Shown here: piece by piece, positions 1-64,000 of the stretch
Position numbering within the stretch: position 1 is the first letter of the stretch
How the letters are laid out: the number at the start of each line of letters is the position of its first letter
NCBI RefSeq assembly: GCF_020515625.1
Contig: NZ_JAIWPJ010000002.1
Coordinates: 496,001-560,000, forward strand
Source: Natrinema amylolyticum
GTDB taxonomy: Archaea > Halobacteriota > Halobacteria > Halobacteriales > Natrialbaceae
DNA length: 64,000 bases
Direction: 5' to 3'
Position numbers and translations under genes: made by a program
The notes under the pieces: generated by a model
What the model was told of the DNA's origin: nothing
What the model saw: only the letters and a program-made list of their open reading frames with translations
Databases searched by the model: none

Positions 1-250
1 GTGCAACCAGCGTCGCGAGTCCGGGTGCCGGATCCGTCTCCAGCGTCCCGGTCAGATGGTAGGGGACCTTCACCCGGTCACGGACCATGCGGGTCGGCCC
101 GTCGCCCTCGCGGGCGAACGTCGCCTCGAGCAGGCCGTTCTTGCCCGGGCCGCCGGCGGGAGCCTGCGCGAGCGGTTCGTCGGCGTAGCCCTCGAAGGCG
201 GGCGGCAGCCGCGCCGCATCCGGACGTTCGCTCGAGCGGCCCGCGCTCAC
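1..250 (-). CDS. ureD: Urease accessory protein UreD (partial, N-terminal part)
   Basis: Reading the minus strand from a GTG at 250 gives an open frame that runs off the left edge, about 83 residues. It contains [11 protein letters not shown] and [18 protein letters not shown], which match the start of UreD (UreH), the scaffold that binds apo-urease and, with UreF and UreG, delivers nickel. The GTG overlaps the UreG stop as GTGA, the coupling used throughout this operon. The first 20 or so residues are a variable extension before the conserved part. The family assignment rests on the order of these motifs and on the urease context; the C-terminal part is not visible. Confidence 0.85.
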
Positions 251-867
251 GCGAACAACACCTCCCGCTCGACGTGTTCGAGGACGTCGTCGATCCCCTC
301 GCCGGACTTGCAGTTCGTGAAGACGAACGGATCCTCGCCGCGGACCGTCGCCGCGTCGTCCTCGATCACGTCCAGATCGGCGTCGACGTGGGGTGCGAGG
401 TCGGTCTTGTTCACCACGAGGAGGTCGGCCTGCGTGACGCCGGGGCCGCGCTTGCGCGGAATGTCCTCGCCCTCCGCGACCGAGATGACGAACAGGAAGT
501 AGTCCGCGAGCTCGGGGTTGAACGTCGCGGCGAGGTTGTCGCCGCCGCTCTCGATCAGGACGACATCCAGTTCGGGGTGGCGCTCGGTGAACTCGTCGAT
601 GGCCGCGAGATTCATCGACGGGTCCTCGCGGATGCCCGTGTGCGGGCAGGCGCCGGTCTCGACCCCTTCGACGAGGTCCGCCGGGAGCAAGTCGGCGAAG
701 GACTCGCGGAAGACGTCGGCGTCCTCCTGGGTCATGATGTCGTTGGCGATGACGCCGACCTCGTAGTCCCGGTCGACGAGTTCGGGAACCAATCGGCGAA
801 CCATCGCCGTCTTGCCCGAGCCGACGGGACCGCCGAGGCCGACCTTCGCGACGTCTCGGTACCCCAT
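247..867 (-). CDS. ureG: Urease accessory GTPase UreG
   Basis: A 206-residue SIMIBI-class GTPase that powers nickel insertion into urease. The P-loop GPVGSGKT lies at about residues 13-20. It is followed by the metal-binding CPH motif in [13 protein letters not shown] (about residues 71-83), the ESGGDN segment and the NKTD guanine-specificity motif near residue 152. These are the diagnostic UreG motifs, and the length is typical. The ATG overlaps the ureA stop as TGATG, and the gene's own stop overlaps ureD, so the genes are translationally coupled. UreG acts in the cytoplasm with UreD/UreF and UreE; ureE and ureF are not in the window and probably lie beyond the left edge. Confidence 0.96.
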
Positions 868-1319
868 CAGTCTCCCTCCGTGGGTTCGGGGCCGCCACCG
901 GTCGTGTGCGCTTCGCTCTCGTCTGCTGCGCCGGGTTCGCCCGCGTCGTCGCCACCCTCGAGATCCTCACCGGGACCGGGATCGACCGTCTCGAGTTGCT
1001 CGTGACTATCGGCTCGGATCGGATCGTGGATCGTGACGAGCTTGGTGCCGTCGGGGAAGACGGGCTCGATCTGGATCATGTCGACCATCTCCGGGACGCC
1101 GTCCATCACGTCCTCGCGAGTCAGGAGCTGGGTCGCCTCCGAGCGGATCTGCGAGACGGACTTGCCCTCGCGGGCGGCCTCGCAGGCCCAGTCCGAGATG
1201 TAGGCGACCGTCTCTGGGTGGTTGAGTTTCACGCCGCGATCCTTGCGCCGTCGGGCGAGTTCCGCGGCCATGAACACCGTGAGCCGCTCCATCTCCTTCG
1301 GCGAGAGGTTCATTCCCAT
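867..1319 (-). CDS. ureA: Urease gamma subunit UreA with acidic tail
   Basis: The first 100 or so residues ([58 protein letters not shown]) are a textbook urease gamma subunit, part of the trimeric (alpha-beta-gamma) urease that hydrolyses urea to ammonia and carbamate. The protein is 150 residues against about 100 in the family. The extra C-terminal 45-50 residues are rich in Asp, Glu, Gly and Pro, with no recognisable fold. The start could be Met1 or Met3 (MGMN). It lies between ureC and ureG, not beside ureB, so the order is B-C-A-G-D. Confidence 0.96.
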
Positions 1320-1453
1320 CGGCTCACCTCGCGTTCCGGTTCGGAGTCGGTCTCGAGCGCGTCGAACGTGCTCGAGGCCGAGTGCGGTCGTGCTTGCGGC
1401 GGCGATGCTGTCGGAACCGTCGTGAGCGTCAGAGATGCGTCTTGGGAGTCCAT
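1310..1453 (-). CDS. Possible 47-residue ORF between ureC and ureA
   Basis: The 136-base gap between ureC and ureA is filled by one open frame starting with ATG at 1453, two bases after the ureC stop, and ending 10 bases inside ureA. The product would be Ser/Thr/Glu-rich and acidic, with no motif I recognise. It would keep the chain of translational coupling unbroken from ureC to ureA. In GC-rich DNA a frame of this length is not rare, so it may be only spacer. Confidence 0.25.
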
Positions 1454-1455
1454 AT

Positions 1456-3162
1456 TCAGAGCAGGTATCGCTGTGCGAGCGGGATTTCGTCGGCCGGGTC
1501 GCAGGTGACGTGTTCGTCGTCCACTTCGACCTCGAACGTCTGGGCGTCGATCTCGATGTCGTCCGGACAGTGGTCGTTGTGGACCATGTCCGATTTCCGG
1601 ACCTCGCGGGTGTCGCTGACGGGCCGAACGGGCGTCTTCAGGTCGTAGGCATCGCCGACGTCGTTCTCGTAGGCGGCCTCGCTGACGAACGATACCGAGA
1701 GCCCGTGTTTCGCCCGGCCCTGCGCGCCGGCGCGTTCGCGACCGATGACCGGTTCGCAGGTCATCAGCGAGCCGTTGGCCTCGCCCATCTGGGACCAGAC
1801 CGGGAACCCGCCCTTGATGACCGCCTTCGGCTTGACGCCGAAGAAGGCCGGATCCCACAGCGCGATGTCCGCCAGCTTGCCCGGCTCGAGCGAGCCGACG
1901 TAGTCGTCGATGCCCGCGGTGATCGCAGGGTTGATCGTGTACTTGGCGACGTAGCGCTGGATACGAGCGTTGTCCGCGTCGGTCCCCTCGTCGGCCTCGA
2001 GCGGGCCGCGCTGGGCCTTCATCTTGTGGGCGGTCTGCCACGTCCGGCTGATGACCTCCGCCATGCGACCCATCGCCTGGGAGTCGGAGGTCATCATCGA
2101 GATGGCACCGGTGTCGTGGAGCACGTCCTCCGCGCCCAGCGTCTCCGCGCGAATGCGCGACTCGGCGAAGGCCACGTCCTCGGGGACGTCGGGGTTCAAG
2201 TGATGGCAGACCATCACCATGTCGAGGTGCTCGTCGAACGTGTTCTCGGTGTAGGGCATCGACGGGTTCGTCGATGACGGCAGCATGTGCTCGTGGCCGA
2301 TCAACTCGAGCACGTCGGGCGCGTGGCCGCCGCCCGCGCCCTCGATGTGGAACGTGTGGATCGCCCGGCCGTCGATGGCGTCGAAGGTGTCCTCGACGAA
2401 GCCCGACTCGTTTAAGGTATCCGTGTGGATGCAGACCTGCACGTCCTCCTCGTCGGCCACCTCGAGGCAGGTATCGATCGCGGCGGGGGTCGAGCCCCAG
2501 TCCTCGTGGAGTTTGAGCCCGGCCGCGCCCGCCTCGATCTGTTCACGGAGCGCTTCGGGCTCGCTGCTGTTGCCCTTGCCGTAGAACCCGACGTTGACGG
2601 GCCAGTCTTCGGCGGCCTGCAGGAATCGCTGGATGTTCCGCGGGCCCGGGGTACACGTCGTCGCACCGCCGCCGAAGCCGCCGCCGAGCATGGTCGTGAC
2701 GCCGGAACCGAGGGCGTGTTCGACCAACTGCGGGCTGTTGAAGTGGACGTGAATGTCGAGCGCGCCGGGCGTCGCGATCAGCCCGTCCGCCGGAATCGTG
2801 TCCGTGCTCGGGCCGATCACCATGTCGACGCCGTCCATCGTGTCGGGGTTGCCCGCCTTGCCGACGCCGACGATCTTCCCGTTGCGGACGCCGATATCGC
2901 CCTTCCGGACGCCCAGCACGGGATCGATGATCACGACGTTCGTAAAGGCCCAGTCGAGCGCCCCCTCGGCCTGCGTCGTACCCGATTGCATGCCCATCCC
3001 GTCGCGCATGGTCTTGCCGCCGCCGAAGACAGCTTCCTCTCCGAGGACGGTGTGGTCGGTCTCGACCTTCGCCAGCAGGTTCGTATCGCCCAGCCGGAGC
3101 CGATCACCCTCGGTCGGGCCGAACAGTTCGGTGTACTCCTCGCGCGGGAGCTCGCGACTCAT
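1456..3162 (-). CDS. ureC: Urease alpha subunit UreC (catalytic)
   Basis: A 568-residue urease catalytic subunit with an amidohydrolase fold. Visible active-site elements in order are the HVH nickel ligands (IHVHFN, about residue 137), the carbamylated lysine in GLKLHEDWG (about residue 219), the histidines in CIHTDTLNE and [13 protein letters not shown], the flap cysteine in MVCHHLNP (about residue 320) and the ligand Asp in [10 protein letters not shown] (about residue 361). All residues needed for the dinickel centre are present, so the enzyme should be active. The length is normal (about 567). ATGA overlap with ureB. Confidence 0.98.
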
Positions 3163-3545
3163 TGCGATTCCTCCGCGAGATACCCCTGCTCTCGAGCGCG
3201 CTCCATCGCGGTCGCTTTCACGTCCTCGTCGTCGAGGTCGCCGTCGACCAGTCCGCCCATCCCGCGGACGATCCGATCGCCGCCGATATCGACGAGGTCA
3301 ACCTCGCGTTCGACTCCTGGCTCGAATCGGATCGCCGTCCCCGCCGGAATGTCCAGTCGGGTTCCGTAGGCGGTTTCGCGGTCGAACGCGAGGCCGGGGT
3401 TGACCTCGAAGAAGTGAAAGTGCGAGCCGACCTGCACGGGGCGATCACCGGTGTTTTCAACCGTGACCGTCGCCGTCGGCCGGTCCTCGTTTATCGTCAC
3501 CGGCTCGTCGGCCGGGAGTAGTTCGCCCGGAACGATATCGCTCAT
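3159..3545 (-). CDS. ureB: Urease beta subunit UreB
   Basis: A 128-residue urease beta subunit, the small structural partner of UreC. Characteristic segments are [38 protein letters not shown] and [18 protein letters not shown]. It is slightly longer than the usual 100-110 residues, with an acidic tail. As the first gene of the minus-strand urease operon its promoter must lie in the 3546-4725 region. The order ureB first and ureC second, with ureA third, is an archaeal variant of the usual ureABC order. Confidence 0.97.
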
Positions 3546-4429
3546 CCCTCGATCACTCCGGTCGGCTCGCCGGAACGAACGGGAAAACGTGGCTTCATCA
3601 CATCGTGGTGTGGGCGGACGACCGACGTAAATTCACGTGCGGTCAACAATATTTGCGAGAGATCGGACGAACGTCTACCAAATACGGAATTAGAGTCGGT
3701 ATTTCGCCTCGAGACTGGAAATATATATTAGGAACGCCCGTATTACAGATAAAGTATCAAATTTAGCTCTTCGTGAACGTATTTCGGATATAATTCGATA
3801 TCTCGAAGCGAACTGACGCGCTCCGGAATCCGATACCGCGTCCGGAGCGGTCGCCGCTCTGTGAGCCGATCGCGAACGCTGACTCGTCGGCTCGCGGCGA
3901 CGGCGAGCGACCGAATTTCGACCAGTCGGCAGAATTCGCGCCAGTAAAGCCGTGAAAACGGCATTTTCGATCGGTCGACGGTCGCCAGTCGATCTCGAGG
4001 AGCCCGATGACAGTCACGCTCGTCCACTGACCTACTGGGCAGGATTTTAATTTCTACCGGAATAATATGTCTTTGTCCAGGGGGAATGGACATTGTTCCC
4101 TAAACCAGGAGAACGAACGGACCGGAGCGCGAGACCAGTCTCGAGCGCTGCCGACACCGCAGATCGATCGCTGAAACGAGTGTCCGTTCCCGTTCCCGGA
4201 GTTCAATTCGAATATTTAGGTTCTCGAATCCGCCCAGGGAGGGCGTACTTCCGGCGAAACTTCCGCTTGCGATTCCTCGATACGCTCGAGTCCCGTCGAT
4301 CGAAACGGATCTGTCAGATCGGTCGACCGTCCGAGAGACGGTCACTCGAGCGCCGTATCGGTCGTTTCGGACGGTCATCGTGCGATCGCTACGGTGGGCC
4401 GGACGGCTCGTTCGGCGAGTAATAGGAAA

Positions 4430-4469
4430 CGAACGTTCGGATAAATAGTAGTATATCTACGAATGTTCG
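4430..4469. promoter_or_regulatory. Operator-like pair CGAACGTTCG / CGAATGTTCG
   Basis: A perfect 10-base palindrome at 4430-4439 and a one-mismatch copy at 4460-4469 sit 30 bases apart, about three helical turns, so they lie on the same DNA face. They flank an AT-rich stretch (AAATAGTAGTATA). The geometry fits cooperative binding of a dimeric regulator. They lie about 85-130 bases upstream of the best urtA TATA element. Confidence 0.4.
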
Positions 4470-4476
4470 CAATAAT

Positions 4477-4494
4477 AGGCATCATTGGATGCCT
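4477..4494. promoter_or_regulatory. 7-bp hairpin AGGCATC-ATTG-GATGCCT
   Basis: A perfect 7-base inverted repeat with a 4-base loop, followed by TTCGTTCGG, sits just after the operator-like pair. It could be part of a composite operator or a small transcription stop for a leader RNA. Nothing else in the sequence decides between these. Confidence 0.35.
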
Positions 4495-4725
4495 TTCGTT
4501 CGGTTAACCTGTTCGGTAGTCCTCCCTAGCGGTTGTACTATCTTGAGAGAACCCTTTTATATCTCTTCTCTCTCCACCGCGTGTGGATGATGATCGGACA
4601 ATCGTGGTCTAATATCCGATATTCGTACGCGGATGGCACAGCTAAACGAACGATGGGGTCAGATGGAGGGTCGAGATGACATCTCGATCGCTTCAGTTCG
4701 GCGAAACCGACGCCGGTGATCGCCC

Positions 4726-5991
4726 GTGACCGACCGGTCACTCTCCCGCCGCGACGTCCTCGCAGGCGGGGCCGCCGGCGCGCTCACATCGATCGGCGGC
4801 TGCGTCCAGAACGGGGGGCTCCTCGGCATCCAGTCGGGAGCGGACGCGCCGACCGTCGCCATCCTCGAGGACAGATCGCGGGACTTCGCCCTGACGGGGA
4901 CGGCCAAGTACCGCACGACGAAGCTCGCGATCGAGGAGATCAACCGGGACGGCGGTATCCTCGGCCGAGAGGTCGACGTGTTCGCGCCCGACCCGCAGTC
5001 CGATAATATGCGCTATCAGGACCTCACCCGCCACGCGATCTACAAGGAGGACGTCGACGCGCTCTGGGCGGGCTACTCGAGCGCGACTCGAGAGGCGATC
5101 CGCCCGCTGATCAACGATCACGAACAGTTGTATTTCTATACGACGCAGTACGAGGGCGGCGTCTGCGATAAGACGGTGTTTCCCCTCGGCGCGACGGCCC
5201 GCCAGCAGCTGGGTGCCGTCGTCCCGTACCTGATCGAGGAGTACGGCGACCGAATCTACACGATCGCCGCGGACTACAACTTCGGACAGCTCTCGGGTGA
5301 CTGGGTAAAACTCATCGCGGACGAACACGACGCCGAGGTCGTCGGCGAGGAGTACATTCCGCTGGGCGAGACCCAGTTCGGGTCGACGATCAACAACATC
5401 CAGGCGTCGGACGCCGACTTCGTGATGTCGATGCTCGTCGGGCAGAACCACAGCTCGTTCTACGAGCAGCGGGCCGCGAGCGGCCTCGAGATCCCGATCG
5501 GCTCCTCGACGACGATGGCACAGGGGTACGAACACCTGCGGCTCGATCCGCCAGCGCTGTCCGACATGTACGTCGGCGTCAACTACATGGAAGAGCTACC
5601 GACCGATCGCAACGCGGACTTCGTCGAGCGCTACTACGAGCGCTGGGACGACGCCGAGTACCTCAATCAGGAGGCCCAGAACAACTATTTCTCGGTCTAC
5701 ATGTACAAGGAAGCGGTCGAGCGCGCCGGGACGTTCGACCAGGACGCCGTCATCGCGGAACTCGAGTCGGGCATCGAGATCGAGGCTCCGGAGGGTGACA
5801 TCAGGCTGGATCCGAAGACACACCACATGGTACATAACATGCGCGTCGGCCACGCCGACGAGAATCACGAGTTGACCTTCGACGAGGAACAGCAGATCGA
5901 ACCGTCGTTCCTGCAGGACGTCGGCTGCGACCTGCCGAATGACCCCGAACGGACCCAGTACGAACCACAAGACGTCTACGGAGGGATCTGA
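4726..5991 (+). CDS. urtA: Urea ABC transporter substrate-binding lipoprotein UrtA
   Basis: 421 residues. The N-terminus has a Tat motif (LSRRDVLAG) and a lipobox ending IGGC with Cys26, so it is exported folded and lipid-anchored. The body is a periplasmic-binding-protein type I (Leu/amide-binding) fold. Segments such as ALTGTAKYRTTKLAIEEIN, WAGYSSATREA and YFYTTQYEGGVCDKTVF are typical of the UrtA/FmdD branch rather than branched-chain amino acid binders. Translation starts at GTG 4726, which puts the Tat motif at the normal distance. It is the first gene of urtABCDE and, beside urease, should capture external urea. Confidence 0.93.
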   Translation: MTDRSLSRRDVLAGGAAGALTSIGGCVQNGGLLGIQSGADAPTVAILEDRSRDFALTGTAKYRTTKLAIEEINRDGGILGREVDVFAPDPQSDNMRYQDLTRHAIYKEDVDALWAGYSSATREAIRPLINDHEQLYFYTTQYEGGVCDKTVFPLGATARQQLGAVVPYLIEEYGDRIYTIAADYNFGQLSGDWVKLIADEHDAEVVGEEYIPLGETQFGSTINNIQASDADFVMSMLVGQNHSSFYEQRAASGLEIPIGSSTTMAQGYEHLRLDPPALSDMYVGVNYMEELPTDRNADFVERYYERWDDAEYLNQEAQNNYFSVYMYKEAVERAGTFDQDAVIAELESGIEIEAPEGDIRLDPKTHHMVHNMRVGHADENHELTFDEEQQIEPSFLQDVGCDLPNDPERTQYEPQDVYGGI

Positions 5992-5992
5992 G

Positions 5993-6874
5993 ATGGCCGC
6001 GACCGAACTCCTCGGACTCGGCTTCGAGTTCGTCGAAATCTTCGCGTTCATCGTCCTCGCGACGGTCGGGCTCGCGGTCATCTTCGGGATGATGGGGATC
6101 ATCAACCTCGCTCACGGCGAGTTCATCCTCGTCGGTGCCTACGCGACGACGTTCGCCGTCGCCGCCGGCGTCCCGCTCGCGCTGGCAATCGCGCTCGGCG
6201 TCCTCGCGACGACCGCCTTCGGACTCGTCCTCGAGCGCTTCATCATCCGCCGGCTCTACGGCCGGCTGCTCGACTCGATGGTCGTCACCTGGGGGATCTC
6301 CATCGTGGTGATCCAGCTGGTCCGCATCGTCTTCGGCAACTCCGCGCCAGGGATCGGCATCCCCTTCGGCGAGGTGAGCGCCGTCGACGCGCCGACCTAC
6401 TACTTCGTGCTCGCCGTGATCGCCGTCTCGGTGCTGGCCGGGCTCTACGCCCTGTTCATGTGGACCGACTTCGGCGTCCGCGCACGCGCGACCATGCAGG
6501 ACGAGGCGACCGCCCGCAGCATGGGCGTTGACACGGAACGCATGTACACGGCGACGTTCGGCATCGGCTCCGCGCTCGCGGGGCTGACGGGCGCGCTGTA
6601 CGCGCCGGTGTTGACGGTCACGCCCGAGTACGGCTCGACGTTCCTCGTCGAGGCGTTCGTCACCGTCGTCGTCGGCGGCTCGAGCGTCCTCGTCGGAACG
6701 ATCCTCGCCAGCGGTTTCCTCGGGTCGGTCAACGCCGCGGTGACGAACGTCGCCGGGACGTTCATGGGACAGGTCGCGATGCTCGTCGCCGCGATCGTCG
6801 CCATTCGGCTGATGCCCGACGGGATCACCGGCTTGCTCGAAGACGTCCGACAGAAATGGGGTGAGAGCGAATGA
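5993..6874 (+). CDS. urtB: Urea ABC transporter permease UrtB
   Basis: 293 residues from the ATG one base after the urtA stop; an in-frame GTG at 5939 inside urtA is less likely. It is a LivH-type permease with about eight membrane segments, including FGMMGIINLAHGEFILVGAY near the N-terminus and the cytoplasmic loop RARATMQDEATARSMGVDTERMY that contacts the ATPases. It pairs with UrtC to form the membrane channel. The stop overlaps urtC as ATGA. Confidence 0.92.
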   Translation: MAATELLGLGFEFVEIFAFIVLATVGLAVIFGMMGIINLAHGEFILVGAYATTFAVAAGVPLALAIALGVLATTAFGLVLERFIIRRLYGRLLDSMVVTWGISIVVIQLVRIVFGNSAPGIGIPFGEVSAVDAPTYYFVLAVIAVSVLAGLYALFMWTDFGVRARATMQDEATARSMGVDTERMYTATFGIGSALAGLTGALYAPVLTVTPEYGSTFLVEAFVTVVVGGSSVLVGTILASGFLGSVNAAVTNVAGTFMGQVAMLVAAIVAIRLMPDGITGLLEDVRQKWGESE

Positions 6875-7977
6875 GCACCGGCTCGTCCGATCGGGGCCTC
6901 TTGGCAGGGCTCCGGCGACCGTTCGAGGGGCCGAACACGATGGGGAACTCGCCCGCGTTCTGGCTCGGGTTCGTGGCCGCCGTCGCCCTACTCGCGGCCG
7001 CACCGGTCCTCTTCGGCCAGTACGCCGCCGCGACCGGGGCAGTGTTCCTCGCGTACGCGCTGCTCGGCATGAGCCTCTGTTTCATCTGGGGCTACTGTGG
7101 CATCCTCAGCTTCGGACAGGTGGCCTTCTTCGGCATCGGCGGCTACACCTTCGGCGTCGTCGCGATCAACGTCGCGTCGTTCTCGGGGCCCACCCTGGGA
7201 CTGCTCGCGGCGCTGCTCGCCTCGACCGGCTTCGCCGCCGCGCTCGGGTACTTCATGTTCTACGGCGGGGTTCGGGACGTCTACGTGACGATCCTCACGC
7301 TCGTCGTGACGCTGGTCCTGTACACGTTCATGGGCCAGACCGCGGGCGGCGAGTGGGCGATCGGCGACGCCCGTCTCGGCGGGTTCAACGGTATGAGCGG
7401 CGTGCCGGATCTCGGCCTCGGCGTCGGTTCGACGGGCCTCGAGATCGGGATCGTCGCGCACTACTACGTCACGCTCGGCGCGCTCGTCGCGACCTACCTC
7501 GGGCTCCGCGCGCTCGTCAACGGCCGGTTCGGCTACGCGATGGTCGCGACCCGCGAGGACGAGACCAGGACCGAGATGTTCGGCTACAACACGACGTTCA
7601 TCAAGCTGACCGTGTTCACTATCGGCGGCGCGATCGCCGGCCTCGCCGGCGTGTTGTTCACCGCGCAGAACAACTACATCGATCCGAGCGTCTTCGGCAT
7701 TACCGCCGCGGCGCTGCCAGTCGTCTGGGCCAGCGTCGGCGGCCGCACGTCGCTGCTCGGGACCGTCAGCGCCGCGCTGACCATTCAGGTCGTCGACTAC
7801 TGGCTGGCCCTCTCGGGCAGCGAGTGGGCGCTGGTCTTCATCGGCGTCCTGCTGGTCGTCGTCGTCCTGCTGATGCCCGAAGGGATCGCACCGCGGCTCC
7901 GAACGATGCTCGTCGAGTACCGGTCGACGCCGGAGCCGACCGATCCGCCCGCGGCGGCCGAGGAGGTGAGCGACTGA
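6871..7977 (+). CDS. urtC: Urea ABC transporter permease UrtC
   Basis: 368-residue LivM-type permease. A soluble stretch of about 30 residues is followed by 8-10 membrane segments with the conserved CFIWGYCGILSFGQVAFFGIG. The loop GYAMVATREDETRTEMFGYN near residue 225 is the ABC-coupling region. It is longer than UrtB, as is normal for the family, and the Pro/Glu-rich C-terminus (EPTDPPAAAEEVSD) is cytoplasmic. It overlaps urtB and urtD by a few bases, so all five genes form one translational chain. Confidence 0.92.
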   Translation: MSTGSSDRGLLAGLRRPFEGPNTMGNSPAFWLGFVAAVALLAAAPVLFGQYAAATGAVFLAYALLGMSLCFIWGYCGILSFGQVAFFGIGGYTFGVVAINVASFSGPTLGLLAALLASTGFAAALGYFMFYGGVRDVYVTILTLVVTLVLYTFMGQTAGGEWAIGDARLGGFNGMSGVPDLGLGVGSTGLEIGIVAHYYVTLGALVATYLGLRALVNGRFGYAMVATREDETRTEMFGYNTTFIKLTVFTIGGAIAGLAGVLFTAQNNYIDPSVFGITAAALPVVWASVGGRTSLLGTVSAALTIQVVDYWLALSGSEWALVFIGVLLVVVVLLMPEGIAPRLRTMLVEYRSTPEPTDPPAAAEEVSD

Positions 7978-8756
7978 TGGGGATCAGCGATCCGACCGTC
8001 AAGACCACGCAGGCCGTCGACGAGACCGGCGAGGGGTCCTCCCGAATCCTCCAGACCCGCGACCTGCGCAAGGAGTTCGGCGGCCTCACCGCGACCGACG
8101 ACGTCGACTTCGCCATCGAAGAAGGGGAACTGCGCTGTCTCATCGGCCCGAACGGGGCCGGCAAGAGCACGTTCCTCAACCTGATCACGGGGCAACTCGA
8201 GCCCACCGCGGGCTCGATCTACTACGACGGGACCGAGATCACGGGGCTGCCCTCGCACGAACGCGTCGACCGCGGGATCAGCATGAAGTTCCAGGTGCCG
8301 AGCCTCTACGAGGACCTCACCGTGCGCCAGAACCTGCGGATCCCGCTGCAACGCATCGTCGAGTCCGACGCGTTCGAATCGCGGACCCGCGAACTCCTCG
8401 CACAGTTCGATCTGCTGGCCGAAATCGACGACACCGCCGCGAACCTGTCTCACGGCCAGCAACAGCGCCTCGAGATCGCGATGGCGATGGCCCTCGAGCC
8501 GAAACTCATGTTGCTCGACGAGCCGGTCGCCGGCCTCTCCGTCGAGGAGACGGCCGAAATCGCGGACCTACTGCGGACGATTCAGGACGAGGAGGGCGTG
8601 GCGTTCATCGTCATCGAACACGACATCGACTTCGTCGAAACGATCGCCGACCGCGTGACTGTCCTCGATCAGGGCGAGATCTTCACCGAAGGCTCGATCG
8701 AGGAGGTCAAAGCCGATCCGGAGGTCAAGCGGATCTACCTGGGAGAGGATACCTAA
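7977..8756 (+). CDS. urtD: Urea ABC transporter ATP-binding protein UrtD
   Basis: 259-residue LivG-type ATPase. Walker A GPNGAGKST lies at about residues 60-68, the signature LSHGQQQRLEIAMA near 160, Walker B LMLLDEP, and the switch His in VIEHDID. The start at 7977 overlaps the urtC stop as TGATG. About 25 poorly conserved residues precede the ABC fold. The signature begins LSHGQ rather than LSGGQ, as is usual in UrtD. Confidence 0.93.
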   Translation: MGISDPTVKTTQAVDETGEGSSRILQTRDLRKEFGGLTATDDVDFAIEEGELRCLIGPNGAGKSTFLNLITGQLEPTAGSIYYDGTEITGLPSHERVDRGISMKFQVPSLYEDLTVRQNLRIPLQRIVESDAFESRTRELLAQFDLLAEIDDTAANLSHGQQQRLEIAMAMALEPKLMLLDEPVAGLSVEETAEIADLLRTIQDEEGVAFIVIEHDIDFVETIADRVTVLDQGEIFTEGSIEEVKADPEVKRIYLGEDT

Positions 8757-9454
8757 TGCTCGATATTACCGACCTACGCGTCTCGTACGGCAAGACACCG
8801 ATCCTCCGCGACGTCGACGTGAGCGTCGACGACGGAGAGATCGTCGGCATCATGGGGAAAAACGGCGTCGGCAAAACGACGCTCGTCAAGGCCGTCATGG
8901 GGCTGCTCGAGGCCGATGACGGCGCGATAACCTTCGACGGGGAGGACGTCACCGATGCCTCGGCGGACGTCCGCGCTCGCCACGGGATGGGCTACATTCC
9001 GCAGGGACGGGACGTCTTCCCCGAGTTGACCGTCGAAGAGAACTTGCGGATGGGTGAGACGATCAACGAGGGCAACGACGACCTCCAGTACGAGGCCGTC
9101 TACGATTACTTCCCCATCCTCGAGGAGCGACGGGACCAGGACGCGGGGACGATGAGCGGCGGCCAACAGCAGATGCTCGCGATCGGCCGCGCGCTGGTCG
9201 GGAACCCGGACCTCCTCCTGCTGGACGAACCGTCCGAGGGCGTCCAGCCGTCGATCGTCCAGGACATCACCCGCGACCTGCAGCGAGTCAACGAGGAGTT
9301 GGGGACGACGATCTGCTTCGTTGAACAGAACCTTCACGTCGTCCAGCACCTCGCCGAGCGCTGCTACGCCATCGACAAGGGAACGATCGTCGACGAACTC
9401 GACGCCGACCGACTCGAGTCGAGAGAGGCCGTGACGGAGTATCTGGCCGTCTAA
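8756..9454 (+). CDS. urtE: Urea ABC transporter ATP-binding protein UrtE
   Basis: 232-residue LivF-type ATPase with Walker A GKNGVGKTT (about residues 36-44), signature MSGGQQQMLAIGRALVG, Walker B LLLLDEPSEGVQPSI and the switch region FVEQN. Length and motifs fit UrtE. The ATG shares one base with the urtD stop (TAATG). It is the last gene of the operon; I see no strong hairpin after it. Confidence 0.93.
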   Translation: MLDITDLRVSYGKTPILRDVDVSVDDGEIVGIMGKNGVGKTTLVKAVMGLLEADDGAITFDGEDVTDASADVRARHGMGYIPQGRDVFPELTVEENLRMGETINEGNDDLQYEAVYDYFPILEERRDQDAGTMSGGQQQMLAIGRALVGNPDLLLLDEPSEGVQPSIVQDITRDLQRVNEELGTTICFVEQNLHVVQHLAERCYAIDKGTIVDELDADRLESREAVTEYLAV

Positions 9455-9601
9455 CGGCGATTCCGGGACTGGATATCGGATCAGTCGACGTCCTCGAGAT
9501 CGAACGCACCGCACTCGTTCTCCCGATAGCACGTGTTCGTCGGATAGCCGTTCGTGGATATCAGCGGCAGAAACTGACCGCAACTCGACGAGCGATCGCC
9601 G

Positions 9602-9778
9602 TCAGTCGTCCGACGCGGGCCGTCCGGAACTGGTTTGCTCGCGCAGTCGATCCGAGTACGACGCGATGCCGAGCCCCGCGACGAACGAGAGGAAACTCGG
9701 GACCAGTATCCAGAGGAGATCGGGGTGCTGTGCACCGGTGTGCAGTAGGGTGTCGAGCATACGCGTTTCCATGGCCAT
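9602..9778 (-). CDS. Small single-membrane-segment protein
   Basis: 58 residues from ATG 9778 (alternatives at 9772 and 9760). After DTLLHTGAQHPDLLWIL comes one hydrophobic segment (WILVPSFLSFVAGLGIASY) and a short charged, serine-rich tail. The amphipathic lead, membrane span and charged tail in haloarchaeal codons suggest a real gene, not a shadow. I do not recognise a family with a known role. It is convergent with urtE and divergent from the next small membrane protein. Confidence 0.55.
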   Translation of the reverse strand: MAMETRMLDTLLHTGAQHPDLLWILVPSFLSFVAGLGIASYSDRLREQTSSGRPASDD

Positions 9779-10043
9779 AACGGCCGTGAATATCCGGATG
9801 ACGGCCATATTTACCATCGACCACACCGCTTTCTGTACGAACGAACACCACCGCTCGGGACCGAGCCGGAACGGTGACCGACACGGCAATCGACGGCGAT
9901 CGAAATGGACACACCGCCAGTTCGGTGTCGACGTGAACGGAACCCGATACCGTCCGTGTGGCGGATCATCCCGATACGCCGGTCGCGATCCGACTGACTG
10001 CTCCGGCGCAAACGCCACCTTTCGGGACGGTGTACAGACAGTC

Positions 10044-10307
10044 GTGCTCGATGCTCGAACCATAGCGGGACGGCGGGCCGTCGTCGCCCTCGCCATCGCG
10101 CTCGTCACTGCGACCGCCGCCTTCGGCGCGCTGCTCGGTGCGACCCTGCCCGCCCGGACCGGCCTCGAGGAGATCACTGTCCGTTCGATCGTAGTCCCCG
10201 TCTCGCCGGTTACGCTCGCCGTCTACGGTGCTGTTGCCGTGGGCGCGCTGTTGGTGATGCTTGGACTCGTCGTCGTCGGTCTCTCTCGGTTCGATGATGC
10301 AACGTGA
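10044..10307 (+). CDS. Small two-span membrane protein
   Basis: About 87 residues from GTG 10044. There are two hydrophobic segments (VVALAIALVTATAAFGALLGA and a second around residues 53-78, LAVYGAVAVGALLVMLGLVVV) separated by an external loop. The start is uncertain because there is no ATG. It resembles the short two-span proteins haloarchaea often encode near respiratory genes (possibly DUF7520), but this is a weak match by eye. Confidence 0.5.
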   Translation: MLDARTIAGRRAVVALAIALVTATAAFGALLGATLPARTGLEEITVRSIVVPVSPVTLAVYGAVAVGALLVMLGLVVVGLSRFDDAT

Positions 10308-10458
10308 CGGACCGTCCAGCGCCCGACACGTCGCCGGCTAGCGGGAGCACGACCCGAGATCGTCGACGGGTGACTTCTGTTGCCAGCGAGCAACTTCGTT
10401 TCGTCCGCTACCGTCGTGAGCGAACACTTACAGTACCTGCACTCGTCGGATCAGTTGA

Positions 10459-10980
10459 ATGAACGATGTTCTCCGGGCGGCAGTCGTCCCGTTCTTTGCT
10501 ATCCTGTTTCCGGCGGTCTGGTACGTCAATCGGAATTTCACGACCGCTCAACTTCCACCGTCGACGGAACCATCGGTCGCGCTCATTGCGGGTGGACTCG
10601 TCGCATCGATCGTCGGATCGGCTGCGTTCGCGGTCGCGGTCGCGAGGGTCGTTCGCAGGCGGTCGGATGTCGACGACGAGCGCGAAGCACCTCGGTATCA
10701 GCGCGTCTTCCGGCCCGACGACACTTCGCTGGTCGTCTTCGCCGTATTCCTCTCGCTCACGTTCCTGTGGGCCGTCGTCACACTCGCGGGAGTCGGGCCA
10801 GCGTGGGTCGGTGAGCGATTGTCCGTCCCGCTCGGCCTATTGGGACTGCCGTTCGTCCTGCTTTTTCCCCTCGGAATCCGGTTCAACTGGGCCGTGGTTC
10901 TCGGCCTCGTCTGCAGCGTCGCGTGGATGATGTGGCTCGCGACGGTACTATCGGATGCGATTCACCGGTGGAACCCTTGA
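10459..10980 (+). CDS. Multi-span membrane protein of unknown function
   Basis: 173 residues with about five predicted membrane segments: an N-terminal span (AAVVPFFAILFPAVWYV), a second around residues 40-62, a charged cytoplasmic loop RRRSDVDDEREAPRYQR, and three more spans. No catalytic motif is visible. The stop is only 8 bases from the end of the convergent mutase gene. Codon use is typical, so I consider it real, but function is unknown. Confidence 0.65.
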   Translation: MNDVLRAAVVPFFAILFPAVWYVNRNFTTAQLPPSTEPSVALIAGGLVASIVGSAAFAVAVARVVRRRSDVDDEREAPRYQRVFRPDDTSLVVFAVFLSLTFLWAVVTLAGVGPAWVGERLSVPLGLLGLPFVLLFPLGIRFNWAVVLGLVCSVAWMMWLATVLSDAIHRWNP

Positions 10981-10988
10981 CGCGTGAC

Positions 10989-12689
10989 TTACGCCAGTCC
11001 GAGGTTCTCGCTGTACGCTCCGTACAGGTCCTCGAAGACGCCCATGATCTCGCCCATCGTCGCGTAGGCCTTCACTGCGTCGACGATATACGGCATCGTG
11101 TTCTCGCCGCGCTCGCTGGCCTCGCGAAGCGCCTCGAGCGCCGCCTCGACGGCCGCGTCGTCTCGGTCCGCCTTCACGTCCTCGAGCCGGCCGAGCTGCC
11201 GTTCGGCCGTGGTCTCGTCGATCTGGAGGATGTCGGGGCTGGTGTCCTCCTCGAGCGTGTACTTGTTGACGCCGACGACGACCTCCTCGCCGCGCTCGAC
11301 GCGTTCCTGGTACTCGTAGGACGCGTCCTGGATCTCCCGGAGGAAGTAGCCGTCCTCGATTCCGTTGAGAATGCCGTCGCGGACCGAGCCGTCGCCCATC
11401 TCCCGGATCTCCTCGATGTAGCGCATCGTCCGCTCCTCGATCTCGTTCGTGAGCGTCTCGACGGCGAAGGAGCCGCCCATGGGGTCGACGATGTCCGCCG
11501 CGCCGGACTCGTCGGCGATGATCTGCTGGGTCCGCAGTGCGACTCGAACGGCCTTCTCGCCGGGCAGGGCGAGCGCCTCGTCGAAGCTGTTGGTGTGCAG
11601 CGACTGGGTGCCCCCGAGGACGCCGGCCAGCGCCTGAATCGTCACCCGAGCGACGTTGTTCAGCGGCTGCTGGGCCGTCAGTGACTGGCCCGCGGTCTGG
11701 GTGTGGAACTTGAGTCGCTTGGACTCGTCGGCCTCCGCGCCGTACCAGTCGTCCATCACCCGCGCGTAGATCCGGCGCGCTGCCCGGAACTTCGCGATTT
11801 CCTCGAAGAAGGAGTTGTGGCAGTTGAAGAAAAAGGAGAGCCGCGGCGCGAACTCGTCGACGTCGAGCCCCCGATCCATCGCGTCCTCGGCGTAGCCGAA
11901 GCCGTCCGCGAGGGTGAAGGCGAGCTCCTGGACCGCCGTCGAACCCGCCTCGCGGATGTGATAGCCCGAGACCGAGATCGGGTGGAACTTCGGCGTCTCG
12001 GCCGTACTGAACTCGAGGACGTCCGTCACGAGATCGAGCGACGGATCCGGCGGGATCACCCACTCCTTCTGAGCGATGAACTCCTTGAACATGTCGTTCT
12101 GGAGGGTCCCGCGCAGCTTCTCGCGAGGCACGCCCCGCCGGTCGGCCAGCGCGATGTACATCGCGTAGATCACCGGCGCGGAGGGGTTGATCGTAAAGGA
12201 CGTCGAAATTTCCTCCAAGTCGATCCCGTCGAAGAGGATCTCCATGTCTCGAAGCGTGTCGACCGCGACGCCCTCCTTGCCGATCTCGCCCTCGCTCATC
12301 GGATCGTCCGAATCGAGCCCCATCAGGGAGGGCATATCGAACGCGACGGAGAGGCCGGTCTGACCCTCGTCGATCAGGTAGTGAAAACGCTCGTTGGTCT
12401 CCTCCGCCGTTCCGAAGCCGGCGAACTGGCGCATCGTCCACGTCCGCCCGCGGTACATCGTCGGGTACGGCCCCCGCGTGTAGGGTTCCTCGCCCGGGAA
12501 TCCCAAGTCCTCGAGGTAGTCGAGATCCGAAACGTCGTCGGGGGTGTAGAGCCGGTCGACCTCGTGGTTCGATACCGTCGCGAACCGCTCCCGTCGCTCG
12601 CCGCGGCGCTCGAGGGTCGGCTCGAGGGTCTCTTCCTCCCACTGCTCGCCCGCGTCGCGAATCTCCTCGAGATCCTCATCGTCGTACAT
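10989..12689 (-). CDS. Methylmalonyl-CoA mutase large (catalytic) subunit
   Basis: 566 residues, the length of archaeal stand-alone catalytic subunits. It has the TIM-barrel CoA-binding domain of acyl-CoA mutases: YTRGPYPTMYRGRTWTMRQFAGFG, TGLSVAFDMPSLMGLDSDDP, STSFTINPSAPVIYAMY, HPISVSGYHIREAGS, FFNCHNSFFEEIAKFRAARRI and NTVARVT-like helix residues. The C-terminal cobalamin-binding domain is absent and must be a separate small subunit elsewhere. It interconverts methylmalonyl-CoA and succinyl-CoA, used in propionate catabolism and in the methylaspartate cycle of haloarchaea. Related acyl-CoA mutases cannot be excluded without substrate-pocket comparison. Confidence 0.9.
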   Translation of the reverse strand: MYDDEDLEEIRDAGEQWEEETLEPTLERRGERRERFATVSNHEVDRLYTPDDVSDLDYLEDLGFPGEEPYTRGPYPTMYRGRTWTMRQFAGFGTAEETNERFHYLIDEGQTGLSVAFDMPSLMGLDSDDPMSEGEIGKEGVAVDTLRDMEILFDGIDLEEISTSFTINPSAPVIYAMYIALADRRGVPREKLRGTLQNDMFKEFIAQKEWVIPPDPSLDLVTDVLEFSTAETPKFHPISVSGYHIREAGSTAVQELAFTLADGFGYAEDAMDRGLDVDEFAPRLSFFFNCHNSFFEEIAKFRAARRIYARVMDDWYGAEADESKRLKFHTQTAGQSLTAQQPLNNVARVTIQALAGVLGGTQSLHTNSFDEALALPGEKAVRVALRTQQIIADESGAADIVDPMGGSFAVETLTNEIEERTMRYIEEIREMGDGSVRDGILNGIEDGYFLREIQDASYEYQERVERGEEVVVGVNKYTLEEDTSPDILQIDETTAERQLGRLEDVKADRDDAAVEAALEALREASERGENTMPYIVDAVKAYATMGEIMGVFEDLYGAYSENLGLA

Positions 12690-12777
12690 GGACGTAATAT
12701 TTGCCGACAGGGCAATGAAGGTTCGGGGCGATCGATCGGCCTGAGAACCGCGCTACCGCCTCTCGGGAGACGGACAG

Positions 12778-13518
12778 TTATACTCGGTTGTGTTCGTGGC
12801 CGGCCGCGAGGAGGTCATCGGCCCAGTCGATGTCGACGCGGTTGTTCGGCGTACTCGACAATCCGTTCCGACTGACGACTTCGACGGTTCGGTTGCGTGC
12901 ATCGGGCGTGAACGGCGACGCAGCCATTACCCGCGCCACGTCGGCCCGCGGGATCGATCCGGAGACGGAATCGCCGCCCTCGCCGACCACGACCTCGCCG
13001 CTCGGCGGTCGGTCCGTCAGTTTCCCCGGCCGAACGATCGTATACCCCAACCCCGAGTGACGAAGCGCCGTCTCGGCGTCTCGTTTGGCCCGCAACGCCC
13101 CCCGAATCAGTAGCCGCGCCGGCAGCGAGAGCCCCCCTTTCGAGTTCCCGACGCCGATCGCACTCTGGAGGACGAAATAGGAAACGTCAGCCGCGATGGC
13201 AGCAGTGATGAGATTGATGACGCCGGTTCGATCGACCAACTTGCCGCCGGTCAGATGACGCAGGCTCGGCGGTGACCCGAGCGCACAGTAGACGATGTCA
13301 CAGCCCTCGACCGCAGCGATGGCGTCGGCCGACTCGAAGAAATCCGCGATGACGACCTCGTCGGCACCGTGGCGCTCGAGCGCGTCGACGCTCGCGTACG
13401 ACCGCGTGGTCGCGCGAACGGAGAGATCAGTCGGTCGCAGGACGGAGAGCAACTCCTCGCCGGTCGCCCCGCTGGCACCGGCGACGAGAACGCGGTCGGG
13501 TGTTGGTGATCCAGCCAT
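12778..13518 (-). CDS. Atypical SDR family NAD(P)-binding protein
   Basis: 246 residues from ATG 13518; upstream in-frame codons extend the frame but precede no conserved sequence. VLVAGASGATGEELLSVL is the Rossmann GxxGxxG of atypical short-chain dehydrogenases (NAD(P)H-binding, HSCARG/NmrA-like group). YFVLQSAIGVGNSKGG replaces the usual Tyr-x3-Lys catalytic signature, and YTIVRPGKLTDRPPSG is the conserved later segment. Such proteins can be quinone or flavin reductases, or redox sensors. No neighbour indicates a substrate. Confidence 0.8.
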   Translation of the reverse strand: MAGSPTPDRVLVAGASGATGEELLSVLRPTDLSVRATTRSYASVDALERHGADEVVIADFFESADAIAAVEGCDIVYCALGSPPSLRHLTGGKLVDRTGVINLITAAIAADVSYFVLQSAIGVGNSKGGLSLPARLLIRGALRAKRDAETALRHSGLGYTIVRPGKLTDRPPSGEVVVGEGGDSVSGSIPRADVARVMAASPFTPDARNRTVEVVSRNGLSSTPNNRVDIDWADDLLAAGHEHNRV

Positions 13519-13633
13519 CGAACGAGATACTGTCCGGACACGGAAAACGCTCACCAGCAATCGATAGCGGCGACTGTCGGTTCGGTACGAATGTGTGAAT
13601 GCGTGCGTTGCGATCCCTCGGACTCGCCGCTTC

Positions 13634-14467
13634 TTACTCGGCCTCGTCTCCGTCCGCATCCCCGCCGTCCGACTGGAGCCGCTTGGTCGTCTGGACCAGC
13701 GGATGGCGCGCGTAGTCGACGACGTCGATGTCGTCGATTCGCTCGAGTCCCTCCTTTTCGGCCGTGCGCGCCATCCCGAGATCGATCTCGTGATCGATGA
13801 CGATCACGTAGGCGTCCATCTCGTCGATGTTCAGCCGATCGGCGGCCAGCACGCGGTGGTGGCCGTCCGCCAACAGGAGCGTGCCGCCGTTGTCGATGAC
13901 CACCAGCGGTTCGGCGAGTCCGCGCTCGAGTTCGTAGCGTCGCCCCTCGAGTTCGTCGGCGTAGACCCGGCCCTGCGTGGGGGTGAGCTCTGTGAGCGGG
14001 ACGGTCCGGCGCTCCTCCGTCAGGTCGATTTCGTGGATCTGCTCTAGGGTCCGCATCAGTTTGCCGACCTTCTCGGGGGTCGCGCGTTCGATCTGACTGC
14101 GGATGACGTCGGCGTTGGAGATGATTCCCACCAGGTTGCCCGCGTCGTCGACGACGGGCAGTTTCTGGATACCCGATCGAAGGATGACGCGTGCGGCGTC
14201 GTTCACCTTCATGTCGGGGTGGGCGACGAGCAGTTCCGTCGCCATGACCTTGAAAATCGGATCGTCGTCCTCGGCGAGCAGCAAGTCACGGGCGCTGATG
14301 AAGCCCTCCACGCGGCGTCGCTCGCAGACGGGAAAGCCGCTGTGTTCCTCGCTCTCGGCGATCCGCGTCGCGACCTCGCCGACGGTCTCGTCGGGCGAGA
14401 CCGTCGCTACGTCGCGCGTCATGTAGTCTTTGACCTTGGGCTTCGTTCGGTCCGACACGACCTCCAT
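13634..14467 (-). CDS. CBS-pair protein fused to a ParB-like domain
   Basis: 277 residues from ATG 14467. Residues about 10-125 are two CBS motifs (VKDYMTRDVATVSPDETVGEVA; IQKLPVVDDAGNLVGIISNADVI), which bind adenosyl ligands and act as energy or nucleotide sensors. Residues about 145-225 resemble the ParB N-terminal/Srx fold: VPLTELTPTQGRVYADELEGR, then PLVVIDNGGTLLLADGHHRVLAA, where DGHHR is the characteristic phosphate-handling motif. The tail is acidic. The combination suggests a ligand-gated enzyme or DNA-associated protein. Actual activity is unknown. Confidence 0.8.
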   Translation of the reverse strand: MEVVSDRTKPKVKDYMTRDVATVSPDETVGEVATRIAESEEHSGFPVCERRRVEGFISARDLLLAEDDDPIFKVMATELLVAHPDMKVNDAARVILRSGIQKLPVVDDAGNLVGIISNADVIRSQIERATPEKVGKLMRTLEQIHEIDLTEERRTVPLTELTPTQGRVYADELEGRRYELERGLAEPLVVIDNGGTLLLADGHHRVLAADRLNIDEMDAYVIVIDHEIDLGMARTAEKEGLERIDDIDVVDYARHPLVQTTKRLQSDGGDADGDEAE

Positions 14468-14625
14468 ACCCGGACGGACGAGGGCCGCGCGCAAAAGTAC
14501 TGTCACTGACGCCGTCGTTGTCAGTACCGTTGGCGTCTCTCACCGCCTCGCAGCCGTCAGTGATCCGGAACCGATCTGGCGCGGTGAGAACGGAACTCTG
14601 TCACTCGATCCGTCTGTGACGCCGT

Positions 14626-17532
14626 TCACTGATCCTGTAGTGCGGGGAGCGTCAACGAGAACGTCGATCCTTCGCCGAGTTCGGAATCGACCCAGATGTC
14701 GCCGCCGTGGCGCTCGACGATCCGTTGACAGAGCGCCAGTCCGATGCCCGTCCCCTCGTACTCGTCGCGACTGTGGAGCCGATCGAAGACGGTGAACACG
14801 CGATCCTGGTCGTCCGGATCGATACCGATCCCGTCGTCCCGAACCGAGACGACCCACTCTCGGCCGCGCCGGTTCGCATCGATGCGAACGCGAGGCGGTG
14901 TCTCGCCGCTGTACTGGATGGCGTTATTGAGCAGGTTCTGGAAGACCTGCCGTAACTGACTGGGATCGCCCGAGACGCGAGGGAGTCGGTCGACCGTAAC
15001 CTCCGCGTCGCTCTCCTCGATCTGGAGCCGCAGGTCCGCGAGCACGTCCTCGAGGAGAGAGTCCAGCTTGACCGGTTCGAACGGATCGCCCCGCGTTTCC
15101 ACCCGGGAGTACTCGAGGAGACCGTCGATCATCTCGCGCATGCGCTCGGCCCCGTCGACGGCGTAGTCGAGGAACTCCTCGCCGTCTTCGTCGAAGGCGT
15201 CGCCGTACCGCCGCTCGAGCAGTCGGAGATAGCTCGTGACCATCCGTAAGGGCTCCTGCAAATCGTGGGAGGCGGCGTAGGCGAACTGCTCTAAGCGCTC
15301 GTTTGATTCCTCAAGGGCTCGTTCGCGATGGTTTCGTTCGAGTTCGAACGTAACCCACTGCGCCATGAGATGGTGGAACGTCCGTTCGGCGTCCGTAAAC
15401 TCCCGGTCGCGCGAGTCGGTGGACACGAAGAAGAACGTCCGGTCCGGCTCGTTCTCGAGTTCGATCCGCGTTCCGAGATAGGTTTCGACGCCGAACCTGT
15501 CGTACGCGAGGGTGTCCCCGAACCCGGACCGTTCGGGATCGGTAACGTCGGCTATCGTTCCGTCTTCGACCGTCGCCCGACAGTACGTCTCCGAGAGCGG
15601 TGCCGCTGCACCGGGCTCGAGGTGGTCGTGGTCGCCGCTTACCGCTTCCACTTCGAACGAATCGGTCGCCGGGTCGACACGCGCGAGTCCGCCGATTTCG
15701 AGATCGAACCGCTCGCATCCCAGCTCGAAGATGTCGTCCAGCTTCTCCTCGAACGGCCGACCGGGATCGGCGGCGATCCGGCTCAACGTCTGTTGGTGGC
15801 GTTCTCGCTGTTCGCGTTCGAGTTCGTAGCTGATCCACTGGCCCAGCAACTCGATGAACGTGCGCTCGGTCTCGGAGAACGGCCGGTCGCGCGGCTCCGT
15901 GCTCCCGAACCAGAACGTGCCGTACGTCGTCGCCCCGTTCGTCACCCGCGTCCCGAGATAGCTCGTCAATCCGAACTCGCGATGGATCTCGTCGTCCTCC
16001 CAGTCGGTGCCACGGACGTCCGTCACGGCGACCGGTTCGTCGGCTTCGACGGTGCGACGACAGAAGTGCCCGTATCCCGGATCGGACCACAGTTCCTCAT
16101 CGGGGTCGACGCCGAGGCCGACTCCCTTCTCCAATCGGAACTCGCCGCCCCACGACGGCAGATGGTTCAGCCCGCCCATCTCGAGGCCGAACCACTCCCG
16201 GCCGATCTCGAGCAACTGCTCGAGTTTCTCCTCGAAGTCGCGGTCGGGATCGGCCGTGATCCGGTAGCTCTCGCGGAGGAAGCGCTCGCGGCGCTGGTGT
16301 TCCAGTTCGTACTCGATCCATTGGCCCATCAGGTTGAGAAACGTCCGTTCGGCGCTCGAGAACCGTTTCTCGCGGGGCGTCTCGGCGGCGAAACACAGCG
16401 TCCCGTACTCCTCGCCGCCGACGTGAACGGTCATTCCGAAGTAGGCGTCCAACCCGAACCGTTCGTAGGCGGGGTCGTCGGTCCAGCCGACCGCCGACGC
16501 GTCTCGGACGGAGATCGGGCCGGGCGCTGCGAGGAGCTTCTCGCAGTACGTGTCGCAGAGCGAATCGGTAACGCCCGACTCGATAGCGTGGTGGTCGCCG
16601 ACGGCTTCGACGATCTCGAACGCGTCGTCACCGGTGGTTTTCGTGAAGTAGCCGATCTCGAGATCGAACCGCTCACAGCCCAGTACCAACAGCTCCTCGA
16701 TCTTCTCGCTGAGCGACGCGTTCGAACTGGCGATCGTCTCGTAGAGGTCCCGTTGATAGCGCTCTCGAGTCTCGATCGTCGTCCGCGCATCGGTCCGATC
16801 GACCAGGGTCGCCAACTTCCGATCCAGTTCGCGCGACGGTCGCTCGGGGCCGAAGTATTCCTTGGGCGGCGTGTAATAGAAGTTCTGACAGATAGTGGCC
16901 GCATCGTACACGAGAAACGGATGGGTTTTGAGGACATCGTGGAGGATTTCTGCGGGAAACCGGTCCCGGTTGTACTGACAGAGAACGGTGTAGTCCTCAC
17001 CGTCATAGAGCGGATTGAGCAGTGCCTCGTACTCACAGAGTTGATCGCCGGTCGTCTCGTCGGCCTCGAGTGCCCACGTCATCTCGGCGGCGGCTCGGAG
17101 CCCCGCGAACTCGCTCGCGGTCGCATCTGCGAGCGTCTCGTCCCAGAACTCGAGCATCGCCTCGCGGTCGAACTCGCCCGTCCGGCGGTACGTATCGGCC
17201 GCCGTATACATCGTGAGCGCCCCCGACTCGAGGGCGCTATCGACGTCGATACCGCGCGCTCGCATCGCCTCGCGTACCTCGTCGACGGTATTGTCGTCGG
17301 CGACGTAGATGCATCGCTCGCCGCGTTCGAGCCCCTCTCGGATGAACGGGACGACCGTCTCGAACTGCTCGCCGCGGTCGTCGTAAATATGTGCGAAGTG
17401 GTCGTTGTGCTCGTGGCCATCGACCGGTTCGATGGGGCCACGAGTCTCGACCCTCGAGTGTGAGGCTTCGAACCGGTTCCCGGTGGCAGACGCGGGCTGC
17501 CGTGTCGTATCGTCCGATCTGTGTTTACTCAT
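14626..17532 (-). CDS. Multisensor histidine kinase (MEDS-GAF-GAF-GAF-HisKA-HATPase)
   Basis: 968 residues, no membrane segment, so cytoplasmic. Residues about 40-205 (HFAHIYDDRGEQFETVVPFIREGLERGERCI-type start, later NRDRFPAEILHDVLKTHP) look like the MEDS sensory domain. Then come three successive GAF domains, about 265-400, 425-560 and 575-720, each opening with EEKLxxLLEIG/ELGCERFDLEIG. The HisKA helix has FAYAASHDLQEPLRM, with the phospho-acceptor at about residue 756. The ATPase has NLLNNAIQYSG, DDGIGIDP and GTGIGLAL. No receiver domain or partner response regulator lies adjacent. The three GAFs look like tandem duplication. Confidence 0.92.
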   Translation of the reverse strand: MSKHRSDDTTRQPASATGNRFEASHSRVETRGPIEPVDGHEHNDHFAHIYDDRGEQFETVVPFIREGLERGERCIYVADDNTVDEVREAMRARGIDVDSALESGALTMYTAADTYRRTGEFDREAMLEFWDETLADATASEFAGLRAAAEMTWALEADETTGDQLCEYEALLNPLYDGEDYTVLCQYNRDRFPAEILHDVLKTHPFLVYDAATICQNFYYTPPKEYFGPERPSRELDRKLATLVDRTDARTTIETRERYQRDLYETIASSNASLSEKIEELLVLGCERFDLEIGYFTKTTGDDAFEIVEAVGDHHAIESGVTDSLCDTYCEKLLAAPGPISVRDASAVGWTDDPAYERFGLDAYFGMTVHVGGEEYGTLCFAAETPREKRFSSAERTFLNLMGQWIEYELEHQRRERFLRESYRITADPDRDFEEKLEQLLEIGREWFGLEMGGLNHLPSWGGEFRLEKGVGLGVDPDEELWSDPGYGHFCRRTVEADEPVAVTDVRGTDWEDDEIHREFGLTSYLGTRVTNGATTYGTFWFGSTEPRDRPFSETERTFIELLGQWISYELEREQRERHQQTLSRIAADPGRPFEEKLDDIFELGCERFDLEIGGLARVDPATDSFEVEAVSGDHDHLEPGAAAPLSETYCRATVEDGTIADVTDPERSGFGDTLAYDRFGVETYLGTRIELENEPDRTFFFVSTDSRDREFTDAERTFHHLMAQWVTFELERNHRERALEESNERLEQFAYAASHDLQEPLRMVTSYLRLLERRYGDAFDEDGEEFLDYAVDGAERMREMIDGLLEYSRVETRGDPFEPVKLDSLLEDVLADLRLQIEESDAEVTVDRLPRVSGDPSQLRQVFQNLLNNAIQYSGETPPRVRIDANRRGREWVVSVRDDGIGIDPDDQDRVFTVFDRLHSRDEYEGTGIGLALCQRIVERHGGDIWVDSELGEGSTFSLTLPALQDQ

Positions 17533-17763
17533 GAATCACCCGTCGATCAGCCAGAAACGTACCGAACTAGCGGATTCGGTACCCAGCGCTCCTCTTCGAT
17601 TCGGTATCCGGATCGATGGGTGCCAGCGTAAAAAGAGTATCGTGGGTCGCATTCGCCGTCCCCACTCCCGAGAGAACGACGCGTCGCACGATGCGGCCGG
17701 AGACGAACGGTCGGGGACTCGCCCGCCGATTCCGCATCCCAGCGGGACGTGACGAGCGACCGG

Positions 17764-19263
17764 TCACGCCGATTCGCCGTCTTCCGGCTCGCCGCGCTGG
17801 GTGAACAGCCACTCGCTGGTCTGCGTGTAGGCCCCGACCGGAACGCCCGGCCGCGTGTCGATCGCCTCGAAAAAGCGGTTCGTAATCACTTCCTCGACGA
17901 CGCTGACGATCGACTCGATCTCCTCTTCGTCGTCGGCGCTGCCCAGAATGCCGATCTCGAGTTGCGCGCCGGCCATGTCGGCGTGGCCGCCGGCGCTGCC
18001 GATCCGGTCGAACGCGTCCCGCAGCGTCTCACCGAGGTCGACGTCCGCCGCCCGCGATCGGGCCGACACGAAGACCATCTCGCTGGCGAAGCCGAAGACG
18101 AGCGTCGTCTCGACGCCCTCCATCGCGAGCAACTGATCGGCCGCCTGAGGCAACGCGTCGCGGTCGCCGATCCGCCCCACGCTGGCGACGGCCACCGAAT
18201 CGCGCTGAACCCGGTTCTTGATCGCTCGGGCGATCGTCTCGAGGGTCTCGCCCCCGAGGGAGGGCTGCTCGATCTGATCCAGCAGCGACGTGTCGACGCG
18301 GGGCCACAGCACCGACGCGGCCCGGAAATCGGCGGGCGAGACTTCCCGAGTGAAGTCGTTCGTGTCGACCCGGATCCCGTACAGCAACGCCGTCGCCGTC
18401 GCCGCGTCGACGTCGATATCGAACCGCTCGAGGTACTCGGTCAGGATGGTGCTGGTAGCACCCGCACCCTGCCGGAGGTCGACGAACTCGCCGGGGACCG
18501 GGCCGCGGGGCGGATGGTGATCGATGACGATGTCGACGTGGAGATCCGGCGGGAGCTGGTCGTTGACGCCGGGTCGAGAGTGATCGACCAGCGCGAACGC
18601 CGAATACTCCCCGAGCGGCTCGTCGTGGGCCAGGTTTCGCAGATTCAACTCGAGGAGGTTGACCATCGCCCGGTTCTCTTGATGGGAGATCTCGCCGAAG
18701 TAACAGGCGTCGGCGTCGACGCCGACCGACTCCGCGACAGCGACGAGCGCGACGGCGCTCGCGAGCGCGTCCGGATCGGGGTTGTCGTGGGTGACGACCG
18801 CCAGCCGGCCGTCGATGTCCGCGAGGTGCTCTCGGAGTTCGATAGCGGATTCAGCCGACGGGCTCGCCGTGCCGTCGAGTGCCCGATCGGCCAGCGCGGT
18901 CGTCGGATCGACGACGGCGTCCGCCAACTCGTCGAACCGATTGCGGTCCGCCGCCGTCGCGTTCCCACCCAGATACGCCACGATCGACGCGTCGGGGAAG
19001 CGATCCCGCGCACTCTGGAGGGCGGCACGATTGACGTCAGTGCGGTCGCTACCGACGAAGATCACGTCCGGCGGGTCGACGTTTGCGATGGCGTCGGGGT
19101 CGGACGGGTCGGCAGTGCGGGCCGGCACGCTCTCGTCGCGCAGCGTCTCGACGACGCTCTCGTCGGCGGTGATAACGAGCAGTCGATCGCCGTCGCGCTC
19201 GGAGAGCCGCTCCGTGACCTGTCGGCAGACGGTCCCGCAGCCGAGCACGAGCCGGAAAACCAT
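17764..19263 (-). CDS. Rossmann-DHH-DHHA1 phosphoesterase
   Basis: 499 residues from ATG 19263; the frame stays open far upstream through nuoN, but that part is antisense-like. Residues 1-110 are a TrkA-N-like Rossmann fold (VLGCGTVCRQVTERL). The DHH domain has THDNPDPDALASA (about residue 160), DHSRPG and IDHHPPRG, which bind manganese. DHHA1 carries GSAGGHADMAGAQLE. Relatives hydrolyse nanoRNA, pAp or cyclic dinucleotides such as c-di-AMP; which one applies here is not decided by the sequence. It lies 47 bases after nuoN and may be read through from the nuo operon. Confidence 0.88.
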   Translation of the reverse strand: MVFRLVLGCGTVCRQVTERLSERDGDRLLVITADESVVETLRDESVPARTADPSDPDAIANVDPPDVIFVGSDRTDVNRAALQSARDRFPDASIVAYLGGNATAADRNRFDELADAVVDPTTALADRALDGTASPSAESAIELREHLADIDGRLAVVTHDNPDPDALASAVALVAVAESVGVDADACYFGEISHQENRAMVNLLELNLRNLAHDEPLGEYSAFALVDHSRPGVNDQLPPDLHVDIVIDHHPPRGPVPGEFVDLRQGAGATSTILTEYLERFDIDVDAATATALLYGIRVDTNDFTREVSPADFRAASVLWPRVDTSLLDQIEQPSLGGETLETIARAIKNRVQRDSVAVASVGRIGDRDALPQAADQLLAMEGVETTLVFGFASEMVFVSARSRAADVDLGETLRDAFDRIGSAGGHADMAGAQLEIGILGSADDEEEIESIVSVVEEVITNRFFEAIDTRPGVPVGAYTQTSEWLFTQRGEPEDGESA

Positions 19264-19310
19264 GTATCGCCGCTTGCGACCGCGACGGGTAAAAGCTACC
19301 GGGTCGCCCG

Positions 19311-20837
19311 TCAGGCGACGACCGCGGCGGCCGCCTCGAGCGCGGCGTCGGCGATCGGACCGAATGCCGGCAGGATGACGACCGTCATGACGGCCGCGGC
19401 GATGATCGCCGCGTAGAGACCGGTGGGCTGGGCGAGGGAGTCGCGATCGAGGATCGACTCCTCGATCCAGAGCGCCTTGACCAGCCGCGAGTAGTAGTAT
19501 AGTGAGAGCGCGCTGTTGATCACCAGTGCCGCCGCGAGGACGAGCAGGATCGTGTTGTCCGCCGCGGCATTGATCGTCTCGGTGTAGAGGAGGTACTTGC
19601 TCCAGAAGCCGCCGAAGGGCGGGACGCCCGCGAGGCTGAACATGAAGATCGCCATCGCGCCGCAGGCGAAGGGCGCTCGCTCGGCGAGGCCGTTGTAGTC
19701 CTCGAAGGTCCGTCCGACGCCCCAGTGTTCGGCCAGGCCGACGAACAGGAACGCGCCCGTGTTCATGAAGCCGTAGACCAGCAGGTGCATCATGGCCGCG
19801 CCCATGACGAGTTCCCCGCCGTCGGCCGAGAGGGCCGCGAGCCCGATCAGCACGTAGCCGGCGTGGCCGATCGAGGAGTAAGCGAGCATCCGCTTGACGT
19901 TCTCCTGGGTCGCCGCCGCGAAGTTTCCGAGCGTCATCGTGACGATCGCGAGGATGGCGAACGCGAGCGTCCAGTCGACGCCGATGACGTCGGCCGTCGC
20001 GTCGATCGGGAACGCCGTCGTAAACACGCGGAACGCGAGCACGAAGCCGGCGGCCTTCGAGGCCGAGGAGAGGAACGCCGAGATCGGCGCGGGCGCGCCC
20101 TCGTAGGCCTCGGGGGCCCAGAAGTGGAAGGGGACGCTCGCGGTCTTGAACGCGATGCCGCCGATCAGCATCAGGATGCCCAGTCCGAGCAGGCCGCCCA
20201 TCTCGCCGGCCGCTCCGAGGTTCGTCGCGATGGCCTCGAGTTGCAACGAGCCGGTCGCACCGTAGACCAGCGAGATCCCGTAGACGAAGATCGCCGACGA
20301 CAGCGCGCCGATCAGGAAGTACTTCAGGCCCGCTTCGACGCTGCCGCGGTTGTCCTTTAAGATCGCGACCAGCGCGTACGATGGCAGGCTCGTCAGCTCG
20401 AGCGCGATGAAGATCGTCACGAGGCTGTTCGAGGCGGCGATCATCGACATCCCGGTCGCCGCGAGGATGACCAGCGAGTAGTACTCGGCCTGGTAGGTGT
20501 GATCCCGCAGGTAGTCGTGGCTCGCCACCGTGACGAGGGCCGTGACGGTCGCGATGATAATCATGAAGTACAGCGCCAGTTGGTCGACGACGAACTGGCC
20601 GTTCATGACGTCGATGACGCCGTAGTTCTCGATCCCCGTCGCGCCGACGCCGGCGACGGTGTACCAGACGGCGACGGCCAGCGACGACAGCGAGCCGGCG
20701 ACGGCGGTGCCGGACAGCAGCGTGCGGTTCGTCGAGTGGGGGTCGATGCTGTCGATCAGGAACAGGACGAGCGCCGTCCCCGCCAGGATCAGCGCCGGTG
20801 CGAGTGCCATCCAGTCGGGGAACTCGAGGACTGCCAT
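19311..20837 (-). CDS. nuoN: NADH-quinone oxidoreductase-like subunit N
   Basis: 508 residues with about 14 membrane spans, an antiporter-like (Mrp) subunit. The conserved region around residues 120-350 includes LVTIFIALELTSLPSYALV (the Glu of TM5), AGLKYFLIGALSSAIFVYG, FKTASVPFHFWAPEAYEGAP and KRMLAYSSIGHAGYVLIG. Together with NuoL and NuoM it forms the proton-pumping arm of complex I. It is the last nuo gene, and its ATG overlaps the nuoM stop as TGATG. Confidence 0.95.
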   Translation of the reverse strand: MAVLEFPDWMALAPALILAGTALVLFLIDSIDPHSTNRTLLSGTAVAGSLSSLAVAVWYTVAGVGATGIENYGVIDVMNGQFVVDQLALYFMIIIATVTALVTVASHDYLRDHTYQAEYYSLVILAATGMSMIAASNSLVTIFIALELTSLPSYALVAILKDNRGSVEAGLKYFLIGALSSAIFVYGISLVYGATGSLQLEAIATNLGAAGEMGGLLGLGILMLIGGIAFKTASVPFHFWAPEAYEGAPAPISAFLSSASKAAGFVLAFRVFTTAFPIDATADVIGVDWTLAFAILAIVTMTLGNFAAATQENVKRMLAYSSIGHAGYVLIGLAALSADGGELVMGAAMMHLLVYGFMNTGAFLFVGLAEHWGVGRTFEDYNGLAERAPFACGAMAIFMFSLAGVPPFGGFWSKYLLYTETINAAADNTILLVLAAALVINSALSLYYYSRLVKALWIEESILDRDSLAQPTGLYAAIIAAAVMTVVILPAFGPIADAALEAAAAVVA

Positions 20838-22366
20838 CAGAGGTCACCTCCTCGCTCGAGGATCGGGTCGATTGCGTCGGTTATCATGTCGAAGATCAGG
20901 TCGGGGGCGACGCCGAGGGCGATGATGAGCCCCAGGAGCACGACCATCGACGCGACGTCGTGCATCGGCGCGCGGCCCACCTCGTAGTCGGTTTCGAGTC
21001 GATACGGTCCGAACACCGTCCGCTGGAGCGCGAAGAGCAGGTAGCCCGCGACGATGACGATTCCGAACATCGCCAGCGACGTGAACAGCGGCGAGTACGA
21101 GAGCAGATCGGAGCCGAAAGCCCCGAAGAAGATGAAGTACTCGGCGGCGAACCCGCTCATCAGCGGCAGTCCCATGTACCCGAACGCGCCGGCGATCAGC
21201 ACGCCGACCGCGATCGGCATCCGGTCTGCCATCCCGGACATGTCGGTGACCATCCGCGTGTGGGTCGCGTTGTAGATGACGCCGACGGCCATGAACATCA
21301 GTCCCGAGATCAGGCCGTGAGAGACCATCTGGAAGGTCGCGCCGCCGACCCCGAACTGGGTGTAGGCGACCAGCCCGAGGATGACGTAGCCCATCGACGA
21401 GACCGAGGAGTAGGCGACGATCCGTTTGAGGTCGGTCTGGGCGAGCGCCAGCATCGCGCCGTAGATGACGCTGAGCACGGCGATCGCGGCGATCGGAATC
21501 GCGTAGGTCTCGACCTGGTCCGGGAACATCGTGAAGTTGAACCGCAGCAGTGCATAGGTTCCCATCTTCAGCAGAACCCCGGCCAGCAGTATCGAGGCCG
21601 GCGTCGGGGCCTCCACGTGGGCGTCGGGCAACCACGTGTGGAAGGGGACGATCGGCACCTTCACCGCGAATCCGAGGAACATCCCGATGAAGACGACGGA
21701 CGCGAGCGTCGTTCCGCCGAGCCCGAAGAAGCCCTCGGGGCCGCCGTTGACCATCGCCGTCGCGATTTCGGGCAGCGCGAAGGAGGTGACGGAGTCACCG
21801 AGCCCGAAGACGAGCGTGATGAACGACCCGAACATCACCAGCGACGCCACGTTCGTGTAGACGAAGAACTTGATCGCGGCGTACTTCCGGCGCGGGCCGC
21901 CCCAGATGCCGATCAGCAGGTACATCGGGATCAGGACCGCCTCCCAGAAGACGAACCAGAGGAAGAAATCGAGCGCCGCGAAGACGCCGATCAGGCTCGC
22001 CTCGATAAAGAGGATGAGCCCGTAGAACTGGGACTCCCGGTCGTCGATCGGCGTCCACGAACTCACGATCGCGAGCGTACAGAGGATCGTCGTCAGGACC
22101 ACCAGCGGCAGGCTGATCCCGTCGAGGCCGACGAACCACGAGATCGAGTAGTCGCCGATCTCGAGCCACGCCGCCCGCGATTCGAACGCCAGTTCGCCGT
22201 CGAGCAGGGCGTTCCCGCTGCCGTCGAAGGCGGCGAACAGCCACAGGCTGAGCGCCGCCGGCACGAGGCTGATCGCGAACGCGAGTTTGCCGGCGATTCG
22301 ATTCGGCGCGACGAACGTCACCAGTGCGCCGACCAGTGCGACAGCGATAAGCGCTTCTATCATCAT
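20837..22366 (-). CDS. nuoM: NADH-quinone oxidoreductase-like subunit M
   Basis: 509 residues from the first ATG at 22366, which overlaps the nuoL stop; an in-frame GTG lies 9 bases upstream. Antiporter-like proton-pumping subunit with about 14 spans. Conserved segments are FFLWFVFWEAVLIPMYLLIG (key Glu), KFFVYTNVASLVMFGSF, FHTWLPDAHVEAPTPASILLAGVLLKMG and LKRIVAYSSVSSMGYVILG. Length matches NuoM, clearly shorter than NuoL. Confidence 0.95.
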   Translation of the reverse strand: MMIEALIAVALVGALVTFVAPNRIAGKLAFAISLVPAALSLWLFAAFDGSGNALLDGELAFESRAAWLEIGDYSISWFVGLDGISLPLVVLTTILCTLAIVSSWTPIDDRESQFYGLILFIEASLIGVFAALDFFLWFVFWEAVLIPMYLLIGIWGGPRRKYAAIKFFVYTNVASLVMFGSFITLVFGLGDSVTSFALPEIATAMVNGGPEGFFGLGGTTLASVVFIGMFLGFAVKVPIVPFHTWLPDAHVEAPTPASILLAGVLLKMGTYALLRFNFTMFPDQVETYAIPIAAIAVLSVIYGAMLALAQTDLKRIVAYSSVSSMGYVILGLVAYTQFGVGGATFQMVSHGLISGLMFMAVGVIYNATHTRMVTDMSGMADRMPIAVGVLIAGAFGYMGLPLMSGFAAEYFIFFGAFGSDLLSYSPLFTSLAMFGIVIVAGYLLFALQRTVFGPYRLETDYEVGRAPMHDVASMVVLLGLIIALGVAPDLIFDMITDAIDPILERGGDL

Positions 22367-24411
22367 GCGAACCACCCTCCGATATAGCCGAGGACGAGCA
22401 GTAAGCCGATGAACCCGCCCACCAACAGCGCCGCGTAGTTAGTCACGATACCCGTCTGAATCCGTTTCAGTCGATCGCTGCCGAACAGACTGATCGTCGA
22501 CGTCCCGTTGACGACGCCGTCGATGACGGTCTGATCGAAGCGGTCGGCCGCTCGAGCCAGCGGCAGCGTCAGGCCCTCTGCGAGCCAGACCTGGTACTCG
22601 TCCTGGTAGTAGTTGCTCTTCAGGACGCGGTACGCGCCGCCGAGCTTCCGCGTGTGCCGGGCCGGCTCGGGCACGTTGTACAGCGTGTGCGCCGTGAACG
22701 CGCCGGCCAGCGCGAGCCCAAGCGACAGGCCCGCGCTCAGCAGCATCGTCGTCGTCTCCGAGCCGATATAGCCCTCTTCGAACGCCACGGTCTCGTGGTA
22801 GTCGTGGTAGGTCAGCCCCTCGACGTAGCCGTACTCGCCGTCGAGCCAGAACTCGAGGAACGTGATGTCGGCGTGGAGCAGTTCGGCGACGGGCGCGAGG
22901 TTCGCGAACCCGGCGACGGCCGCGAGCGTCCCGAGCGCGAGCAGCGGGACCTTGACGGCCCAGCCGACCGCGTGGGGATCCTCGGCCGTCTCGGTCCGGG
23001 GCTCGCCGTGGAAAGTCAGGAAGACCATCCGGAACGTGTAGAAGCCGGTGAAGAACACGGCGAGCAGTCCCATCGCGTAGGCCGCGAGGATGACCGGCTG
23101 CTCCAGACCGACGGCCAGGGCGTCGAACAGCACCTCGTCTTTCGACCAGAAGCCCGAGAAGGGGACGATCCCCGCGAGCGCGAGCGCGCCGGCGAGGAAC
23201 GTGTAGTAGGTGACGGGCGCTTTGTCTTTGAGCCCGCCCATCTCCCACATGTCCTGTTCGTGGTGCATCAGGATGATGACGGCACCGGCACCGAGGAACA
23301 GGAGCGCCTTGAAGAAGGCGTGGTTCATGAGGTGGAAGACCCCGGCGACGTAGCCGCCGACGCCGAGTCCGAGCATCATATAGCCGTACTGGCTGATCGT
23401 CGAGTACGCCAGCACCTGTTTGATGTCGTCTTTGACGACGGCCATCGTCGCCGCGAACAGGGCGGTGAAGCCGCCCACGAAGGCGATGATCGCCAGCGCG
23501 GTCGGACTCAGCGCGTAGTAGCCGAACATCCGGGCGACCAGGTAGACCCCGGCCGCGACCATCGTCGCCGCGTGAATGAGCGCGGAGACAGTAGTCGGAC
23601 CTTCCATGGCGTCGGGCAGCCAGGTGTGGAAGGGGAACTGTGCGGACTTGCCCAGTACCCCGCCGAGAACGAGCAGGCCGGTGATCGTCACCCAGGTCTC
23701 GGCGTCGAAGCCGAACAGGGTCGTCCCGTCGTCGATCGCCGTCTCGGCGGCGGTGACGAACGACTCCTCGCCGGCGAAGCCGACCGTGCCGAACGTCGCC
23801 GCGATGGCGACGACCCCGATCAGGAAGAAGTAGTCACCGAAGCGGGTGACCAGGAACGCCTTCTTCGCTGCCGAGGGGGCCGATTTCGTGCGGAACCAGA
23901 ACCCGATCAGCAGGTACGAACAGAGCCCGACGAGCTCGAAGAACATGAACGCCATCAGCAGGTTGTCCGCGAAGACGAAGGCGAGCATGCTGAAGGTGAA
24001 GAGGCCGAGCTCGGCGTAGTACCGCGGCAGCCCGGTCTCACCCTCGGCGTTCATATAGCCGAGACTGAAGACGTGGACGAGCAGTGCGACCAGCGAGACG
24101 ATCACGAGCATGAGCGCCGAGAGCGGATCGATCAGGATCCCGAACGTGAAGGCGATCGCCTCGGCCCCCGTCTCGCTCGCGGCCGCGCCGGCCGTCCACT
24201 CGTACAGCTCCGTGTGATATGCGTCGCCGCCCGCGACCGCCGCGAACATCACCAGCGAGATGACGAGCGAGCCCGCCGTCGCGAGGATGCCCGGGAGCGC
24301 CCCCTTCTTGGGCAGGTGCCTGCCGAAGAGGAGCGTGATCACGAAGGCCACGAGCGGGAACACTGCGATCGCCGGTGCGAATCCGAACGGTCCTGTTGCT
24401 GTTGCTGCCAT
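22363..24411 (-). CDS. nuoL: NADH-quinone oxidoreductase-like subunit L
   Basis: 682 residues, about 16 spans, the longest antiporter-like subunit, with the C-terminal lateral helix that clamps the membrane arm. Diagnostic segments are LLMAFMFFELVGLCSYLLIGFW, FPFHTWLPDAMEGPTTVSALIHAATMVAAGVYL, DIKQVLAYSTISQYGYMMLG and FHLMNHAFFKALLFLGAG. The start is ATG 24411, one base after the nuoK stop. The C-terminal 150 residues contain a hydrophilic loop (HYHDYHETVAFEEG-like) before the final helix. Confidence 0.96.
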   Translation of the reverse strand: MAATATGPFGFAPAIAVFPLVAFVITLLFGRHLPKKGALPGILATAGSLVISLVMFAAVAGGDAYHTELYEWTAGAAASETGAEAIAFTFGILIDPLSALMLVIVSLVALLVHVFSLGYMNAEGETGLPRYYAELGLFTFSMLAFVFADNLLMAFMFFELVGLCSYLLIGFWFRTKSAPSAAKKAFLVTRFGDYFFLIGVVAIAATFGTVGFAGEESFVTAAETAIDDGTTLFGFDAETWVTITGLLVLGGVLGKSAQFPFHTWLPDAMEGPTTVSALIHAATMVAAGVYLVARMFGYYALSPTALAIIAFVGGFTALFAATMAVVKDDIKQVLAYSTISQYGYMMLGLGVGGYVAGVFHLMNHAFFKALLFLGAGAVIILMHHEQDMWEMGGLKDKAPVTYYTFLAGALALAGIVPFSGFWSKDEVLFDALAVGLEQPVILAAYAMGLLAVFFTGFYTFRMVFLTFHGEPRTETAEDPHAVGWAVKVPLLALGTLAAVAGFANLAPVAELLHADITFLEFWLDGEYGYVEGLTYHDYHETVAFEEGYIGSETTTMLLSAGLSLGLALAGAFTAHTLYNVPEPARHTRKLGGAYRVLKSNYYQDEYQVWLAEGLTLPLARAADRFDQTVIDGVVNGTSTISLFGSDRLKRIQTGIVTNYAALLVGGFIGLLLVLGYIGGWFA

Positions 24412-24412
24412 C

Positions 24413-24718
24413 TTACCACCTCATCGTCGTCGGAACCGTGACGTCGACGTCACGGAAGTTTCGGTACAACACCAGGATGATCCCGAGCCCGACGGCCACC
24501 TCGGCGGCAGCGAGCGCCATCGTAAACAGCGCGAACAACTGCCCCGTCAGGTTGCCGTGATAGAACGCGAACGCGATCAGATTGATGTTGGCCGCGTTCA
24601 GCATGAGTTCGACGGACATCAGGAACAACAGTGCGTTGCGACGCGTCAGCACCCCGAATAGACCGATACAGAACACTGCCATCGACAGCAGCACGTAGTA
24701 CTGCACGTCGACGGTCAT
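24413..24718 (-). CDS. nuoK: NADH-quinone oxidoreductase-like subunit K
   Basis: 101 residues, three membrane spans, the exact family length. It carries GVLTRRNALLFLMSVELMLNAANINLIAF with the conserved membrane Glu in span 2 and a second acidic residue in AAAEVAVGLGIIL, both part of the proton channel. ATGA overlap with nuoJ2. Confidence 0.96.
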   Translation of the reverse strand: MTVDVQYYVLLSMAVFCIGLFGVLTRRNALLFLMSVELMLNAANINLIAFAFYHGNLTGQLFALFTMALAAAEVAVGLGIILVLYRNFRDVDVTVPTTMRW

Positions 24719-25152
24719 CGAGTCTCACCTCCCGTCTCAGTCCGGGAACCGCCGTCGGAGCGCTGTCCGCCGTCGGCGACGGCCGGCTCCGGCCCCTCAC
24801 TGCTCGAGGTCTCGCCGGTGCTCGAGAGCGCGGCGACGGGTTCGCCGCCCTCTTCGCGTTTGGCGAGGACGAGCGAGGCGTCGAGCGCGGCGTCGAGCGC
24901 GACGGCGACGAGCAAGACGGCGGCGAGGAACGGTTCCGTGCCGCCGATCGTCTGCAGTTCGTCGAAACCGAACAGGGCGTAGCCGAGTTCAGCGGTGATC
25001 GAGACGCCGTCGGGGAAGCCGGCTCCCGCGGCCTGGGTCATCGGCTCGAAGGTCGCGTTCAGCGTGATGAGCGCCATCACGGCGAACAGCCCGACCGCGA
25101 GCAGTCCCGGAACGAGCGTCTTTCCGAGTCGAAGTTTCGGACCGGTCGTCAT
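24715..25152 (-). CDS. NuoJ C-terminal half (split subunit J2)
   Basis: 145 residues. The hydrophobic parts (TLVPGLLAVGLFAVMALITLN and ATEPFLAAVLLVAVALDAALDASLVLAKRE-like end) correspond to the last spans of NuoJ, including the loop with ELGYALFGFDEL that resembles the LYTKYLLPFE end region of bacterial NuoJ. NuoJ is a single chain in most bacteria; here it is split into two overlapping genes. The last 45 residues are acidic, Ser/Gly-rich and unlike the family. Overlaps nuoJ1 and nuoK by ATGA. Confidence 0.85.
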   Translation of the reverse strand: MTTGPKLRLGKTLVPGLLAVGLFAVMALITLNATFEPMTQAAGAGFPDGVSITAELGYALFGFDELQTIGGTEPFLAAVLLVAVALDAALDASLVLAKREEGGEPVAALSSTGETSSSEGPEPAVADGGQRSDGGSRTETGGETR

Positions 25153-25433
25153 GCCTGTACCACCTCGTCTGCGTCTGTGTCAGCGTCGGATTCGTCGCGC
25201 TGGGTCAGCATGACGGCGAACGTGATGAGGACGAGGACCCCGCCCACGTAGACGAGGACCTGCATCATGGCGACGAACTCGGCCGCCAGCATCACGTAGT
25301 GGACCGCCACGCTGAGCAGCGCCACGCCAAGCAGGAGCGCCGAATGCCACGGGTCCTGCATGAGCACGACACCCACCGCGCTGGCCAGCGTCACGACGGC
25401 GAACAGCGCGAACGCGATCAGCTCGTAGTTCAT
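25149..25433 (-). CDS. NuoJ N-terminal half (split subunit J1)
   Basis: 94 residues with three membrane spans. HSALLLGVALLSVAVHYVMLAAEFVAMMQVLVYVGGVLVLITFAVMLTQ-type content is the core of NuoJ, including the pi-bulge helix (YVGGVLVLI) of span 3. The tail is acidic (DESDADTDADEVVQA). The ATGA overlap with J2 shows the split is a regular gene boundary, not a frameshift: each half has its own start and stop and a soluble tail. Confidence 0.88.
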   Translation of the reverse strand: MNYELIAFALFAVVTLASAVGVVLMQDPWHSALLLGVALLSVAVHYVMLAAEFVAMMQVLVYVGGVLVLITFAVMLTQRDESDADTDADEVVQA

Positions 25434-25472
25434 GGTTGTGTATAGTGCCCGTTTGCGGGACGGGCGGACCCG

Positions 25473-25934
25473 TTACTGGTAGTCGACCTCCCCCTCGCCT
25501 TCACCGACCCACGCGCCCCGGTCGGGTTCGCGGGAGGCGAGCGGGTCGATGTCCTTGTACCACGGTACCGCCTTCAGCTGCTCTTTGTTGTAGACGAAGT
25601 CGTGTTTCGTGTCCGCGGTGAACTCGAAATTCTCCGTGAGCAGGATGGCGTCGACGGGGCAGACCTCCTCGCAGAGCCGGCAGTAGACGCACTGCCCGAT
25701 GTGGAGGTTGTACTGTTCGCCCTGTCGCTGATCGTTCGTGACGATCTGGATCGTGTCGTTCGGACAGACGTTCTCGCACTGGCGACACCAGATACACCGC
25801 TCCTGACTGAACTTGTGGACGCCGCGGAAACGCGGCGAGACGTCCGGTGCGGTCTCCGGATACTCTACCGTGAAGGTAGAGCCGTCCAGTGCGTGCTTCA
25901 TCGTCGTTGCCATCGATTTGAGTATCCCGATCAT
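25473..25934 (-). CDS. nuoI: NADH-quinone oxidoreductase-like subunit I (2x 4Fe-4S)
   Basis: 153 residues with two ferredoxin motifs, CIWCRQCENVCP (about residues 48-59) and CVYCRLCEEVCP (about 87-98), binding clusters N6a and N6b, which pass electrons to N2 in NuoB. PVDAILLTENFEF is the conserved segment after the second motif. ATG 25934 overlaps the nuoH stop. A 39-base gap, the largest in the operon, separates it from nuoJ1. Confidence 0.96.
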   Translation of the reverse strand: MIGILKSMATTMKHALDGSTFTVEYPETAPDVSPRFRGVHKFSQERCIWCRQCENVCPNDTIQIVTNDQRQGEQYNLHIGQCVYCRLCEEVCPVDAILLTENFEFTADTKHDFVYNKEQLKAVPWYKDIDPLASREPDRGAWVGEGEGEVDYQ

Positions 25935-27052
25935 GCTATCAGCCCCACGATTACCGCGGTCAGGACGAGATTAGCGAACGAAAGGACGAGCAGTCCCTTC
26001 CAGCCGATCTCGATCAGTTGGTCGATCCGAACGCGTGGCACCGCCGAGCGCAGCCACTGCGTCGCGAAGAACACCGCCCAGATCTTGACGATGAACCAGA
26101 CGATGCCGAGCGCCGCCGGTCCGGGCCCGGCCGGTCCACCGAGGAAGATCGTCGCGATGATCGCACCGCCGAGGAAGATGTGGAGGAACTCCCCGAGGTA
26201 GATCAGCACGAAGTAGACCGAGGAGTACTCGGTCTGGTAGCCGGCAACGATCTCGGTCGGTGCCTCGGGCGTGTCGAACGGATTGCGGCCGACCTCCGCG
26301 AAGTTCGCCACCAGAAAGAGGACGAACGCGAAGGGGTTGACCAGCGCGTACCACGACGGAATCGAAATTCCCGCGACCGTGAACAGCGGTTCCGCCTGTG
26401 CCGAGACGATCTCGCCCATCTGCAGCGTGCCGGCGAAGATCACGATCGACATCCCGGTGATGACCAGCGGGATCTCGTAGGCGATGTTCTGTGCCACCGC
26501 GCGGAGCCCGCCGAGCAGCGAGTACTTGTTCGACGACGCGTAGCCGGCCATCACCAGTCCGAGGCTCGCGATCCCCGAGACGGCGAAGACGTAGGCCAGT
26601 CCGACCTCCGGATCAGCGAGGTGAATCCCGCTGCCCATCGGAATGACGGCGAACCCGAGCAGCGCCGACGACGCGACGACGATCGGCGCGAGGTCGTAGG
26701 CCGGTCGATCCGCGTTCTCGGGGATGATCATCTCCTTCGACAGGAGCCGGACGGCGTCTGCGATAATGATGAACAGTCCGGCTGGCCCGAGTCGGTTGAC
26801 TGCGATCCGGTCCGTGAACGCGGCGGTGATCTTCCGTTTGGCCCACGGCCCCGCGACGCCGGTCATCGCGAGCATCAGGTTGCCGATGACGAAGGCCGCG
26901 AGGAAGGTCGCGAGCAGTTCGCCGCCGAGCCCGAACCCGTCGAGACCGGTCAGTTCGCCGATCCGCTCGGGGAGCAAGACCGTGTCCTGTAGCGGCACCG
27001 CCGGCAGTTCGGACAGTTCGCCGGTCGCACCCGTGATCTGGCCACCGGTCAT
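25931..27052 (-). CDS. nuoH: NADH-quinone oxidoreductase-like subunit H
   Basis: 373 residues, eight or nine spans, the quinone-channel subunit that joins the peripheral and membrane arms. Conserved cytoplasmic loops with acidic residues are visible: RIAVNRLGPAGLFIIIADAVRLLSKE and EVGRNPFDTPEAPTEIVAGYQTEYSS. The C-terminal WLRSAVPRVRIDQLIEIGWK is also typical. One base separates it from nuoCD. Confidence 0.96.
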   Translation of the reverse strand: MTGGQITGATGELSELPAVPLQDTVLLPERIGELTGLDGFGLGGELLATFLAAFVIGNLMLAMTGVAGPWAKRKITAAFTDRIAVNRLGPAGLFIIIADAVRLLSKEMIIPENADRPAYDLAPIVVASSALLGFAVIPMGSGIHLADPEVGLAYVFAVSGIASLGLVMAGYASSNKYSLLGGLRAVAQNIAYEIPLVITGMSIVIFAGTLQMGEIVSAQAEPLFTVAGISIPSWYALVNPFAFVLFLVANFAEVGRNPFDTPEAPTEIVAGYQTEYSSVYFVLIYLGEFLHIFLGGAIIATIFLGGPAGPGPAALGIVWFIVKIWAVFFATQWLRSAVPRVRIDQLIEIGWKGLLVLSFANLVLTAVIVGLIA

Positions 27053-27053
27053 A

Positions 27054-28709
27054 CTACCGGTCCACCTCCCCGAGCACGATATCGAGGCTGCCCAGCGACG
27101 CGATCAGGTCCGGCACGTACTCCCCTTCGGACATCTCGGGCAGCGCCGAGAGGTTGTGGAAGCACGGACTCCGGATCTTGAACCGGCCCGGCTTGTCCGT
27201 GCCGTCCGAGCGGATGTAGATCCCGAGTTCGCCCTTCGCGCCCTCGACGGCGCGGTAAATCTCCGTGTCCGCGTCCGGCTTGAGCGTCCGCGGCACGTTG
27301 CTCTGGACCGTCCGCTCGTCCTCGGGCCAGTCCTCGAGCAAGTCGAGACACTGCTCGATGATCTTCGCGGACTCCTCGACCTCCTGCATGCGCACGAGGA
27401 CGCGGCTGTAGTTGTCACAGCCGTCCTCGGTGATGACGTCCCACTCGAGGTTGTCGTAATAGCCGTAGGGGTCGTCGCGACGGAGGTCGTAGTCGATACC
27501 CGAGCCCCGTGCGACGGGGCCGGTACAGCCGTACTGTTTGGCGACCTCTGGCTCGAGAATCCCGGTATCGTGACAGCGGATCTGGAAGATCTCGTTGCCG
27601 GTCAGCAGGTCGTTGTACTCGTCGACCTTGGCCGGGAGTTCGTCGAGGAAGTCCCGCGTCTGCTCGATGAACTCCTCGCGGGGTTCCGGCAGATCCCAGG
27701 CGACCCCGCCGAGCCGGAAGTAGTTGAACATGAGCCGCTGGCCGGTGAGGTCCTCCAAAATGTCCTGGACGACCTCGCGGTCGCGCATCCCGTACTGGAA
27801 GATAGCGGTGAAATCGCCGTAGACGTCGAGTGCGAACGTCGAGACCGCGAGGAAGTGTGCGGCCATCCGGCAGAGCTCGGCACCCATCGTCCGGATCACC
27901 TGCGCGTAGTCGGGAACCTCGATATCGGCGAGGTCCTCGGCCGTGCGCGCGTAGGCCCATTCGTTCAAGAGACCGGCCGAGACGTAGTCCCAGCGGTCCG
28001 GATAGGGCATGATCTGGTGGCGATAGGTCCCCTGTTGGCACATCTGTTCCTCGCAGCGGTGCAGATAGCCGATGTCGGGGTCGACGTCGACGACAGTCTC
28101 GCCGTCCAGCACCGTCTCGATGTGGAGCACGCCGTGGGTCGCCGGATGGTGGGGACCGATGTTGAGGAACATCGTATCCGACTCGTCGTCGTGGTGGTCC
28201 GGCTGGACCGGGTTAGCGTGTTCCGAGAGGGTCACCAGCTGTGGTTTCTCCTGGTCGTATCCCCGCGAGAGCGGATGGCCCTGCCAGGTTTCGGGCAGGA
28301 GGATCCGGCGCGGGTCGGGGTGACCCTCGTAGTCGATCCCGACGAGGTCGAACGCCTCTCGCTCGTGCCAGTCGGCGGTTCGGAAGACCGGTTCGGCGGT
28401 CTGGCTGACCGGGTCGTCGGTGGTCGTCGGGACGACGACCGACACCTCCTGGGTCGGGTCGGCGTACTTCCGGAGGTGATAGATCGACTCGTACCGGTCC
28501 GCGTACTCCTGGGCCGTGAGATTGGCGAGGTGGTCGAACCCGGCCTCGTCTCTGAGGTCCGTGAGGACGTCCTGGACGTCGTCCGGTCGGATGACGAATC
28601 CGGGCGCGTTCAGATGGTCGTCGCGTGCGAGCGCGCGGTCACCGATCAGCGCCGCGAGTTCGTCCTCCGTTACTTCGACCGACGGCCCTCGTTCGAGTCC
28701 CGTGCTCAT
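27054..28709 (-). CDS. nuoCD: Fused NuoC-NuoD subunit
   Basis: 551 residues. Residues about 1-155 are the 30-kDa NuoC domain (ANLTAQEYADRYESIYHL, EREAFDLVGIDYEGHPDPRRIL). Residues about 180-551 are the 49-kDa NuoD domain (NIGPHHPATHGVLH with the quinone-site His, CEEQMCQQGTYRHQIMPYPDRWDYVS, EGAKGELGIYIRSDGTDKPGRFKIRSPCFHNL, DLIASLGSLDIVLGEVDR). The fusion is found in several lineages, including haloarchaea. It forms the quinone-reducing site with NuoB and NuoH. ATGA overlap with nuoB. Confidence 0.96.
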   Translation of the reverse strand: MSTGLERGPSVEVTEDELAALIGDRALARDDHLNAPGFVIRPDDVQDVLTDLRDEAGFDHLANLTAQEYADRYESIYHLRKYADPTQEVSVVVPTTTDDPVSQTAEPVFRTADWHEREAFDLVGIDYEGHPDPRRILLPETWQGHPLSRGYDQEKPQLVTLSEHANPVQPDHHDDESDTMFLNIGPHHPATHGVLHIETVLDGETVVDVDPDIGYLHRCEEQMCQQGTYRHQIMPYPDRWDYVSAGLLNEWAYARTAEDLADIEVPDYAQVIRTMGAELCRMAAHFLAVSTFALDVYGDFTAIFQYGMRDREVVQDILEDLTGQRLMFNYFRLGGVAWDLPEPREEFIEQTRDFLDELPAKVDEYNDLLTGNEIFQIRCHDTGILEPEVAKQYGCTGPVARGSGIDYDLRRDDPYGYYDNLEWDVITEDGCDNYSRVLVRMQEVEESAKIIEQCLDLLEDWPEDERTVQSNVPRTLKPDADTEIYRAVEGAKGELGIYIRSDGTDKPGRFKIRSPCFHNLSALPEMSEGEYVPDLIASLGSLDIVLGEVDR

Positions 28710-29413
28710 GGCGAATCAGCCCAGTTATAGCGCATGACGAGGTCCTCCTCGTCGATGTCGTCCGCGAGCTTCTGGACGAGTTCGTCCTGTGGCAGGTCGC
28801 CGAACTCCTCGAGTTCGTACGGTTTGACCACGACGGGCGTGGACTCGCCGTTGCGGATGCGCTCTTGGAGTTTGGCGATGCCGTAGACCAGCGCTTCCGG
28901 TCGCGGCGGGCAGCCGGGGACGTGGATGTCGATAGGAATGATCTCCTCGGCTCCCTTGACGACGTTGTACCCTTCCTGGAAGGGGCCGCCGGAGATCGTA
29001 CACGAGCCCATGCCGACGACGAATTTAGGCTCGGGCATCTGGTCGTAGACCCGCTTCATGCGGGGACCGAACTTCGAGACGATCGTCCCGGGGACGATCA
29101 TCACGTCGGCCTGCCGGGGCGAGGCCCGCGGGACCCCGGCTCCGAAGCGGTCCAGATCGTGTTTGATCGCGTACGTGTGCATCATCTCGATGCTGCAACA
29201 CGCGATCCCGAACTGGAGCATGAACATGGAGTTGCCCCGAACCCAGTTCATGAACTTGTCGAACTTCGTGAGGATGAACGGCGTCGAGCCGAAGGCCTCG
29301 CGAAGTTTGGAGTTGAAGCGGTCGTCGGCACCCTCACCGATACGCGAGTCGCGGGTGTCGGTCGACGGTGCGGTGCTGTCGTAGATCTGCTGACGTGGTT
29401 GTTCGCTACTCAT
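28706..29413 (-). CDS. nuoB: NADH-quinone oxidoreductase-like subunit B (cluster N2)
   Basis: 235 residues, longer than the usual 160-220 because of a charged N-terminal extension of about 50 residues. Cluster N2 ligands are the adjacent cysteines in FGIACCSIEMMHT, the Cys in GMGSCTISGGPF and the Cys in VPGCPPRPEAL. RASPRQADVMIVPGTI is also diagnostic. It hands electrons to quinone. ATGA overlaps on both sides. Confidence 0.96.
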   Translation of the reverse strand: MSSEQPRQQIYDSTAPSTDTRDSRIGEGADDRFNSKLREAFGSTPFILTKFDKFMNWVRGNSMFMLQFGIACCSIEMMHTYAIKHDLDRFGAGVPRASPRQADVMIVPGTIVSKFGPRMKRVYDQMPEPKFVVGMGSCTISGGPFQEGYNVVKGAEEIIPIDIHVPGCPPRPEALVYGIAKLQERIRNGESTPVVVKPYELEEFGDLPQDELVQKLADDIDEEDLVMRYNWADSP

Positions 29414-29814
29414 TGTCTGTCAGTTTCCAGCTGGCGAGGTGTCCGTGCCCACTGTACTGCGCCCGTACGCCACGCCCACGCGAGTCCGACGAGCAGGATG
29501 GCGACGAACAACAGCATCGGCCCGAGCGCGCGGACGAGCGGAATATCCGCCGCGAGCGCATCCTGATAGGCGACCGCCCACGGGAACAAGAGGACGGTCT
29601 CGATATCGAAGACGACGAACAGCAGCGCAACCATGTAATACTGGATATTAAATCGGATGCGCGTTCCGCCGGTCGGAATCTCGCCGCTCTCGTAAGTGGC
29701 GCGTTTGCTCGTTTCGGGCACGGTGGGTCGCAGGAGATACGATACCGCCATCATCCCGAACGGTATCAGTACTCCGACGAGCGCCAGCGCCCCGATGGCG
29801 ATCCAATCATTCAT
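29410..29814 (-). CDS. nuoA: NADH-quinone oxidoreductase-like subunit A
   Basis: 134 residues from ATG 29814; an in-frame upstream ATG at 29850 adds a hydrophilic 12-residue lead that the family lacks. Three membrane spans and the conserved YESGEIPTGGTRIRFNIQYYMVALLFVVFDIETVLLFPWA. It is the first gene of the nuo operon. A TATA-like CCTTATG on the minus strand at about 29846-29852 lies about 35 bases upstream, consistent with a nearly leaderless message. Confidence 0.95.
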   Translation of the reverse strand: MNDWIAIGALALVGVLIPFGMMAVSYLLRPTVPETSKRATYESGEIPTGGTRIRFNIQYYMVALLFVVFDIETVLLFPWAVAYQDALAADIPLVRALGPMLLFVAILLVGLAWAWRTGAVQWARTPRQLETDRQ

Positions 29815-29844
29815 CTCCGTAACGTTCGAGGCTTCAGACCGCAC

Positions 29845-29855
29845 GCACATAAGGG
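29845..29855 (-). promoter_or_regulatory. Probable TATA element of the nuo operon
   Basis: Reading the minus strand, AACCCTTATGT lies about 35 bases before the nuoA ATG, the usual distance for haloarchaeal leaderless promoters. A second AT-rich element (ATATATAGTATGA, near 29932-29944) lies about 120 bases upstream and could drive a longer message. Confidence 0.4.
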
Positions 29856-30098
29856 TTGATTCTTCGTTTTTCGGGGAAACACGGGCCGAGAAGGGACTTC
29901 AGCCGACCGAGATCCTCGTGAATAATCGACTCATACTATATATGACTGTACGGAAAGCGAACGGATCGGTAAGAGTTCGCTACTCGAGGCCGAAATCGGC
30001 CTACACGAACCACTCAGAACGGTAATTCCCACTTCCCGAACCGGTTCGGGTAGCCAGCAATCGTCGAACTTCCGTGACCGCCGGCGACCGGGGCGCAG

Positions 30099-30737
30099 TT
30101 ACCGGTCCCGCTTCCCGAACGCGGGCGTCCCGCCGTCGTGGAGTTCTCGAGAGACGTCCCCGACGCCCTCGCGCAGGGCTTCGTGATAGGCGATCAGTCG
30201 ATCGCGGACGTCCTCGTGCTGACGGGCGAGGATCTGGGCGGCCGACAGCGCGGCGTTAAACGACTTGCCCGCGTCGACCGCGACCAGCGGCGCGCCGGTC
30301 GGCATTCCGATGACGCTGTCGACGGACTTCTCCTGGACCGGAACGCCGATGACCGGCAGCGGGTACGCGATCGACGCGGTCATGTTCGGCAGGTCCGCGG
30401 ATTTCCCGCCGGCCCCGGCGATGATCACCTCGAGGCCCCGATCCTCGGCGGTCTCGGCGTACGCCGTCATTAGGTCCGGTGTCCGATGGGCCGAGGTGAC
30501 GTACGTCTCGAACGTGAACCGCTCCGGGGGCGCGCTCTCGTAATCGGTCTGTTCGGCGAAATCGAGCTCGTCCACGAAGGCGTCGTACGCGCCGCGGCGT
30601 TTCCCGCCGGTCATCATCGTCTCGAGGTCGGAGTCGCTTCCCATGACGATCCCGACGTCCGGCGTTTCCTCGGTCGGCCGGTCCTGCTCGGCTTCGTCGT
30701 GCAGTCGGTCGATCAGGTCGGTAACGCTGTCGCTCAT
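30099..30737 (-). CDS. purE: N5-carboxyaminoimidazole ribonucleotide mutase
   Basis: 212 residues. GIVMGSDSDLETMM and VTSAHRTPDLM form the active-site core, followed by IIAGAGGKSADLPNMTASIAYPLPVIGVPV and GMPTGAPLVAVDAGKSFNAALSAAQIL. This is class I PurE, which converts N5-CAIR to CAIR in purine synthesis. It has a 28-residue N-terminal extension and a short tail. The upstream purK on the same strand supplies its substrate; 78 bases separate them. Confidence 0.95.
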   Translation of the reverse strand: MSDSVTDLIDRLHDEAEQDRPTEETPDVGIVMGSDSDLETMMTGGKRRGAYDAFVDELDFAEQTDYESAPPERFTFETYVTSAHRTPDLMTAYAETAEDRGLEVIIAGAGGKSADLPNMTASIAYPLPVIGVPVQEKSVDSVIGMPTGAPLVAVDAGKSFNAALSAAQILARQHEDVRDRLIAYHEALREGVGDVSRELHDGGTPAFGKRDR

Positions 30738-30815
30738 GGGTGGTGGTCGTCGGGGGAGTGACTTGAAACAGTGGTGAACGGGACGAGCGGCCGCGGCGAT
30801 CGACGGCGAACGGCG

Positions 30816-32030
30816 CTACGTGCGGAACGTCACGGCGTCCTCGAGGTCGCGCGCGGTCTCGAGCAATTCGTCGACCGATGCGTCCGCGTCGGCCGCCGAG
30901 AGCGTCACGTGGCCCATCTTCCGCAGGGGTCGGGCCTGGCGCTTGCCGTACCAGTGGAGGCTCGCGCCGGGGGTCTCGAGGATTTCGTCGATATCCCCCA
31001 GCTGTGCGGACTGTTCCGCTTCGACGTCGCCGAGCAGGTTCGTCATCACAGTCGGCGAGCGGAGTTCCGTCGAGCCCAGCGGCCAGCCGAGGACGGCGCG
31101 AGCGTGCTGTTCGAACTGGGACGTCTGCGCGCCCTCGATCGTCCAGTGGCCGGAGTTGTGGGGACGCGGTGCGATCTCGTTGAGGAGGATCTCACCGTCG
31201 CTCTCTCGCGGGCTTCGCCCGCTCGAGTCGTCCGGGGCACTATCTGCCCCGCTCGTTTCGAATAGCTCGATTCCGTACACGCCGCGACCGTCCATCACCT
31301 CGAGGACGTCCCGGGCGACCTCGTGGGCGCGCTCGGTGACGCCCTCGCTCGAGCGCGCCGGAACGATCGTCTCCCGAAGGATCTCCTCCTCGTGGACGTT
31401 CTCCCCGATCGGGAAGGTCGCGATCTCGCCGTCCCCCTTGACGGCGATGACCGAGACCTCGCGCTCGAAGTCGACGAACGACTCGACCATCGCGGGACCG
31501 GCGACCGACTCGAGGGCGTCCGCGGCGTCGGCTTTCGACTCGACGGGGACGTTGCCCCGGCCGTCGTAGCCGCCGGTTCGGGCCTTGAGCATCACCGGCG
31601 CGCCGTAGTCGTCGATCGCCGTCCGGACGTCGTCGGCGTCGTCGACCTCGCGGAACGGCGGCACCGGAACCCCGGCGTCCTCGAGGTCGCGTTTCTGGAC
31701 GAGTTTGTCGTGAATCGTCTCGAGCGTCGACGGCTTCGGGTGAACGGGCGTTCCGGTCTCCTCGCTCACTCGGTCCATCACGTCCTGATCGGCGAGTTCG
31801 ATTTCGAAGGTGAGCACGTCGGCGCGCGCGGCGAGTTCGCGGATCCCAGCCTCGTCGTCGAACCCGGCGACGAGCTGGTCGCGAGCCACGGGCGCGGCCG
31901 GACAGTCCGGCGTCGGATCGAGCACGACCACTTCGACGCCCAACGGCGCGGCCGCCTCGGCGAGCATCCGCCCGAGCTGTCCCCCTCCGACTACGCCGAT
32001 CGTCGGTCCCGGCGTCCGTAGCGTCGTCAT
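30816..32030 (-). CDS. purK: N5-carboxyaminoimidazole ribonucleotide synthase
   Basis: 404 residues from ATG 32030 (the frame continues upstream without conserved sequence). ATP-grasp enzyme making N5-CAIR from AIR, bicarbonate and ATP. N-terminal IGVVGGGQLGRMLAEAA, then LTFEIELADQDVM, HPKPSTLETIHDKLVQK, MLKARTGGYDGRGN, and EIAPRPHNSGHWTIEGAQTSQFEQHARAV near the C-terminus are diagnostic. A low-complexity, Ser/Asp-rich insertion (GADSAPDDSSGRSPRESD) interrupts the segment before LLNEIAPRPHNS. Likely co-transcribed with purE. Confidence 0.95.
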   Translation of the reverse strand: MTTLRTPGPTIGVVGGGQLGRMLAEAAAPLGVEVVVLDPTPDCPAAPVARDQLVAGFDDEAGIRELAARADVLTFEIELADQDVMDRVSEETGTPVHPKPSTLETIHDKLVQKRDLEDAGVPVPPFREVDDADDVRTAIDDYGAPVMLKARTGGYDGRGNVPVESKADAADALESVAGPAMVESFVDFEREVSVIAVKGDGEIATFPIGENVHEEEILRETIVPARSSEGVTERAHEVARDVLEVMDGRGVYGIELFETSGADSAPDDSSGRSPRESDGEILLNEIAPRPHNSGHWTIEGAQTSQFEQHARAVLGWPLGSTELRSPTVMTNLLGDVEAEQSAQLGDIDEILETPGASLHWYGKRQARPLRKMGHVTLSAADADASVDELLETARDLEDAVTFRT

Positions 32031-32264
32031 TGCGTTGCGATTGTCGTCTCCCGCGCTTAAGAATTCCCAAACGGCCCGCCGCTCGAGGGAGTCTCGCACC
32101 GTCGCTCGAGACGTCCCGACTCGCCGCTCGGGAATCCACCTTCGCCACGTCGCGCTACTCCGAACGTCGGCCGGCGACTCCGTTGGTCGGTCGAAGTACT
32201 CGATTCAGGCCCTCTTTTCGTATAAAAATCTTCGTGCAGAGGACACGCGTCGGAAACTGGACGG

Positions 32265-32274
32265 TATTATATAT
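32265..32274 (+). promoter_or_regulatory. TATA box of the TTNG-repeat lipoprotein gene
   Basis: TATTATATAT centred about 31 bases before ATG 32301, the typical spacing of a haloarchaeal leaderless promoter. It lies in the 270-base space between divergent purK and this gene. Confidence 0.6.
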
Positions 32275-32300
32275 CGACGTGGCAACGTACAAACACGGTT

Positions 32301-33134
32301 ATGGGATCGAACGTCTCGCGACGGCGCGTTCTCGCCGGGTGCGGACTCGGTGTCCTCGCGTCGCTCGCCGGCTGTCTCGCGACCGGCCGAGGGGAAACGG
32401 AGACCGTGACCGAAACGTATGGGACCGACGACTACAGTGCGATCTCGCTGTCCGGCGAGAACGGCTCGGTGACCGTCGAGGGAGGGCAAGGAGACGCGAT
32501 CGAGGTTCGCGGTCGCAAGGCGGCCCCGACCGAAGACACCCTCGAGTCGCTGACGGTCGAGGCCAGCAGCGACGATGGACTCCTCGAGATCGATGCACAG
32601 CAGGAGGACGTTCCGTTCCTGTTCGGCCCCGATCCGAAACTGGACCTCGAGGCGACGGTTCCCGACGGCGTTCGAGTCGCTCGCGCGGCGACGACGAACG
32701 GCGATATCGACGTCCGCGACGTGACCGGCGAACTGGAAGCAGACACGACGAACGGTCAAATCGACGTACAGGGCGTCGACGGCGGATTCGTCGCCGAGAG
32801 TACCAACGGCGCCGTGCAGGCAGCCGGAGTCAGCGGCGACGTTCGCGCAGAGACGACCAACGGGGACATCGAGGTCACTGCGGCGGGCGGTGACAGCGAC
32901 GGCGACCTAATTGCCGAGAGCACTAACGGAGCAGTCACCGTTCGCGTACCGCCGTCGCTCGACGCGACCGTCAGCGCCTCGACGACGAACGGTGCAATTT
33001 CGCTGGCGGGATTCGACGACGCGAACGCCTCGAGCGACGATTCGATCGACGTGACGCTCGGCGACGGAACGCGACGGATCCGACTCGAGACGACCAACGG
33101 CGATATCACGGTTCGAGCCGCGGACGAGGAATAA
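32301..33134 (+). CDS. Tat lipoprotein with TTNG beta-repeats (DUF4097-like)
   Basis: 277 residues. Tat motif SRRRVLAG and lipobox LAGC (Cys25) mark a secreted, membrane-anchored lipoprotein. Residues about 130-275 contain seven copies of a (T/S)TNG-(D/Q/A)-(I/V)-x-(V/L) turn-strand repeat spaced about 18-24 residues, for example ATTNGDIDV, ESTNGAVQA, ETTNGDITV. This pattern forms beta-solenoid or auto-adhesin-like structures in DUF4097 proteins. The function is unknown; a cell-surface structural or adhesive role is inferred. Confidence 0.82.
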   Translation: MGSNVSRRRVLAGCGLGVLASLAGCLATGRGETETVTETYGTDDYSAISLSGENGSVTVEGGQGDAIEVRGRKAAPTEDTLESLTVEASSDDGLLEIDAQQEDVPFLFGPDPKLDLEATVPDGVRVARAATTNGDIDVRDVTGELEADTTNGQIDVQGVDGGFVAESTNGAVQAAGVSGDVRAETTNGDIEVTAAGGDSDGDLIAESTNGAVTVRVPPSLDATVSASTTNGAISLAGFDDANASSDDSIDVTLGDGTRRIRLETTNGDITVRAADEE

Positions 33135-33141
33135 CGAAGAC

Positions 33142-33159
33142 ACGGACGATTCCGTCCGT
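33142..33159 (+). terminator. Hairpin after the lipoprotein gene
   Basis: ACGGACG, loop ATTC, CGTCCGT: a perfect 7-base inverted repeat starting 8 bases after the stop codon. It is GC-rich but not followed by a T-run, so it may protect the message 3' end rather than act as a classical terminator. Confidence 0.4.
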
Positions 33160-33235
33160 ACGCGGCCGATGAGTCGCCTTCGCCGGCGACGTATCGTCGC
33201 GAGGATACCGGAGCGGTCGCCCGAGAACGGTACCT

Positions 33236-33243
33236 CTTTTACC
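33236..33243 (+). promoter_or_regulatory. TATA-like element of ribH
   Basis: CTTTTACC lies 29 bases before the ribH ATG, consistent with a leaderless message and supporting the start at 33265 over upstream in-frame codons. Confidence 0.5.
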
Positions 33244-33264
33244 TGCCCTCCCCACCGCTCGCCT

Positions 33265-33699
33265 ATGACCACGCTCGGACTGGTGGTCGCGGAATTCAAC
33301 CGACCGATCACCGAGCAGATGGAGCAGGAGGCGTTCGAGGCGGCCACCGCCGCGGGTGCCGAGGTGTACGAGACGGTCCACGTCCCGGGGGCGTACGACG
33401 CGCCGCTGGCCGCCGACCGGCTCGCCCGCCTCGACGATGTCGATGCCGTCGCCGTCATCGGAACCGTCATCACCGGTGACACGGATCACGACCAGGTGAT
33501 CACCGACGCCACCGCACAGCGACTCTCCGACGTGAGTCTCGAGCGCGACACGCCCGTGACCCTCGGCGTGACCGGTCCCGGCATGTCCGCGGCCGAGGCG
33601 CGCGAACGCGTGGAGAACGCCGCGAAAGCCGTCGACGGCGCGCTCGATCTCGTCGACGAACTACCCGACCCCAGTTCCGCCGTAGATTCCCACCAATGA
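33265..33699 (+). CDS. ribH: 6,7-dimethyl-8-ribityllumazine synthase
   Basis: 144 residues from ATG 33265. LGLVVAEFNRPITEQMEQEAFE, ETVHVPGAYDAPLAADRLA, VAVIGTVITGDTDHDQVI and TLGVTGPGMSAAEA match archaeal RibH, with the catalytic His in DTDHD (about residue 75). It condenses the ribityl pyrimidine with dihydroxybutanone phosphate, the penultimate step of riboflavin synthesis. The stop overlaps the aminotransferase start as ATGA, so the two are coupled although their pathways are not obviously linked. Confidence 0.93.
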   Translation: MTTLGLVVAEFNRPITEQMEQEAFEAATAAGAEVYETVHVPGAYDAPLAADRLARLDDVDAVAVIGTVITGDTDHDQVITDATAQRLSDVSLERDTPVTLGVTGPGMSAAEARERVENAAKAVDGALDLVDELPDPSSAVDSHQ

Positions 33700-34841
33700 C
33701 GATGGAATTCACCGACCGCGTAAACCGAGTCGAACCGTCCGCAACGCTCGCCATCTCCGCGCTCGCCACCGAACTCGAGGCCGAGGGCGCAGACGTCGTC
33801 GACCTCTCCGTCGGCGAGCCCGACTTCCCCACGCCCGAGAACATCATCGAAGCGGGCCAGGACGCGATGGACGCCGGCCACACCGGCTACACCACCTCCG
33901 CTGGCATCCTCGAACTGCGGGAGGCGATCGCCGACAAACTGGCCGACGACGGCCTCGATCACAACACGGACGAGATCATCGTCACGCCCGGTGCGAAGCA
34001 GGCCCTCTACGAGATCGTCCAGTCCCTGATCGGTGAGGGCGACGAGGTCGCCCTGCTCGACCCCGCGTGGGTCTCCTACGAGGCCATGGTCAAGATGGCC
34101 GGCGGCGACCTCACCCGCGTCGACCTCTCCGAGACCGACTTCCAGCTCGAGCCCGCGCTCGACGAGCTCGCGGCCGCGGTCTCCGACGAGACCGAACTGC
34201 TGATCGTCAACTCGCCGTCGAACCCCACCGGCGCGGTCTACTCCGACGCCGCGCTCGAGGGCGTCCGCGGTCTGGCCGTCGAGCACGACATCACCGTCAT
34301 CTCCGACGAGATCTACAAGGAGATCACCTACGGCGTCGAACCGACGAGCCTCGGCACTCTCGAGGGCATGGCCGACCGCACCGTCACCGTCAACGGGTTC
34401 TCGAAGGCCTACTCGATGACCGGCTGGCGGCTCGGCTACTTCGCCGGTCCCGAGGAACTGATCGACCAGGCCGGCAAGCTCCACAGCCACTCGGTCTCCT
34501 CGGCCGTGAACTTCGTCCAGCACGCCGGTCTCGAGGCCCTCGAGACCGAGGACGCCGTCACCGAGATGGTCGAAGCCTTCGAAGAGCGCCGCGACCTGGT
34601 CGTCGACCTGCTCGCCGAGTACGACGTCGACGTCGCCGTTCCCGAAGGCGCATTCTACATGATGCTGCCCGTCGACGACGACGATCAGGCGTGGTGTGAA
34701 GGCGCGATCGAAGACGCCCACGTCGCGACCGTCCCCGGCAGCGCGTTCGGAACTCCCGGCTACGCGCGGATCTCGTACGCCGCGAGCGAGGAACGCCTCG
34801 AGGAAGGTATCGAGCGGCTGGCCGAAGAAGGCTACCTGTAA
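33696..34841 (+). CDS. Class I/II aminotransferase (aspartate-type)
   Basis: 381 residues, PLP fold type I. SVGEPDFPTPENIIEAG, GYTTSAGILELREAIA, VTPGAKQALYEI, NSPSNPTGAVYSD, SDEIYKEITYG and GFSKAYSMTGWRLGY (PLP Lys at about residue 236) followed by a C-terminal YARISYA Arg are all present. This is the archaeal aspartate aminotransferase subfamily (Igamma), which may also accept aromatic or other 2-oxo acids. Codon use is very biased toward C in third position, suggesting high expression. Confidence 0.9.
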   Translation: MTMEFTDRVNRVEPSATLAISALATELEAEGADVVDLSVGEPDFPTPENIIEAGQDAMDAGHTGYTTSAGILELREAIADKLADDGLDHNTDEIIVTPGAKQALYEIVQSLIGEGDEVALLDPAWVSYEAMVKMAGGDLTRVDLSETDFQLEPALDELAAAVSDETELLIVNSPSNPTGAVYSDAALEGVRGLAVEHDITVISDEIYKEITYGVEPTSLGTLEGMADRTVTVNGFSKAYSMTGWRLGYFAGPEELIDQAGKLHSHSVSSAVNFVQHAGLEALETEDAVTEMVEAFEERRDLVVDLLAEYDVDVAVPEGAFYMMLPVDDDDQAWCEGAIEDAHVATVPGSAFGTPGYARISYAASEERLEEGIERLAEEGYL

Positions 34842-34898
34842 CGGTTTCCGGGCGATCGACGCTCCGATTTATTTTCTCTCGTCCGGATCAGCCGCGGG

Positions 34899-34906
34899 TT
34901 TATATA
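34899..34906 (+). promoter_or_regulatory. TATA box of the HNH gene
   Basis: TTTATATA starts 30 bases before ATG 34929, a near-consensus haloarchaeal promoter for a leaderless gene. Confidence 0.65.
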
Positions 34907-34928
34907 CGAAGGCGAGGCCACCCCCCGC

Positions 34929-35669
34929 ATGGACTGTCCGACGTGTGGCAACTCCCTGCCCACCGAGCGAGGAATGCGACAGCACCACACGAAGGTACAC
35001 GACGAGCCGCTCCCGAATCGGACGTGTCGCGGCTGTGGACTCGAGTTCTACGATCCGAAAGCGCGGCGCGAGTTCTGCGAGGACTGTAATCCGAACGCGG
35101 GAGAACACAACGGGAACTGGAAAGGCGGGAAGGAGACTACGTCGTGCAATCGCTGTGGATCGACGTTCAAATACTATCCGTCCGACAAACCGGGGCTCTA
35201 CTGTTCGGACTGCGTCGAAGATGCCGATGTGTTTCTCGGGACACCCTATTACGAATACCACGACATAAAACGAGTACAGCGAGTCTGTGAGTGGTGCGGT
35301 CGGATATCGACTCTGCTCGAGTCGAAAGCTGAACGGGAACCGGCCCGATTTTGCAGTCAGAACTGTCTCAGCCATTGGTTATCCGATCAGTGGGGAGACT
35401 CCGAAAATCCATACAATGGTCGCTGGAGGGACGTAAAGCGGAACGCACTGGAACGAGACGATCATACCTGCCAGCACTGTGGTATCACTCGTGAGGAAAT
35501 CGGCCACGAACCGGACGTTCATCACATCATCCCGGTTCGAGAATTCAATGATCCGCAGCTTGCACACACTCTTGACAACGTCATTTCTCTTTGTCGAAGC
35601 TGCCATCGATACGCCGAAATTGAAATGATCGACGAGCTTTCACCCTCTCCGACTCACGGGAAACAATAA
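34929..35669 (+). CDS. Zinc-ribbon HNH endonuclease
   Basis: 246 residues. Four cysteine clusters come first: CPTCGNSL with HHxxxH (C2H2-like, residues 3-24), CRGCGLEF...CEDC, CNRCGS...CSDC and CEWCGR...FCSQNC. Residues about 170-235 are the HNH nuclease: CQHCGI, EPDVHHIIPVREF, DNVISLCRSCH, a complete HNH motif with both CxxC pairs. Such proteins are often homing or mobile-element nucleases, and it sits 40 bases before tRNA-Gln. Codon use is less GC-biased than its neighbours, which suggests later acquisition. Confidence 0.88.
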   Translation: MDCPTCGNSLPTERGMRQHHTKVHDEPLPNRTCRGCGLEFYDPKARREFCEDCNPNAGEHNGNWKGGKETTSCNRCGSTFKYYPSDKPGLYCSDCVEDADVFLGTPYYEYHDIKRVQRVCEWCGRISTLLESKAEREPARFCSQNCLSHWLSDQWGDSENPYNGRWRDVKRNALERDDHTCQHCGITREEIGHEPDVHHIIPVREFNDPQLAHTLDNVISLCRSCHRYAEIEMIDELSPSPTHGKQ

Positions 35670-35709
35670 CTCATAAACCCTTCTACCGACAACAGGGTAT
35701 CGTAGGTCA

Positions 35710-35782
35710 AGTCCCGTGGTGTAGTGGCCAATCATATGGGCCTTTGGAGCCCATGACGGCGGTTCGAATCCGCCCGGGACTA
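35710..35782 (+). tRNA. tRNA-Gln (anticodon UUG)
   Basis: The cloverleaf folds: acceptor AGTCCCG (35710-35716) pairs with CGGGACT (35775-35781). The anticodon stem TGGGC/GCCCA encloses loop CTTTGGA, giving anticodon TTG. The T arm is GGCGG-TTCGAAT-CCGCC. Position 73 is A and CCA is not encoded. No intron. No second copy of the 3' end is visible downstream, so there is no evidence of an integrated element here. Confidence 0.95.
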
Positions 35783-36093
35783 CTATTACTTGTGGTTATA
35801 TTTCCTTCGTAGTAACGAGGAATCCATTCGATTGTAGCGTCCCAGACGAATCTCTATAGGCTCGAGTAGACGGACAATCGTATACTTCGCCTCGCGGATT
35901 CCAGCATTTGTGGCGCGAGCAGATGGAAATTCCCCGTCGAGCTTCGTTCAGTTTCGAGTCCCGACGAACGTGTATACGCTGTCGTCCCGCGTTTCGTCGA
36001 TCGCATCCTCGAGTCCTCGTTCGCCCCACCGATTGGACGACAGTGGTGTTGTCTCGAGCGGGTCGAGAGTAGATGAACGCAGCGCTGACGACG
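35783..36093. other. Gap after tRNA-Gln, no gene seen
   Basis: About 310 bases between tRNA-Gln and the end of the convergent Gln-rich protein gene. Short open frames on both strands have no recognisable content. I see no tRNA 3' repeat, long hairpin or TATA element of note. Confidence 0.5.
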
Positions 36094-37011
36094 TCACTCG
36101 TCGTCGGTACTGAACGACTGCGACTGAGACACGTCGACAGATTGTGACTGGTGTGTTGTGCCCCCGCCCGAACTCGATTGCTCTTGGTCGACGGACACTG
36201 ACTGAGATTGATCGACCGACCCGCCCTTCACGGTATCCGCCCTCTGGCTCTGTGACACATCTACCGATTGGGACTGTTCGACGTTCGATTCTCTCTCGGG
36301 CTTCGTTTTCGTTTCCGTCTTCGACCTTTTCTTGGGTTTCTTTTTCTTCTGTTTCGGTTTCTCCTTCGGCTGTTTCTTCTGACCCTTCGGTTGTCCGTTG
36401 ACTTCGACGTCTACTCGTTCGGACTTTTTGGCTTCTCCGTCCGTCTTCCGGGTTTCCGTTGCGGTTTTATCGCCGTGCTTCTCGTAGGCGGCAATTTCTT
36501 CGGTAACACAGTCTTTTGCGGCATCGTAAACCGTGTCCGCGTCCGTATCGTAGTGATCGTGGAGTGCGTCTGCGGCGCCGTAGGCGGTCGCGGACTGATA
36601 CTGTTCGACGGTTACGTCTTGTCCCTGTGTGGTACACGCCCCTTCCGTCGCCCCGCCGGCGGCCGCCTGCATCTGATCGATATCCGCGTACTGGTTCTGG
36701 AGCAGGGATCCTTCGGTCGCCCCTGCGGCGACGGCCTGTACCTGTTCCACGGACACGTCTTGTGATTGGAAGACGGACGCAGCGATTCCGTCTGCCGTCG
36801 CTTGCGCTTGTTCTTGCGTGATCTGCACGCCCTGTTCTTGGACCAGTTCAGCGCCTTCCAGAACGCCGGTTTCGATGGCGGCAGCGAGCTCAGTCTCCGA
36901 GGAGGCGTCCCGTGTTGCGCCGACCGTAGCGGTTGAGACGAGCGTTCCGAGACTTGCGCTGCCAATGCCACACAACATCGCCCGACGTGAGAGAGATCGG
37001 TTTCGTGTCAT
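36094..37011 (-). CDS. Exported Gln-rich tandem-repeat protein
   Basis: 305 residues from ATG 37011. LSRRAMLCG and a hydrophobic stretch ending VSTATVGA form a Tat signal. Residues about 45-140 hold four imperfect 22-24 residue repeats of the form A-x-A-x-G-A-x-E-G, then Q-x-Q-x-(V/A)-x-(V/I)-(E/D)-Q-x-Q. A Lys/Pro-rich basic segment follows (PKEKPKQKKKKPKKRSK, about residue 215), then a tail with QSQSVDVSQSQ-type repeats. The strand-turn periodicity with regular Gln recalls curlin-type amyloid repeats, but there is no direct family match. Function unknown; a surface or matrix role is inferred. Confidence 0.75.
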   Translation of the reverse strand: MTRNRSLSRRAMLCGIGSASLGTLVSTATVGATRDASSETELAAAIETGVLEGAELVQEQGVQITQEQAQATADGIAASVFQSQDVSVEQVQAVAAGATEGSLLQNQYADIDQMQAAAGGATEGACTTQGQDVTVEQYQSATAYGAADALHDHYDTDADTVYDAAKDCVTEEIAAYEKHGDKTATETRKTDGEAKKSERVDVEVNGQPKGQKKQPKEKPKQKKKKPKKRSKTETKTKPERESNVEQSQSVDVSQSQRADTVKGGSVDQSQSVSVDQEQSSSGGGTTHQSQSVDVSQSQSFSTDDE

Positions 37012-37351
37012 AGGTAGTGAGTGTAACGGTGGTATCCACGCGAGGTAGGACCAGGACGATAAAGGACTTTTTCGGGGCGTCGCGTGACTGTTTATACTGT
37101 TGACCGACTCCCCCCGCACGATTCTCCGGAGGACCCGCTCTCAGTGGAGTATCGCGACCGCCAGCACTCCCGGTGAGTAGCTATTGACCAGCGTACTCTC
37201 GGGGAGATAGTTTCGAGAACACCAGTACTGAGCCCCCGGCCAGAGTCCGATACCGGACCGGATCCATCGAGCGAACAACGTGCCGCGAGCGGGCATCGGG
37301 AGAGCACGCGACTACCGCACGGAACGGCGGCGAAGCCACCGTTCTTCCCGT
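37012..37351. other. Divergent spacer before the glycan locus
   Basis: 340 bases with no convincing gene. On the minus strand CCTTTATCG at about 37056-37064 can serve as TATA element for the Gln-rich protein gene. The plus-strand side leads into the first copy of the shared glycan-locus promoter element at 37352. Confidence 0.5.
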
Positions 37352-37374
37352 TCTAATAACTCCATAGTAATTGG
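37352..37374 (+). promoter_or_regulatory. Glycan-locus promoter element, site 1 (phosphohexomutase)
   Basis: CTA at 37353 followed 11 bases later by ATAGTAA (37364-37370). The gene start at 37397 is 33 bases from the first A of the second box, consistent with a leaderless message. Confidence 0.6.
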
Positions 37375-37396
37375 TTCGCTATCAGATTCTGTCACT

Positions 37397-38734
37397 ATGT
37401 TTGTCACGAACGAGATCAGCAGGACGGGCGGTGCCGACGTCACGGCTGCACGTGCGCTCTCGATCGGACGCGCCATCGCGTCCGACGGCTCCGATCGCGT
37501 CGTCGTCGGGCGCGACGCTCGAGAGAGCGTGCCGATACTGGTCGATGCGGTAATCGCCGGCCTTCGAGAGTGCGGCGCGGACGTTCTCGAGGCCGGCGTC
37601 GCACCGACGCCGACGATCGCGAGAGCGGTCTTACGGACGGACGCGAACGCGGGGATCGCCGTCACGGCGTCTCACGATCCCAAACCGGACGACGGGATCA
37701 AACTCCTGTCGTGGACCGGGAAGGCGTTCAGTCCCGAGCACCGCGATGCGATCGCCGCTCGAGTCGACCGCGACGAGTACGATCTGCAACCCAGAGACGG
37801 CAGGGGCTCGGTCGAGTCGATGGGGGACGCGATCGATCGACACGCGACGGAGCTGGTCGAGGCCGTCTCGATAGCCGATCCGCCGAGCGTCGCCGTCGAC
37901 GTCGGGAACGGCACCGGCGGGATCACGGCACGCGTGCTCTCGGAACTCGGCTGCGACGTGATCACGCTGACCGGGCAGCGAGACTGGGACTTTCCGGGGC
38001 GGCCGAGCGAGCCGATTCGAGAGACGCTCGGAGAGCTCTCGTCGCTCGTCGGAGCGACGGACGCGCGGCTCGGGATCGCTCACGACGGCGACGCCGACCG
38101 GATGCTGGCCGTCGACGAGACGGGGACCGTCGTCCCGAGAGACGTGCTTCTCGCCCTGTTCGCGCGCGAAACTGCGACCGACGGCGACATCGTCGCCGCG
38201 CCGGTCGGGACGAGCATGGCCGTCGACGATGCGCTCGCAGCCGTCGGCGCGACGGTGAGTCGAACGCGGGTCGGCGACACCTTCGTGGCCGACTGTACGA
38301 CGTGGCCGGACGTCGTCTTCGGCGGCGACCCGAGCGGTGCATGGATCTGGCCGGACGAGACGCCGTGTCCCGACGGGCCGCTCGCCGCGTGCAAACTCGT
38401 CGAACTCGTCGCCGATCGCGGACCGCTGTCGTCGCTCGTCGAGGACGTCGAGACGTATCCGATTCGCCGCGCGTCGGTCGCGGTCGAGGAGAAAACCGCC
38501 GTGATGGATCAGGTTCGCGAGTGCGCCCGCGAGCGGTACGACGACGTCGATACGCTCGACGGCGTCTATATCGACGTCGACGACGGATGGATCCTCCTGC
38601 GTGCGAGCGACACCGAACCGGTCGTCCGTCTCACGGCCGAAGCGCGAGACGAATTTCGAGCCGAACGGCTGGAGGCCGACGCCGTCGGGCTCCTCGAGAC
38701 CGCGATCGCGACGGTGTCTGGAATTCGACCGTGA
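37397..38734 (+). CDS. Phosphoglucomutase/phosphomannomutase family protein
   Basis: 445 residues from ATG 37397, which agrees with the promoter; the frame extends upstream to 37280 without conserved content. Alpha-D-phosphohexomutase with four domains: the N-terminal FVTNEISRTGG, VVVGRDARES, the phosphoserine loop TASHDPKPDDGIK (Asp where many enzymes have Asn), the metal loop AHDGDADRM, the sugar loop GGDPSGAWIW, and the C-terminal phosphate site RASDTEPVVRLTAEA. It isomerises glucose/mannose or glucosamine 1- and 6-phosphates, feeding sugar-nucleotide synthesis; the exact sugar cannot be read. It starts the glycan locus. Confidence 0.9.
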   Translation: MFVTNEISRTGGADVTAARALSIGRAIASDGSDRVVVGRDARESVPILVDAVIAGLRECGADVLEAGVAPTPTIARAVLRTDANAGIAVTASHDPKPDDGIKLLSWTGKAFSPEHRDAIAARVDRDEYDLQPRDGRGSVESMGDAIDRHATELVEAVSIADPPSVAVDVGNGTGGITARVLSELGCDVITLTGQRDWDFPGRPSEPIRETLGELSSLVGATDARLGIAHDGDADRMLAVDETGTVVPRDVLLALFARETATDGDIVAAPVGTSMAVDDALAAVGATVSRTRVGDTFVADCTTWPDVVFGGDPSGAWIWPDETPCPDGPLAACKLVELVADRGPLSSLVEDVETYPIRRASVAVEEKTAVMDQVRECARERYDDVDTLDGVYIDVDDGWILLRASDTEPVVRLTAEARDEFRAERLEADAVGLLETAIATVSGIRP

Positions 38735-38866
38735 CCGATGGACTAACGACCCGACCACTCGATTCGACTCGAATCCGAGCAATCAAATCGGTCAGTCCCA
38801 CCGTTTCGGGCCCGCGGATTCGTCGTCCCCGGATCTGTCAAATTGTGGTCTAGAGGGACCAATGAT

Positions 38867-38890
38867 GGCTTTAACGGAGAGATAATGAAG
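38867..38890 (+). promoter_or_regulatory. Glycan-locus promoter element, site 2 (phosphodiesterase)
   Basis: TTA at 38871 and ATAATGA at 38882, 11 bases apart. A GTG at 38921, 39 bases downstream, opens a short leader frame; the main gene begins 122 bases downstream. Confidence 0.55.
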
Positions 38891-38920
38891 TGTTCCGTCT
38901 CCCTCGCTGGCTCTAGATAC

Positions 38921-39007
38921 GTGGTGCAACGAACGACGCCGCTGCCGCGGCACGTCGGCAGCGGTCGAACGGAAACACGAGTTACGAAAGGACAACTACA
39001 ACGATGA
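38921..39007 (+). CDS. Possible 28-residue leader ORF before the phosphodiesterase
   Basis: GTG 38921 opens 28 codons, basic and Arg/Thr-rich (VVQRTTPLPRHVGS...), ending in TGA that overlaps the next ATG as ATGA. The GTG lies at the leaderless distance from promoter site 2. It may couple translation of the phosphodiesterase to a leaderless message. A chance frame is possible. Confidence 0.3.
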   Translation: MVQRTTPLPRHVGSGRTETRVTKGQLQR

Positions 39008-40689
39008 CTCGGACGTTTGGCCGTGACGACGCGACATCGACTGAGAGTACCGAGCGCGAATCGGACGGGCTGGACACGCTCCTCATCGGGATCGATGCGG
39101 GATGTCTACCGGTCTTCGAGCGACTCTTCGAGGAGAACCGGATTCCGACCATCGAGCGGCTCTGTTCGACCGGCGTGACCGCACCGCTCGAGTCACAGAT
39201 TCCGCCGTGGACGCCGAGCGCCTGGCCATCGATCTACACCGGCGTCAACCCCGGCAAACACGGCGTGGTCGGCTTCGTCGGCTACGACGGCTACGACTGG
39301 CACGTGACGAGCAACGACGACGTCCACGAGCATCCGCTGTGGACGCTGTTGGACCGACACGACCGTTCGAGCGTCGTCGTCAACGCACCGGTCACTCACC
39401 CACCGGACGAGTTCGACGGGGCGGTAATACCCGGGTTTCTCGGCCCCGAGGACCCGCCCTGTCACCCCGACGGGCTCCTCGACGACGTCCGCGACGCGAT
39501 CGGGGAGTACCGCGTCTACCCGAACTATACGCGGGACGACGACTCGCTCTCCGATCGCGAGAAGATCGAGGAGTACCGGGAACTCGTCCGGCTGCGCGGC
39601 GAGGCGTTTCGCTACCTCGCCGACGAGTTCGAACCGGATTTCGGCTTCGTCCAGTTCCAGAAGACGGACACGGTCTTTCACGAGTTCAGTGGCGAACGAC
39701 GACACGTCGACAGCGTCTACGAGGCGACCGACGAACAGATCGGAAAGATTCTCGAGGCCTGCGATCCGGACCGCGTCTTCCTGGTGAGCGACCACGGAAT
39801 GGGCGAGTACGAGGGCTACGAGTTCCGGGTCAACGAGTACCTCCGCGACATGGGCTACCTCGAGACGACGACGGGCGGCAAGGGGATGCCGTCGTGGACG
39901 CCGATGCGCAGACGCCTCCGCGAGGGCGAGGAGTACGACACGTGGGAGCCGGGAACGGTCGCACGCGCAGCGTCGGTCGCTGCGCGGTTCGGCGTCACCG
40001 CTCGTCGAATACGAACGGTGCTCGAGCGGGTCGGGCTGGCGGACCTCGCGATCGAGTACGCGCCGAGCGGCGTCTCTCGGACGGCGAACGAACAGGTCGA
40101 CTTCGCCGAATCGGAAGCGTACGTTCGTGCGCGGACCGAACTCGGCGTCCGGATCAATCTCGAGGGACGCGACCCGACGGGCGTCGTTCCGCCCGAGGAG
40201 TACGAGGAGCTCCGCGAGGAACTCATCCGGGCGCTACAGGCCGTCGAGACGCCCGACGGCGAGCCGTTCTTCGAGACGGTCGCGCCCCGCGAGCAGTACT
40301 TCCACGGCGACGAGATCGACGAGACGGTCGACATCGTCACGATTCCCGCCGACTTCGAACACATGCTCTCCGAGCAGTTGGGCGACGGCGACTACTTCGG
40401 TCCGGCCGAACCCTGGAATCACAAGCTCGACGGGGTCTTCGTCGCGGCGGGCGAGGGAATCGACGAGAACGCCGCGCTCGAGCGGGCGCACCTCTTCGAC
40501 GTCGCGCCGACGATCATGGCCGCGATGGGGGTCCCCTACAGCGACCGCATGGACGGCAGCGTCGTTCCAGTCGTCGATTCGGTCGAACCGATGTCCTACC
40601 CGGCGTACGAACAGGGAGACGACGAGATCCGACCGGCGACGGACGAGGACGTCACCGATCGACTGGCCGATCTCGGGTACATGAACTGA
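39004..40689 (+). CDS. Type I phosphodiesterase/nucleotide pyrophosphatase family protein
   Basis: 561 residues, alkaline phosphatase superfamily, no signal peptide. Metal- and nucleophile-site segments: LLIGIDAGCLPVFERL (metal Asp), PPWTPSAWPSIYTGVNPGKHGVVGF (nucleophile Ser/Thr), FVQFQKTDTVFHEF, VFLVSDHGMGEYEGYEFRVN (Asp-His), and PWNHKLDGVFVAAGEGI with the last His. Homologues occur in haloarchaeal and bacterial glycan clusters, where they may act on nucleotide sugars or polyprenyl phosphates. The substrate here is not determined. Confidence 0.88.
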   Translation: MTRTFGRDDATSTESTERESDGLDTLLIGIDAGCLPVFERLFEENRIPTIERLCSTGVTAPLESQIPPWTPSAWPSIYTGVNPGKHGVVGFVGYDGYDWHVTSNDDVHEHPLWTLLDRHDRSSVVVNAPVTHPPDEFDGAVIPGFLGPEDPPCHPDGLLDDVRDAIGEYRVYPNYTRDDDSLSDREKIEEYRELVRLRGEAFRYLADEFEPDFGFVQFQKTDTVFHEFSGERRHVDSVYEATDEQIGKILEACDPDRVFLVSDHGMGEYEGYEFRVNEYLRDMGYLETTTGGKGMPSWTPMRRRLREGEEYDTWEPGTVARAASVAARFGVTARRIRTVLERVGLADLAIEYAPSGVSRTANEQVDFAESEAYVRARTELGVRINLEGRDPTGVVPPEEYEELREELIRALQAVETPDGEPFFETVAPREQYFHGDEIDETVDIVTIPADFEHMLSEQLGDGDYFGPAEPWNHKLDGVFVAAGEGIDENAALERAHLFDVAPTIMAAMGVPYSDRMDGSVVPVVDSVEPMSYPAYEQGDDEIRPATDEDVTDRLADLGYMN

Positions 40690-40733
40690 ACCGTCGAATC
40701 GCGGGGTCCGGTCGGTTCGCGCCGTCGCAACTC

Positions 40734-40757
40734 GCTTATTCGCGCTATAAGTATGGG
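40734..40757 (+). promoter_or_regulatory. Glycan-locus promoter element, site 3 (HTH regulator)
   Basis: GCTTATTCG with TTA at 40736, then ATAAGTA at 40747 (11 bases). The regulator's ATG is 50 bases beyond the second box, slightly further than at other sites. Confidence 0.55.
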
Positions 40758-40796
40758 CCGCCGGTTCCGACGACGGGGTACGACATCGATATCGCA

Positions 40797-41459
40797 ATGG
40801 GATTCATCGCAGCAGTCCACCTCGTCCACGACGAGCTTCCGTTGGCTCCGACGATAGCGCGCTGTTCGGACGTGACGCTCAGGTACGAGTACGGGACGAC
40901 GACCGGCGAGCGGCGCCTGCAGTTCGTGTCGGCCTTCGGCGACGAGCGCGCGGCCCTCGAGGACGCGATGGCCGCCGATCCGACCGTCTCGGACCCGACT
41001 CGGGTCGCGACGTTCGAGAACCGGGCGGTCTATCGCGTCGCCGTCGATAGCGATCTCGAGATCGTTCCCGATCGCTGCGTCGAGTACGGGCTGTTCGTCT
41101 TCACGGTCACGAGCGACGACGGGGGCTGGATCGCACGGATCCACCTCCCCGATCGGGACGCGCTGTCCGCGTTCCGGGCCCACTGTCGCGACCGCGGTAT
41201 CTCGTTCCGCGTGACCCAGCTGTACGACTCGTCGGCGACCGACGATCGAACCTATTCCCTGACCGAACGACAGCACGAGATCCTCATGATGGCGTACTAC
41301 GCCGGCTACTTCGAGGTGCCCCGGCGAGTCACCCAGGACGACCTCGCAGATCGACTCGGTATCTCGGATTCGGCGGTCTCCCAGCGGCTTCGACGCGCCG
41401 TCTCCGAACTGATCGCCGCGACACTCGAGAACGATCGCACGCCCGACGAATACGGCTGA
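40797..41459 (+). CDS. Bat-type helix-turn-helix regulator (HTH_10)
   Basis: 220 residues from ATG 40797. The first 150 residues form the bacterioopsin-activator-type N-terminal beta domain (GFIAAVHLVHDELPLAPTI, RIHLPDRDALSAF). Residues about 155-212 are HTH_10: LTERQHEILMMAYYAGYFEVPRRVTQDDLADRLGISDSAVSQRLRRAVSELI, the standard signature. No PAS or GAF sensor is attached, so it may sense through its N-domain or partners. Its place inside the glycan locus, under the same promoter type, makes it a candidate local regulator. Confidence 0.92.
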   Translation: MGFIAAVHLVHDELPLAPTIARCSDVTLRYEYGTTTGERRLQFVSAFGDERAALEDAMAADPTVSDPTRVATFENRAVYRVAVDSDLEIVPDRCVEYGLFVFTVTSDDGGWIARIHLPDRDALSAFRAHCRDRGISFRVTQLYDSSATDDRTYSLTERQHEILMMAYYAGYFEVPRRVTQDDLADRLGISDSAVSQRLRRAVSELIAATLENDRTPDEYG

Positions 41460-41544
41460 GCCTGACCGACTGACAGTCCCCTATCGGCCGCTCGAATCCC
41501 CCGGTGAGATCGCCGCTCGAGGGACGGGCGATTCCGGGTATGGG

Positions 41545-41567
41545 GCGTTTAACAGGCTGTTAAACGC
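41545..41567. promoter_or_regulatory. 23-base palindrome GCGTTTAACAG-G-CTGTTAAACGC
   Basis: A perfect 11-base inverted repeat with one central base, about 190 bases before the beta-helix gene and 85 bases after the HTH regulator gene. The half-site GTTTAAC also occurs in promoter site 4 at 43471. It could be a repressor or activator operator, or a message-end hairpin for the regulator gene. Confidence 0.5.
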
Positions 41568-41755
41568 GAATCCGGAACCCTGCAAAACCGGCGCTCCCGC
41601 GGCCGAAACGGACGATTGTAATTCGCACAACCGTTCCGTCACTCGGGAACGTGATGGCGCTCTGAGCGCGCCGCTCGGCGATTCGGACTTAAAAGCTTGC
41701 TATCCGAATCCATAGATACTGGACCCCGTCATCACTCACAATGAAGTGAATTTCA

Positions 41756-43405
41756 ATGTCGGAACGAAGTGGTATGCAGCGCTCGAATCGTGACGTTTCT
41801 CGTCGTTCTCGATCGGCTGACGGGCGAGACGGGGGATCATCTCTCGAGGGGGCGACTTCGCAGACGCGATCGCGACGGACGTTCCTGGGAGGGGCCGTGG
41901 CCGCGTGCGCCGCCGGAATCGGACTGAGCTCGACTGCCAGCGCAGCGTCGGAGCCGTACGGGGACTACTACGACGACTACCAAACCGTCGTGGACGTCAC
42001 CGAGGCAGGAGCGGACGACACCGGGACCGAATCGATCACCCCCGTTCTCGAGGACCTCCGCGGTGACGAGACGCTGCTCGTGTTTCCCGAGGGGGAGTAT
42101 TACATGGACGAACAGTTCAGGTTCACGGGTTTCGATAACTTCGGCGTCGTCGGGGAGAACGCGACGCTGATCCCGGCGAACTTCTACGATTTCAACGGGC
42201 CACAGTATCGACTGTTCCGTCTCGGTGTCTCGTACAATCCCGGGGGAACGCTCCGCTTCGAGGGGTTCGACGTCGATCAGACGGCACCCGACACGGGGAT
42301 CAGGACGATCGAGGCCTACGCCGACGATCGACTCGAGGTGCGCGACGTGACGATCAACGGTTACCACGACAGCGGGACGTGGGGTCCGGGGCTGTTCAAC
42401 GTCACCGACCCCGAGGGTCGAGGCATCGTCGAACGGTTCCGAGCACCGGACGGCGGCGCGTGGGTGAACGATACGCCGAACGCGGGCAACCGCTGGCGCG
42501 GCCCGATCGGCATCGAAGCGAACGAGAACGAGGGCACGCTCGAATTCAAGCGCTGCTGGCTCGGTGGCTTTCCGAACAACGGTCTCTACGCGGCGGGCGG
42601 CGACGGGACGGTCATCGTCAACGGGGGTCTCTATCGGAACAGCAACGGGGCGAACGTTCGCGTCGGCGGCCGAGACAGTGAGATTCGGTGGCCGACAGTC
42701 GAAGTCGACTCGACGCGCCCGGAGGACGAATCCCAGCGCGGCATTCGAATCGAGAACGGCCGAAACATCGAAATCTACGGGGCCACCGTCGAGATCACCT
42801 CTCCAAAGCCCACCAGCCACGCGATTTCGGTGATGAACACCTGCGAGAGCGCTCGAATCGAGAACACTCGTCTGGAGCTCGAGGGCGGGGACATCAACCA
42901 CGGAATCGTCCTCTCGCCCGAGTGCGGCGAGGCGACGATCGTCGACACGGAGATCACCCACGAAACCGCGGGCGGCTATCCCCTCTGGATTCGGGACAGC
43001 GACCGCACCGAGCAGGTGCTCGCGGAGCAGCTTACGATTTCGGGACGCGCGGGCGATGCCAGCGGGTTCCGCGACGGCATTCGTTGCGAACGGGACAACT
43101 GTCGGTTCAGTCACGTCGACGTCACGCAGCGCGGACGCGACGGCGCGGATCGAAACGCCATCGTCAACACGGGCGCGGATCTGTCCGTCTACCAGAGCGA
43201 ACTGCGGGCAAGTCAGTATCCGTACATCGACCTCGGATCCGACGTGCTCGTTCGCGACTCGACGCTCGAGTCGTCGGGCGGCCGCGAGGCCGTCTGCCTC
43301 TACCCGTCGTCGACGAACCCGACCTTCAAGAAGAACCGGCTGGTCGACGGGATTCGCGACCTCGGCGCGAGCGGCGTCACGACTTGGGAGAATACGTACG
43401 AGTAG
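41756..43405 (+). CDS. Secreted right-handed beta-helix protein
   Basis: 549 residues (a second Met lies 6 codons in). A long charged lead precedes the Tat signal SRRTFLGGAVAACAAGIGLSSTASA. The mature part begins with a pectate-lyase-like module (TVVDVTEAGADDTGTESITPVLEDL, LLVFPEGEYYMDEQ) and continues with irregular 20-25 residue beta-helix coils (RIENTRLELEGG, VDTEITHETAGGYPLWI, VRDSTLESSGGREAVCL). Such proteins bind or cleave polysaccharides. No clear catalytic Asp/Arg set stands out, so it may be a glycan-binding or surface protein. Neighbours are glycan assembly genes. Confidence 0.85.
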   Translation: MSERSGMQRSNRDVSRRSRSADGRDGGSSLEGATSQTRSRRTFLGGAVAACAAGIGLSSTASAASEPYGDYYDDYQTVVDVTEAGADDTGTESITPVLEDLRGDETLLVFPEGEYYMDEQFRFTGFDNFGVVGENATLIPANFYDFNGPQYRLFRLGVSYNPGGTLRFEGFDVDQTAPDTGIRTIEAYADDRLEVRDVTINGYHDSGTWGPGLFNVTDPEGRGIVERFRAPDGGAWVNDTPNAGNRWRGPIGIEANENEGTLEFKRCWLGGFPNNGLYAAGGDGTVIVNGGLYRNSNGANVRVGGRDSEIRWPTVEVDSTRPEDESQRGIRIENGRNIEIYGATVEITSPKPTSHAISVMNTCESARIENTRLELEGGDINHGIVLSPECGEATIVDTEITHETAGGYPLWIRDSDRTEQVLAEQLTISGRAGDASGFRDGIRCERDNCRFSHVDVTQRGRDGADRNAIVNTGADLSVYQSELRASQYPYIDLGSDVLVRDSTLESSGGREAVCLYPSSTNPTFKKNRLVDGIRDLGASGVTTWENTYE

Positions 43406-43470
43406 TCGGCACCGGACGACCGATATCGGGACGACTCTCGCTGTCTGCACCGCGAATTCGTCGCTCGAGT

Positions 43471-43496
43471 CCGTTTAACGCCCGTATAATAACGCC
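43471..43496 (+). promoter_or_regulatory. Glycan-locus promoter element, site 4 (flippase)
   Basis: CGTTTAACG with TTA at 43475, then ATAATAA at 43486 (11 bases). A GTG at 43522, 36 bases further, opens a leader frame coupled to the flippase. Confidence 0.6.
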
Positions 43497-43521
43497 ACGC
43501 TGTCGCCCCGGTACTGTTACA

Positions 43522-43602
43522 GTGAGTACGTCGGATCGCGACCGATCGTCGGCGAACGGGGCTGTCGATCGTCGGCTCGAACGTTCAAGGGTGAAACCGT
43601 GA
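43522..43602 (+). CDS. Possible 26-residue leader ORF before the flippase
   Basis: GTG 43522 lies 36 bases from ATAATAA of promoter site 4, the leaderless position. The 26 codons are Ser/Arg/Asp-rich (VSTSDRDRSSANGAVDRR...) and end in TGA overlapping the flippase GTG as GTGA. No motif. Its likely role, if real, is translational coupling. Confidence 0.35.
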   Translation: MSTSDRDRSSANGAVDRRLERSRVKP

Positions 43603-45221
43603 ACAGAAGTATCGCGAGCGGCGTCGTCTCGGTCGTCAGTGCGAAAGTCGTCGTTCTCGTCGTCACTGCGCTCTCGACGCCGCTACTCTACCGGTTTCTC
43701 GGCGCATCGGCGTTCGGCGAGTACGCGTTTCTGCTGTCTCTCTTCGCGATTTACATGATCTTCGTCAGTTCCGGGGTCACCGACGGGGTCCGGAAATTCC
43801 TCGCGGAGGACCGCGCCGCGGCGAACTGGAGCGAACACGTCGTCGGCTTCTACTTCCGGCTGGCGGTCCTCCTCTCGGTCCTCGGAGCCTGCCTGCTGGT
43901 CATCGCGACCAGATTCGGGATCGTCGCCCTCGCGTTCGGACCCGAGCTGACGACGTATTTCTACGTCCTCGCCGCGCTCGTGATTTCGGCGCAGTTTCGC
44001 GATTACGCGCGGAAGACGCTCATGGGATTCGGCCTCGAGCGGTACTCGGAACCGCTCAAGGTTCTCGACAAGCTCGGCTTCGTCGCGGTCGCGATTCCGC
44101 TGACTTACGTCGGCCTCGGTGTGATGGGGGCGCTGGCGGGTCACCTGTTCGCGAGCGTCCTCGTCGCCGCGGTCGGGCTCCTCCTCGTCCACCGACGGAT
44201 TCCGCTGTCATGCGCGTTCACTCGCCCGTCGACGCGGTTTCCTCGGAGAGAGATGCTCACGTTCAACTCGATGAGTATCGCGCTGATCTTCCTGCTGATG
44301 TCGCTCTATCACATCGACATCGTGATGCTCCACCGGTTCCGGACGGACGCGGCAGTCGGTAACTATCGAGCGGCGCTGACGCTCGCCGAGTTCCTCTGGT
44401 TCGTTCCGATGGCGATTCAGACGGTCTTCGTTCACTCGACGTCGGAGCTGTGGTCACAGAACCGCTACCGGAAGATTTCGGCGCTCGCCTCGCGGACGAC
44501 GCGTTACACGTTTCTGCTGACGGCCGTGATGGCGGTCGGACTCGCGGCGCTGGCGGACGTCGCCGTTCCGATCTACTTCGGTGCCGAGGCCGAGCCGGCG
44601 ATCACGCCCCTGTTGCTGTTGCTCCCCGGCGCGCTCGGATTCGCCCTCGCGCGACCGATTCTCGCGGTGTCACAGGGAGAAGGGACGCTCCGGTATCCGG
44701 TCGTGGCCACCGGCGGCGCAGCGCTGATCAACCTGGTACTCAACGTCGCCCTTATTCCGCGCTACGGGATGCAGGGTGCGGCCGTCGCGACCAGCATCGG
44801 ATACGGGTCGATGTTCGTCTGCCACTGCTGGAGCGCTCGACTCGTCGGCTTCGATCCGCTCGCGGACGCGCGACTCGGCCGCGCAGTCCTGACGACCGTC
44901 CTCGCGGCCGTTCCGATCGTCGCCCTCTCGACGGCGATCGCGAACCCGTGGCTCGCGCTCGTAGTCGTCCCGCCCGTCGGATTCGCGATCTTCGTCGCGT
45001 TCGCGCTCCTCGTCGGCGCACTGGATCCGGCCGAACCGTTCGAGGTACTGTCAGCGTTTCCGGACCCGATCGGGTCGACCGCGGACGCGATCGCCGGTCG
45101 AATCGCGGCCGGCGGGAGCGACGGTGCGACTCGTAACTGGTTGCAGATCCTCCTGTTCGTCGTCGGACTGTCCCTGCTCGTCTCGGGGCTCGCATTGGGC
45201 GTCCTCGATCCCGGCGTGTGA
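43599..45221 (+). CDS. Polysaccharide flippase (Wzx/MATE-like)
   Basis: 540 residues starting at GTG 43599, 12-14 membrane spans, of the oligosaccharide-flippase superfamily. LLYRFLGASAFGEYAFLLSLFAIYMIFVSSGVTDGVRKF at the N-terminus is typical (compare LGxxxFGxYA). Later come LFLLMSLYHIDIVMLHRF, VGNYRAALTLAEFLWFVPMAIQTVF and NLVLNVALIPRYGMQGAAVATSIGY. It should move lipid-linked glycans across the membrane, as AglR-type proteins are proposed to do in haloarchaeal N-glycosylation. The last 90 residues hold two extra spans and a soluble loop. Confidence 0.88.
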   Translation: MNRSIASGVVSVVSAKVVVLVVTALSTPLLYRFLGASAFGEYAFLLSLFAIYMIFVSSGVTDGVRKFLAEDRAAANWSEHVVGFYFRLAVLLSVLGACLLVIATRFGIVALAFGPELTTYFYVLAALVISAQFRDYARKTLMGFGLERYSEPLKVLDKLGFVAVAIPLTYVGLGVMGALAGHLFASVLVAAVGLLLVHRRIPLSCAFTRPSTRFPRREMLTFNSMSIALIFLLMSLYHIDIVMLHRFRTDAAVGNYRAALTLAEFLWFVPMAIQTVFVHSTSELWSQNRYRKISALASRTTRYTFLLTAVMAVGLAALADVAVPIYFGAEAEPAITPLLLLLPGALGFALARPILAVSQGEGTLRYPVVATGGAALINLVLNVALIPRYGMQGAAVATSIGYGSMFVCHCWSARLVGFDPLADARLGRAVLTTVLAAVPIVALSTAIANPWLALVVVPPVGFAIFVAFALLVGALDPAEPFEVLSAFPDPIGSTADAIAGRIAAGGSDGATRNWLQILLFVVGLSLLVSGLALGVLDPGV

Positions 45222-45429
45222 GGGTCGCTCTCCGACCCGAAACGAATCGAGCGTCGTCGTTTCTCGGAGCGTCGAGGGACGCTCTCTCTCTTCGCAGCCG
45301 TCGCTCGAGCGAGACGAGCCTGTACATCCGAAGATATCGCTACGCGGGCTCTCGTCACGACATCGCTACGCAGGGGAGAATTAGTGGAGTGAATCCGGAC
45401 GGAATCCGGAACGGCTGCGATCCACGACG

Positions 45430-46488
45430 CTATCGCACCTGGGTCTCGAGCGGTTCGCTCTCCGCCATGTCGAACACCATCGCGAGCAGGAGGAACGCGG
45501 TTCCGGCGACGAACAGCAGCAGGCTCGTCGCGCTCCGGACGGCCGGAACGTCCCCGCTCGAGAGCGCGGAAACCAGCGCCGTCCCTCCGCCGAGAACGGC
45601 GGTCGCGGCCGTCGCGGCGCCGAACAGGTAGAGCAGTGCGAGCGGGTGGAAGTCGAGCACGAGGTACTTGGTCTGCAGTCGCCACAGGAAGTTACGCAAC
45701 AACATCTGCGACACCTTCGGAACGTATCGCGAGTACGTGATGCTCGACTCCTCCTCGCCGTAGACTGCCGGCATCGCCACGTCGGCGACGCGCATCCCGC
45801 GGACGTTCAGCTTGACCAGCAGGTCGTTGCAGTAGCCGTAATACTCGTAGAGGGCCGGCACGTCGATCGCCGCGAGCGCGTCGTGCGAGATCGCCGTGTA
45901 CCCGTTCTGGGGATCCATCGTCTTCCAGTAGCCGGACGCGATCTTCGTCAGAAACGTCAGGGTCGCGTTGCCAACGAACCGAAACCGCGGCATGGCGGCT
46001 CGGTACTCCCGGGACAGGAGCCGGTTCCCCTTCGTATAATCGGCCTCGTCCTCCACGATCGGATCGAGGAGCCGCTGCATCTGGGAAAGATCCATCTGGC
46101 CGTCCGCGTCGACGGTGACCGTCGCGTCCACCTCGTCCGCGAGCGCGGCGAGATAGCCGGTCTTGATCGCACCGCCGGCGCCGCGGTTCTCGCGGTGCTC
46201 GATCGGGACGACCCGACCGATGGCGTCGCGGACCGTCGCCCGACTCGTCAGTGCGGACGCACCACCGTCGGCCGCGAGCCGTTCGACGGTCTCGCCGGCA
46301 CGGTCCTCGTTCTCGCTCGCGTCCGCCCGCGCGGCCTCGAGGATCTCGTCCAGGGTGCCGTCCGTCGATCGGTCGTCGATCGCGTAGATCCGATCGACGT
46401 ACGCGGGCATCCCCCGGATCACGTCGCCGACGAACCCTTCCTCGTTGTAGGCGGGTATCACGACGCCGACGCTCGCGCCCCGGTACAT
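45430..46488 (-). CDS. GT2 glycosyltransferase with C-terminal membrane spans (DPM1-like)
   Basis: 352 residues. GVVIPAYNEEGFVGDVI, AIDDRSTDGTLDEI and VTVDADGQMDLSQM (DxD-like Asp) form the GT-A domain; NRGAGGAIKTGY and GYWKTMDPQNGYTAISHDAL are typical of dolichyl-phosphate sugar transferases. An acidic insertion of about 35 residues (ASENEDRAGETVERLAADGG region) splits the usual NTD part. Two membrane spans lie near residues 270-345. It probably transfers a hexose from a nucleotide sugar to dolichol phosphate. The ATG overlaps the stop of the small upstream ORF. Confidence 0.88.
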   Translation of the reverse strand: MYRGASVGVVIPAYNEEGFVGDVIRGMPAYVDRIYAIDDRSTDGTLDEILEAARADASENEDRAGETVERLAADGGASALTSRATVRDAIGRVVPIEHRENRGAGGAIKTGYLAALADEVDATVTVDADGQMDLSQMQRLLDPIVEDEADYTKGNRLLSREYRAAMPRFRFVGNATLTFLTKIASGYWKTMDPQNGYTAISHDALAAIDVPALYEYYGYCNDLLVKLNVRGMRVADVAMPAVYGEEESSITYSRYVPKVSQMLLRNFLWRLQTKYLVLDFHPLALLYLFGAATAATAVLGGGTALVSALSSGDVPAVRSATSLLLFVAGTAFLLLAMVFDMAESEPLETQVR

Positions 46489-46751
46489 CAGCGGTCACCC
46501 CCGGCCTCTAGGTCGCCGGCGTCGATCATCGACGCCCGTCCGTCGAGGTCCTCGACGCAGTCGATCGATTCCCCGGATCGGTCCGGACGGCTACCGGTTC
46601 CGGACGTGGCGGTCTCACCATCAGACCGGACCGATGCCGGCTCACCGCCCACACCGTGCCACTCGCACACCCGCGAGAGGCGGCCGGTGAGCCCGAACGA
46701 TCCGGCCGCCGTAACCGCAGGGACGAACGATCGTCGCTTTCGATTCGTCAT
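46488..46751 (-). CDS. Possible 87-residue leader protein coupled to the GT2 gene
   Basis: ATG 46751 lies 34 bases from the ATAAGAA box of promoter site 5, so a leaderless message would begin here. The frame ends with TGA overlapping the glycosyltransferase ATG (TGATG). The product starts MTNRKRRSFVPAVTAAG and continues acidic and low-complexity, with two Cys and no clear fold. Position and coupling argue for translation; composition is not decisive. Confidence 0.45.
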   Translation of the reverse strand: MTNRKRRSFVPAVTAAGSFGLTGRLSRVCEWHGVGGEPASVRSDGETATSGTGSRPDRSGESIDCVEDLDGRASMIDAGDLEAGGDR

Positions 46752-46776
46752 CGACTGCGTCGACGAATCGTTCGCT

Positions 46777-46798
46777 CTTTCTTATACGGGCGTTAGTG
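46777..46798 (-). promoter_or_regulatory. Glycan-locus promoter element, site 5 (GT2, minus strand)
   Basis: On the minus strand, CTAACG then ATAAGAA 11 bases on. It shares the 11-base stretch TAACGCCCGTA with site 4. The first downstream ATG (46751) is 34 bases away. Confidence 0.6.
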
Positions 46799-46880
46799 CG
46801 TTCGTTCCGATCGGGCCGTGCGGCTCGAGACCGCCACGACGCCGACCGATCGCGTCATCGACCGGTGACGACGGGACGTG

Positions 46881-46906
46881 GCGCTTATCCGGGCGATAAT
46901 AATCCC
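46881..46906 (+). promoter_or_regulatory. Glycan-locus promoter element, site 6 (GT2, plus strand)
   Basis: GCTTATCCG then ATAATAA at 46896, offset 11. The gene's ATG is 34 bases downstream, a leaderless arrangement. Sites 5 and 6 are back to back and 82 bases apart, serving divergent glycosyltransferases. Confidence 0.65.
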
Positions 46907-46929
46907 GGACGCCCCGGAAGTACCGGGAA

Positions 46930-47904
46930 ATGACTCGCGTCAGCGTCATCATCCCGACGTACAACAGAGCGGCGACGCTTCCGAGCGCGATCGACAGCGC
47001 GCTCGAGCAGACGGTCGACGACCTCGAGGTGGTCGTGGTCGACGACGGTTCGACCGACGACACCGAGTCGGTGCTGGCCGCCTACGAGGACCCGCGGGTT
47101 CGACCGGTCGTCCACGCGACCAATCGCGGCGCGAACGTCGCTCGGAACACGGGACTCGAGCACGCGCACGGTGAGTACGTCGCCTTCCTCGACTCCGACG
47201 ACGAGTGGCATCCCGAGAAACTCGAGCGCCAGTTCGCGGTCCTCGAGGACCGCTCGAGCGACTGGGTCGGTGCCTACTGCGATTCGGCGTACGACCTGTC
47301 CGGACCGACCGGCCGGCTCCGGTCGGCCGCCGCGGCCGTCCTCGCTCGAGGGGGCGACGAGCCGACGCGGGAAGGGAACGAGGAGCTGGTCGGCGAGATC
47401 CTCGCGGACAACGTCCAGCCGGGAGCCGGCTCGACGTTGCTCGTCCGGACCGAGGTCGCCAGGGAGGCCGGCGGTTTCGACGAGGACCTCGACCGGTTCC
47501 AAGATCCGGAGTTCTGCCTGCGCGTGCTCGAACGCGGGAAACTCGCCTACGTCGACGAGGTGCTCGTCCGCCGCGAGGACACCGGTCATCCGTCGGCGGC
47601 CGTCGTCGCGAACGCGAGCGAACAGTACCGCTCGGCGTACGAGGACGAGATCGATCGTTTCGAGGAGGAGGGATACGAGATCCGCTCGAGCCACGAACTC
47701 GTCGTCGCGAAGCGGTACTTCGCGGAGGGACGGTTCCTCCGCGGCGCGTGGCACTTCCGCAAGGCCGCGGTATCGCCGCGAGCGTACCCCGGCGTCGGCT
47801 GGGTCGCCGCTGCCGGCGTTCGACGGCGGCCGCGTCCGATCGTCGCGACGCTCGTCGTTCTGTTCGTCGCGGCGACGCTCGGTCGGCGCGCACTCTCCCG
47901 GTGA
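46930..47904 (+). CDS. GT2 family glycosyltransferase
   Basis: 324 residues. VSVIIPTYNRAATLPSAIDSALEQTV, VVDDGSTDDTESVL, NRGANVARNTGLEHAHGEYVAFLDSDDEWHPEKLE (with the DxD) and later FDEDLDRFQDPEFCLRVLERG define a GT-A inverting enzyme of the EpsS/Rhamnosyl-transferase-like group. The C-terminal 25 residues are hydrophobic (PIVATLVVLFVAATLG), probably a membrane tether. It should add a sugar to the lipid-linked glycan on the cytoplasmic side; donor unknown. Confidence 0.9.
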   Translation: MTRVSVIIPTYNRAATLPSAIDSALEQTVDDLEVVVVDDGSTDDTESVLAAYEDPRVRPVVHATNRGANVARNTGLEHAHGEYVAFLDSDDEWHPEKLERQFAVLEDRSSDWVGAYCDSAYDLSGPTGRLRSAAAAVLARGGDEPTREGNEELVGEILADNVQPGAGSTLLVRTEVAREAGGFDEDLDRFQDPEFCLRVLERGKLAYVDEVLVRREDTGHPSAAVVANASEQYRSAYEDEIDRFEEEGYEIRSSHELVVAKRYFAEGRFLRGAWHFRKAAVSPRAYPGVGWVAAAGVRRRPRPIVATLVVLFVAATLGRRALSR

Positions 47905-48004
47905 GTACATCGATTCTCCGCCGATCGTTTTCGATCTGAAACGACCGGGGTTCGGGTTCTATCGACGCAGATCGTTGCAAACGCGGAACGATATCGTTTC
48001 AGCC

Positions 48005-48027
48005 GGTTATCGTACCTGTAGTAAAAT
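48005..48027 (+). promoter_or_regulatory. Glycan-locus promoter element, site 7 (M14-like protein)
   Basis: GGTTATCG with TTA at 48007, then GTAGTAA at 48018 (offset 11; G replaces the usual first A). ATG 48053 is 35 bases away. Confidence 0.5.
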
Positions 48028-48052
48028 CGACCGGCACACACGGAACGGACGA

Positions 48053-49264
48053 ATGAGACGCAATACACTCTCACGGAGATCCGTATTGGCCGTCACAGCC
48101 GGTTGTACACTCGTCAGTGCTGGCGTCGCCAGCGTCGTCGGCGACACGGCCCAGAACGACGACGAGGGCATCAGTCGGGACTCAATCGTCGTTCGCGAGG
48201 GAACGGCCGAAGAGACCACGGTGTACGTCGCGACCGCGGATACCGAGGGTCCGACGGCCGTCGTCGTTGGCGGCATGCACGGGAACGAGGTCGCGGGCTA
48301 CACGGCGGCGGGTCGGATCGCTGATTTGACCATCGACGCCGGAACGCTCGTGACGATTCCCGAGGCCAACGCCGTCGCGATCGAGCGCGGGACCAGAAAC
48401 GACGAGGAGGGGACCAACCTCAACCGGCAGTTCCCGGAGGGGGAGACGCCGGAAACGCAGCTCGCGCGAGAGCTCTGGGGTGTCGTCAGCGAGTACGATC
48501 CCGACATGCTGATCGATCTCCACGAGTCGACGGGTATCTACGCGGGCGATCCCGTCGACGGCGTCGGACAGGCGATATTCCACTCGGACGGCGACGACGC
48601 GGCCGACGCCGCTGCGGACGCCGTCGACTACGTCACCGAAACCTACGTCGACGATCCTCTCCTCGCGTTTCAGACCGGCCCCTTCTCCGAACCCGACACC
48701 GACCCGGCCGGTCTGCTCGCCCACAAGGCCGCCCGCGATCTGGACGCCGACGGATTTCTCGCGGAGACCCTCTCGACCGACGTCGCACTCGAGACCCGCG
48801 TCCAGTGGCACACGGCGATCGTCGAGCGGCTCTTGGAGGGCGAACTCCTGCTCGACGACGCCGACGGCCGCAGTCCGTCCGAAGATCCGGTCGACGAGGA
48901 ACCGGCGGAACCCGAGCCCGAACCCGAACCTGAAGAGCCAGGCGACGACAGCGCCGACGACGGTGACGAGGGCCCGACGGCGGAGTCACCGATCGCACGG
49001 ATCGAGACGCGTCCGCCGTCGGCCACGGAGACGATTCTCGAGCCGGGCCAGACGGTCACGCTCGACGCCTCGCAGTCGCGCGATCCGGACGGCGAACTGG
49101 TGGGCTACGAGTGGTGCATCGGCGACGACGGCTCGTTCGACGAGGCCGGCGAGACGATCGAGGTGACGGTCACTGCGAGCGGCGACCATCCGGTCGCGTT
49201 GCGCGTCGTCGACGACGACGGATCGACCGACGTCGATCGGGTCACGCTCTCGACGAACTGCTGA
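48053..49264 (+). CDS. Secreted M14/aspartoacylase-like hydrolase with PKD domain
   Basis: 403 residues from ATG 48053. Tat signal LSRRSVLAVTAG. Residues about 45-265 are a zinc carboxypeptidase/succinylglutamate-desuccinylase fold: VVGGMHGNEVAGY (first zinc His and Glu), EGTNLNRQFP (Arg/Asn substrate site) and LIDLHESTG (second zinc His), so catalysis looks intact. A Glu/Pro linker (EPEPEPEPEEPGDD) leads to a PKD-like beta domain (residues about 315-403: VTLDASQSRDPDGELVGYEW, LRVVDDDGSTDVDRV). It likely cleaves an amide or peptide bond at the cell surface. Confidence 0.87.
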   Translation: MRRNTLSRRSVLAVTAGCTLVSAGVASVVGDTAQNDDEGISRDSIVVREGTAEETTVYVATADTEGPTAVVVGGMHGNEVAGYTAAGRIADLTIDAGTLVTIPEANAVAIERGTRNDEEGTNLNRQFPEGETPETQLARELWGVVSEYDPDMLIDLHESTGIYAGDPVDGVGQAIFHSDGDDAADAAADAVDYVTETYVDDPLLAFQTGPFSEPDTDPAGLLAHKAARDLDADGFLAETLSTDVALETRVQWHTAIVERLLEGELLLDDADGRSPSEDPVDEEPAEPEPEPEPEEPGDDSADDGDEGPTAESPIARIETRPPSATETILEPGQTVTLDASQSRDPDGELVGYEWCIGDDGSFDEAGETIEVTVTASGDHPVALRVVDDDGSTDVDRVTLSTNC

Positions 49265-49441
49265 CTCGTTCGTCGATTACCTGCCGTCCAACGTGGCGCA
49301 ATCAGCGTCAAACACCGCGCTTCCGGCTCGTGGACGGAGAAACATCTCGCGGTTCGTGAACGGGGTGGGGTCGCTCCCGGAACTACGGTCATTTCGAGCG
49401 TTCGTCTGCGGACTGTGAGCGGTGACGACGAGAGCCGTAAC

Positions 49442-50770
49442 TCAGCGGTCGCCCGCTCGAAGTTTCCAGAGGTCGTCGAACGTAATTACCTCGACGTCGG
49501 CGCTGTCGATGTGCTCGAGTAACGCCTCGTAGTCGCCCTCGGGCATCGTGTTGTCGGCGTCGAACGTGTGGAAGTTCAGGATTGTACACTGGTTGTGACG
49601 AGCGGCGAGATCGACACACCGTTTCGAAATCTCGAGGTCGTGTCCGATCGTCCGCGGGAGGGCGAGCGGATCGAAGCCGTAGACGCTCGTCGTGTTGACG
49701 TTTCCGGCCTGGTTGAAGCCGCCGCAGTAGTGGTAGTCGGTCGTCTGCTCGAGGCTCGTCTCGTCGAAACTGTTGTGCGGATAGACGATGTAGTTCGCCC
49801 CTTCGAAGCCGTTGTCGATGAACCACCGTTTGTCGTTCCTGAGCCGTTCGTCGATCACGTCTTCGCCGTCGAGTTCGTGGATCGGATCGTGCGTCCCGTG
49901 GACGACGATCTGGTCGCCGGCGTCCTGGCGCTCCTGCAGTTCCGAGAGCGACATGACTCCCTCCTGTTCCTGTTCGACCCACCGCGGCACCGGTGCCTGA
50001 ACCGCCGGGAACCCGTACTCGTCGTGGAGCGGCGCGGCGGTCTCGTAGTAGTCGCGCGTCCCGTCGTCCCAGCTCAGCATGACGTACCCCTGATCGGGCG
50101 TCTCGTGGGTCCGCAGATCGTCGACCCAGACCTCCGCCTCCGGCATGGAGTGGAGCACCTGAATCTCGAGTCGATCGAGATAGTCCAGCGACGGTTCGGG
50201 TTCGTCTTGCTGGAAGACGCCGGGACTCGTCCGGAACCAGCCGACGTCGGGCGCGCGGTACCTGATCTCCCGGAGCGAGTACACCTTCTCGCCGCCGAAC
50301 TGGTCGACGAGACGCAGGTTGACCGCGATGCTCTGGGGCGTCGTCGTCCGGATCGCAACGGAGAGGTCAGTCTCCGTCAGGTCTTCGCCCTCGAGGCTCC
50401 GCTCCGCGATGATACTCTCGCCGCCGTTCGACTGAAGCTTGAAACTCTGCTCACCGTCGAACACGACGTCCGTGTCCGCTTCGCCGGATCCCCGACTGAC
50501 GGTCCAGGCATCGAGATCTGCGAAGTCGTCGAGCGATTCGCCCGGCTGTCGATACTGTTCTCGACTGTCGAACTCGGTCTCGAGCGCCGGGACTCCGTCC
50601 GTGAGGCCCGGTATCGAGTCCTCCGACCCACCCGGGGTTTCGTCCGATGAATTGCCGTTGACCTCGTCGGTCGCCGACCTGAGTCGATCCGCACAGCCGG
50701 CCATACCCGTGAGTCCGACCGCACCCGACAGTGCGAGGAACCGTCGTCGCGTCGCGCGTTTCTGTGACAT
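49442..50770 (-). CDS. Secreted polysaccharide deacetylase (NodB-type) lipoprotein
   Basis: 442 residues from ATG 50770; the long upstream frame is not conserved. Tat-lipoprotein signal RRRFLALSGAVGLTGMAGC (Cys26). Residues about 85-215 are a carbohydrate-binding-like beta sandwich (DVVFDGEQSFKLQSNGGES, AVNLRLVDQFGGEKVYSL). The NodB domain starts with VMLSWDDGT (catalytic and metal Asp, about residue 235), then VVHGTHDPIHEL (metal His) and ends with ILNFHTFD and VITFDDL. It should remove N-acetyl groups from an external polysaccharide. Divergent from the asparagine-synthase-like gene. Confidence 0.88.
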   Translation of the reverse strand: MSQKRATRRRFLALSGAVGLTGMAGCADRLRSATDEVNGNSSDETPGGSEDSIPGLTDGVPALETEFDSREQYRQPGESLDDFADLDAWTVSRGSGEADTDVVFDGEQSFKLQSNGGESIIAERSLEGEDLTETDLSVAIRTTTPQSIAVNLRLVDQFGGEKVYSLREIRYRAPDVGWFRTSPGVFQQDEPEPSLDYLDRLEIQVLHSMPEAEVWVDDLRTHETPDQGYVMLSWDDGTRDYYETAAPLHDEYGFPAVQAPVPRWVEQEQEGVMSLSELQERQDAGDQIVVHGTHDPIHELDGEDVIDERLRNDKRWFIDNGFEGANYIVYPHNSFDETSLEQTTDYHYCGGFNQAGNVNTTSVYGFDPLALPRTIGHDLEISKRCVDLAARHNQCTILNFHTFDADNTMPEGDYEALLEHIDSADVEVITFDDLWKLRAGDR

Positions 50771-50798
50771 TGACGATCCGAAGCTACCGACAGCGATC

Positions 50799-50822
50799 CC
50801 ATTATTATAGATCAGATAGGCC
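50799..50822 (-). promoter_or_regulatory. Glycan-locus promoter element, site 8 (deacetylase)
   Basis: On the minus strand GGCCTATCTG, then ATAATAA 11 bases after CTA. ATG 50770 is 38 bases downstream, supporting that start. Confidence 0.6.
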
Positions 50823-50864
50823 GGAGCGACGGTCGCCCGACTCGCCCCGAATCCGTCGGCTCGA

Positions 50865-50888
50865 GGCTTAACGGTAGTATAGTAATTG
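50865..50888 (+). promoter_or_regulatory. Glycan-locus promoter element, site 9 (asparagine-synthase-like gene)
   Basis: GGCTTAACG then ATAGTAA at 50879, offset 11. The gene begins 117 bases downstream. A GTG at 50904 opens a 31-codon frame ending in TGA that overlaps the main ATG as ATGA, but it is only 25 bases from the box, so it is less convincing than other leaders. Confidence 0.55.
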
Positions 50889-50995
50889 AGTGTTCGTCCG
50901 AAGGTGGCCCACGGAGGCGTACGGGAACCGAGGATCGGTCGGAATGCGACTCTTTCCCACGTGACCGTACGCCGTCTACGAGGGAGTCTTCGACA

Positions 50996-52699
50996 ATGAA
51001 CAGGGAACTCTTCGGTGTATTCGGCGGTATAGACGCGTTCGAGCGGTTCAGATCCAGCGACGACTTCGACGAGGTGCTCGCCGGATCGACGCTGACGGTC
51101 GGAATCCGCGATTCCGATCTCGGCACACCCGGCTGGAGCGCCGCGTACACCGGCGACGAGGGGTGCTGTCTCATCTGGGGCGAGGCGTACGTTCCCGGTG
51201 ACGAGCCAAACGCCGCGCGCTGGCTCCTCGAGCGCTACGAGACGGACGGACGAGACGCACTGGCGGCGCTCAACGGGTCGTACCTGGCCGTGGTCGACGC
51301 CGAGTGGAGCGACGACGCGTTCGTCGCCACGGATCCCGTTCGGTCCCGAGAGTGCTTCTATACCGACGATTCGGGGACTCGCGTCTTCGGAACTGACGCC
51401 GCTGCGATCGGCCGAACGATCGCGGACCCGACGCTCTCTCGAGACGGCGTCCTCGAATTCCTCCACCTCGGGGTTATCCTCGGCGAGAAGACGACCGTCA
51501 GGGGACTCCAGCGACTGCCGATCGACAGCCGGCTCACGCCCGCGTCGGTCGACTCGCTCGATCGCTTCGTCTACGACCCGCAGCCGTCCCGACAATTCGA
51601 CGCGGTCGACGAACTCGCCGATCGACTCGAGCGGGCGCTCCGACGGCGGTCGTCGCTCCCGGGTCGAGCGGGCGTGCTCCTCTCGGCGGGCTACGACTCG
51701 CGAATCATCCTCTCGCAAGTCGAGGACATCGACCGCAGTTATACGGTGGGATCACTGGCGGCACAGGAGGTCCGCGGCGCGCGATCGCTCGCCGCCCAGT
51801 ACGGCGCGAGCCACACTGCCTTCCCGCCGGACGAGCGCTATCTCCGGCCCGACGAGTCGAAGATCCGCTACTCACAGGGGATCAAAGAGTCCTTGCATAT
51901 CCACCACGCCGGCTACACGGACGAAATCGAGGTCGATACGATGTATCACGGCCTCCTCTGTGACACGTTCTTCCGCGGCCATTTTACCGCCTCGGAGACC
52001 GTCGACGTCCTCGATAAACGCATTCCGACCGGCCGGCTCGATCCGGATCCGGACCCCGTCGAAGTGCTCCTCGAGAAGTTTGGCTACAGCCGCGAGGCCA
52101 GCCTCGAGCTCGCCGAGCGGACGTCCTTCGACGTCGATCCGGAAGCGTTCGTCAGGAACGCTATCGGCGACGAGTTCGCGGCGAGACGGGACCGCGCGGA
52201 GACGGTCCAGAACGCGCTCACCTGCTGTGGGATCGCAAACCAGCCGTCGATGCCCTTCCACACTCACCTGTCCGATCACTTCGTGACCTCGTTTCTGGCG
52301 ACGGACCGCGACCTGATCGACTGGCACCTCATGACACCGCCGGAAGACCGAACGACGGAAACGTTCCTCCGGGCGTGCGAGCGGATCGACGACGACATCC
52401 TGCGACACCGTCCGCCCGACCGACCGCACGATGCGACGCTACTCAACGAGGTGGAAGGCTTCGTTCGGCGGAAGACACCGTTTCTCTCGTCGTTCGAACC
52501 GCCGTGGCCGGACCGCAAGACGCTATTCGAACGCCACGACTTCGATCGACGGCTGTTGGGCGACCTCGAGCACGTCCATCGCTTGCCGGCCAGACACAAA
52601 CTCAGACTCACCGACCTCCGCGGGTGGCTCGAGTGCTGGTCGGACTCACAGGAGCAACTCTGCTCGTGGCTGCGGCCACCGGAGCGGACGGTCGCCTAA
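50996..52699 (+). CDS. Asparagine-synthase-like protein lacking the glutaminase Cys
   Basis: 567 residues. N-terminal ELFGVFGGIDAFERF and WGEAYVPGDEPNAARWLLERYETDG...LNGSYLAVVDAE resemble the class II glutamine amidotransferase domain. The nucleophile Cys2 is missing (sequence starts MNRELF), so it cannot release ammonia from glutamine in the usual way. The synthetase part has the PP-loop GVLLSAGYDSRIIL (about residues 226-239). AsnB-like proteins of this type occur in polysaccharide and lasso-peptide clusters and catalyse amidation or cyclisation. Here it may amidate a uronic acid or carboxylate of the glycan using free ammonia; this is inference. Confidence 0.8.
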   Translation: MNRELFGVFGGIDAFERFRSSDDFDEVLAGSTLTVGIRDSDLGTPGWSAAYTGDEGCCLIWGEAYVPGDEPNAARWLLERYETDGRDALAALNGSYLAVVDAEWSDDAFVATDPVRSRECFYTDDSGTRVFGTDAAAIGRTIADPTLSRDGVLEFLHLGVILGEKTTVRGLQRLPIDSRLTPASVDSLDRFVYDPQPSRQFDAVDELADRLERALRRRSSLPGRAGVLLSAGYDSRIILSQVEDIDRSYTVGSLAAQEVRGARSLAAQYGASHTAFPPDERYLRPDESKIRYSQGIKESLHIHHAGYTDEIEVDTMYHGLLCDTFFRGHFTASETVDVLDKRIPTGRLDPDPDPVEVLLEKFGYSREASLELAERTSFDVDPEAFVRNAIGDEFAARRDRAETVQNALTCCGIANQPSMPFHTHLSDHFVTSFLATDRDLIDWHLMTPPEDRTTETFLRACERIDDDILRHRPPDRPHDATLLNEVEGFVRRKTPFLSSFEPPWPDRKTLFERHDFDRRLLGDLEHVHRLPARHKLRLTDLRGWLECWSDSQEQLCSWLRPPERTVA

Positions 52700-52818
52700 C
52701 TCGCTCGGTCCGATCCGGACGAATGGAGACTTCTCGATTGGGTTCTGCCGCGACGATCGCCCACAAAAATCATACTAAGTGCTATCTATTCCGTTCACAA
52801 GTGTAAACCGTGAGAAGC

Positions 52819-52826
52819 CTTATATA
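52819..52826 (+). promoter_or_regulatory. Ordinary TATA box of the DUF7344-type gene
   Basis: CTTATATA, 30 bases before ATG 52849. This is a standard haloarchaeal box rather than the glycan-locus element, and it fixes the start at 52849 rather than the upstream in-frame GTG. Confidence 0.55.
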
Positions 52827-52848
52827 CCACGGTGTTTTAGCGCGGAAT

Positions 52849-53334
52849 ATGCGTCTGACGCCGTCTTGGTTGCGCTCTTCGCCCGACGAACCCGATGAAG
52901 AGCGTTCTGGGGCTTCCGGTACGAGTTCGGGCGTGACAATGGTCTACGCTCCAGGAAGTGATTTCTCGGCGGACCAGGGAACTGATACTCGAGTGGAGGG
53001 GTTTCTTCCGGAATCCGACGACGCTCTCGTGGACGTCCTCAACGAGATGGACACGCCCGTGACCGTCGACGAAGTCACCGATTCGCTGGTCGAACCGGCC
53101 TATCCGCCGATCGAAACGTGGGCGACCATCCACGAGCGACTACATCAGGAGCGGCTGCCGGCACTCGACGCGTCGGGTGCCATCGAGTTCGACGAAACAC
53201 AGGGGCTGATCGAGCGGTCCGCCGCTCACACGAGCGAAGGGCAGCTCTTCTCACCGGCCGTGCTCGCGACGATCTCGATCGGGTTGCTGCTCGTGTTCAT
53301 CACGCTCGTCTCGGTTTCCGTCCTGATTTCCTAA
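52849..53334 (+). CDS. Membrane-anchored DUF7344-type winged-helix protein
   Basis: 161 residues from ATG 52849. Residues about 60-130 are a winged-helix-like module (LVDVLNEMDTPVTVDEVTDSLV, WATIHERLHQERLPALDASGAIEFDETQGLIER) of the haloarchaeal DUF7344 type. The C-terminal 25 residues form one membrane span (VLATISIGLLLVFITLVSVSV). The first 45 residues are Ser/Asp-rich. It is probably a membrane-tethered regulator. It faces tail to tail with a second protein of the same family. Confidence 0.78.
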   Translation: MRLTPSWLRSSPDEPDEERSGASGTSSGVTMVYAPGSDFSADQGTDTRVEGFLPESDDALVDVLNEMDTPVTVDEVTDSLVEPAYPPIETWATIHERLHQERLPALDASGAIEFDETQGLIERSAAHTSEGQLFSPAVLATISIGLLLVFITLVSVSVLIS

Positions 53335-53398
53335 CGGACAGGCGTCTACTGCTTCGGTCGCCGTTTCGGTCCGTGTCGAGAACTGTCTCCCAGTCATT

Positions 53399-54010
53399 TC
53401 AGTTGACGAGTCGCTTGATCGTGACCACCGTAAAGACCGTGAGGATGAGCGCGCTCAGACCGATGCCCGAGAGGACCGAGGTAAACGGCAACTCCATCAC
53501 TGCACCGAGGAGAATGGCGTAGGAGACGACCGTCGCTCCGATATAGTAATCGTCCCACTGTGGGCTCGCAGAGCGCTTCTCATCGGTCGATTCCTCGGTC
53601 GAGTCCAATTCGAGGTACTGGTCGACTCGATCTGCAGGGGGCTTTCGCTCGACGAGCCCGCGGTTTTGCTGGTACTCGATCAGACCCGCTTCGTCGAGTT
53701 TCGAGAGATGCGACTGGTAGAGGGGGATGTAGACGCGCTGACGCTGTGTCGACGTGAGGTTTTCGACGGTGGTATCGTGTTCCCACGCCGCGACCTGTTC
53801 TGCGACATCGCGCATGCGTACGGGCCCTTCAGTACCTCGGAGATACCGGAGTACCATCCGACGACGTTCGTTCTGCAGGAGATGAAAGATGTCGTCCTTC
53901 GAAAACGCAGGCTCCTCGGAGAGGCAATCAGCGTCCTCATCCGCGCCCTGATCGTCGTCGATCTCACCTGCCTCGTCCTTCTCTTCGGAGCTGATATGTT
54001 TCGCTTTCAT
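53399..54010 (-). CDS. DUF7344 winged-helix protein with two membrane spans
   Basis: 203 residues. An acidic lead of about 35 residues precedes the DUF7344 domain (DIFHLLQNERRRMVLRYLRGTEGPVRMRDVAEQVAAWEH, RQRVYIPLYQSHLSKLDEAGLIEYQQNRGLVE), a textbook haloarchaeal regulator fold. Two C-terminal spans follow (YIGATVVSYAILLGAVMEL and IGLSALILTVFTVVTI). A TTTATTAC box lies about 35 bases upstream. With the neighbouring gene it forms a convergent pair; such proteins are frequent beside glycan and S-layer genes. Confidence 0.88.
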   Translation of the reverse strand: MKAKHISSEEKDEAGEIDDDQGADEDADCLSEEPAFSKDDIFHLLQNERRRMVLRYLRGTEGPVRMRDVAEQVAAWEHDTTVENLTSTQRQRVYIPLYQSHLSKLDEAGLIEYQQNRGLVERKPPADRVDQYLELDSTEESTDEKRSASPQWDDYYIGATVVSYAILLGAVMELPFTSVLSGIGLSALILTVFTVVTIKRLVN

Positions 54011-54350
54011 TGCGCCAATTCTCCCTATTCAGAAGAGGGTAATAAAGGATGGATACCGTGTATTTCTGAATTTCATACTTTATGTATTTTTACGGGCTCT
54101 AGAATCGTTTCACGACATTTTTATACCGATATATCGCCCTTCTTAGCGCCCAGATACGGAAATTTGAGAATGGTATAGGGTTCTTTATTTCGGGATAAAA
54201 ACCGCGCTGATTTCCGATGTTCGTGCCGAATTTGCGTGCATTCACCGTTCTGAGACTCTCAAGAACGGGCGAAAGTGACTTAAGCAGATCCAGTGTCGAG
54301 ATCATTATAATTCGGTGTCAGACGGCCGTCGGACTGTGCCGTGGAATCGG

Positions 54351-54374
54351 GGCTTATCTCGGCGATAATAAACC
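54351..54374 (+). promoter_or_regulatory. Glycan-locus promoter element, site 10 (DUF1616 gene)
   Basis: GGCTTATCTCGG with TTA at 54354, then ATAATAA at 54365, offset 11. ATG 54400 is 35 bases downstream, which sets the start of the gene. Confidence 0.65.
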
Positions 54375-54399
54375 GCCACTGTCCCCTAGTGACGACGAA

Positions 54400-55389
54400 A
54401 TGAGCGACACTCACTGGTGGTTTTTCGATCTGGCAGTCGTCATCGCAGTCACCGGCGCCCTCACGTTCGGCATTATTTCAGGGTCGAGCGGGTCTGTGAG
54501 AATCGTGCTGACAATTCCGCTCGTTCTCTTCCTTCCTGGGTATACGCTGGTCTCGGCCCTCTTTCCGGACGAGCCAAACGACGACTATCGGACCTTCGAC
54601 GACGAGAAAACTGGACTCGGCAGTCCGTTACTAGTCAGCGGTGGTCTCGAGGCGGTCGAACGAATGGTCCTGTCAGTCGTATTTAGCGTTGCGATCGTAC
54701 CCGCGATAACCCTTTTCGCGACCATAACCCCAGGGGGAGTGACGCTCGAACCGGTACTCTCCGGACTGGCAGTTGTCACCGTCGTCCTCGCCCTCCTCGC
54801 GATCGGTTCTCGATACCGCTGTCCGCCCGATCGGCGGTTCACACCCTCGATATCGTCGGTCTCACCGTTCTTTACTCGAGTTCGTCCGAGTCCGTACGAG
54901 CGAATCAGTTACCGACCGTACAACGTAGCTATCGGGATCGGGCTGCTCCTATTGCTCGCGAGCGGTGGCTTTGCTCTCGCGAACCCGCCACAGCACGACG
55001 GGTTCACGGAACTGTCGATCGGATCAGAAAACGTCACCGGAGAGACGGAAACGACGTACGAGTCGACCTATACCGCGGGGGAACGTCAGGAACTGCAAGC
55101 GACGATCACGAACCGGGAGCACGAAGAGCGGACTTACACGACCGTGGTCCTACTCCAGCGGGTGAGCGACGACGGTTCCAACGTGACCGTCCGCGAATCG
55201 ACGGAGGTGGACAGAAAGACGGCGACGGTTCCCGATGGCGGTACGCACCGCCAGAGCCTCGAGATCACGCCGACGATGCGGGGGGACGACCTCCGGTTGA
55301 CGCTGCTGCTGTACGAGGGTGAACCGCCGGCGGAGCCGACGACCGACAACGCCTATCGCGTCGCCCGGCTTCCGATCGAGGTGGCATAG
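54400..55389 (+). CDS. DUF1616 membrane protein
   Basis: 329 residues from ATG 54400 rather than 54217. Four spans in the first 170 residues (DLAVVIAVTGALTFGII, VLTIPLVLFLPGYTLVSALFP with the DUF1616 PGY motif, MVLSVVFSVAIVPAITLF, VVTVVLALLAIG), one more near residue 185-205, then an external beta-rich domain (SENVTGETETTYESTYTAGERQELQATITN, LLQRVSDDGSNVTV) of the CARDB/Ig-like type. DUF1616 proteins cluster with archaeal glycan and S-layer genes; no biochemical role is established. Adjacent to the next gene (TAG-ATG). Confidence 0.88.
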   Translation: MSDTHWWFFDLAVVIAVTGALTFGIISGSSGSVRIVLTIPLVLFLPGYTLVSALFPDEPNDDYRTFDDEKTGLGSPLLVSGGLEAVERMVLSVVFSVAIVPAITLFATITPGGVTLEPVLSGLAVVTVVLALLAIGSRYRCPPDRRFTPSISSVSPFFTRVRPSPYERISYRPYNVAIGIGLLLLLASGGFALANPPQHDGFTELSIGSENVTGETETTYESTYTAGERQELQATITNREHEERTYTTVVLLQRVSDDGSNVTVRESTEVDRKTATVPDGGTHRQSLEITPTMRGDDLRLTLLLYEGEPPAEPTTDNAYRVARLPIEVA

Positions 55390-55968
55390 ATGTGGCCGTG
55401 GGAGCACCTCGCGTTCGCGTACGTCCTGTATTCTCTGACGACGAACGTGGTCTTTCGAACGTCGCCGTCGGCTCGCGAAACGATCGCCGTCGCCGTCGGG
55501 TCACAGTTACCGGACCTTATCGACAAGCCGCTCGCCTGGACGATCGGTATCACGGACGGCGGCTACTCGATCGGGCACTCGATTTTCGTCGCCCCGTTCG
55601 TTTGCCTCGCGGTATACGCGGTGGCCGTCCGGCGAGGGGAACGAGTCCTTTCGGGTGCCTTCGCACTCGCGTACCTCTCACACCCGATCGCCGACATGCT
55701 CAGCCAGTTGTTCAGAGGACGGGCGGTCGATCTCCGGACCGTCCTCTGGCCGATCACATCGCCGCCAGCGACCTCTCACGGTGGATTCCTCGATCACTTC
55801 GCTCTCTACTTCTTCCGATACGTGCACCAACTCCTCACCAGCGGGCTGACGGTACAGATCGCGTTCCAGTCCCTGCTCGGTCTCGCCGTGCTGGCACTCT
55901 GGCTGTTCGACGGTGCGCCGATCGCTGCTGACGCCTGGCGGCTGCTCCGCGCCCAGCGACATCGATGA
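55390..55968 (+). CDS. Membrane-bound metal-dependent hydrolase (DUF457/YdjM-like)
   Basis: 192 residues, four or five spans. The motif set WEHLAFAYVLY, SQLPDLIDKPLAW, GYSIGHSIF and LSHPIADMLSQ gives the scattered His/Asp residues of DUF457. The family is annotated as metal-dependent hydrolase on sequence grounds only. It starts directly after the DUF1616 stop, so the two are co-expressed; in haloarchaea the pair often flanks glycosylation genes. Confidence 0.82.
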   Translation: MWPWEHLAFAYVLYSLTTNVVFRTSPSARETIAVAVGSQLPDLIDKPLAWTIGITDGGYSIGHSIFVAPFVCLAVYAVAVRRGERVLSGAFALAYLSHPIADMLSQLFRGRAVDLRTVLWPITSPPATSHGGFLDHFALYFFRYVHQLLTSGLTVQIAFQSLLGLAVLALWLFDGAPIAADAWRLLRAQRHR

Positions 55969-56406
55969 TCGGCGATCAACCGCTATCGAAGGGGCTCCGA
56001 ACGGTTACTCCAAGGAAATTACGTCTCCCGGTCGAAATCACCTGAGACCACCACTGTGCGCTTCCCGTGGCTGTTCTGTGAGATGTCCTCCGGTCGAACG
56101 ACAGTGTCTCATCTGGGATACGGAACGTGACTCGGATCGCACAGAGAGCGTTGTCGATCGTCGTATCGAGTACAGGGGGAACTAGTCGTGTCGACCTCGA
56201 GAATCCGCTGAGATCGGCAGACAGACGGCAGAGGCAAGCCGATAGGCGACCGGTCGTCGGCTGTGCCATTACCGGTCGGGACGGTTCCGTCGGTTCCACT
56301 CACGGTCAGAACCGTTCGCAGTGGTCCGGAAAGAGGTGCAGTAGCCCGAAAAGGAGATGCAGTAGTCCGAGAAGATCGGGTCGTCCGGTCGAGACGACGG
56401 GGACGG
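55969..56406. other. Convergent spacer, no gene seen
   Basis: 438 bases between the DUF457-type gene and the end of the minus-strand operon. Frames on both strands are open in places, but no product looks conserved. It contains a short tandem repeat at 56317-56377. Confidence 0.5.
56317..56377. repeat. Three imperfect 20-21 base tandem repeats
   Basis: Units begin CGCAGTGGTCCGGAAAG (56317), TGCAGTAGCCCGAAAAG (56337) and TGCAGTAGTCCGAGAAG (56358). The shared core is GCAGT-(A/G)-G-(T/C)-CCG-x-(A/G)AAG. Their position is 30-90 bases past the end of the membrane protein gene. Likely slippage; a role in message ends is possible. Confidence 0.6.
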
Positions 56407-58383
56407 TCAGTTACTTGTCGGAGAGGCCGTACACATCGTCACGTCCCCGTTCGTGTAGACCGTGGCCTGCTCCGGCCGACAGAGTTGCTCTCGAGAGAGC
56501 TGTGCGATCCGTGCGTTCCCGTCGGCGTCCGTGACGTACGTCGCGTCGGTCGATTGTTCCGATCGATAGACCGTATAGTTGTGCGCCGCGATGCCGTCCT
56601 CGGGAACCGTCGCGGTCGTCGTCGACGGATACGCGCCGGTCCGACTGAACAGCGTCTGATACGGGTGGTCGGTGTGGAGTTGCTGATCGGGGCGGATCTC
56701 GTCTCCCTGCGGCGACCCGGTCAGCTCGCCGATCGACTCGGCCGCGGCGAGCTCCGATTCGTCGTACGCGAGGCGCTCGTGCTGGTTCGAGAAGACCGGA
56801 TTGTCGGCGTTGCTCTCGGCGGCGAGGACCATCGCGCCCGGATAGACGAGCACGACGACGAGCAACACGGAGGCGATCAGTGCCGGCGTCATGTTCCCTC
56901 TCAGCGCCCGTACGCCGATCGCACCGAGGACTGCCATCGGTGCGTAGAGGAACGCGAACCAGCGCGTCGGGATGAAGTTCCGGATGCCGAACATCGGCAG
57001 TCCGAGGACGAACACCAGCATGAAGGCTGCCGCCAGCAAGAGGGTGAACACCGACTGTTCGGCGCGTCGCCTGTGGACGACGTACAGACAGCCGACGAAC
57101 GTGACACCGAGCAGGAGCAGGAATCCGAGGTTGTCCACGTAGGGAACGAGCTGTTCGATCAGCGAGGGCGCGGCCTCGGCCCCCGCTTCGGCCCCGTCGG
57201 ACGAGTCGCCCGCGGTATTGAGGAATCCGGCGCTCTCCTCGAGCGTCTGGGTGAAGTAACTCAGGACCGTCGCCAGGAACGAGTCCTGACGATACGGTGT
57301 CAGCGACCACACGAAAATCGTCAGTCCGAGGTTGAAGACGACCAGTCCGACGAGGTTGACCGGTTTTTTCGTCCGGAAGACGCTCGTGTCGAGCCGCGTG
57401 AGCCCGAGCGGACCGATCACGAACACGATCTGAGCGAGAAACGCTGCGAGCAACAGGACGAGCATGATGAACGTCGACACCTGATGGGTGAGGATAACGG
57501 CGACGCTCGACAACACGAGGAGCGAGAAGTCCCGGATCGTGTACTCGATCCGCATCACTCGGATCAACGCGTACAACATCGCGAGGAAGAAGATCAGCCC
57601 CAGGCTCGTGGGGATGAGGTGCATTCCCCATCTCGCGACGTGGCTCGCGAAGGCGTAGAACGCCGTCGCCAGCACTGCCCACCGCGGCGAGACGAGCAAG
57701 TTCGTGGTCGCGTAGACGAGCAGGGCCGCGAGGGGCATCACGAGTCCCACGGAGAGATACAACGCGGCACGAATCGGGACGTCGTACAGCAGCGACGAAG
57801 CGGCGACCAGCAGGTGGTAAAACGGCGACCCGTAGTGTTTGTCGTGGGAAATCGCGCTCAGGGACTGCTCCGTGAGGATCGCATCGATGAATCCGCGGTG
57901 TGTCCAGATGTCGATCCCGATGAACCCCGGTGTCGCGTACAGCGCGGTGAACCGGAAGACGAACGCGAAGCAGACGATCTGGAGGAGCAGCAAGCCGGGA
58001 TGGAGGTCGCGATCGCTCGCGAAGACGATCTGGCCGATGACGAGCGTCCCGACGACGCTCGCCAGCCCGAAGAAGAGCCGCGTTCGCGCCCCCTGAACGA
58101 CCGTCAGCAGTACGAGCCCCGCGAGTCCGACCAGGACGACGCTCGGGAGCGCCATCGACACCGCCGACGGAAGGGTCGGGAAGGCCCGCGAGTCGTCCCG
58201 CTGATACAGGGAGAGGAGATACAACGCACACGCGGTGCCGAGGATCACCGGCACGGTATTGAGGTAAATCTGCGACGTGAGAAATCGCAGCGGAAACAGC
58301 ACCGCAGCGAGCAGGAAGCCGCAGATCGCCGCGACGGTGTCGAGTCGCAGCGGTCGCAGTTCCGACAGCGATCTATACTTCAT
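56407..58383 (-). CDS. Multi-span membrane protein, probable GT39/ArnT-like glycosyltransferase
   Basis: 658 residues from ATG 58383. About 13-14 spans occupy residues 15-520. The first long external loop has GFIGIDIWTHRGFIDAIL with acidic residues near a membrane edge, then HDKHYGSPFYHLLVAAS, which resembles GT-C enzymes of the dolichyl-phosphate mannosyltransferase class. RTRWFAFLY-like (PTRWFAFLYAPMAVL) follows, then an external C-terminal domain of about 130 residues (ESNADNPVFSNQHERLAYDESELAAAESIGELTG). It probably moves a sugar from dolichol phosphate to a glycan outside. Last gene of the four-gene operon, overlapping the GT4 stop by 11 bases. Confidence 0.75.
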   Translation of the reverse strand: MKYRSLSELRPLRLDTVAAICGFLLAAVLFPLRFLTSQIYLNTVPVILGTACALYLLSLYQRDDSRAFPTLPSAVSMALPSVVLVGLAGLVLLTVVQGARTRLFFGLASVVGTLVIGQIVFASDRDLHPGLLLLQIVCFAFVFRFTALYATPGFIGIDIWTHRGFIDAILTEQSLSAISHDKHYGSPFYHLLVAASSLLYDVPIRAALYLSVGLVMPLAALLVYATTNLLVSPRWAVLATAFYAFASHVARWGMHLIPTSLGLIFFLAMLYALIRVMRIEYTIRDFSLLVLSSVAVILTHQVSTFIMLVLLLAAFLAQIVFVIGPLGLTRLDTSVFRTKKPVNLVGLVVFNLGLTIFVWSLTPYRQDSFLATVLSYFTQTLEESAGFLNTAGDSSDGAEAGAEAAPSLIEQLVPYVDNLGFLLLLGVTFVGCLYVVHRRRAEQSVFTLLLAAAFMLVFVLGLPMFGIRNFIPTRWFAFLYAPMAVLGAIGVRALRGNMTPALIASVLLVVVLVYPGAMVLAAESNADNPVFSNQHERLAYDESELAAAESIGELTGSPQGDEIRPDQQLHTDHPYQTLFSRTGAYPSTTTATVPEDGIAAHNYTVYRSEQSTDATYVTDADGNARIAQLSREQLCRPEQATVYTNGDVTMCTASPTSN

Positions 58384-59335
58384 GGCTGACCCCCGTCGGA
58401 CGGCACAGCTCTCCGTCCCGGTCCAATAATCGGCGGTACAGTCCGTGGAGGCGCTCTCCGAGGGACTCGACGGAGAGCCCGTCGATCGAATCGCGACCGT
58501 CGGATCGTCCGCCGTCTTCGACGGCCCGCTCAAGCCCGCCGAGGAGCGCCCCGTCGTTGTCGCTGACGACGCAGTTCGTCACGCCGCGGACCGTCTCGCG
58601 GACGAATCCGACGTCCGTCGAGACGACCGGCAGGTTACACGCGGCGGCCTCCTTGACGACCATCGGGCCGCTCTCGCGTTTCGACGTGACAAGCAGGACG
58701 TCGCTCGCGTTCATGTAGTAGGGCATCACCTCGTGAGCGACGCCGGAGACCGTCCGGAGTTCGAGGTCGGCGTCCGCGTGCTCGACGAGCCGGCGTGCCC
58801 GCGAAAAGTCCTTCACCGATCGAGTTCGGTCGTACGGGAAGAGCGCGACCGGTCGATCGGTCTCCCATCCAATCTGCTCGCGCGCGTGCGCTCGAGACAT
58901 CGGCCGAAACAGCTCGGTGTCGACACCGAACGGAATCAGTCGGTGCTCGGCCTCGAGTTCGCGCGACATGGCCCGACTCGGAACGATCGCGGCGTCCGAC
59001 CGGCGGGCGCTGTGGCGACTGATCGATCGGAGCCACGACTGCCGGCTCATGAGATCGGTTCCCCACAGCGTCACGACGACCGGTCGCGTCGGCTGAGCGA
59101 GCGCGAAGGGGGCGACGAGCCCGTAGTTCGCGTGCACCAGATCGTACGACGTCGACTGGACCGCCGAGAGGAGTTTCGGGTAGAGTCGGGCGTAATCGAC
59201 TGCTGACCGGCCCGAATCCCCGCTGTGTTCGCCGGGGACTTCGAGGACCGTACAGTCGACGCCACGGTCCTCGAGGGCGGACACCTGCTGATCGAAAAAC
59301 GGCCGCGGCGACGTGACCAGTTGGAGTACCTTCAT
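58373..59335 (-). CDS. GT4 family glycosyltransferase
   Basis: 320 residues, a GT-B fold. MKVLQLVTSPRPFFDQQVSAL and YDLVHANYGLVAPFAL form the N-terminal acceptor domain. RLIPFGVDTELFRPM, ASDVLLVTSKRESGPMVVKEAAACNLPVVSTDVGFVRE is the donor site with the Glu-x7-Glu of GT4 (ESGPMVVKE). It is shorter than the usual 360-400 residues. The ATG overlaps the DUF354 stop (TGATG). It adds a sugar from a nucleotide donor to the growing glycan; linkage unknown. Confidence 0.9.
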   Translation of the reverse strand: MKVLQLVTSPRPFFDQQVSALEDRGVDCTVLEVPGEHSGDSGRSAVDYARLYPKLLSAVQSTSYDLVHANYGLVAPFALAQPTRPVVVTLWGTDLMSRQSWLRSISRHSARRSDAAIVPSRAMSRELEAEHRLIPFGVDTELFRPMSRAHAREQIGWETDRPVALFPYDRTRSVKDFSRARRLVEHADADLELRTVSGVAHEVMPYYMNASDVLLVTSKRESGPMVVKEAAACNLPVVSTDVGFVRETVRGVTNCVVSDNDGALLGGLERAVEDGGRSDGRDSIDGLSVESLGERLHGLYRRLLDRDGELCRPTGVSHEV

Positions 59336-60405
59336 CAGTGGCCTGTATCGGCTGCGGGAGTCGATCGTCCCGCGGTACGCGTCTGCGCGAGCGTCTCGAT
59401 CCGTCGGACGACGTAGTCCGTGACGTCGATCCGGTCGGCGAGCAGGCGCTCGCGACGGCGCTCCCACGTGTCGGCGGATTCGTCGACGACCGAGACGGCC
59501 CGCTCGAGCCCGTGCGCGTGTCTCGCATCGCCGTCGTACTCGAACAACAGGCCGTACTCCTCCTCGAGTTCCGTCGTGTAGCCGAGCGAAAGGGGGTTCA
59601 CGTAGACCGCGGGCGTGCCGAGCATGGCGGCTTCCGCCGCGGTCGTCGCCCCCTCGCTCAGCACGACGTCGGCGTACGCGAGCAGGTCGTGCATCCGGTC
59701 CGGCGACGTCTCGAATCGATACGATTCGAGGGCGGCCGGCGGCTCTCCTTCCGCCGTCAGTAGGACCCGGACGCCCGCATCCTCGAGTCGCTCGACGACC
59801 GCTCGGGGGTCGTCGAAGCCGCCGTGACCGACGTCGTGGGAGGCGTCCCAGCTGCTGAGTCGGACGACGGCGAACGATTCCTCGGGGGCGAGCCCGACGT
59901 CCTCGCGTACCGTCGGGTCGGGGTCGAACCGCTCGGGATGGAGATAGGCGAGTTCGTGATAGCCCGGGTACGTCACCTGTTTCGGGCCGATATCGTCCCG
60001 ATAACACGCCGGTGTGGCGATCACGTCCGCGAACGGATAGCCGAGTTTCGTGATGAGAGTCGCGTGTTCGGTGTCGTAGAAGACGAGACTCTTCGTACGC
60101 ACCATCGACGCGACGTGGGCGGCAGCGACGCCGCCGATCGCCGTGATCACGTCCGGATCGATCCGCCGCGCTCGCTGCAGCAGTCGCAGCTCGTACGTCG
60201 CCTGAACCGCCGCCAGCGAGACCAGCGAGTCGGATTCGCCGGCCAACACCTCGTGGTCGATGTCGTACGCTTCGAGGAGCCGGACGGCGACGTCGCTCTC
60301 GCGAGCGAAGACGTGGACGTCGTGGCCTCGCGCTTCCAGTTCCGCGATCGGATTCCGGAAGAAGTGGACGTGGCCGGGATGCTGGATCGTTATCATCACG
60401 CGCAT
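59335..60405 (-). CDS. DUF354 GT-B fold protein
   Basis: 356 residues. It starts MRVMITIQHPGHVHFFRNPIAELEARGHDVHVFARE, the DUF354 signature, and continues IDPDVITAIGGVAAAHVASM, YDTEHATLITKLGYPFADVI, and DVVLSEGATTAAEAAMLGTPAVYVN with the nucleotide-binding Ser-Glu-Gly. The fold is related to UDP-GlcNAc 2-epimerase and MurG. It is found in archaeal glycan clusters; whether it is an epimerase or a transferase is not known. The 117-base gap to the upstream dehydrogenase is the largest in the operon. Confidence 0.85.
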   Translation of the reverse strand: MRVMITIQHPGHVHFFRNPIAELEARGHDVHVFARESDVAVRLLEAYDIDHEVLAGESDSLVSLAAVQATYELRLLQRARRIDPDVITAIGGVAAAHVASMVRTKSLVFYDTEHATLITKLGYPFADVIATPACYRDDIGPKQVTYPGYHELAYLHPERFDPDPTVREDVGLAPEESFAVVRLSSWDASHDVGHGGFDDPRAVVERLEDAGVRVLLTAEGEPPAALESYRFETSPDRMHDLLAYADVVLSEGATTAAEAAMLGTPAVYVNPLSLGYTTELEEEYGLLFEYDGDARHAHGLERAVSVVDESADTWERRRERLLADRIDVTDYVVRRIETLAQTRTAGRSTPAADTGH

Positions 60406-60522
60406 CGTCAGTCCACCTCCGCGATCGGCCGGCGGCTCGAGACGGTGATCGCTGTCGGCGGCGTTCGACTCCGCGTCCGGACGATCGGTCCGTCGAAGAC
60501 GTGACGCTGGTCTCGCATCGCT

Positions 60523-61926
60523 TCACAACCTCCGGTAGGCGAGTCCCGCGTCGGCGGCGGCGTCTTCGTCGACCGCGCCGGTCACGTCGATCAGTGCGGG
60601 ATCGTCGGCGAGTTCGCTCGCCACTGCCTCGAGGTCCAGTTGTTCGAACTCCTCGTGGGGCGTCGCGAGCATGACGGCGTCGAACCCCTCGAACGAGAGT
60701 CGGTCCTGAACCTCGATGCCGAACGACTCTCGGGCCGCATCGTCGTCCGCGAACGGGTCGAACCCCTCGACGTCGATGTCGTACTCCCGGAGTTCGTCGA
60801 TGACGTTGCCGATCTTCGAGCTTCGAATGTCCCCGACGCCCGGTTTGTACGCCAGTCCCAACACCAGGACGCGACTCTCGCGGAGCGTCTTGTGACACTG
60901 GTTGAGCGCCTTGATCGTCAGCTCGGCGACGTGGTCGGGCACCGACTCGTTGACCTGCCGGCTCGTTTGCATGAGTTCGGGGTCGAACCCTTCTCGGGCC
61001 GATCGGTACGCGAAGAAGTACGGATCGACGGGAATGCAATGGCCGCCGACCAGCCCCGGCCGGTAGTCGTGGAAGTTCCACTTCGTGCCCGCGGCCTCGA
61101 GGACGGCCTGTCCGTCGACGTCCATGTTGTCGAGCGCCATCGAGAGCTCGTTGACGAACGCGATGTTGAGGTCCCGCTGGGCGTTCTCGACGACCTTGCA
61201 GGCTTCGGCGACCTCGATCGACGGGGCGCGGTGGACGCCCGCGTCGACGATCGACTCGTACAGCGTCGCCACGTCCTCGAGTACCCGCTCGTTCTGTGCG
61301 CTGACGACTTTGACGACGTCCTCGAGGCCGTGTTCCTCGTCGCCCGGCGTGGCGCGTTCCGGAGAGTAGCCGACGAAGAAGTCCGTGCCGGCGGTCAGTC
61401 CGGACGCGTCTTCGAGTGCCGGCACGAGCGTCTCGCGCGTCGTGCCCGGGTAGACCGTCGACTCGAGGACGACCGTCGTTCCGGGGTCCATCTTCGAGCC
61501 GACGGTGGTCGCCGCGCTCTCGACGTAGCCGAGGTCCGGCCGATCGTCGTCGTCGATCGGCGTGGGAACGGCGATAATGACGTAGTCGGCCGCACCGATC
61601 TCGGTCGCGTCGGTCGTATACGAGATGTCACCGTCCTGGATCGCGTCGTCGGAGAGGTCACCGGTCGTGTCGACGCCGTCCTGGAGTCGACCCACCGTCA
61701 CGTCGTCGACGTCGTATCCGATGACGCGGTAGTTCGACTGGGCGAACCCGACTGCGAGCGGGAGCCCGACGTACCCCAGTCCGACGACACAGATCGTCGC
61801 CGCACGCGTCGACTGTGCGTTCGAGTGCTCGAGGGCGGTCCCGCCGCGGCCGCTCGATTTTCGTGCGTGCTGGTCGCTCTCCCGATCGTCTGCTCGCGTC
61901 TCCGTGTCGCTGATTATCGTGGTCAT
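60523..61926 (-). CDS. Nucleotide-sugar (UDP-GlcNAc/ManNAc-type) 6-dehydrogenase
   Basis: 467 residues from ATG 61926, with about 45 non-conserved residues before ATICVVGLGYVGLPLAVGFAQ, the NAD Rossmann motif. Further segments: DYVIIAVPTPIDDDDRPDL, VVLESTVYPGTTRETLVP, FVGYSPERATPGDEEH, EVAEACKVVENAQRDLNIAFVNELS, GHCIPVDPYFFAY with the catalytic Cys (about residue 302), and VLGLAYKPGVGDIRSSK. The PERATPG and NAQRDLNIA versions suit the WecC branch, giving a uronic acid such as UDP-ManNAcA. First gene of the glycan operon. Confidence 0.9.
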   Translation of the reverse strand: MTTIISDTETRADDRESDQHARKSSGRGGTALEHSNAQSTRAATICVVGLGYVGLPLAVGFAQSNYRVIGYDVDDVTVGRLQDGVDTTGDLSDDAIQDGDISYTTDATEIGAADYVIIAVPTPIDDDDRPDLGYVESAATTVGSKMDPGTTVVLESTVYPGTTRETLVPALEDASGLTAGTDFFVGYSPERATPGDEEHGLEDVVKVVSAQNERVLEDVATLYESIVDAGVHRAPSIEVAEACKVVENAQRDLNIAFVNELSMALDNMDVDGQAVLEAAGTKWNFHDYRPGLVGGHCIPVDPYFFAYRSAREGFDPELMQTSRQVNESVPDHVAELTIKALNQCHKTLRESRVLVLGLAYKPGVGDIRSSKIGNVIDELREYDIDVEGFDPFADDDAARESFGIEVQDRLSFEGFDAVMLATPHEEFEQLDLEAVASELADDPALIDVTGAVDEDAAADAGLAYRRL

Positions 61927-62035
61927 GGGTGGTGCGTTGTCGCTGACCGTCGCACGACCGCGTGCGACGGTGACTCCGGAATCGGTGCACCCGCGAGCCG
62001 CGGGGCGTTCCGTGGAATCGACGAGTCGGTTGCGG

Positions 62036-62060
62036 GGGTTTACTATACCTCGAATAAACC
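62036..62060 (-). promoter_or_regulatory. Glycan-locus promoter element, site 11 (dehydrogenase operon)
   Basis: On the minus strand GGTTTATTCGAG then ATAGTAA, offset 11; the outer GGTTTA and TAAACC also form an inverted repeat. The first gene starts 120 bases downstream, so the message has a leader of about 90 bases without an obvious small frame. Confidence 0.55.
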
Positions 62061-62278
62061 GATGCGGGAGCGACAACGAGCGGACACCGGCGGTCGGGAC
62101 CGCTACTGACGGATTTGGCGGGTCGGGAGTCGGTCGTCCGAGTGAGCGCTTAGAACGTTGTTAAATCACCTGTACTGCTCTATAATGAAGGGGGCGCGGG
62201 TCGGATATCCGATGCGGTCGGCGAGGTCAAGACGCTCGTGACTCGGTCTCGCACCGACCGCAATCAGAACCGCGAATC

Positions 62279-62926
62279 ATGGTGTCCACGCCCCAGATCG
62301 GAGTCAGAGCACGGTTCGAATCGATTCGTAGCACCGTCTCGATCGACACGGTTCCGGCTTCGATACAGCGGTACGACGTCCACGCGATCGCATCGGGACC
62401 GGCCGTTCCACAGATTGGCGACCGGTCCGGTGGATCGTTGTCAGGGGTACAACTGCTTCGAGTGACGTCGTTCTGGGAATCGGCCCTGATCGCGGTTCTC
62501 TTCCTGTTGATCAGCGGCCTCATCGGTCTCCGCATGGCCGACGTGCTATCGGACCGTGATATCGACGTTTCGTCGTTCCCGCTGGTGACGGACACGGCAG
62601 GCGACGGAGATGGCTCGGATCACGCACGAACGAGCGACCGTGGAGCATACGAGTCGTATCTCTCGCCAGAAACGCCGCCACGGCTCCTGAGCGACGAAGG
62701 AAAGGTAGTCCGGCTCCTCGTCGCGAATCACGGCCAGATTCGTCAGCATCGACTCACCGAAGAGACCGGTTGGTCGAAGTCGAAGGTGAGCCGGATCTGC
62801 TCGCAGATGCACGATGACGGCACGATCGAGAAGCGATCGGTCGGCCGAGAGAACGTCATCACACTGGCCGATCGAACGTCGAGCCGAGAGACGGAGTCGG
62901 ACGAAGTCGATACCCCCCTGCCGTAG
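62279..62926 (+). CDS. Membrane-anchored winged-helix regulator
   Basis: 215 residues. An N-terminal external or cytoplasmic part of about 60 residues with no motif is followed by one span (SALIAVLFLLISGLIGLRMADVL, about residues 69-88). Residues about 137-200 are a winged helix: LLSDEGKVVRLLVANHGQIRQHRLTEETGWSKSKVSRICSQMHDDGTIEKRSVGRENVITLA, a pattern common in haloarchaeal membrane-bound MarR/IclR-like regulators. It sits between divergent promoter site 11 and glmS. It could relay cell-surface state to the locus (inference). Confidence 0.82.
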   Translation: MVSTPQIGVRARFESIRSTVSIDTVPASIQRYDVHAIASGPAVPQIGDRSGGSLSGVQLLRVTSFWESALIAVLFLLISGLIGLRMADVLSDRDIDVSSFPLVTDTAGDGDGSDHARTSDRGAYESYLSPETPPRLLSDEGKVVRLLVANHGQIRQHRLTEETGWSKSKVSRICSQMHDDGTIEKRSVGRENVITLADRTSSRETESDEVDTPLP

Positions 62927-63298
62927 GCGCGTACCGGACCCTGTCTTCACCCGCAGTCACACCCCACCCCGTTTTCAGCCACCAGTCGCTCGTTCGAGGG
63001 CGATCCGACTGCCGTCCGCGACGACCCCTGTTCCGACGTCCCGTCTCGAACTCGAGACTGTCCCGGAGTGATCGTTCGAACCCGAAAGAGAGCGGAGCGG
63101 TCACGGCATCCGGCAGGTTCGTCTCGACGCGATACAATCGGTCGTTGCCGAACGAACGAGGTCCCGTTCCGAGAGCCGGAATCGAACGACCGCCCGAGTA
63201 TGTCGGGATCGCAACCCGTGTGAGACGGAAATAGACGGTTTCGAGGATCGAACGCGGAATTATACGGCCGATAGATCCCGTCGTATGCGCCGTACCGA
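62927..63298. other. Spacer before glmS promoter, no gene seen
   Basis: About 370 bases after the winged-helix gene. Minus-strand frames are open but have low-complexity Arg/Ser-rich products typical of antisense shadows. No strong hairpin or repeat stands out. Confidence 0.45.
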
Positions 63299-63320
63299 GT
63301 TATTCGTGCTATAGTAATGG
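63299..63320 (+). promoter_or_regulatory. Glycan-locus promoter element, site 12 (glmS)
   Basis: GTTATTCG with TTA at 63300, then ATAGTAA at 63311, offset 11. It closely matches sites 3 and 11 (TTATTCG followed by CTATA or GTATA). glmS itself begins 223 bases downstream, so there is a long leader. Confidence 0.6.
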
Positions 63321-63390
63321 CCGCTGTCACACGTGATGAGAGTGAAGCCCCGGCCGTCGGCAGTACCGGCGGACGGGGTCGGAGATACCA

Positions 63391-63534
63391 ATGACACGAC
63401 CCAGTACTGCAGTTCAGGCAGCGGTCTCGAACCGGCTCGAAACGACCGACGCGACCACCGTCACCCGCGTCGCACGGCGTTCGTCCGATGGGACACCGCA
63501 GTCGACGACCGCCGCTCGGGAGGTGATGAGCTGA
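63391..63534 (+). CDS. Possible 47-residue leader ORF before glmS
   Basis: ATG 63391 opens 47 codons, Thr/Ser/Arg-rich (MTRPSTAVQAAVSNRLE...), ending in TGA that overlaps the glmS ATG (TGATG). No motif is recognisable. Coupled translation into glmS is plausible. The glmS frame is also open upstream to ATG 63336, so open frames are easy to find here and the evidence is modest. Confidence 0.35.
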   Translation: MTRPSTAVQAAVSNRLETTDATTVTRVARRSSDGTPQSTTAAREVMS

Positions 63535-64000
63535 TGTGCGGTATCATCGCCCGTATCGGCCACGGAAGCGCGGCGGAGACGCTCCTCACGGGCCTCGAGA
63601 ACCTCGAGTACCGCGGCTACGACTCGGCTGGGATCGCCGTCCAGAACGGATCGGGCGTCAAGGTCCACAAGACGTCCGGCGAAGTGTCCGACCTCAAATC
63701 GTCGCTCGATAGCGATCCGCACGGAAACATGGGGATCGGCCATACCCGCTGGAGCACGCACGGGCCACCGACCGACGAGAACGCCCACCCGCACACGGAC
63801 ACGGCAGGCGACGTGGCGGTCGTCCACAACGGCGTCATCGACAACTACGACGAGCTCCGGACGGAGCTCGCGGCGAAGGGCCACGAGTTCGAGAGCGACA
63901 CCGATACGGAGGTCATCCCGCATCTCATCGACGAGTACCTGGCGACGACCGACGACACCGAACGGGCGGTCCGCGAGGCCGTCGACACGCTCGAGGGGAG
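63534..64000 (+). CDS. glmS: Glucosamine-6-phosphate synthase (partial, N-terminal part)
   Basis: The frame runs off the right edge after about 155 residues. MCGIIARIG gives the N-terminal nucleophile Cys of a class II glutamine amidotransferase; LENLEYRGYDSAGIAV, IGHTRWSTHGPPTDENAHPH and VVHNGVIDNYDELR are GlmS signatures. The start must be 63534, because Cys must become residue 1 after Met removal; in-frame upstream codons would bury it. It converts fructose-6-phosphate and glutamine to glucosamine-6-phosphate, the first step to UDP-GlcNAc for the glycans of this locus. Confidence 0.95.
   Translation, partial: MCGIIARIGHGSAAETLLTGLENLEYRGYDSAGIAVQNGSGVKVHKTSGEVSDLKSSLDSDPHGNMGIGHTRWSTHGPPTDENAHPHTDTAGDVAVVHNGVIDNYDELRTELAAKGHEFESDTDTEVIPHLIDEYLATTDDTERAVREAVDTLEG

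Follow-up and report, generated by a model that had tools for sequence, protein, structure and literature searches.

A conserved two-box promoter element very likely marks a set of co-controlled surface-glycan and amino-sugar genes in Natrinema

The window analyzed here is a stretch of 64,000 nucleotides from Natrinema amylolyticum, which carries a glycan locus whose genes and promoter elements are collected in Table 1. The AsnB-like protein gave no match to Pfam at 1e-3, and an Rfam search of positions 36500-64000 gave no match. Inside the locus, and itself preceded by the element, lies the gene of a regulator (P0001) that has 29 relatives in this genome. Pfam placed an HTH_10 domain at its C-terminus (7.7e-20, 70.9 bits, cut-off 23.1) and a BAT domain upstream of the HTH (2.1e-10, 41 bits, cut-off 25.8). 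The protein also matched Sigma70_r4 (3.2e-9), its HTH resembling sigma region 4 and -35 binding domains, and no PAS or GAF domain was matched at E 0.001.

Table 1. Genes and composite elements of the glycan locus (elements given as box 1-N6-box 2)
Feature	Position	Strand	Remark
Element, phosphohexomutase promoter	37353..37370	+	CTAAT-N6-ATAGTAA; start codon 33 bases past box 2; conserved in relatives
Phosphohexomutase, PGM/PMM family	37397..38734	+	Pfam, run on longer ORF from 37280
Element, phosphodiesterase promoter	38871..38888	+	TTAAC-N6-ATAATGA
Type I phosphodiesterase	39004..40689	+	Pfam
Element, the regulator's own promoter (BAT-HTH_10 gene)	40736..40753	+	TTATT-N6-ATAAGTA
BAT-HTH_10 regulator P0001	40797..41459	+	220 aa; proposed binder of element; recognition helix SDSAVSQRLRRA
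Element, flippase promoter	43475..43492	+	TTAAC-N6-ATAATAA
Flippase (Polysacc_synt)	43599..45221	+	Pfam
Family 2 glycosyltransferase (GT2)	45430..46488	-	Pfam
Element facing GT2 gene 45430-46488	46779..46796	-	CTAAC-N6-ATAAGAA
Element, GT2 gene 46930	46885..46902	+	TTATC-N6-ATAATAA
Family 2 glycosyltransferase	46930..47904	+	Pfam
Element, AstE/M14-like-PKD gene	48007..48024	+	TTATC-N6-GTAGTAA
AstE/AspA-type catalytic domain with PKD domain	48053..49264	+	Pfam
Polysaccharide deacetylase	49442..50770	-	Start codon 38 bases past box 2
Element, polysaccharide deacetylase gene	50802..50819	-	CTATC-N6-ATAATAA
Element, AsnB-like gene 50996	50868..50885	+	TTAAC-N6-ATAGTAA
AsnB-like protein	50996..52699	+	SAGYDSR motif in translation
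Element, DUF1616 gene 54400	54354..54371	+	TTATC-N6-ATAATAA
DUF1616 protein	54400..55389	+	
Operon: nucleotide-sugar dehydrogenase, DUF354/GT protein, GT1, unknown protein	56407..61926	-	
Putative nucleotide-sugar dehydrogenase of the operon	60523-61926	-	Named from translation alone
Element, nucleotide-sugar dehydrogenase/glycosyltransferase operon	62040..62057	-	TTATT-N6-ATAGTAA
Element, glmS-like gene	63300..63317	+	TTATT-N6-ATAGTAA
glmS-like aminotransferase	63534..64000	+	GATase_6; paralogue begins MCGI; continues beyond window end

An earlier note on this DNA had described twelve two-box sites between positions 37352 and 63320, and each was found where that note had placed it. Box 1 reads YTAWY at every site, and box 2 begins exactly 11 bases after the start of box 1 on either strand, which leaves a gap of 6 bases. 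Box 2 reads ATARTAA or departs from it at one or two positions; the regulator promoter at 40736, with ATAAGTA, departs at two and so exceeds the one-base tolerance first described. The boxes form an imperfect dyad, TTA-N12-TAA, in which symmetry of only three bases per side hints weakly at a genuine dyad.

With up to two mismatches, YTAWY-N6-ATARTAA was matched 20 times in the window versus 2.4 expected. Genome-wide counts, which come from pattern searches and stretches of the genome, gave 12 exact matches in 4.71 Mb, 8 of them within these 26 kb. One exact match, C2:901729, was left out as a regulon promoter because an acyl-CoA dehydrogenase gene begins only 16 bases away. One-mismatch matches numbered 59 versus 61 for the reversed pattern, so there is no general genome excess, whereas the locus holds 11. 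A matrix built from the twelve sites gave 12 matches above 18 in the locus, against zero in 365 kb of controls; all twelve sites are intergenic, and elsewhere in the window the score never exceeded 17.1. Leave-one-out scores ranged from 9.8 to 26.9, and the three weakest sites, 37353 (9.8), 46796 (12.8) and 48007 (13.6), are all conserved in relatives. When the spacer was altered by -4 to +4 bases in 18 relatives, 0-4 matches were obtained versus 180 at the true spacing; the exception, +1, gave 39 matches, of which 37 were the same sites slipped by one.

Across 19 Natrinema genomes the site is kept at 213 of 230 orthologous promoters, and the box columns are 78-100% identical (mostly 94-100%) while the upstream flanks reach about 55-75%. 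Spacers and flanks vary from promoter to promoter; the boxes do not. The minus-strand site at 46779..46796 is kept even in relatives that have some gene other than the GT2 orthologue downstream of it. Conserved copies also occur outside the glycan locus, ahead of glmM, glmU, glmS and a small zinc-finger gene, with further copies at a lipoprotein gene and an ATP-grasp gene, and a thirteenth site lies just beyond the window at C2:565047. To call the element a mark of the glycan locus, as was first claimed, is therefore too narrow.

Each of the two clusters has a BAT-HTH_10 gene of its own. The paralogues are 42% identical overall, share the recognition helix S[DK]SAVSQRLRRA, and the second adjoins the second set of elements in all 21 of the Natrinema genomes examined. 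Because promoters of this kind recur as a second set next to the paralogue, the HTH_10 gene of the locus is a strong candidate regulator, and the original proposal of a regulon with its own regulator is well supported. Homologues in other Natrialbaceae genera and in Halostella, Halorussus and Haloarcula pellucida likewise have the element nearby. Loci with a regulator orthologue in other genera hold 3-8 sites (3 in Halostella, 4 in Haloarcula pellucida), and Halorussus has five sites scoring above 15, one ahead of DUF1616. The second-locus regions of Natrialba appeared empty only at the matrix cut-off; sites are present there as variants of lower score. A scan of 15 other HTH_10 neighborhoods gave no sites, and none were found near the homologues with SAVSQR-like helices in Halorientalis, Haloarcula japonica and Haloarcula salina. 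Presence and absence across Natrinema was set aside as a link between regulator and sites, since the glycan locus, bar relics in two, is missing as well from the six genomes that have no regulator orthologue, and the pattern alone cannot tie one to the other.

The position of box 2 points to a role in the core promoter. For five of the twelve genes a start codon lies 33-38 bases past box 2; for the HTH_10 gene the distance is 50 bases. Counted to the first start codon, the distance is 33-39 bases for the pgm, GT2, AstE, DUF1616, deacetylase and lipoprotein genes and also for the second-locus glmS, where the start belongs to a mini-ORF. Mini-ORFs likewise own the first start at the phosphodiesterase (39 bases) and the flippase (36 bases), so that the long leaders suggested by site-to-gene distances of 115-130 bases at several genes were discarded for these two. 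In control promoters the AT content peaks at -26 to -28, and an AT-rich box at the TATA distance from the start is a feature of the canonical haloarchaeal core promoter. ATARTAA occupied the TATA position in 11 of 406 control promoters, but second-locus glmM promoters account for 10 of the 11, which brings the true control rate to about 1/396. Box 2 (ATARTAA, often TATARTAA) is well supported as a probable variant TATA box, in line with the first proposal. The upstream box is not a BRE, one of the roles suggested for it: box 1 stands 6 bases off box 2, G+C makes up 73% of the 5 bases ahead of the TATA-like box, and no CGAAA-like BRE was seen in the spacer of 205 of 214 sites (GAA or AAA in 9).

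Fixed in position, conserved and associated with one regulator subfamily, the element very likely identifies genes under common control, a set not described before. The reading that we consider probable is that of a composite operator-TATA element bound by the BAT-HTH_10 subfamily, most likely as an activator in the manner of Bat at bop. Box 1 (TTAWY), 11 bases upstream of box 2, would be the site for the regulator encoded in the same locus, and a dimer could touch box 1 together with box 2 at its downstream edge. Given the missing BRE and the uncommon TATA sequence, the core promoter should be weak by itself; the regulator, bound next to or around the TATA box, would help TBP and TFB to assemble, and the surface-glycan and amino-sugar genes, its own included, would be switched on together. 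The paralogue with its near-identical recognition helix may act likewise at the second locus (glmM, glmU, glmS). What we observed is the element itself, where it lies, how well it is conserved and its link to this regulator subfamily; binding, dimerization, activation over repression and the signal are what we infer.

The same protein could instead bind TTA-N12-TAA as a repressor that, by covering the downstream half-site, blocks TBP until its release allows expression, which we regard as unlikely yet worth serious attention. A half-site inside the TATA box would suit a repressor, the regulator gene carries the element itself, and archaeal repressors that cover BRE/TATA are known, according to a review (PMC6085418). 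However, a promoter strong in its own right and held down by a repressor would need neither the loss of a recognizable BRE nor an uncommon TATA box, and activation is the role of Bat, the family's best known member (PMC2253796). It is rather improbable that the element is bound by a different transcription factor whose gene lies elsewhere and that the HTH_10 genes are mere targets: co-inheritance could link regulator and sites that share loci, but the pairing recurs in two paralogous loci and several families, while other HTH_10 neighborhoods have none. We give slightly less credit to a specialized TFB, or the TBP/TFB pair of the earlier note, reading the whole two-box promoter as an alternative core promoter, with the HTH_10 proteins as unrelated passengers. 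Boxes and spacing are regulon-specific and haloarchaea have many TFB paralogues, but no TBP gene tracks the glycan locus, a single one being present in cluster-bearing genomes G002, G006 and G012 as in cluster-less G004 and G005. TFB counts, taken as domains and not by orthologous group, are no higher in cluster-bearing genomes, and none of the TFB matches listed lies near the locus. Furthermore, box 1 stands clear of the TATA-like box, whereas a BRE touches it, and the recurring HTH_10 neighbor would be left unexplained. Equally slight is the prospect that the BAT-HTH_10 protein is a core-promoter recognition factor that contacts box 1 and the TATA edge and replaces the BRE-TFB contact; if true, these archaeal promoters would have a bacterial-like two-box architecture. 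Chance resemblance or functionless descent from duplicated promoters, conceivable for short, AT-rich boxes, is refuted by the empty 365 kb of controls, by conservation across genera and by boxes that stay constant while spacers and flanks differ.

Taken together, these results supply a complete regulon, open to test, of about 18 promoters that share one element, with a candidate regulator and a paralogue that has targets of its own, spanning several haloarchaeal families. A strain of this genus, N. gari J7-2, has already undergone genome editing (PMC10433800). To our knowledge, few archaeal surface-glycan regulators have been described, and we know of few binding sites for HTH_10 proteins, a large haloarchaeal regulator family that could be opened to site prediction via the recognition helix. 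The promoters also provide natural BRE-less templates on which the recruitment of TBP and TFB by archaeal activators can be studied. No published account of the element, of an HTH_10 regulator tied to glycans or of a glmS regulon in haloarchaea came up in literature searches.

Compared with the canonical haloarchaeal core promoter (BRE CGAAA, TATA TTWT, WW at -10; PMC4983044), box 2 shares the TATA position, but there is no CGAAA-like BRE and the TATA variant is rare among controls. CsmR of Haloferax also has a semi-palindrome beside the TATA box (TATCA-N4-TGATA; PMC13286277), but it is Lrp/AsnC-like, differs in half-sites and spacing, and controls motility genes. The GvpE/gvp system resembles the present one in that the activator (here putative) has its gene within the locus under its control, and in a two-part site beside the core promoter, the close UAS-BRE distance being essential in gvp (PMC4390858). 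GvpE is leucine-zipper-like and not HTH_10, and the gvp UAS consists of two parts of 8 bases each, 4 bases apart, beside a normal BRE-TATA. The Bat/bop system of Halobacterium shares a BAT-HTH_10-type regulator (Bat: GAF/BAT-HTH_10) and a site at a fixed short distance upstream of a non-consensus TATA box with no recognizable BRE. The title of a paper by Baliga and DasSarma from 2000 reportedly calls the TFB recognition element absent. Reviews describe an upstream site and an atypical TATA box for Bat/bop (PMC1447603), and small zinc-finger genes lie near the regulator in both systems (PMC2253796, PMC1447603). In the present system the element reads TTAWY-N6-ATARTAA. Unlike Bat, the present regulator gave matches for a BAT domain but for neither of the sensor domains PAS and GAF, and its putative targets are glycan and amino-sugar genes served by a dozen separate promoters in one locus.

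All twelve promoter sites of the earlier note were read directly, and in each of them box 2 starts 11 bases after box 1, as had been claimed. The exact pattern YTAWY-N6-ATARTAA was derived from the sites themselves, so that its genome counts are not independent; it has 12 matches in the 4.71 Mb genome, of which eight lie inside 26 kb of the window. With one mismatch allowed, 11 matches fall in this glycan locus and one just beyond the window, and the genome as a whole shows no excess of the element, since its 59 matches compare with 61 for the backwards control pattern. Fair tests are provided by leave-one-out matrix scores, spacing controls and conservation in other species. Leave-one-out scores of the sites were 9.8-26.9. 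When a 25-column matrix was run over 18 relatives at a cut-off of 18, offset 11 yielded 180 matches, against 0-4 for offsets shifted by -4 to +4, except for +1, where 37 of 39 matches repeat the offset-11 sites with a one-base slip. The control sequence, 365 kb from the loci of other HTH_10 proteins and from unrelated stretches, gave no match at a cut-off of 15 or 18. The two-box element is real.

The glycan locus is present in 18 further Natrinema genomes. Counted over 13 promoters in 19 genomes, 213 of the 230 orthologous promoters retain the site. Within a promoter the box positions are 78-100% identical (most 94-100%), and the upstream flanks about 55-75%. Information content is found in T-T-A-W-Y, followed by a spacer nearly free in sequence and then T-A-T-A-R-T-A-A-W. 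Outside the glycan locus, conserved copies stand before a second phosphohexomutase gene, glmS, a GlmU-type nucleotidyltransferase gene and probably a small zinc-finger protein gene, which form one cluster at C1:805-811 kb (the second locus). In the second-locus regions of Natrialba, these genes carry variant sites, GTAG(N)7ATAGTAA and TTAA(N)7ATAGTAA. Two further genes have the element: a lipoprotein gene, in 12/12 intact orthologues and with box 2 at 36-37 bases from the start, and an ATP-grasp gene, at which the site is kept with a more variable box 1. With these further copies, the element marks an amino-sugar and surface regulon wider than the glycan locus.

Features of the two loci and relics of the glycan locus
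Feature	Position	Strand	Box 2 to start codon (bases)	Remark
Phosphohexomutase			33	
GT2			34	
AstE-like			35	
DUF1616			35	
Deacetylase			38	
HTH_10 regulator	window 40797-41459		50	220-aa BAT-HTH_10 protein
Mini-ORF, phosphodiesterase	window 38921-39006			
Mini-ORF, flippase	window 43522-43601			
Mini-ORF, glmS	window 63391-63536			
Promoter site	window 46779-46796	-		stays in most relatives, though the downstream gene is another of similar length, not the GT2 orthologue
Related site TTGTC-N6-ATAGTAT	window 35171-35188	-		conserved in several relatives; no gene is called in the stretch towards which it points
Second phosphohexomutase	second locus		33	
glmS	second locus; leader L034:14310-14530			
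GlmU-type nucleotidyltransferase	second locus			seen in relatives
Small zinc-finger protein	second locus			probable target
PAS/GAF/BAT-HTH_10 sensor-regulator	L034:16452-19694	-		directly adjoins short HTH_10 paralogue
Broken flippase fragments	L221, L224; G001:C46			Natrinema
Truncated phosphohexomutase	L234; G016:C17			Natrinema; site still present

The distances between box 2 and the start codons place box 2 at the TATA position, in line with its proposed role as a variant TATA box. Across the 406 promoters used as controls, AT content peaks 26-28 bases ahead of the start codon, which fits the mostly leaderless transcripts of haloarchaea (PMC4983044). Eleven of them have ATARTAA at the TATA position, ten being second-locus glmM promoters, which leaves 1 in about 396. 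One alternative, that box 1 is a BRE, was not borne out: the BRE proposed for haloarchaea is CGAAA (PMC4983044), and G+C makes up 73% of the five bases of the spacer, in which GAA or AAA occurs at only 9/214 sites, so that an element of this type is absent.

Mini-ORFs of about 22-50 codons precede the flippase, phosphodiesterase and glmS genes and are retained in 18-19 of the 19 Natrinema genomes. Counting their starts tightens the distance from box 2 to the first start codon to 33-39 bases (HTH_10 at 50). In nearly all 19 genomes, those of the phosphodiesterase and flippase genes have their start codon 35-40 bases downstream of box 2, and most of their stops overlap the main start (ATGA or GTGA); before glmS of the window, the TGA overlaps the ATG in 18/18. 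The second-locus glmS has a mini-ORF (first residues MVAYR or MSVHR) starting 33-34 bases after box 2 in 10/10 genomes examined. Judged from sequence, the mini-ORFs suggest translational coupling or a leader peptide.

The proposed binder of the element is the BAT-HTH_10 protein P0001, whose gene is preceded by its own copy. The paralogue most similar to it in this genome (42%) sits beside glmS in the second locus; all 21 of the Natrinema genomes examined have it, even where the glycan locus has been lost. The two diverge widely outside the HTH and have the recognition helix S[DK]SAVSQRLRRA in common. The large sensor-regulator next to the paralogue may pass a signal to it. Within 10 kb of P0001 orthologues (67-94% identical) there are 3-8 sites in Natronorubrum, Haloterrigena, Natronolimnohabitans, Natronosalvus and Natrarchaeobius, except at one truncated locus. 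Three sites accompany the Halostella pelagica homologue (47%), four that of Haloarcula pellucida (38%), and in Halorussus salinisoli five score above 15, including one that lies 35 bases ahead of a DUF1616 start. No sites were found at the loci of 15 other HTH_10 proteins. The homologues of Halorientalis, Haloarcula japonica and Haloarcula salina have none either, so that the pairing is not universal. In the tree, site-rich homologues of Natrialbaceae, Halostella and Halorussus cluster (94/73 support; long Halorussus branches), and the second-locus paralogues make up a clade of their own (100/100). In the six Natrinema genomes that have no regulator, the flippase and the remainder of the glycan locus are missing as well, and relics in G001 and G016 suggest that the locus was lost recently. 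Because regulator and locus are absent together, their presence or absence shows only inheritance as a block; the second locus, the other genera and the negative HTH_10 controls are what argue for a regulator-element link.

Activation is the most economical model, in which the regulator at box 1 would supply the contact to TFB that otherwise comes from a BRE. For the predicted HTH of P0001, similarity was seen to domains of sigma region 4 and to an archaeal transcription factor (8hno), with Z about 6-7.6; at a pLDDT of 54-75 for this part, the similarity is only suggestive. The triplets at the two ends, TTA and TAA, show complementarity in 71-89% of sites; a dimer could thus span both boxes, and repression by TATA occlusion is possible. 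A dedicated TFB serving these promoters is also possible. Of the earlier proposal of an own regulator or a TBP/TFB pair, the regulator part is well supported by the pairing of its gene with the element, and for at least three genomes bearing the cluster a dedicated TBP can be excluded.

No description of the element or of the regulator-target pairing was found in a literature search; as far as could be checked, the composite element is new, and so are its targets and its distribution. Already known in kind is a locus-encoded activator with a site beside the TATA box. HTH_10 proteins include Bat, an activator of bop (PMC2253796). The bop promoter likewise combines an upstream site with a TATA box that is atypical (PMC1447603), and the title of a paper cited on it (Baliga and DasSarma 2000) reports that a BRE is absent.

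Follow-up and report, generated by a model that had tools for sequence, protein, structure and literature searches.

The AsnB-like gene and its locus

The window (the whole 64-kb stretch of DNA that was analysed) carries an AsnB-like gene, encoding the protein P0001, together with genes for a flippase, glycosyltransferases, a nucleotide-sugar dehydrogenase and the beginning of GlmS (Table 1). Beside the deacetylase gene, an ORF at 47171-49264 (+) encodes an AstE/M99-like carboxypeptidase domain and a C-terminal PKD domain. A DUF7344 protein at 53399-54010 (-), a putative regulator, has relatives in 56/81 loci (window plus the best 80 of 102), in either orientation.

Table 1. Position of the AsnB-like gene, of its predicted elements and of the glycan-type genes in the window
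Feature	Position	Strand	Details
AsnB-like gene, predicted glutaminase-dead (P0001)	50996-52699	+	ATG start, 567 aa
Ntn-glutaminase-like N-terminal domain, ~residues 1-195	50996-51580	+	hhalign and structural alignment
PP-loop S-A-G-Y-D-S-R, residues 230-236	51683-51703	+	A2 alignment
H-G-L-L-C-D-T, residues 318-324, aligned to AsnB/ASNS S-G-E-G-S-D-E	51947-51967	+	alignment
Phosphoglucomutase/phosphomannomutase family, possible GlmM	37280-38734	+	PGM_PMM I-IV
Wzx-type polysaccharide flippase	43599-45221	+	PF01943, PF13440
Family 2 glycosyltransferase	45430-46488	-	
Family 2 glycosyltransferase	46930-47904	+	
Tat-type lipoprotein, divergently oriented, carrying a polysaccharide deacetylase domain	49442-50770	-	PF01522; Tat/lipobox by eye
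Large putative membrane protein (judged by eye)	56407-58383	-	no Pfam or NCBIfam match
DUF354/glycosyltransferase-like protein	59335-60405	-	
Nucleotide-sugar 6-dehydrogenase	60523-62076	-	TIGR03026 385 bits; start probably inside frame
GlmS start (MCGIIARIG...)	63534-64000, off window end to ~65345	+	

The reading frame was called from the first ATG, GTG or TTG after a stop. An ORF scan found no in-frame ATG, GTG or TTG upstream of 50996 able to add a Cys, and the genome search placed the same aligned ATG in 29/29 full-length relatives, ruling out a Cys hidden by a mis-called start. Scanning for TTTATA as a TATA-like box gave five sites in the 64-kb window, none of them immediately 5' of the AsnB-like gene. 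The nearest named relatives belong to Natrinema species, with 92% identity to the window protein in N. ejinorense.

For the comparisons, 102 loci were confirmed from GTDB species genomes and the best 80 were kept, with proteins 43-92% identical to that of the window. One of the two seed patterns for this set was the N-terminus itself, which introduces a retrieval bias; the survey of 61 genomes and the 29 full-length relatives provide a check that is free of it. Alignment A2 comprised 75 rows (P0001, 55 of the 80 loci, six further family members and 13 MVG-type paralogues), leaving 62 family rows when the MVG-type proteins are subtracted. The tree was built by a quick method from 79 rows, with L108 and L142 left out.

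Predicted fold and altered active sites

Single-sequence and model scores for P0001 were weak. PF00733 (Asn_synthase) gave 19 bits over residues 206-276 (20.8 bits in the genome search and 21.2 with neighbours in frame, against a cut-off of 21), TIGR01536, the model for glutamine-hydrolysing AsnB, reached 43.5 bits and stayed below its cut-off of 267.1, the macrolactam-cyclase model gave 15 bits against 300, and phmmer of the single sequence found no match in the PDB. The architecture was settled by profile-profile comparison and by a structure model. In hhalign the family profile aligned with 99.7% probability to six haloarchaeal AsnB proteins that have MCG at the expected start. The model built from the 75-row alignment had a mean pLDDT of 93.4, while an earlier one from 19 close homologues (pLDDT 47) was discarded. 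The top Foldseek matches were TsnB9 (E 9.6e-15), E. coli AsnB (8.9e-14), beta-lactam synthetase, human ASNS and carbapenam synthetase, and VIA alignments gave Z 24.9 for TsnB9 (482 residues, rmsd 3.3), 23.8 for E. coli AsnB (1ct9; 418 residues, rmsd 3.5) and 22.8 for beta-lactam synthetase (408 residues). Both domains of the AsnB fold, the Ntn-like domain and the PP-loop synthetase domain, are present in the predicted structure. Taken together, predicted fold and profile comparison identify the product as an AsnB-superfamily protein and bear out the architecture claimed in a preliminary description of this DNA, with matches to TsnB9, AsnB and beta-lactam synthetase extending over 400-480 residues.

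The N-terminal domain appears to have lost its active site. Both hhalign and the VIA structural alignment, whose aligned range begins at model residue 3 and at residue 1 of the 1ct9 chain, place the Cys nucleophile at residue 3, which is Arg in the window protein and K, R, T or N in 62/62 family rows of A2 and in 80/80 loci (best 80 of 102). The N-terminal Cys of TIGR01536-type AsnB is thus absent from all 80 of these loci. The preliminary description had reported its loss at residue 2; the absence of the nucleophile stands, but the equivalent position is residue 3. Phe6 had been considered as the replaced Cys and was ruled out by the same two alignments. Two further positions are changed: the equivalent of Asn-74 is Trp61 (Trp/Phe/Val in 55/6/1 of the 62 family rows) and that of Asp-96 is Ala74 (Ala in 61/62 rows, Ser in one), both being named as glutaminase-site residues of human ASNS in the excerpted text of PMC6748925. 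The alignments therefore indicate that the whole glutaminase site, and not the Cys alone, is lost.

The synthetase domain presents a mixed picture. The PP-loop LLSAGYDSR of the preliminary description was recovered at residues 228-236 and is conserved across A2, with the consensus S[AG]GxDSR and rare exceptions among the 62 family rows (S230 in 60, A/G231 in 61, G232 in 62, D234 in 62 and S235 in 61). Asp234 and Arg236 are invariant in 75/75 rows, MVG-type paralogues included, and the second Gly of SGGxDS is replaced by Ala in 44/62 family rows. D323, the Asp of the downstream motif, which we take to be a metal ligand, is retained in 62/62 family rows, so that the N-type ATP pyrophosphatase signature (SGGxDS PP-loop plus downstream Asp) is present. 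The SGGxD loop is called the PP-motif in the excerpt of PMC6748925, where human Glu-364 is also given as needed for activity. By alignment, the position of this catalytic Glu is Leu320 in P0001 and is mostly Leu in the family (L/A/T/M/G/V/W across the 62 rows, with no E or Y), and the second Glu of S-G-E-G-S-D-E has become Thr or Ser. Nor has the essential Lys (Lys-466 of human ASNS, number 467 in the printed chain) a Lys equivalent in the family: the column, an invariant Lys in the six haloarchaeal AsnB, falls in a gap in the hhalign comparison, and the nearest candidate is Arg472, found in 51/62 rows. The family has near-absolute residues of its own, with E298, H303, H318, W443, H444 and R537 in 62/62 rows, F6 likewise constant (62/62) and H301 in 61/62. 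The alignments thus suggest a synthetase site that is half kept, with PP-loop and Asp323 retained and the Glu and Lys positions changed. The family's own constant residues would fit a changed substrate or mechanism and are compatible, less easily, with a pseudo-enzyme.

Distribution, selection and conserved neighbours

A match was found in 33/61 genomes of the survey and a full-length one in 27/61, the window's own genome counted, while 24/392 genomes sampled from the phylum matched the profile at E<=1e-20, the full-length ones all belonging to the window's order. By title, the 80 loci (best 80 of 102) are haloarchaeal save L142, a metagenome bin titled Euryarchaeota. Against six Natrialbaceae orthologues (L065, L066, L069, L075, L081 and L083), dN/dS was 0.18-0.26 for the whole protein, 0.13-0.34 for the N-terminal and 0.16-0.25 for the C-terminal domain; five remoter orthologues gave 0.26-0.44 for the whole protein, at dS >1 and hence near saturation. 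Purifying selection acts on both domains, the N-terminal one evolving as slowly as the C-terminal one.

In the tree, the window protein is one of the 41 rows of a starred clade, every one of them with glycan context. A separate 11-row group (SH-aLRT 94) includes all eight loci (8/80, best 80 of 102) in which an MVG-type AsnB-like gene, whose Cys-less product starts with MVG, lies upstream, 48-60 bp away, as a two-gene pair. Examples are L109:8017-9945, L111:8013-9941 and L120:8041-9939, with five more loci, and a tandem of two synthetases that both appear glutaminase-dead is an odd arrangement. At the variable position of the PP-loop the 11-row group has K, H, N or Q; of the other 69 among the 80 rows, 68 have Y or F there and one has S. 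Both kinds of copy, one inside the group and one outside it, occur together in four species: Halogranum amylolyticum, H. rubrum, Halobium salinum and Halegenticoccus soli. This pattern makes it probable that the family serves two functions or acts on two substrates.

Within 10 kb of the gene, two or more of nine glycan-type clusters are found in 66 of the best 80 of the 102 loci, and not a single one in 14 (one of these on a contig of only 4.3 kb); the nine include one unannotated membrane protein, and L110 and L111 qualify solely through GlmS and GlmU. A nucleotide-sugar 6-dehydrogenase lies within 10 kb in 53 of the same 80, and the closest equivalog model for that of the window is TviB, a UDP-GlcNAc dehydrogenase (349 bits against a cut-off of 592). 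The preliminary description had placed this gene next to the AsnB-like gene. The link is conserved, but the two are not adjacent, the dehydrogenase being ~7.8 kb off on the opposite strand. Its further suggestion, offered as speculative, that the urease genes could supply ammonia, found no support, with UreC at 1459-3162, ~48 kb away. The links to GlmS and to the divergent deacetylase lipoprotein are stronger than those it had named. The lipoprotein gene, a neighbour in most Natrialbaceae loci, is directly divergent in 32/80 loci under a strict rule (up to 450 bp) and gives a tblastn match anywhere in the flank in 47/80, again in the best 80 of 102. Relatives of the 56407-58383 protein, a candidate polymerase or membrane glycosyltransferase, occur in 54 of these 80 loci.

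Individual loci show other neighbours. In Halogranum rubrum a CapA-type protein (PF09587; L128:11773-13107), which also scores 92 bits with the MslH lasso-peptide epimerase model (cut-off 700), lies directly 3' of the AsnB-like gene. In Haloferax elongans (L144:135-5686) two nucleotide-sugar dehydrogenases, nearest to the TviB and archaeal ManNAc-type models, stand near a GlmS-AsnB-like pair with a NeuD-like acetyltransferase and a carbamoyl-phosphate-synthase-like protein, all equivalog scores being below their cut-offs.

By tblastn with the GlmS of the window's own genome (P0007), a GlmS lies near one copy of the AsnB-like gene, on the same strand, in 27/27 genomes with a full-length copy (own genome included), 10.5-16.2 kb downstream in 25 and 32-87 bp upstream in two. 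Counted by copies, 27/30 full-length ones are linked, and second copies in G029, G049 and G057 have no nearby GlmS match. Several of the matches contain stops, some of which may fall in a stretch such as the 67 residues that P0007 has ahead of MCG, and the match in G003 is partial. Most of the 27 genomes come from one family and are not independent, so that the 25 downstream cases largely represent one inherited order; the independent part of the evidence is the adjacent arrangement in other families. There, GlmS lies 8-98 bp upstream of the AsnB-like gene in 16/80 loci (best 80 of 102), mostly outside the Natrialbaceae with Halovivax as the exception, and GlmU-type genes and glycosyltransferases are often found around the pair. 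MCG stands at or near the start of GlmS in 18/18 cluster rows and in P0007, which would make GlmS a candidate donor of ammonia. In G016, of the same genus and without a full-length AsnB-like gene, a GlmS copy of 88% identity (G016:C17:53885-55600) has a stop inside the match, and this locus may be decaying.

Possible function and comparison with known systems

P0001 represents a genuine and conserved AsnB-superfamily variant that is not described among the literature matches listed; by title and opening lines, none of these open-licence PMC papers treats the family. We tentatively favour, at a probability of about 0.45, a putative glutaminase-independent, ATP-using amide synthetase that would serve an amino-sugar or amino-uronate surface polysaccharide, its catalysis, amide, substrate and nucleophile all being presumptive. 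The enzyme would be a cytosolic synthetase in which the glutaminase domain is kept merely as structure. ATP would be bound at the PP-loop (Ser230-Arg236) and Mg by Asp234 and Asp323 as putative metal sites, a carboxylate, possibly of a hexosaminuronate or an amino acid, would be adenylated, and an amine or free ammonia would then attack to give an amide on a sugar precursor, which the Wzx-type flippase would export. Within the glycan locus, the TviB-like dehydrogenase may supply the hexosaminuronate and GlmS the hexosamine. ATP use is proposed because PP-loop and Asp323 are retained, and carboxylate adenylation with amide formation because of the AsnB fold. With the glutaminase lost, the nucleophile would be either an amine or ammonia, the latter taken from solution or supplied by a partner. 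By alignment, the catalytic Glu and the essential Lys are replaced, so the established mechanism of adenylation cannot be taken for granted. Counting against this reading are the 14/80 loci (best 80 of 102) without any of the nine clusters, the 3/30 copies without GlmS, and the sister group, in which the gene is paired with that of an MVG-type protein and glycan genes are often missing. The analysis revealed no member of the family whose reaction is known.

Losing both the glutaminase residues (Cys, Asn and Asp) and the Glu and Lys of the synthetase site would also be expected of a pseudo-synthetase, a protein that is no longer an enzyme and instead partners or regulates another one. The linked GlmS could be that other protein, its glutaminase domain having the same fold (VIA Z 10.8 between the P0001 model and the GlmS glutaminase domain, 1xff). 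However, the PP-loop Asp and Ser, Asp323, E298, H303, H318, H444 and R236 persist in 61-62/62 relatives down to 43% identity, a conservation beyond what would be expected of a scaffold, and both domains evolve slowly; we consider such a role unlikely.

Equally improbable in our view is the proposal of the preliminary description, in which uronic acids of the glycan are amidated by an ordinary WbpS-type uronamide synthetase using free ammonia instead of glutamine. WbpS and WbqG are likewise encoded by AsnB-like genes in polysaccharide loci with a UDP-HexNAc-type dehydrogenase and Wzx, and the window locus has its TviB-like dehydrogenase, with relatives in the 53/80 loci (best 80 of 102) given above. 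According to mutant evidence in the excerpted text of PMC7468200, WbpS (PGN_1234) and WbqG are required for the uronamide forms of HexNAcA-type sugars. In contrast, P0001 has no match to TIGR03108 (WbpS/eps_aminotran_1; curated cut-off 816.9) at E<=1, whereas five haloarchaeal AsnB proteins starting with MCG score 466-539 bits and another reaches 352 bits along a portion of the model, all below the cut-off, so that haloarchaeal AsnB with an intact Cys are closer to this model than the window protein. With catalytic Glu and Lys gone by alignment as well, uronic-acid amidation is possible but is not favoured over the other readings.

Less probable again is a glutaminase-free AsnB-type ligase that would join a carboxylate, of a uronate or an amino acid, to the free amine of a hexosamine made by a dedicated GlmS, giving an amide-linked sugar block. 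A sugar amine in place of ammonia would explain why glutaminase, Glu and Lys are lost while GlmS is kept in two arrangements. Such a reaction would fit the N-glycyl-glucosaminyl bridges of Halococcus walls, known from chemistry according to the excerpt of PMC4187196, which show haloarchaea to contain amide-linked amino sugars; among the literature matches listed, in their excerpted text, no enzyme is named for these bridges.

A metabolic role outside glycans, with the glycan linkage as the context of some lineages only, would account for the 14/80 loci (best 80 of 102) without any of the nine clusters, for the group whose partner is another AsnB-like protein lacking the Cys, and for the four species holding both kinds, but we hold it to be the least probable reading, given the entirely glycan-context clade of 41 rows that includes the window and the GlmS linkage in two different arrangements.

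In sum, a haloarchaeal AsnB-type family with full-length copies in 27/61 sampled genomes has, as judged by alignment, lost its glutamine site and altered its synthetase site, and stays with genes for amino-sugar supply. If active, the putative amide synthetase that we favour would add the modification of sugars to the reactions of a superfamily associated with asparagine, antibiotics and peptide amides, and would offer a genetic handle on amide-containing surface polysaccharides of archaea.

With E. coli AsnB and human ASNS the window protein shares the predicted two-domain fold (~420 residues), the PP-loop and the downstream Asp, at 16% identity to E. coli AsnB in the structural alignment, whereas it lacks the N-terminal Cys, Asn-74, Asp-96, the catalytic Glu and the essential Lys. 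Its best structural match, the hydroxyamidotransferase TsnB9 (7ylz), starts with MCG and has thus kept the Cys, unlike the window protein. The MVG-type haloarchaeal proteins have in common with the window family Trp61 (13/13), the D-S-R loop and the missing catalytic Glu, but are only 17-24% identical to it, have the loop S-G-G-S-D-S-R in 12/13 rows and Ser, Thr or Ala at position 318, and lack E298, W443 and R537 (13/13). With Val or Ala at the Cys position in 13/13 rows, they were judged poor candidates for a glutaminase donor; in 9/13 rows a Cys stands three columns further on, at the place of Phe6.

Beta-lactam and carbapenam synthetases and lasso-peptide cyclases have the AsnB fold without the glutaminase nucleophile and form amides independently of glutamine. 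The beta-lactam and carbapenam synthetases (1jgt, 1q15) match the predicted fold of the window protein at Z ~22, and the family resembles the beta-lactam synthetase and lasso cyclase type in having no glutaminase Cys. Beta-lactam synthetase has a Tyr at the AsnB Glu348 position, forming a Tyr/Glu dyad, whereas residue 320 of the window family is not Tyr in any of the 62 rows. The surroundings differ as well, the beta-lactam and lasso systems lying among antibiotic or peptide genes and the window family among glycan genes.
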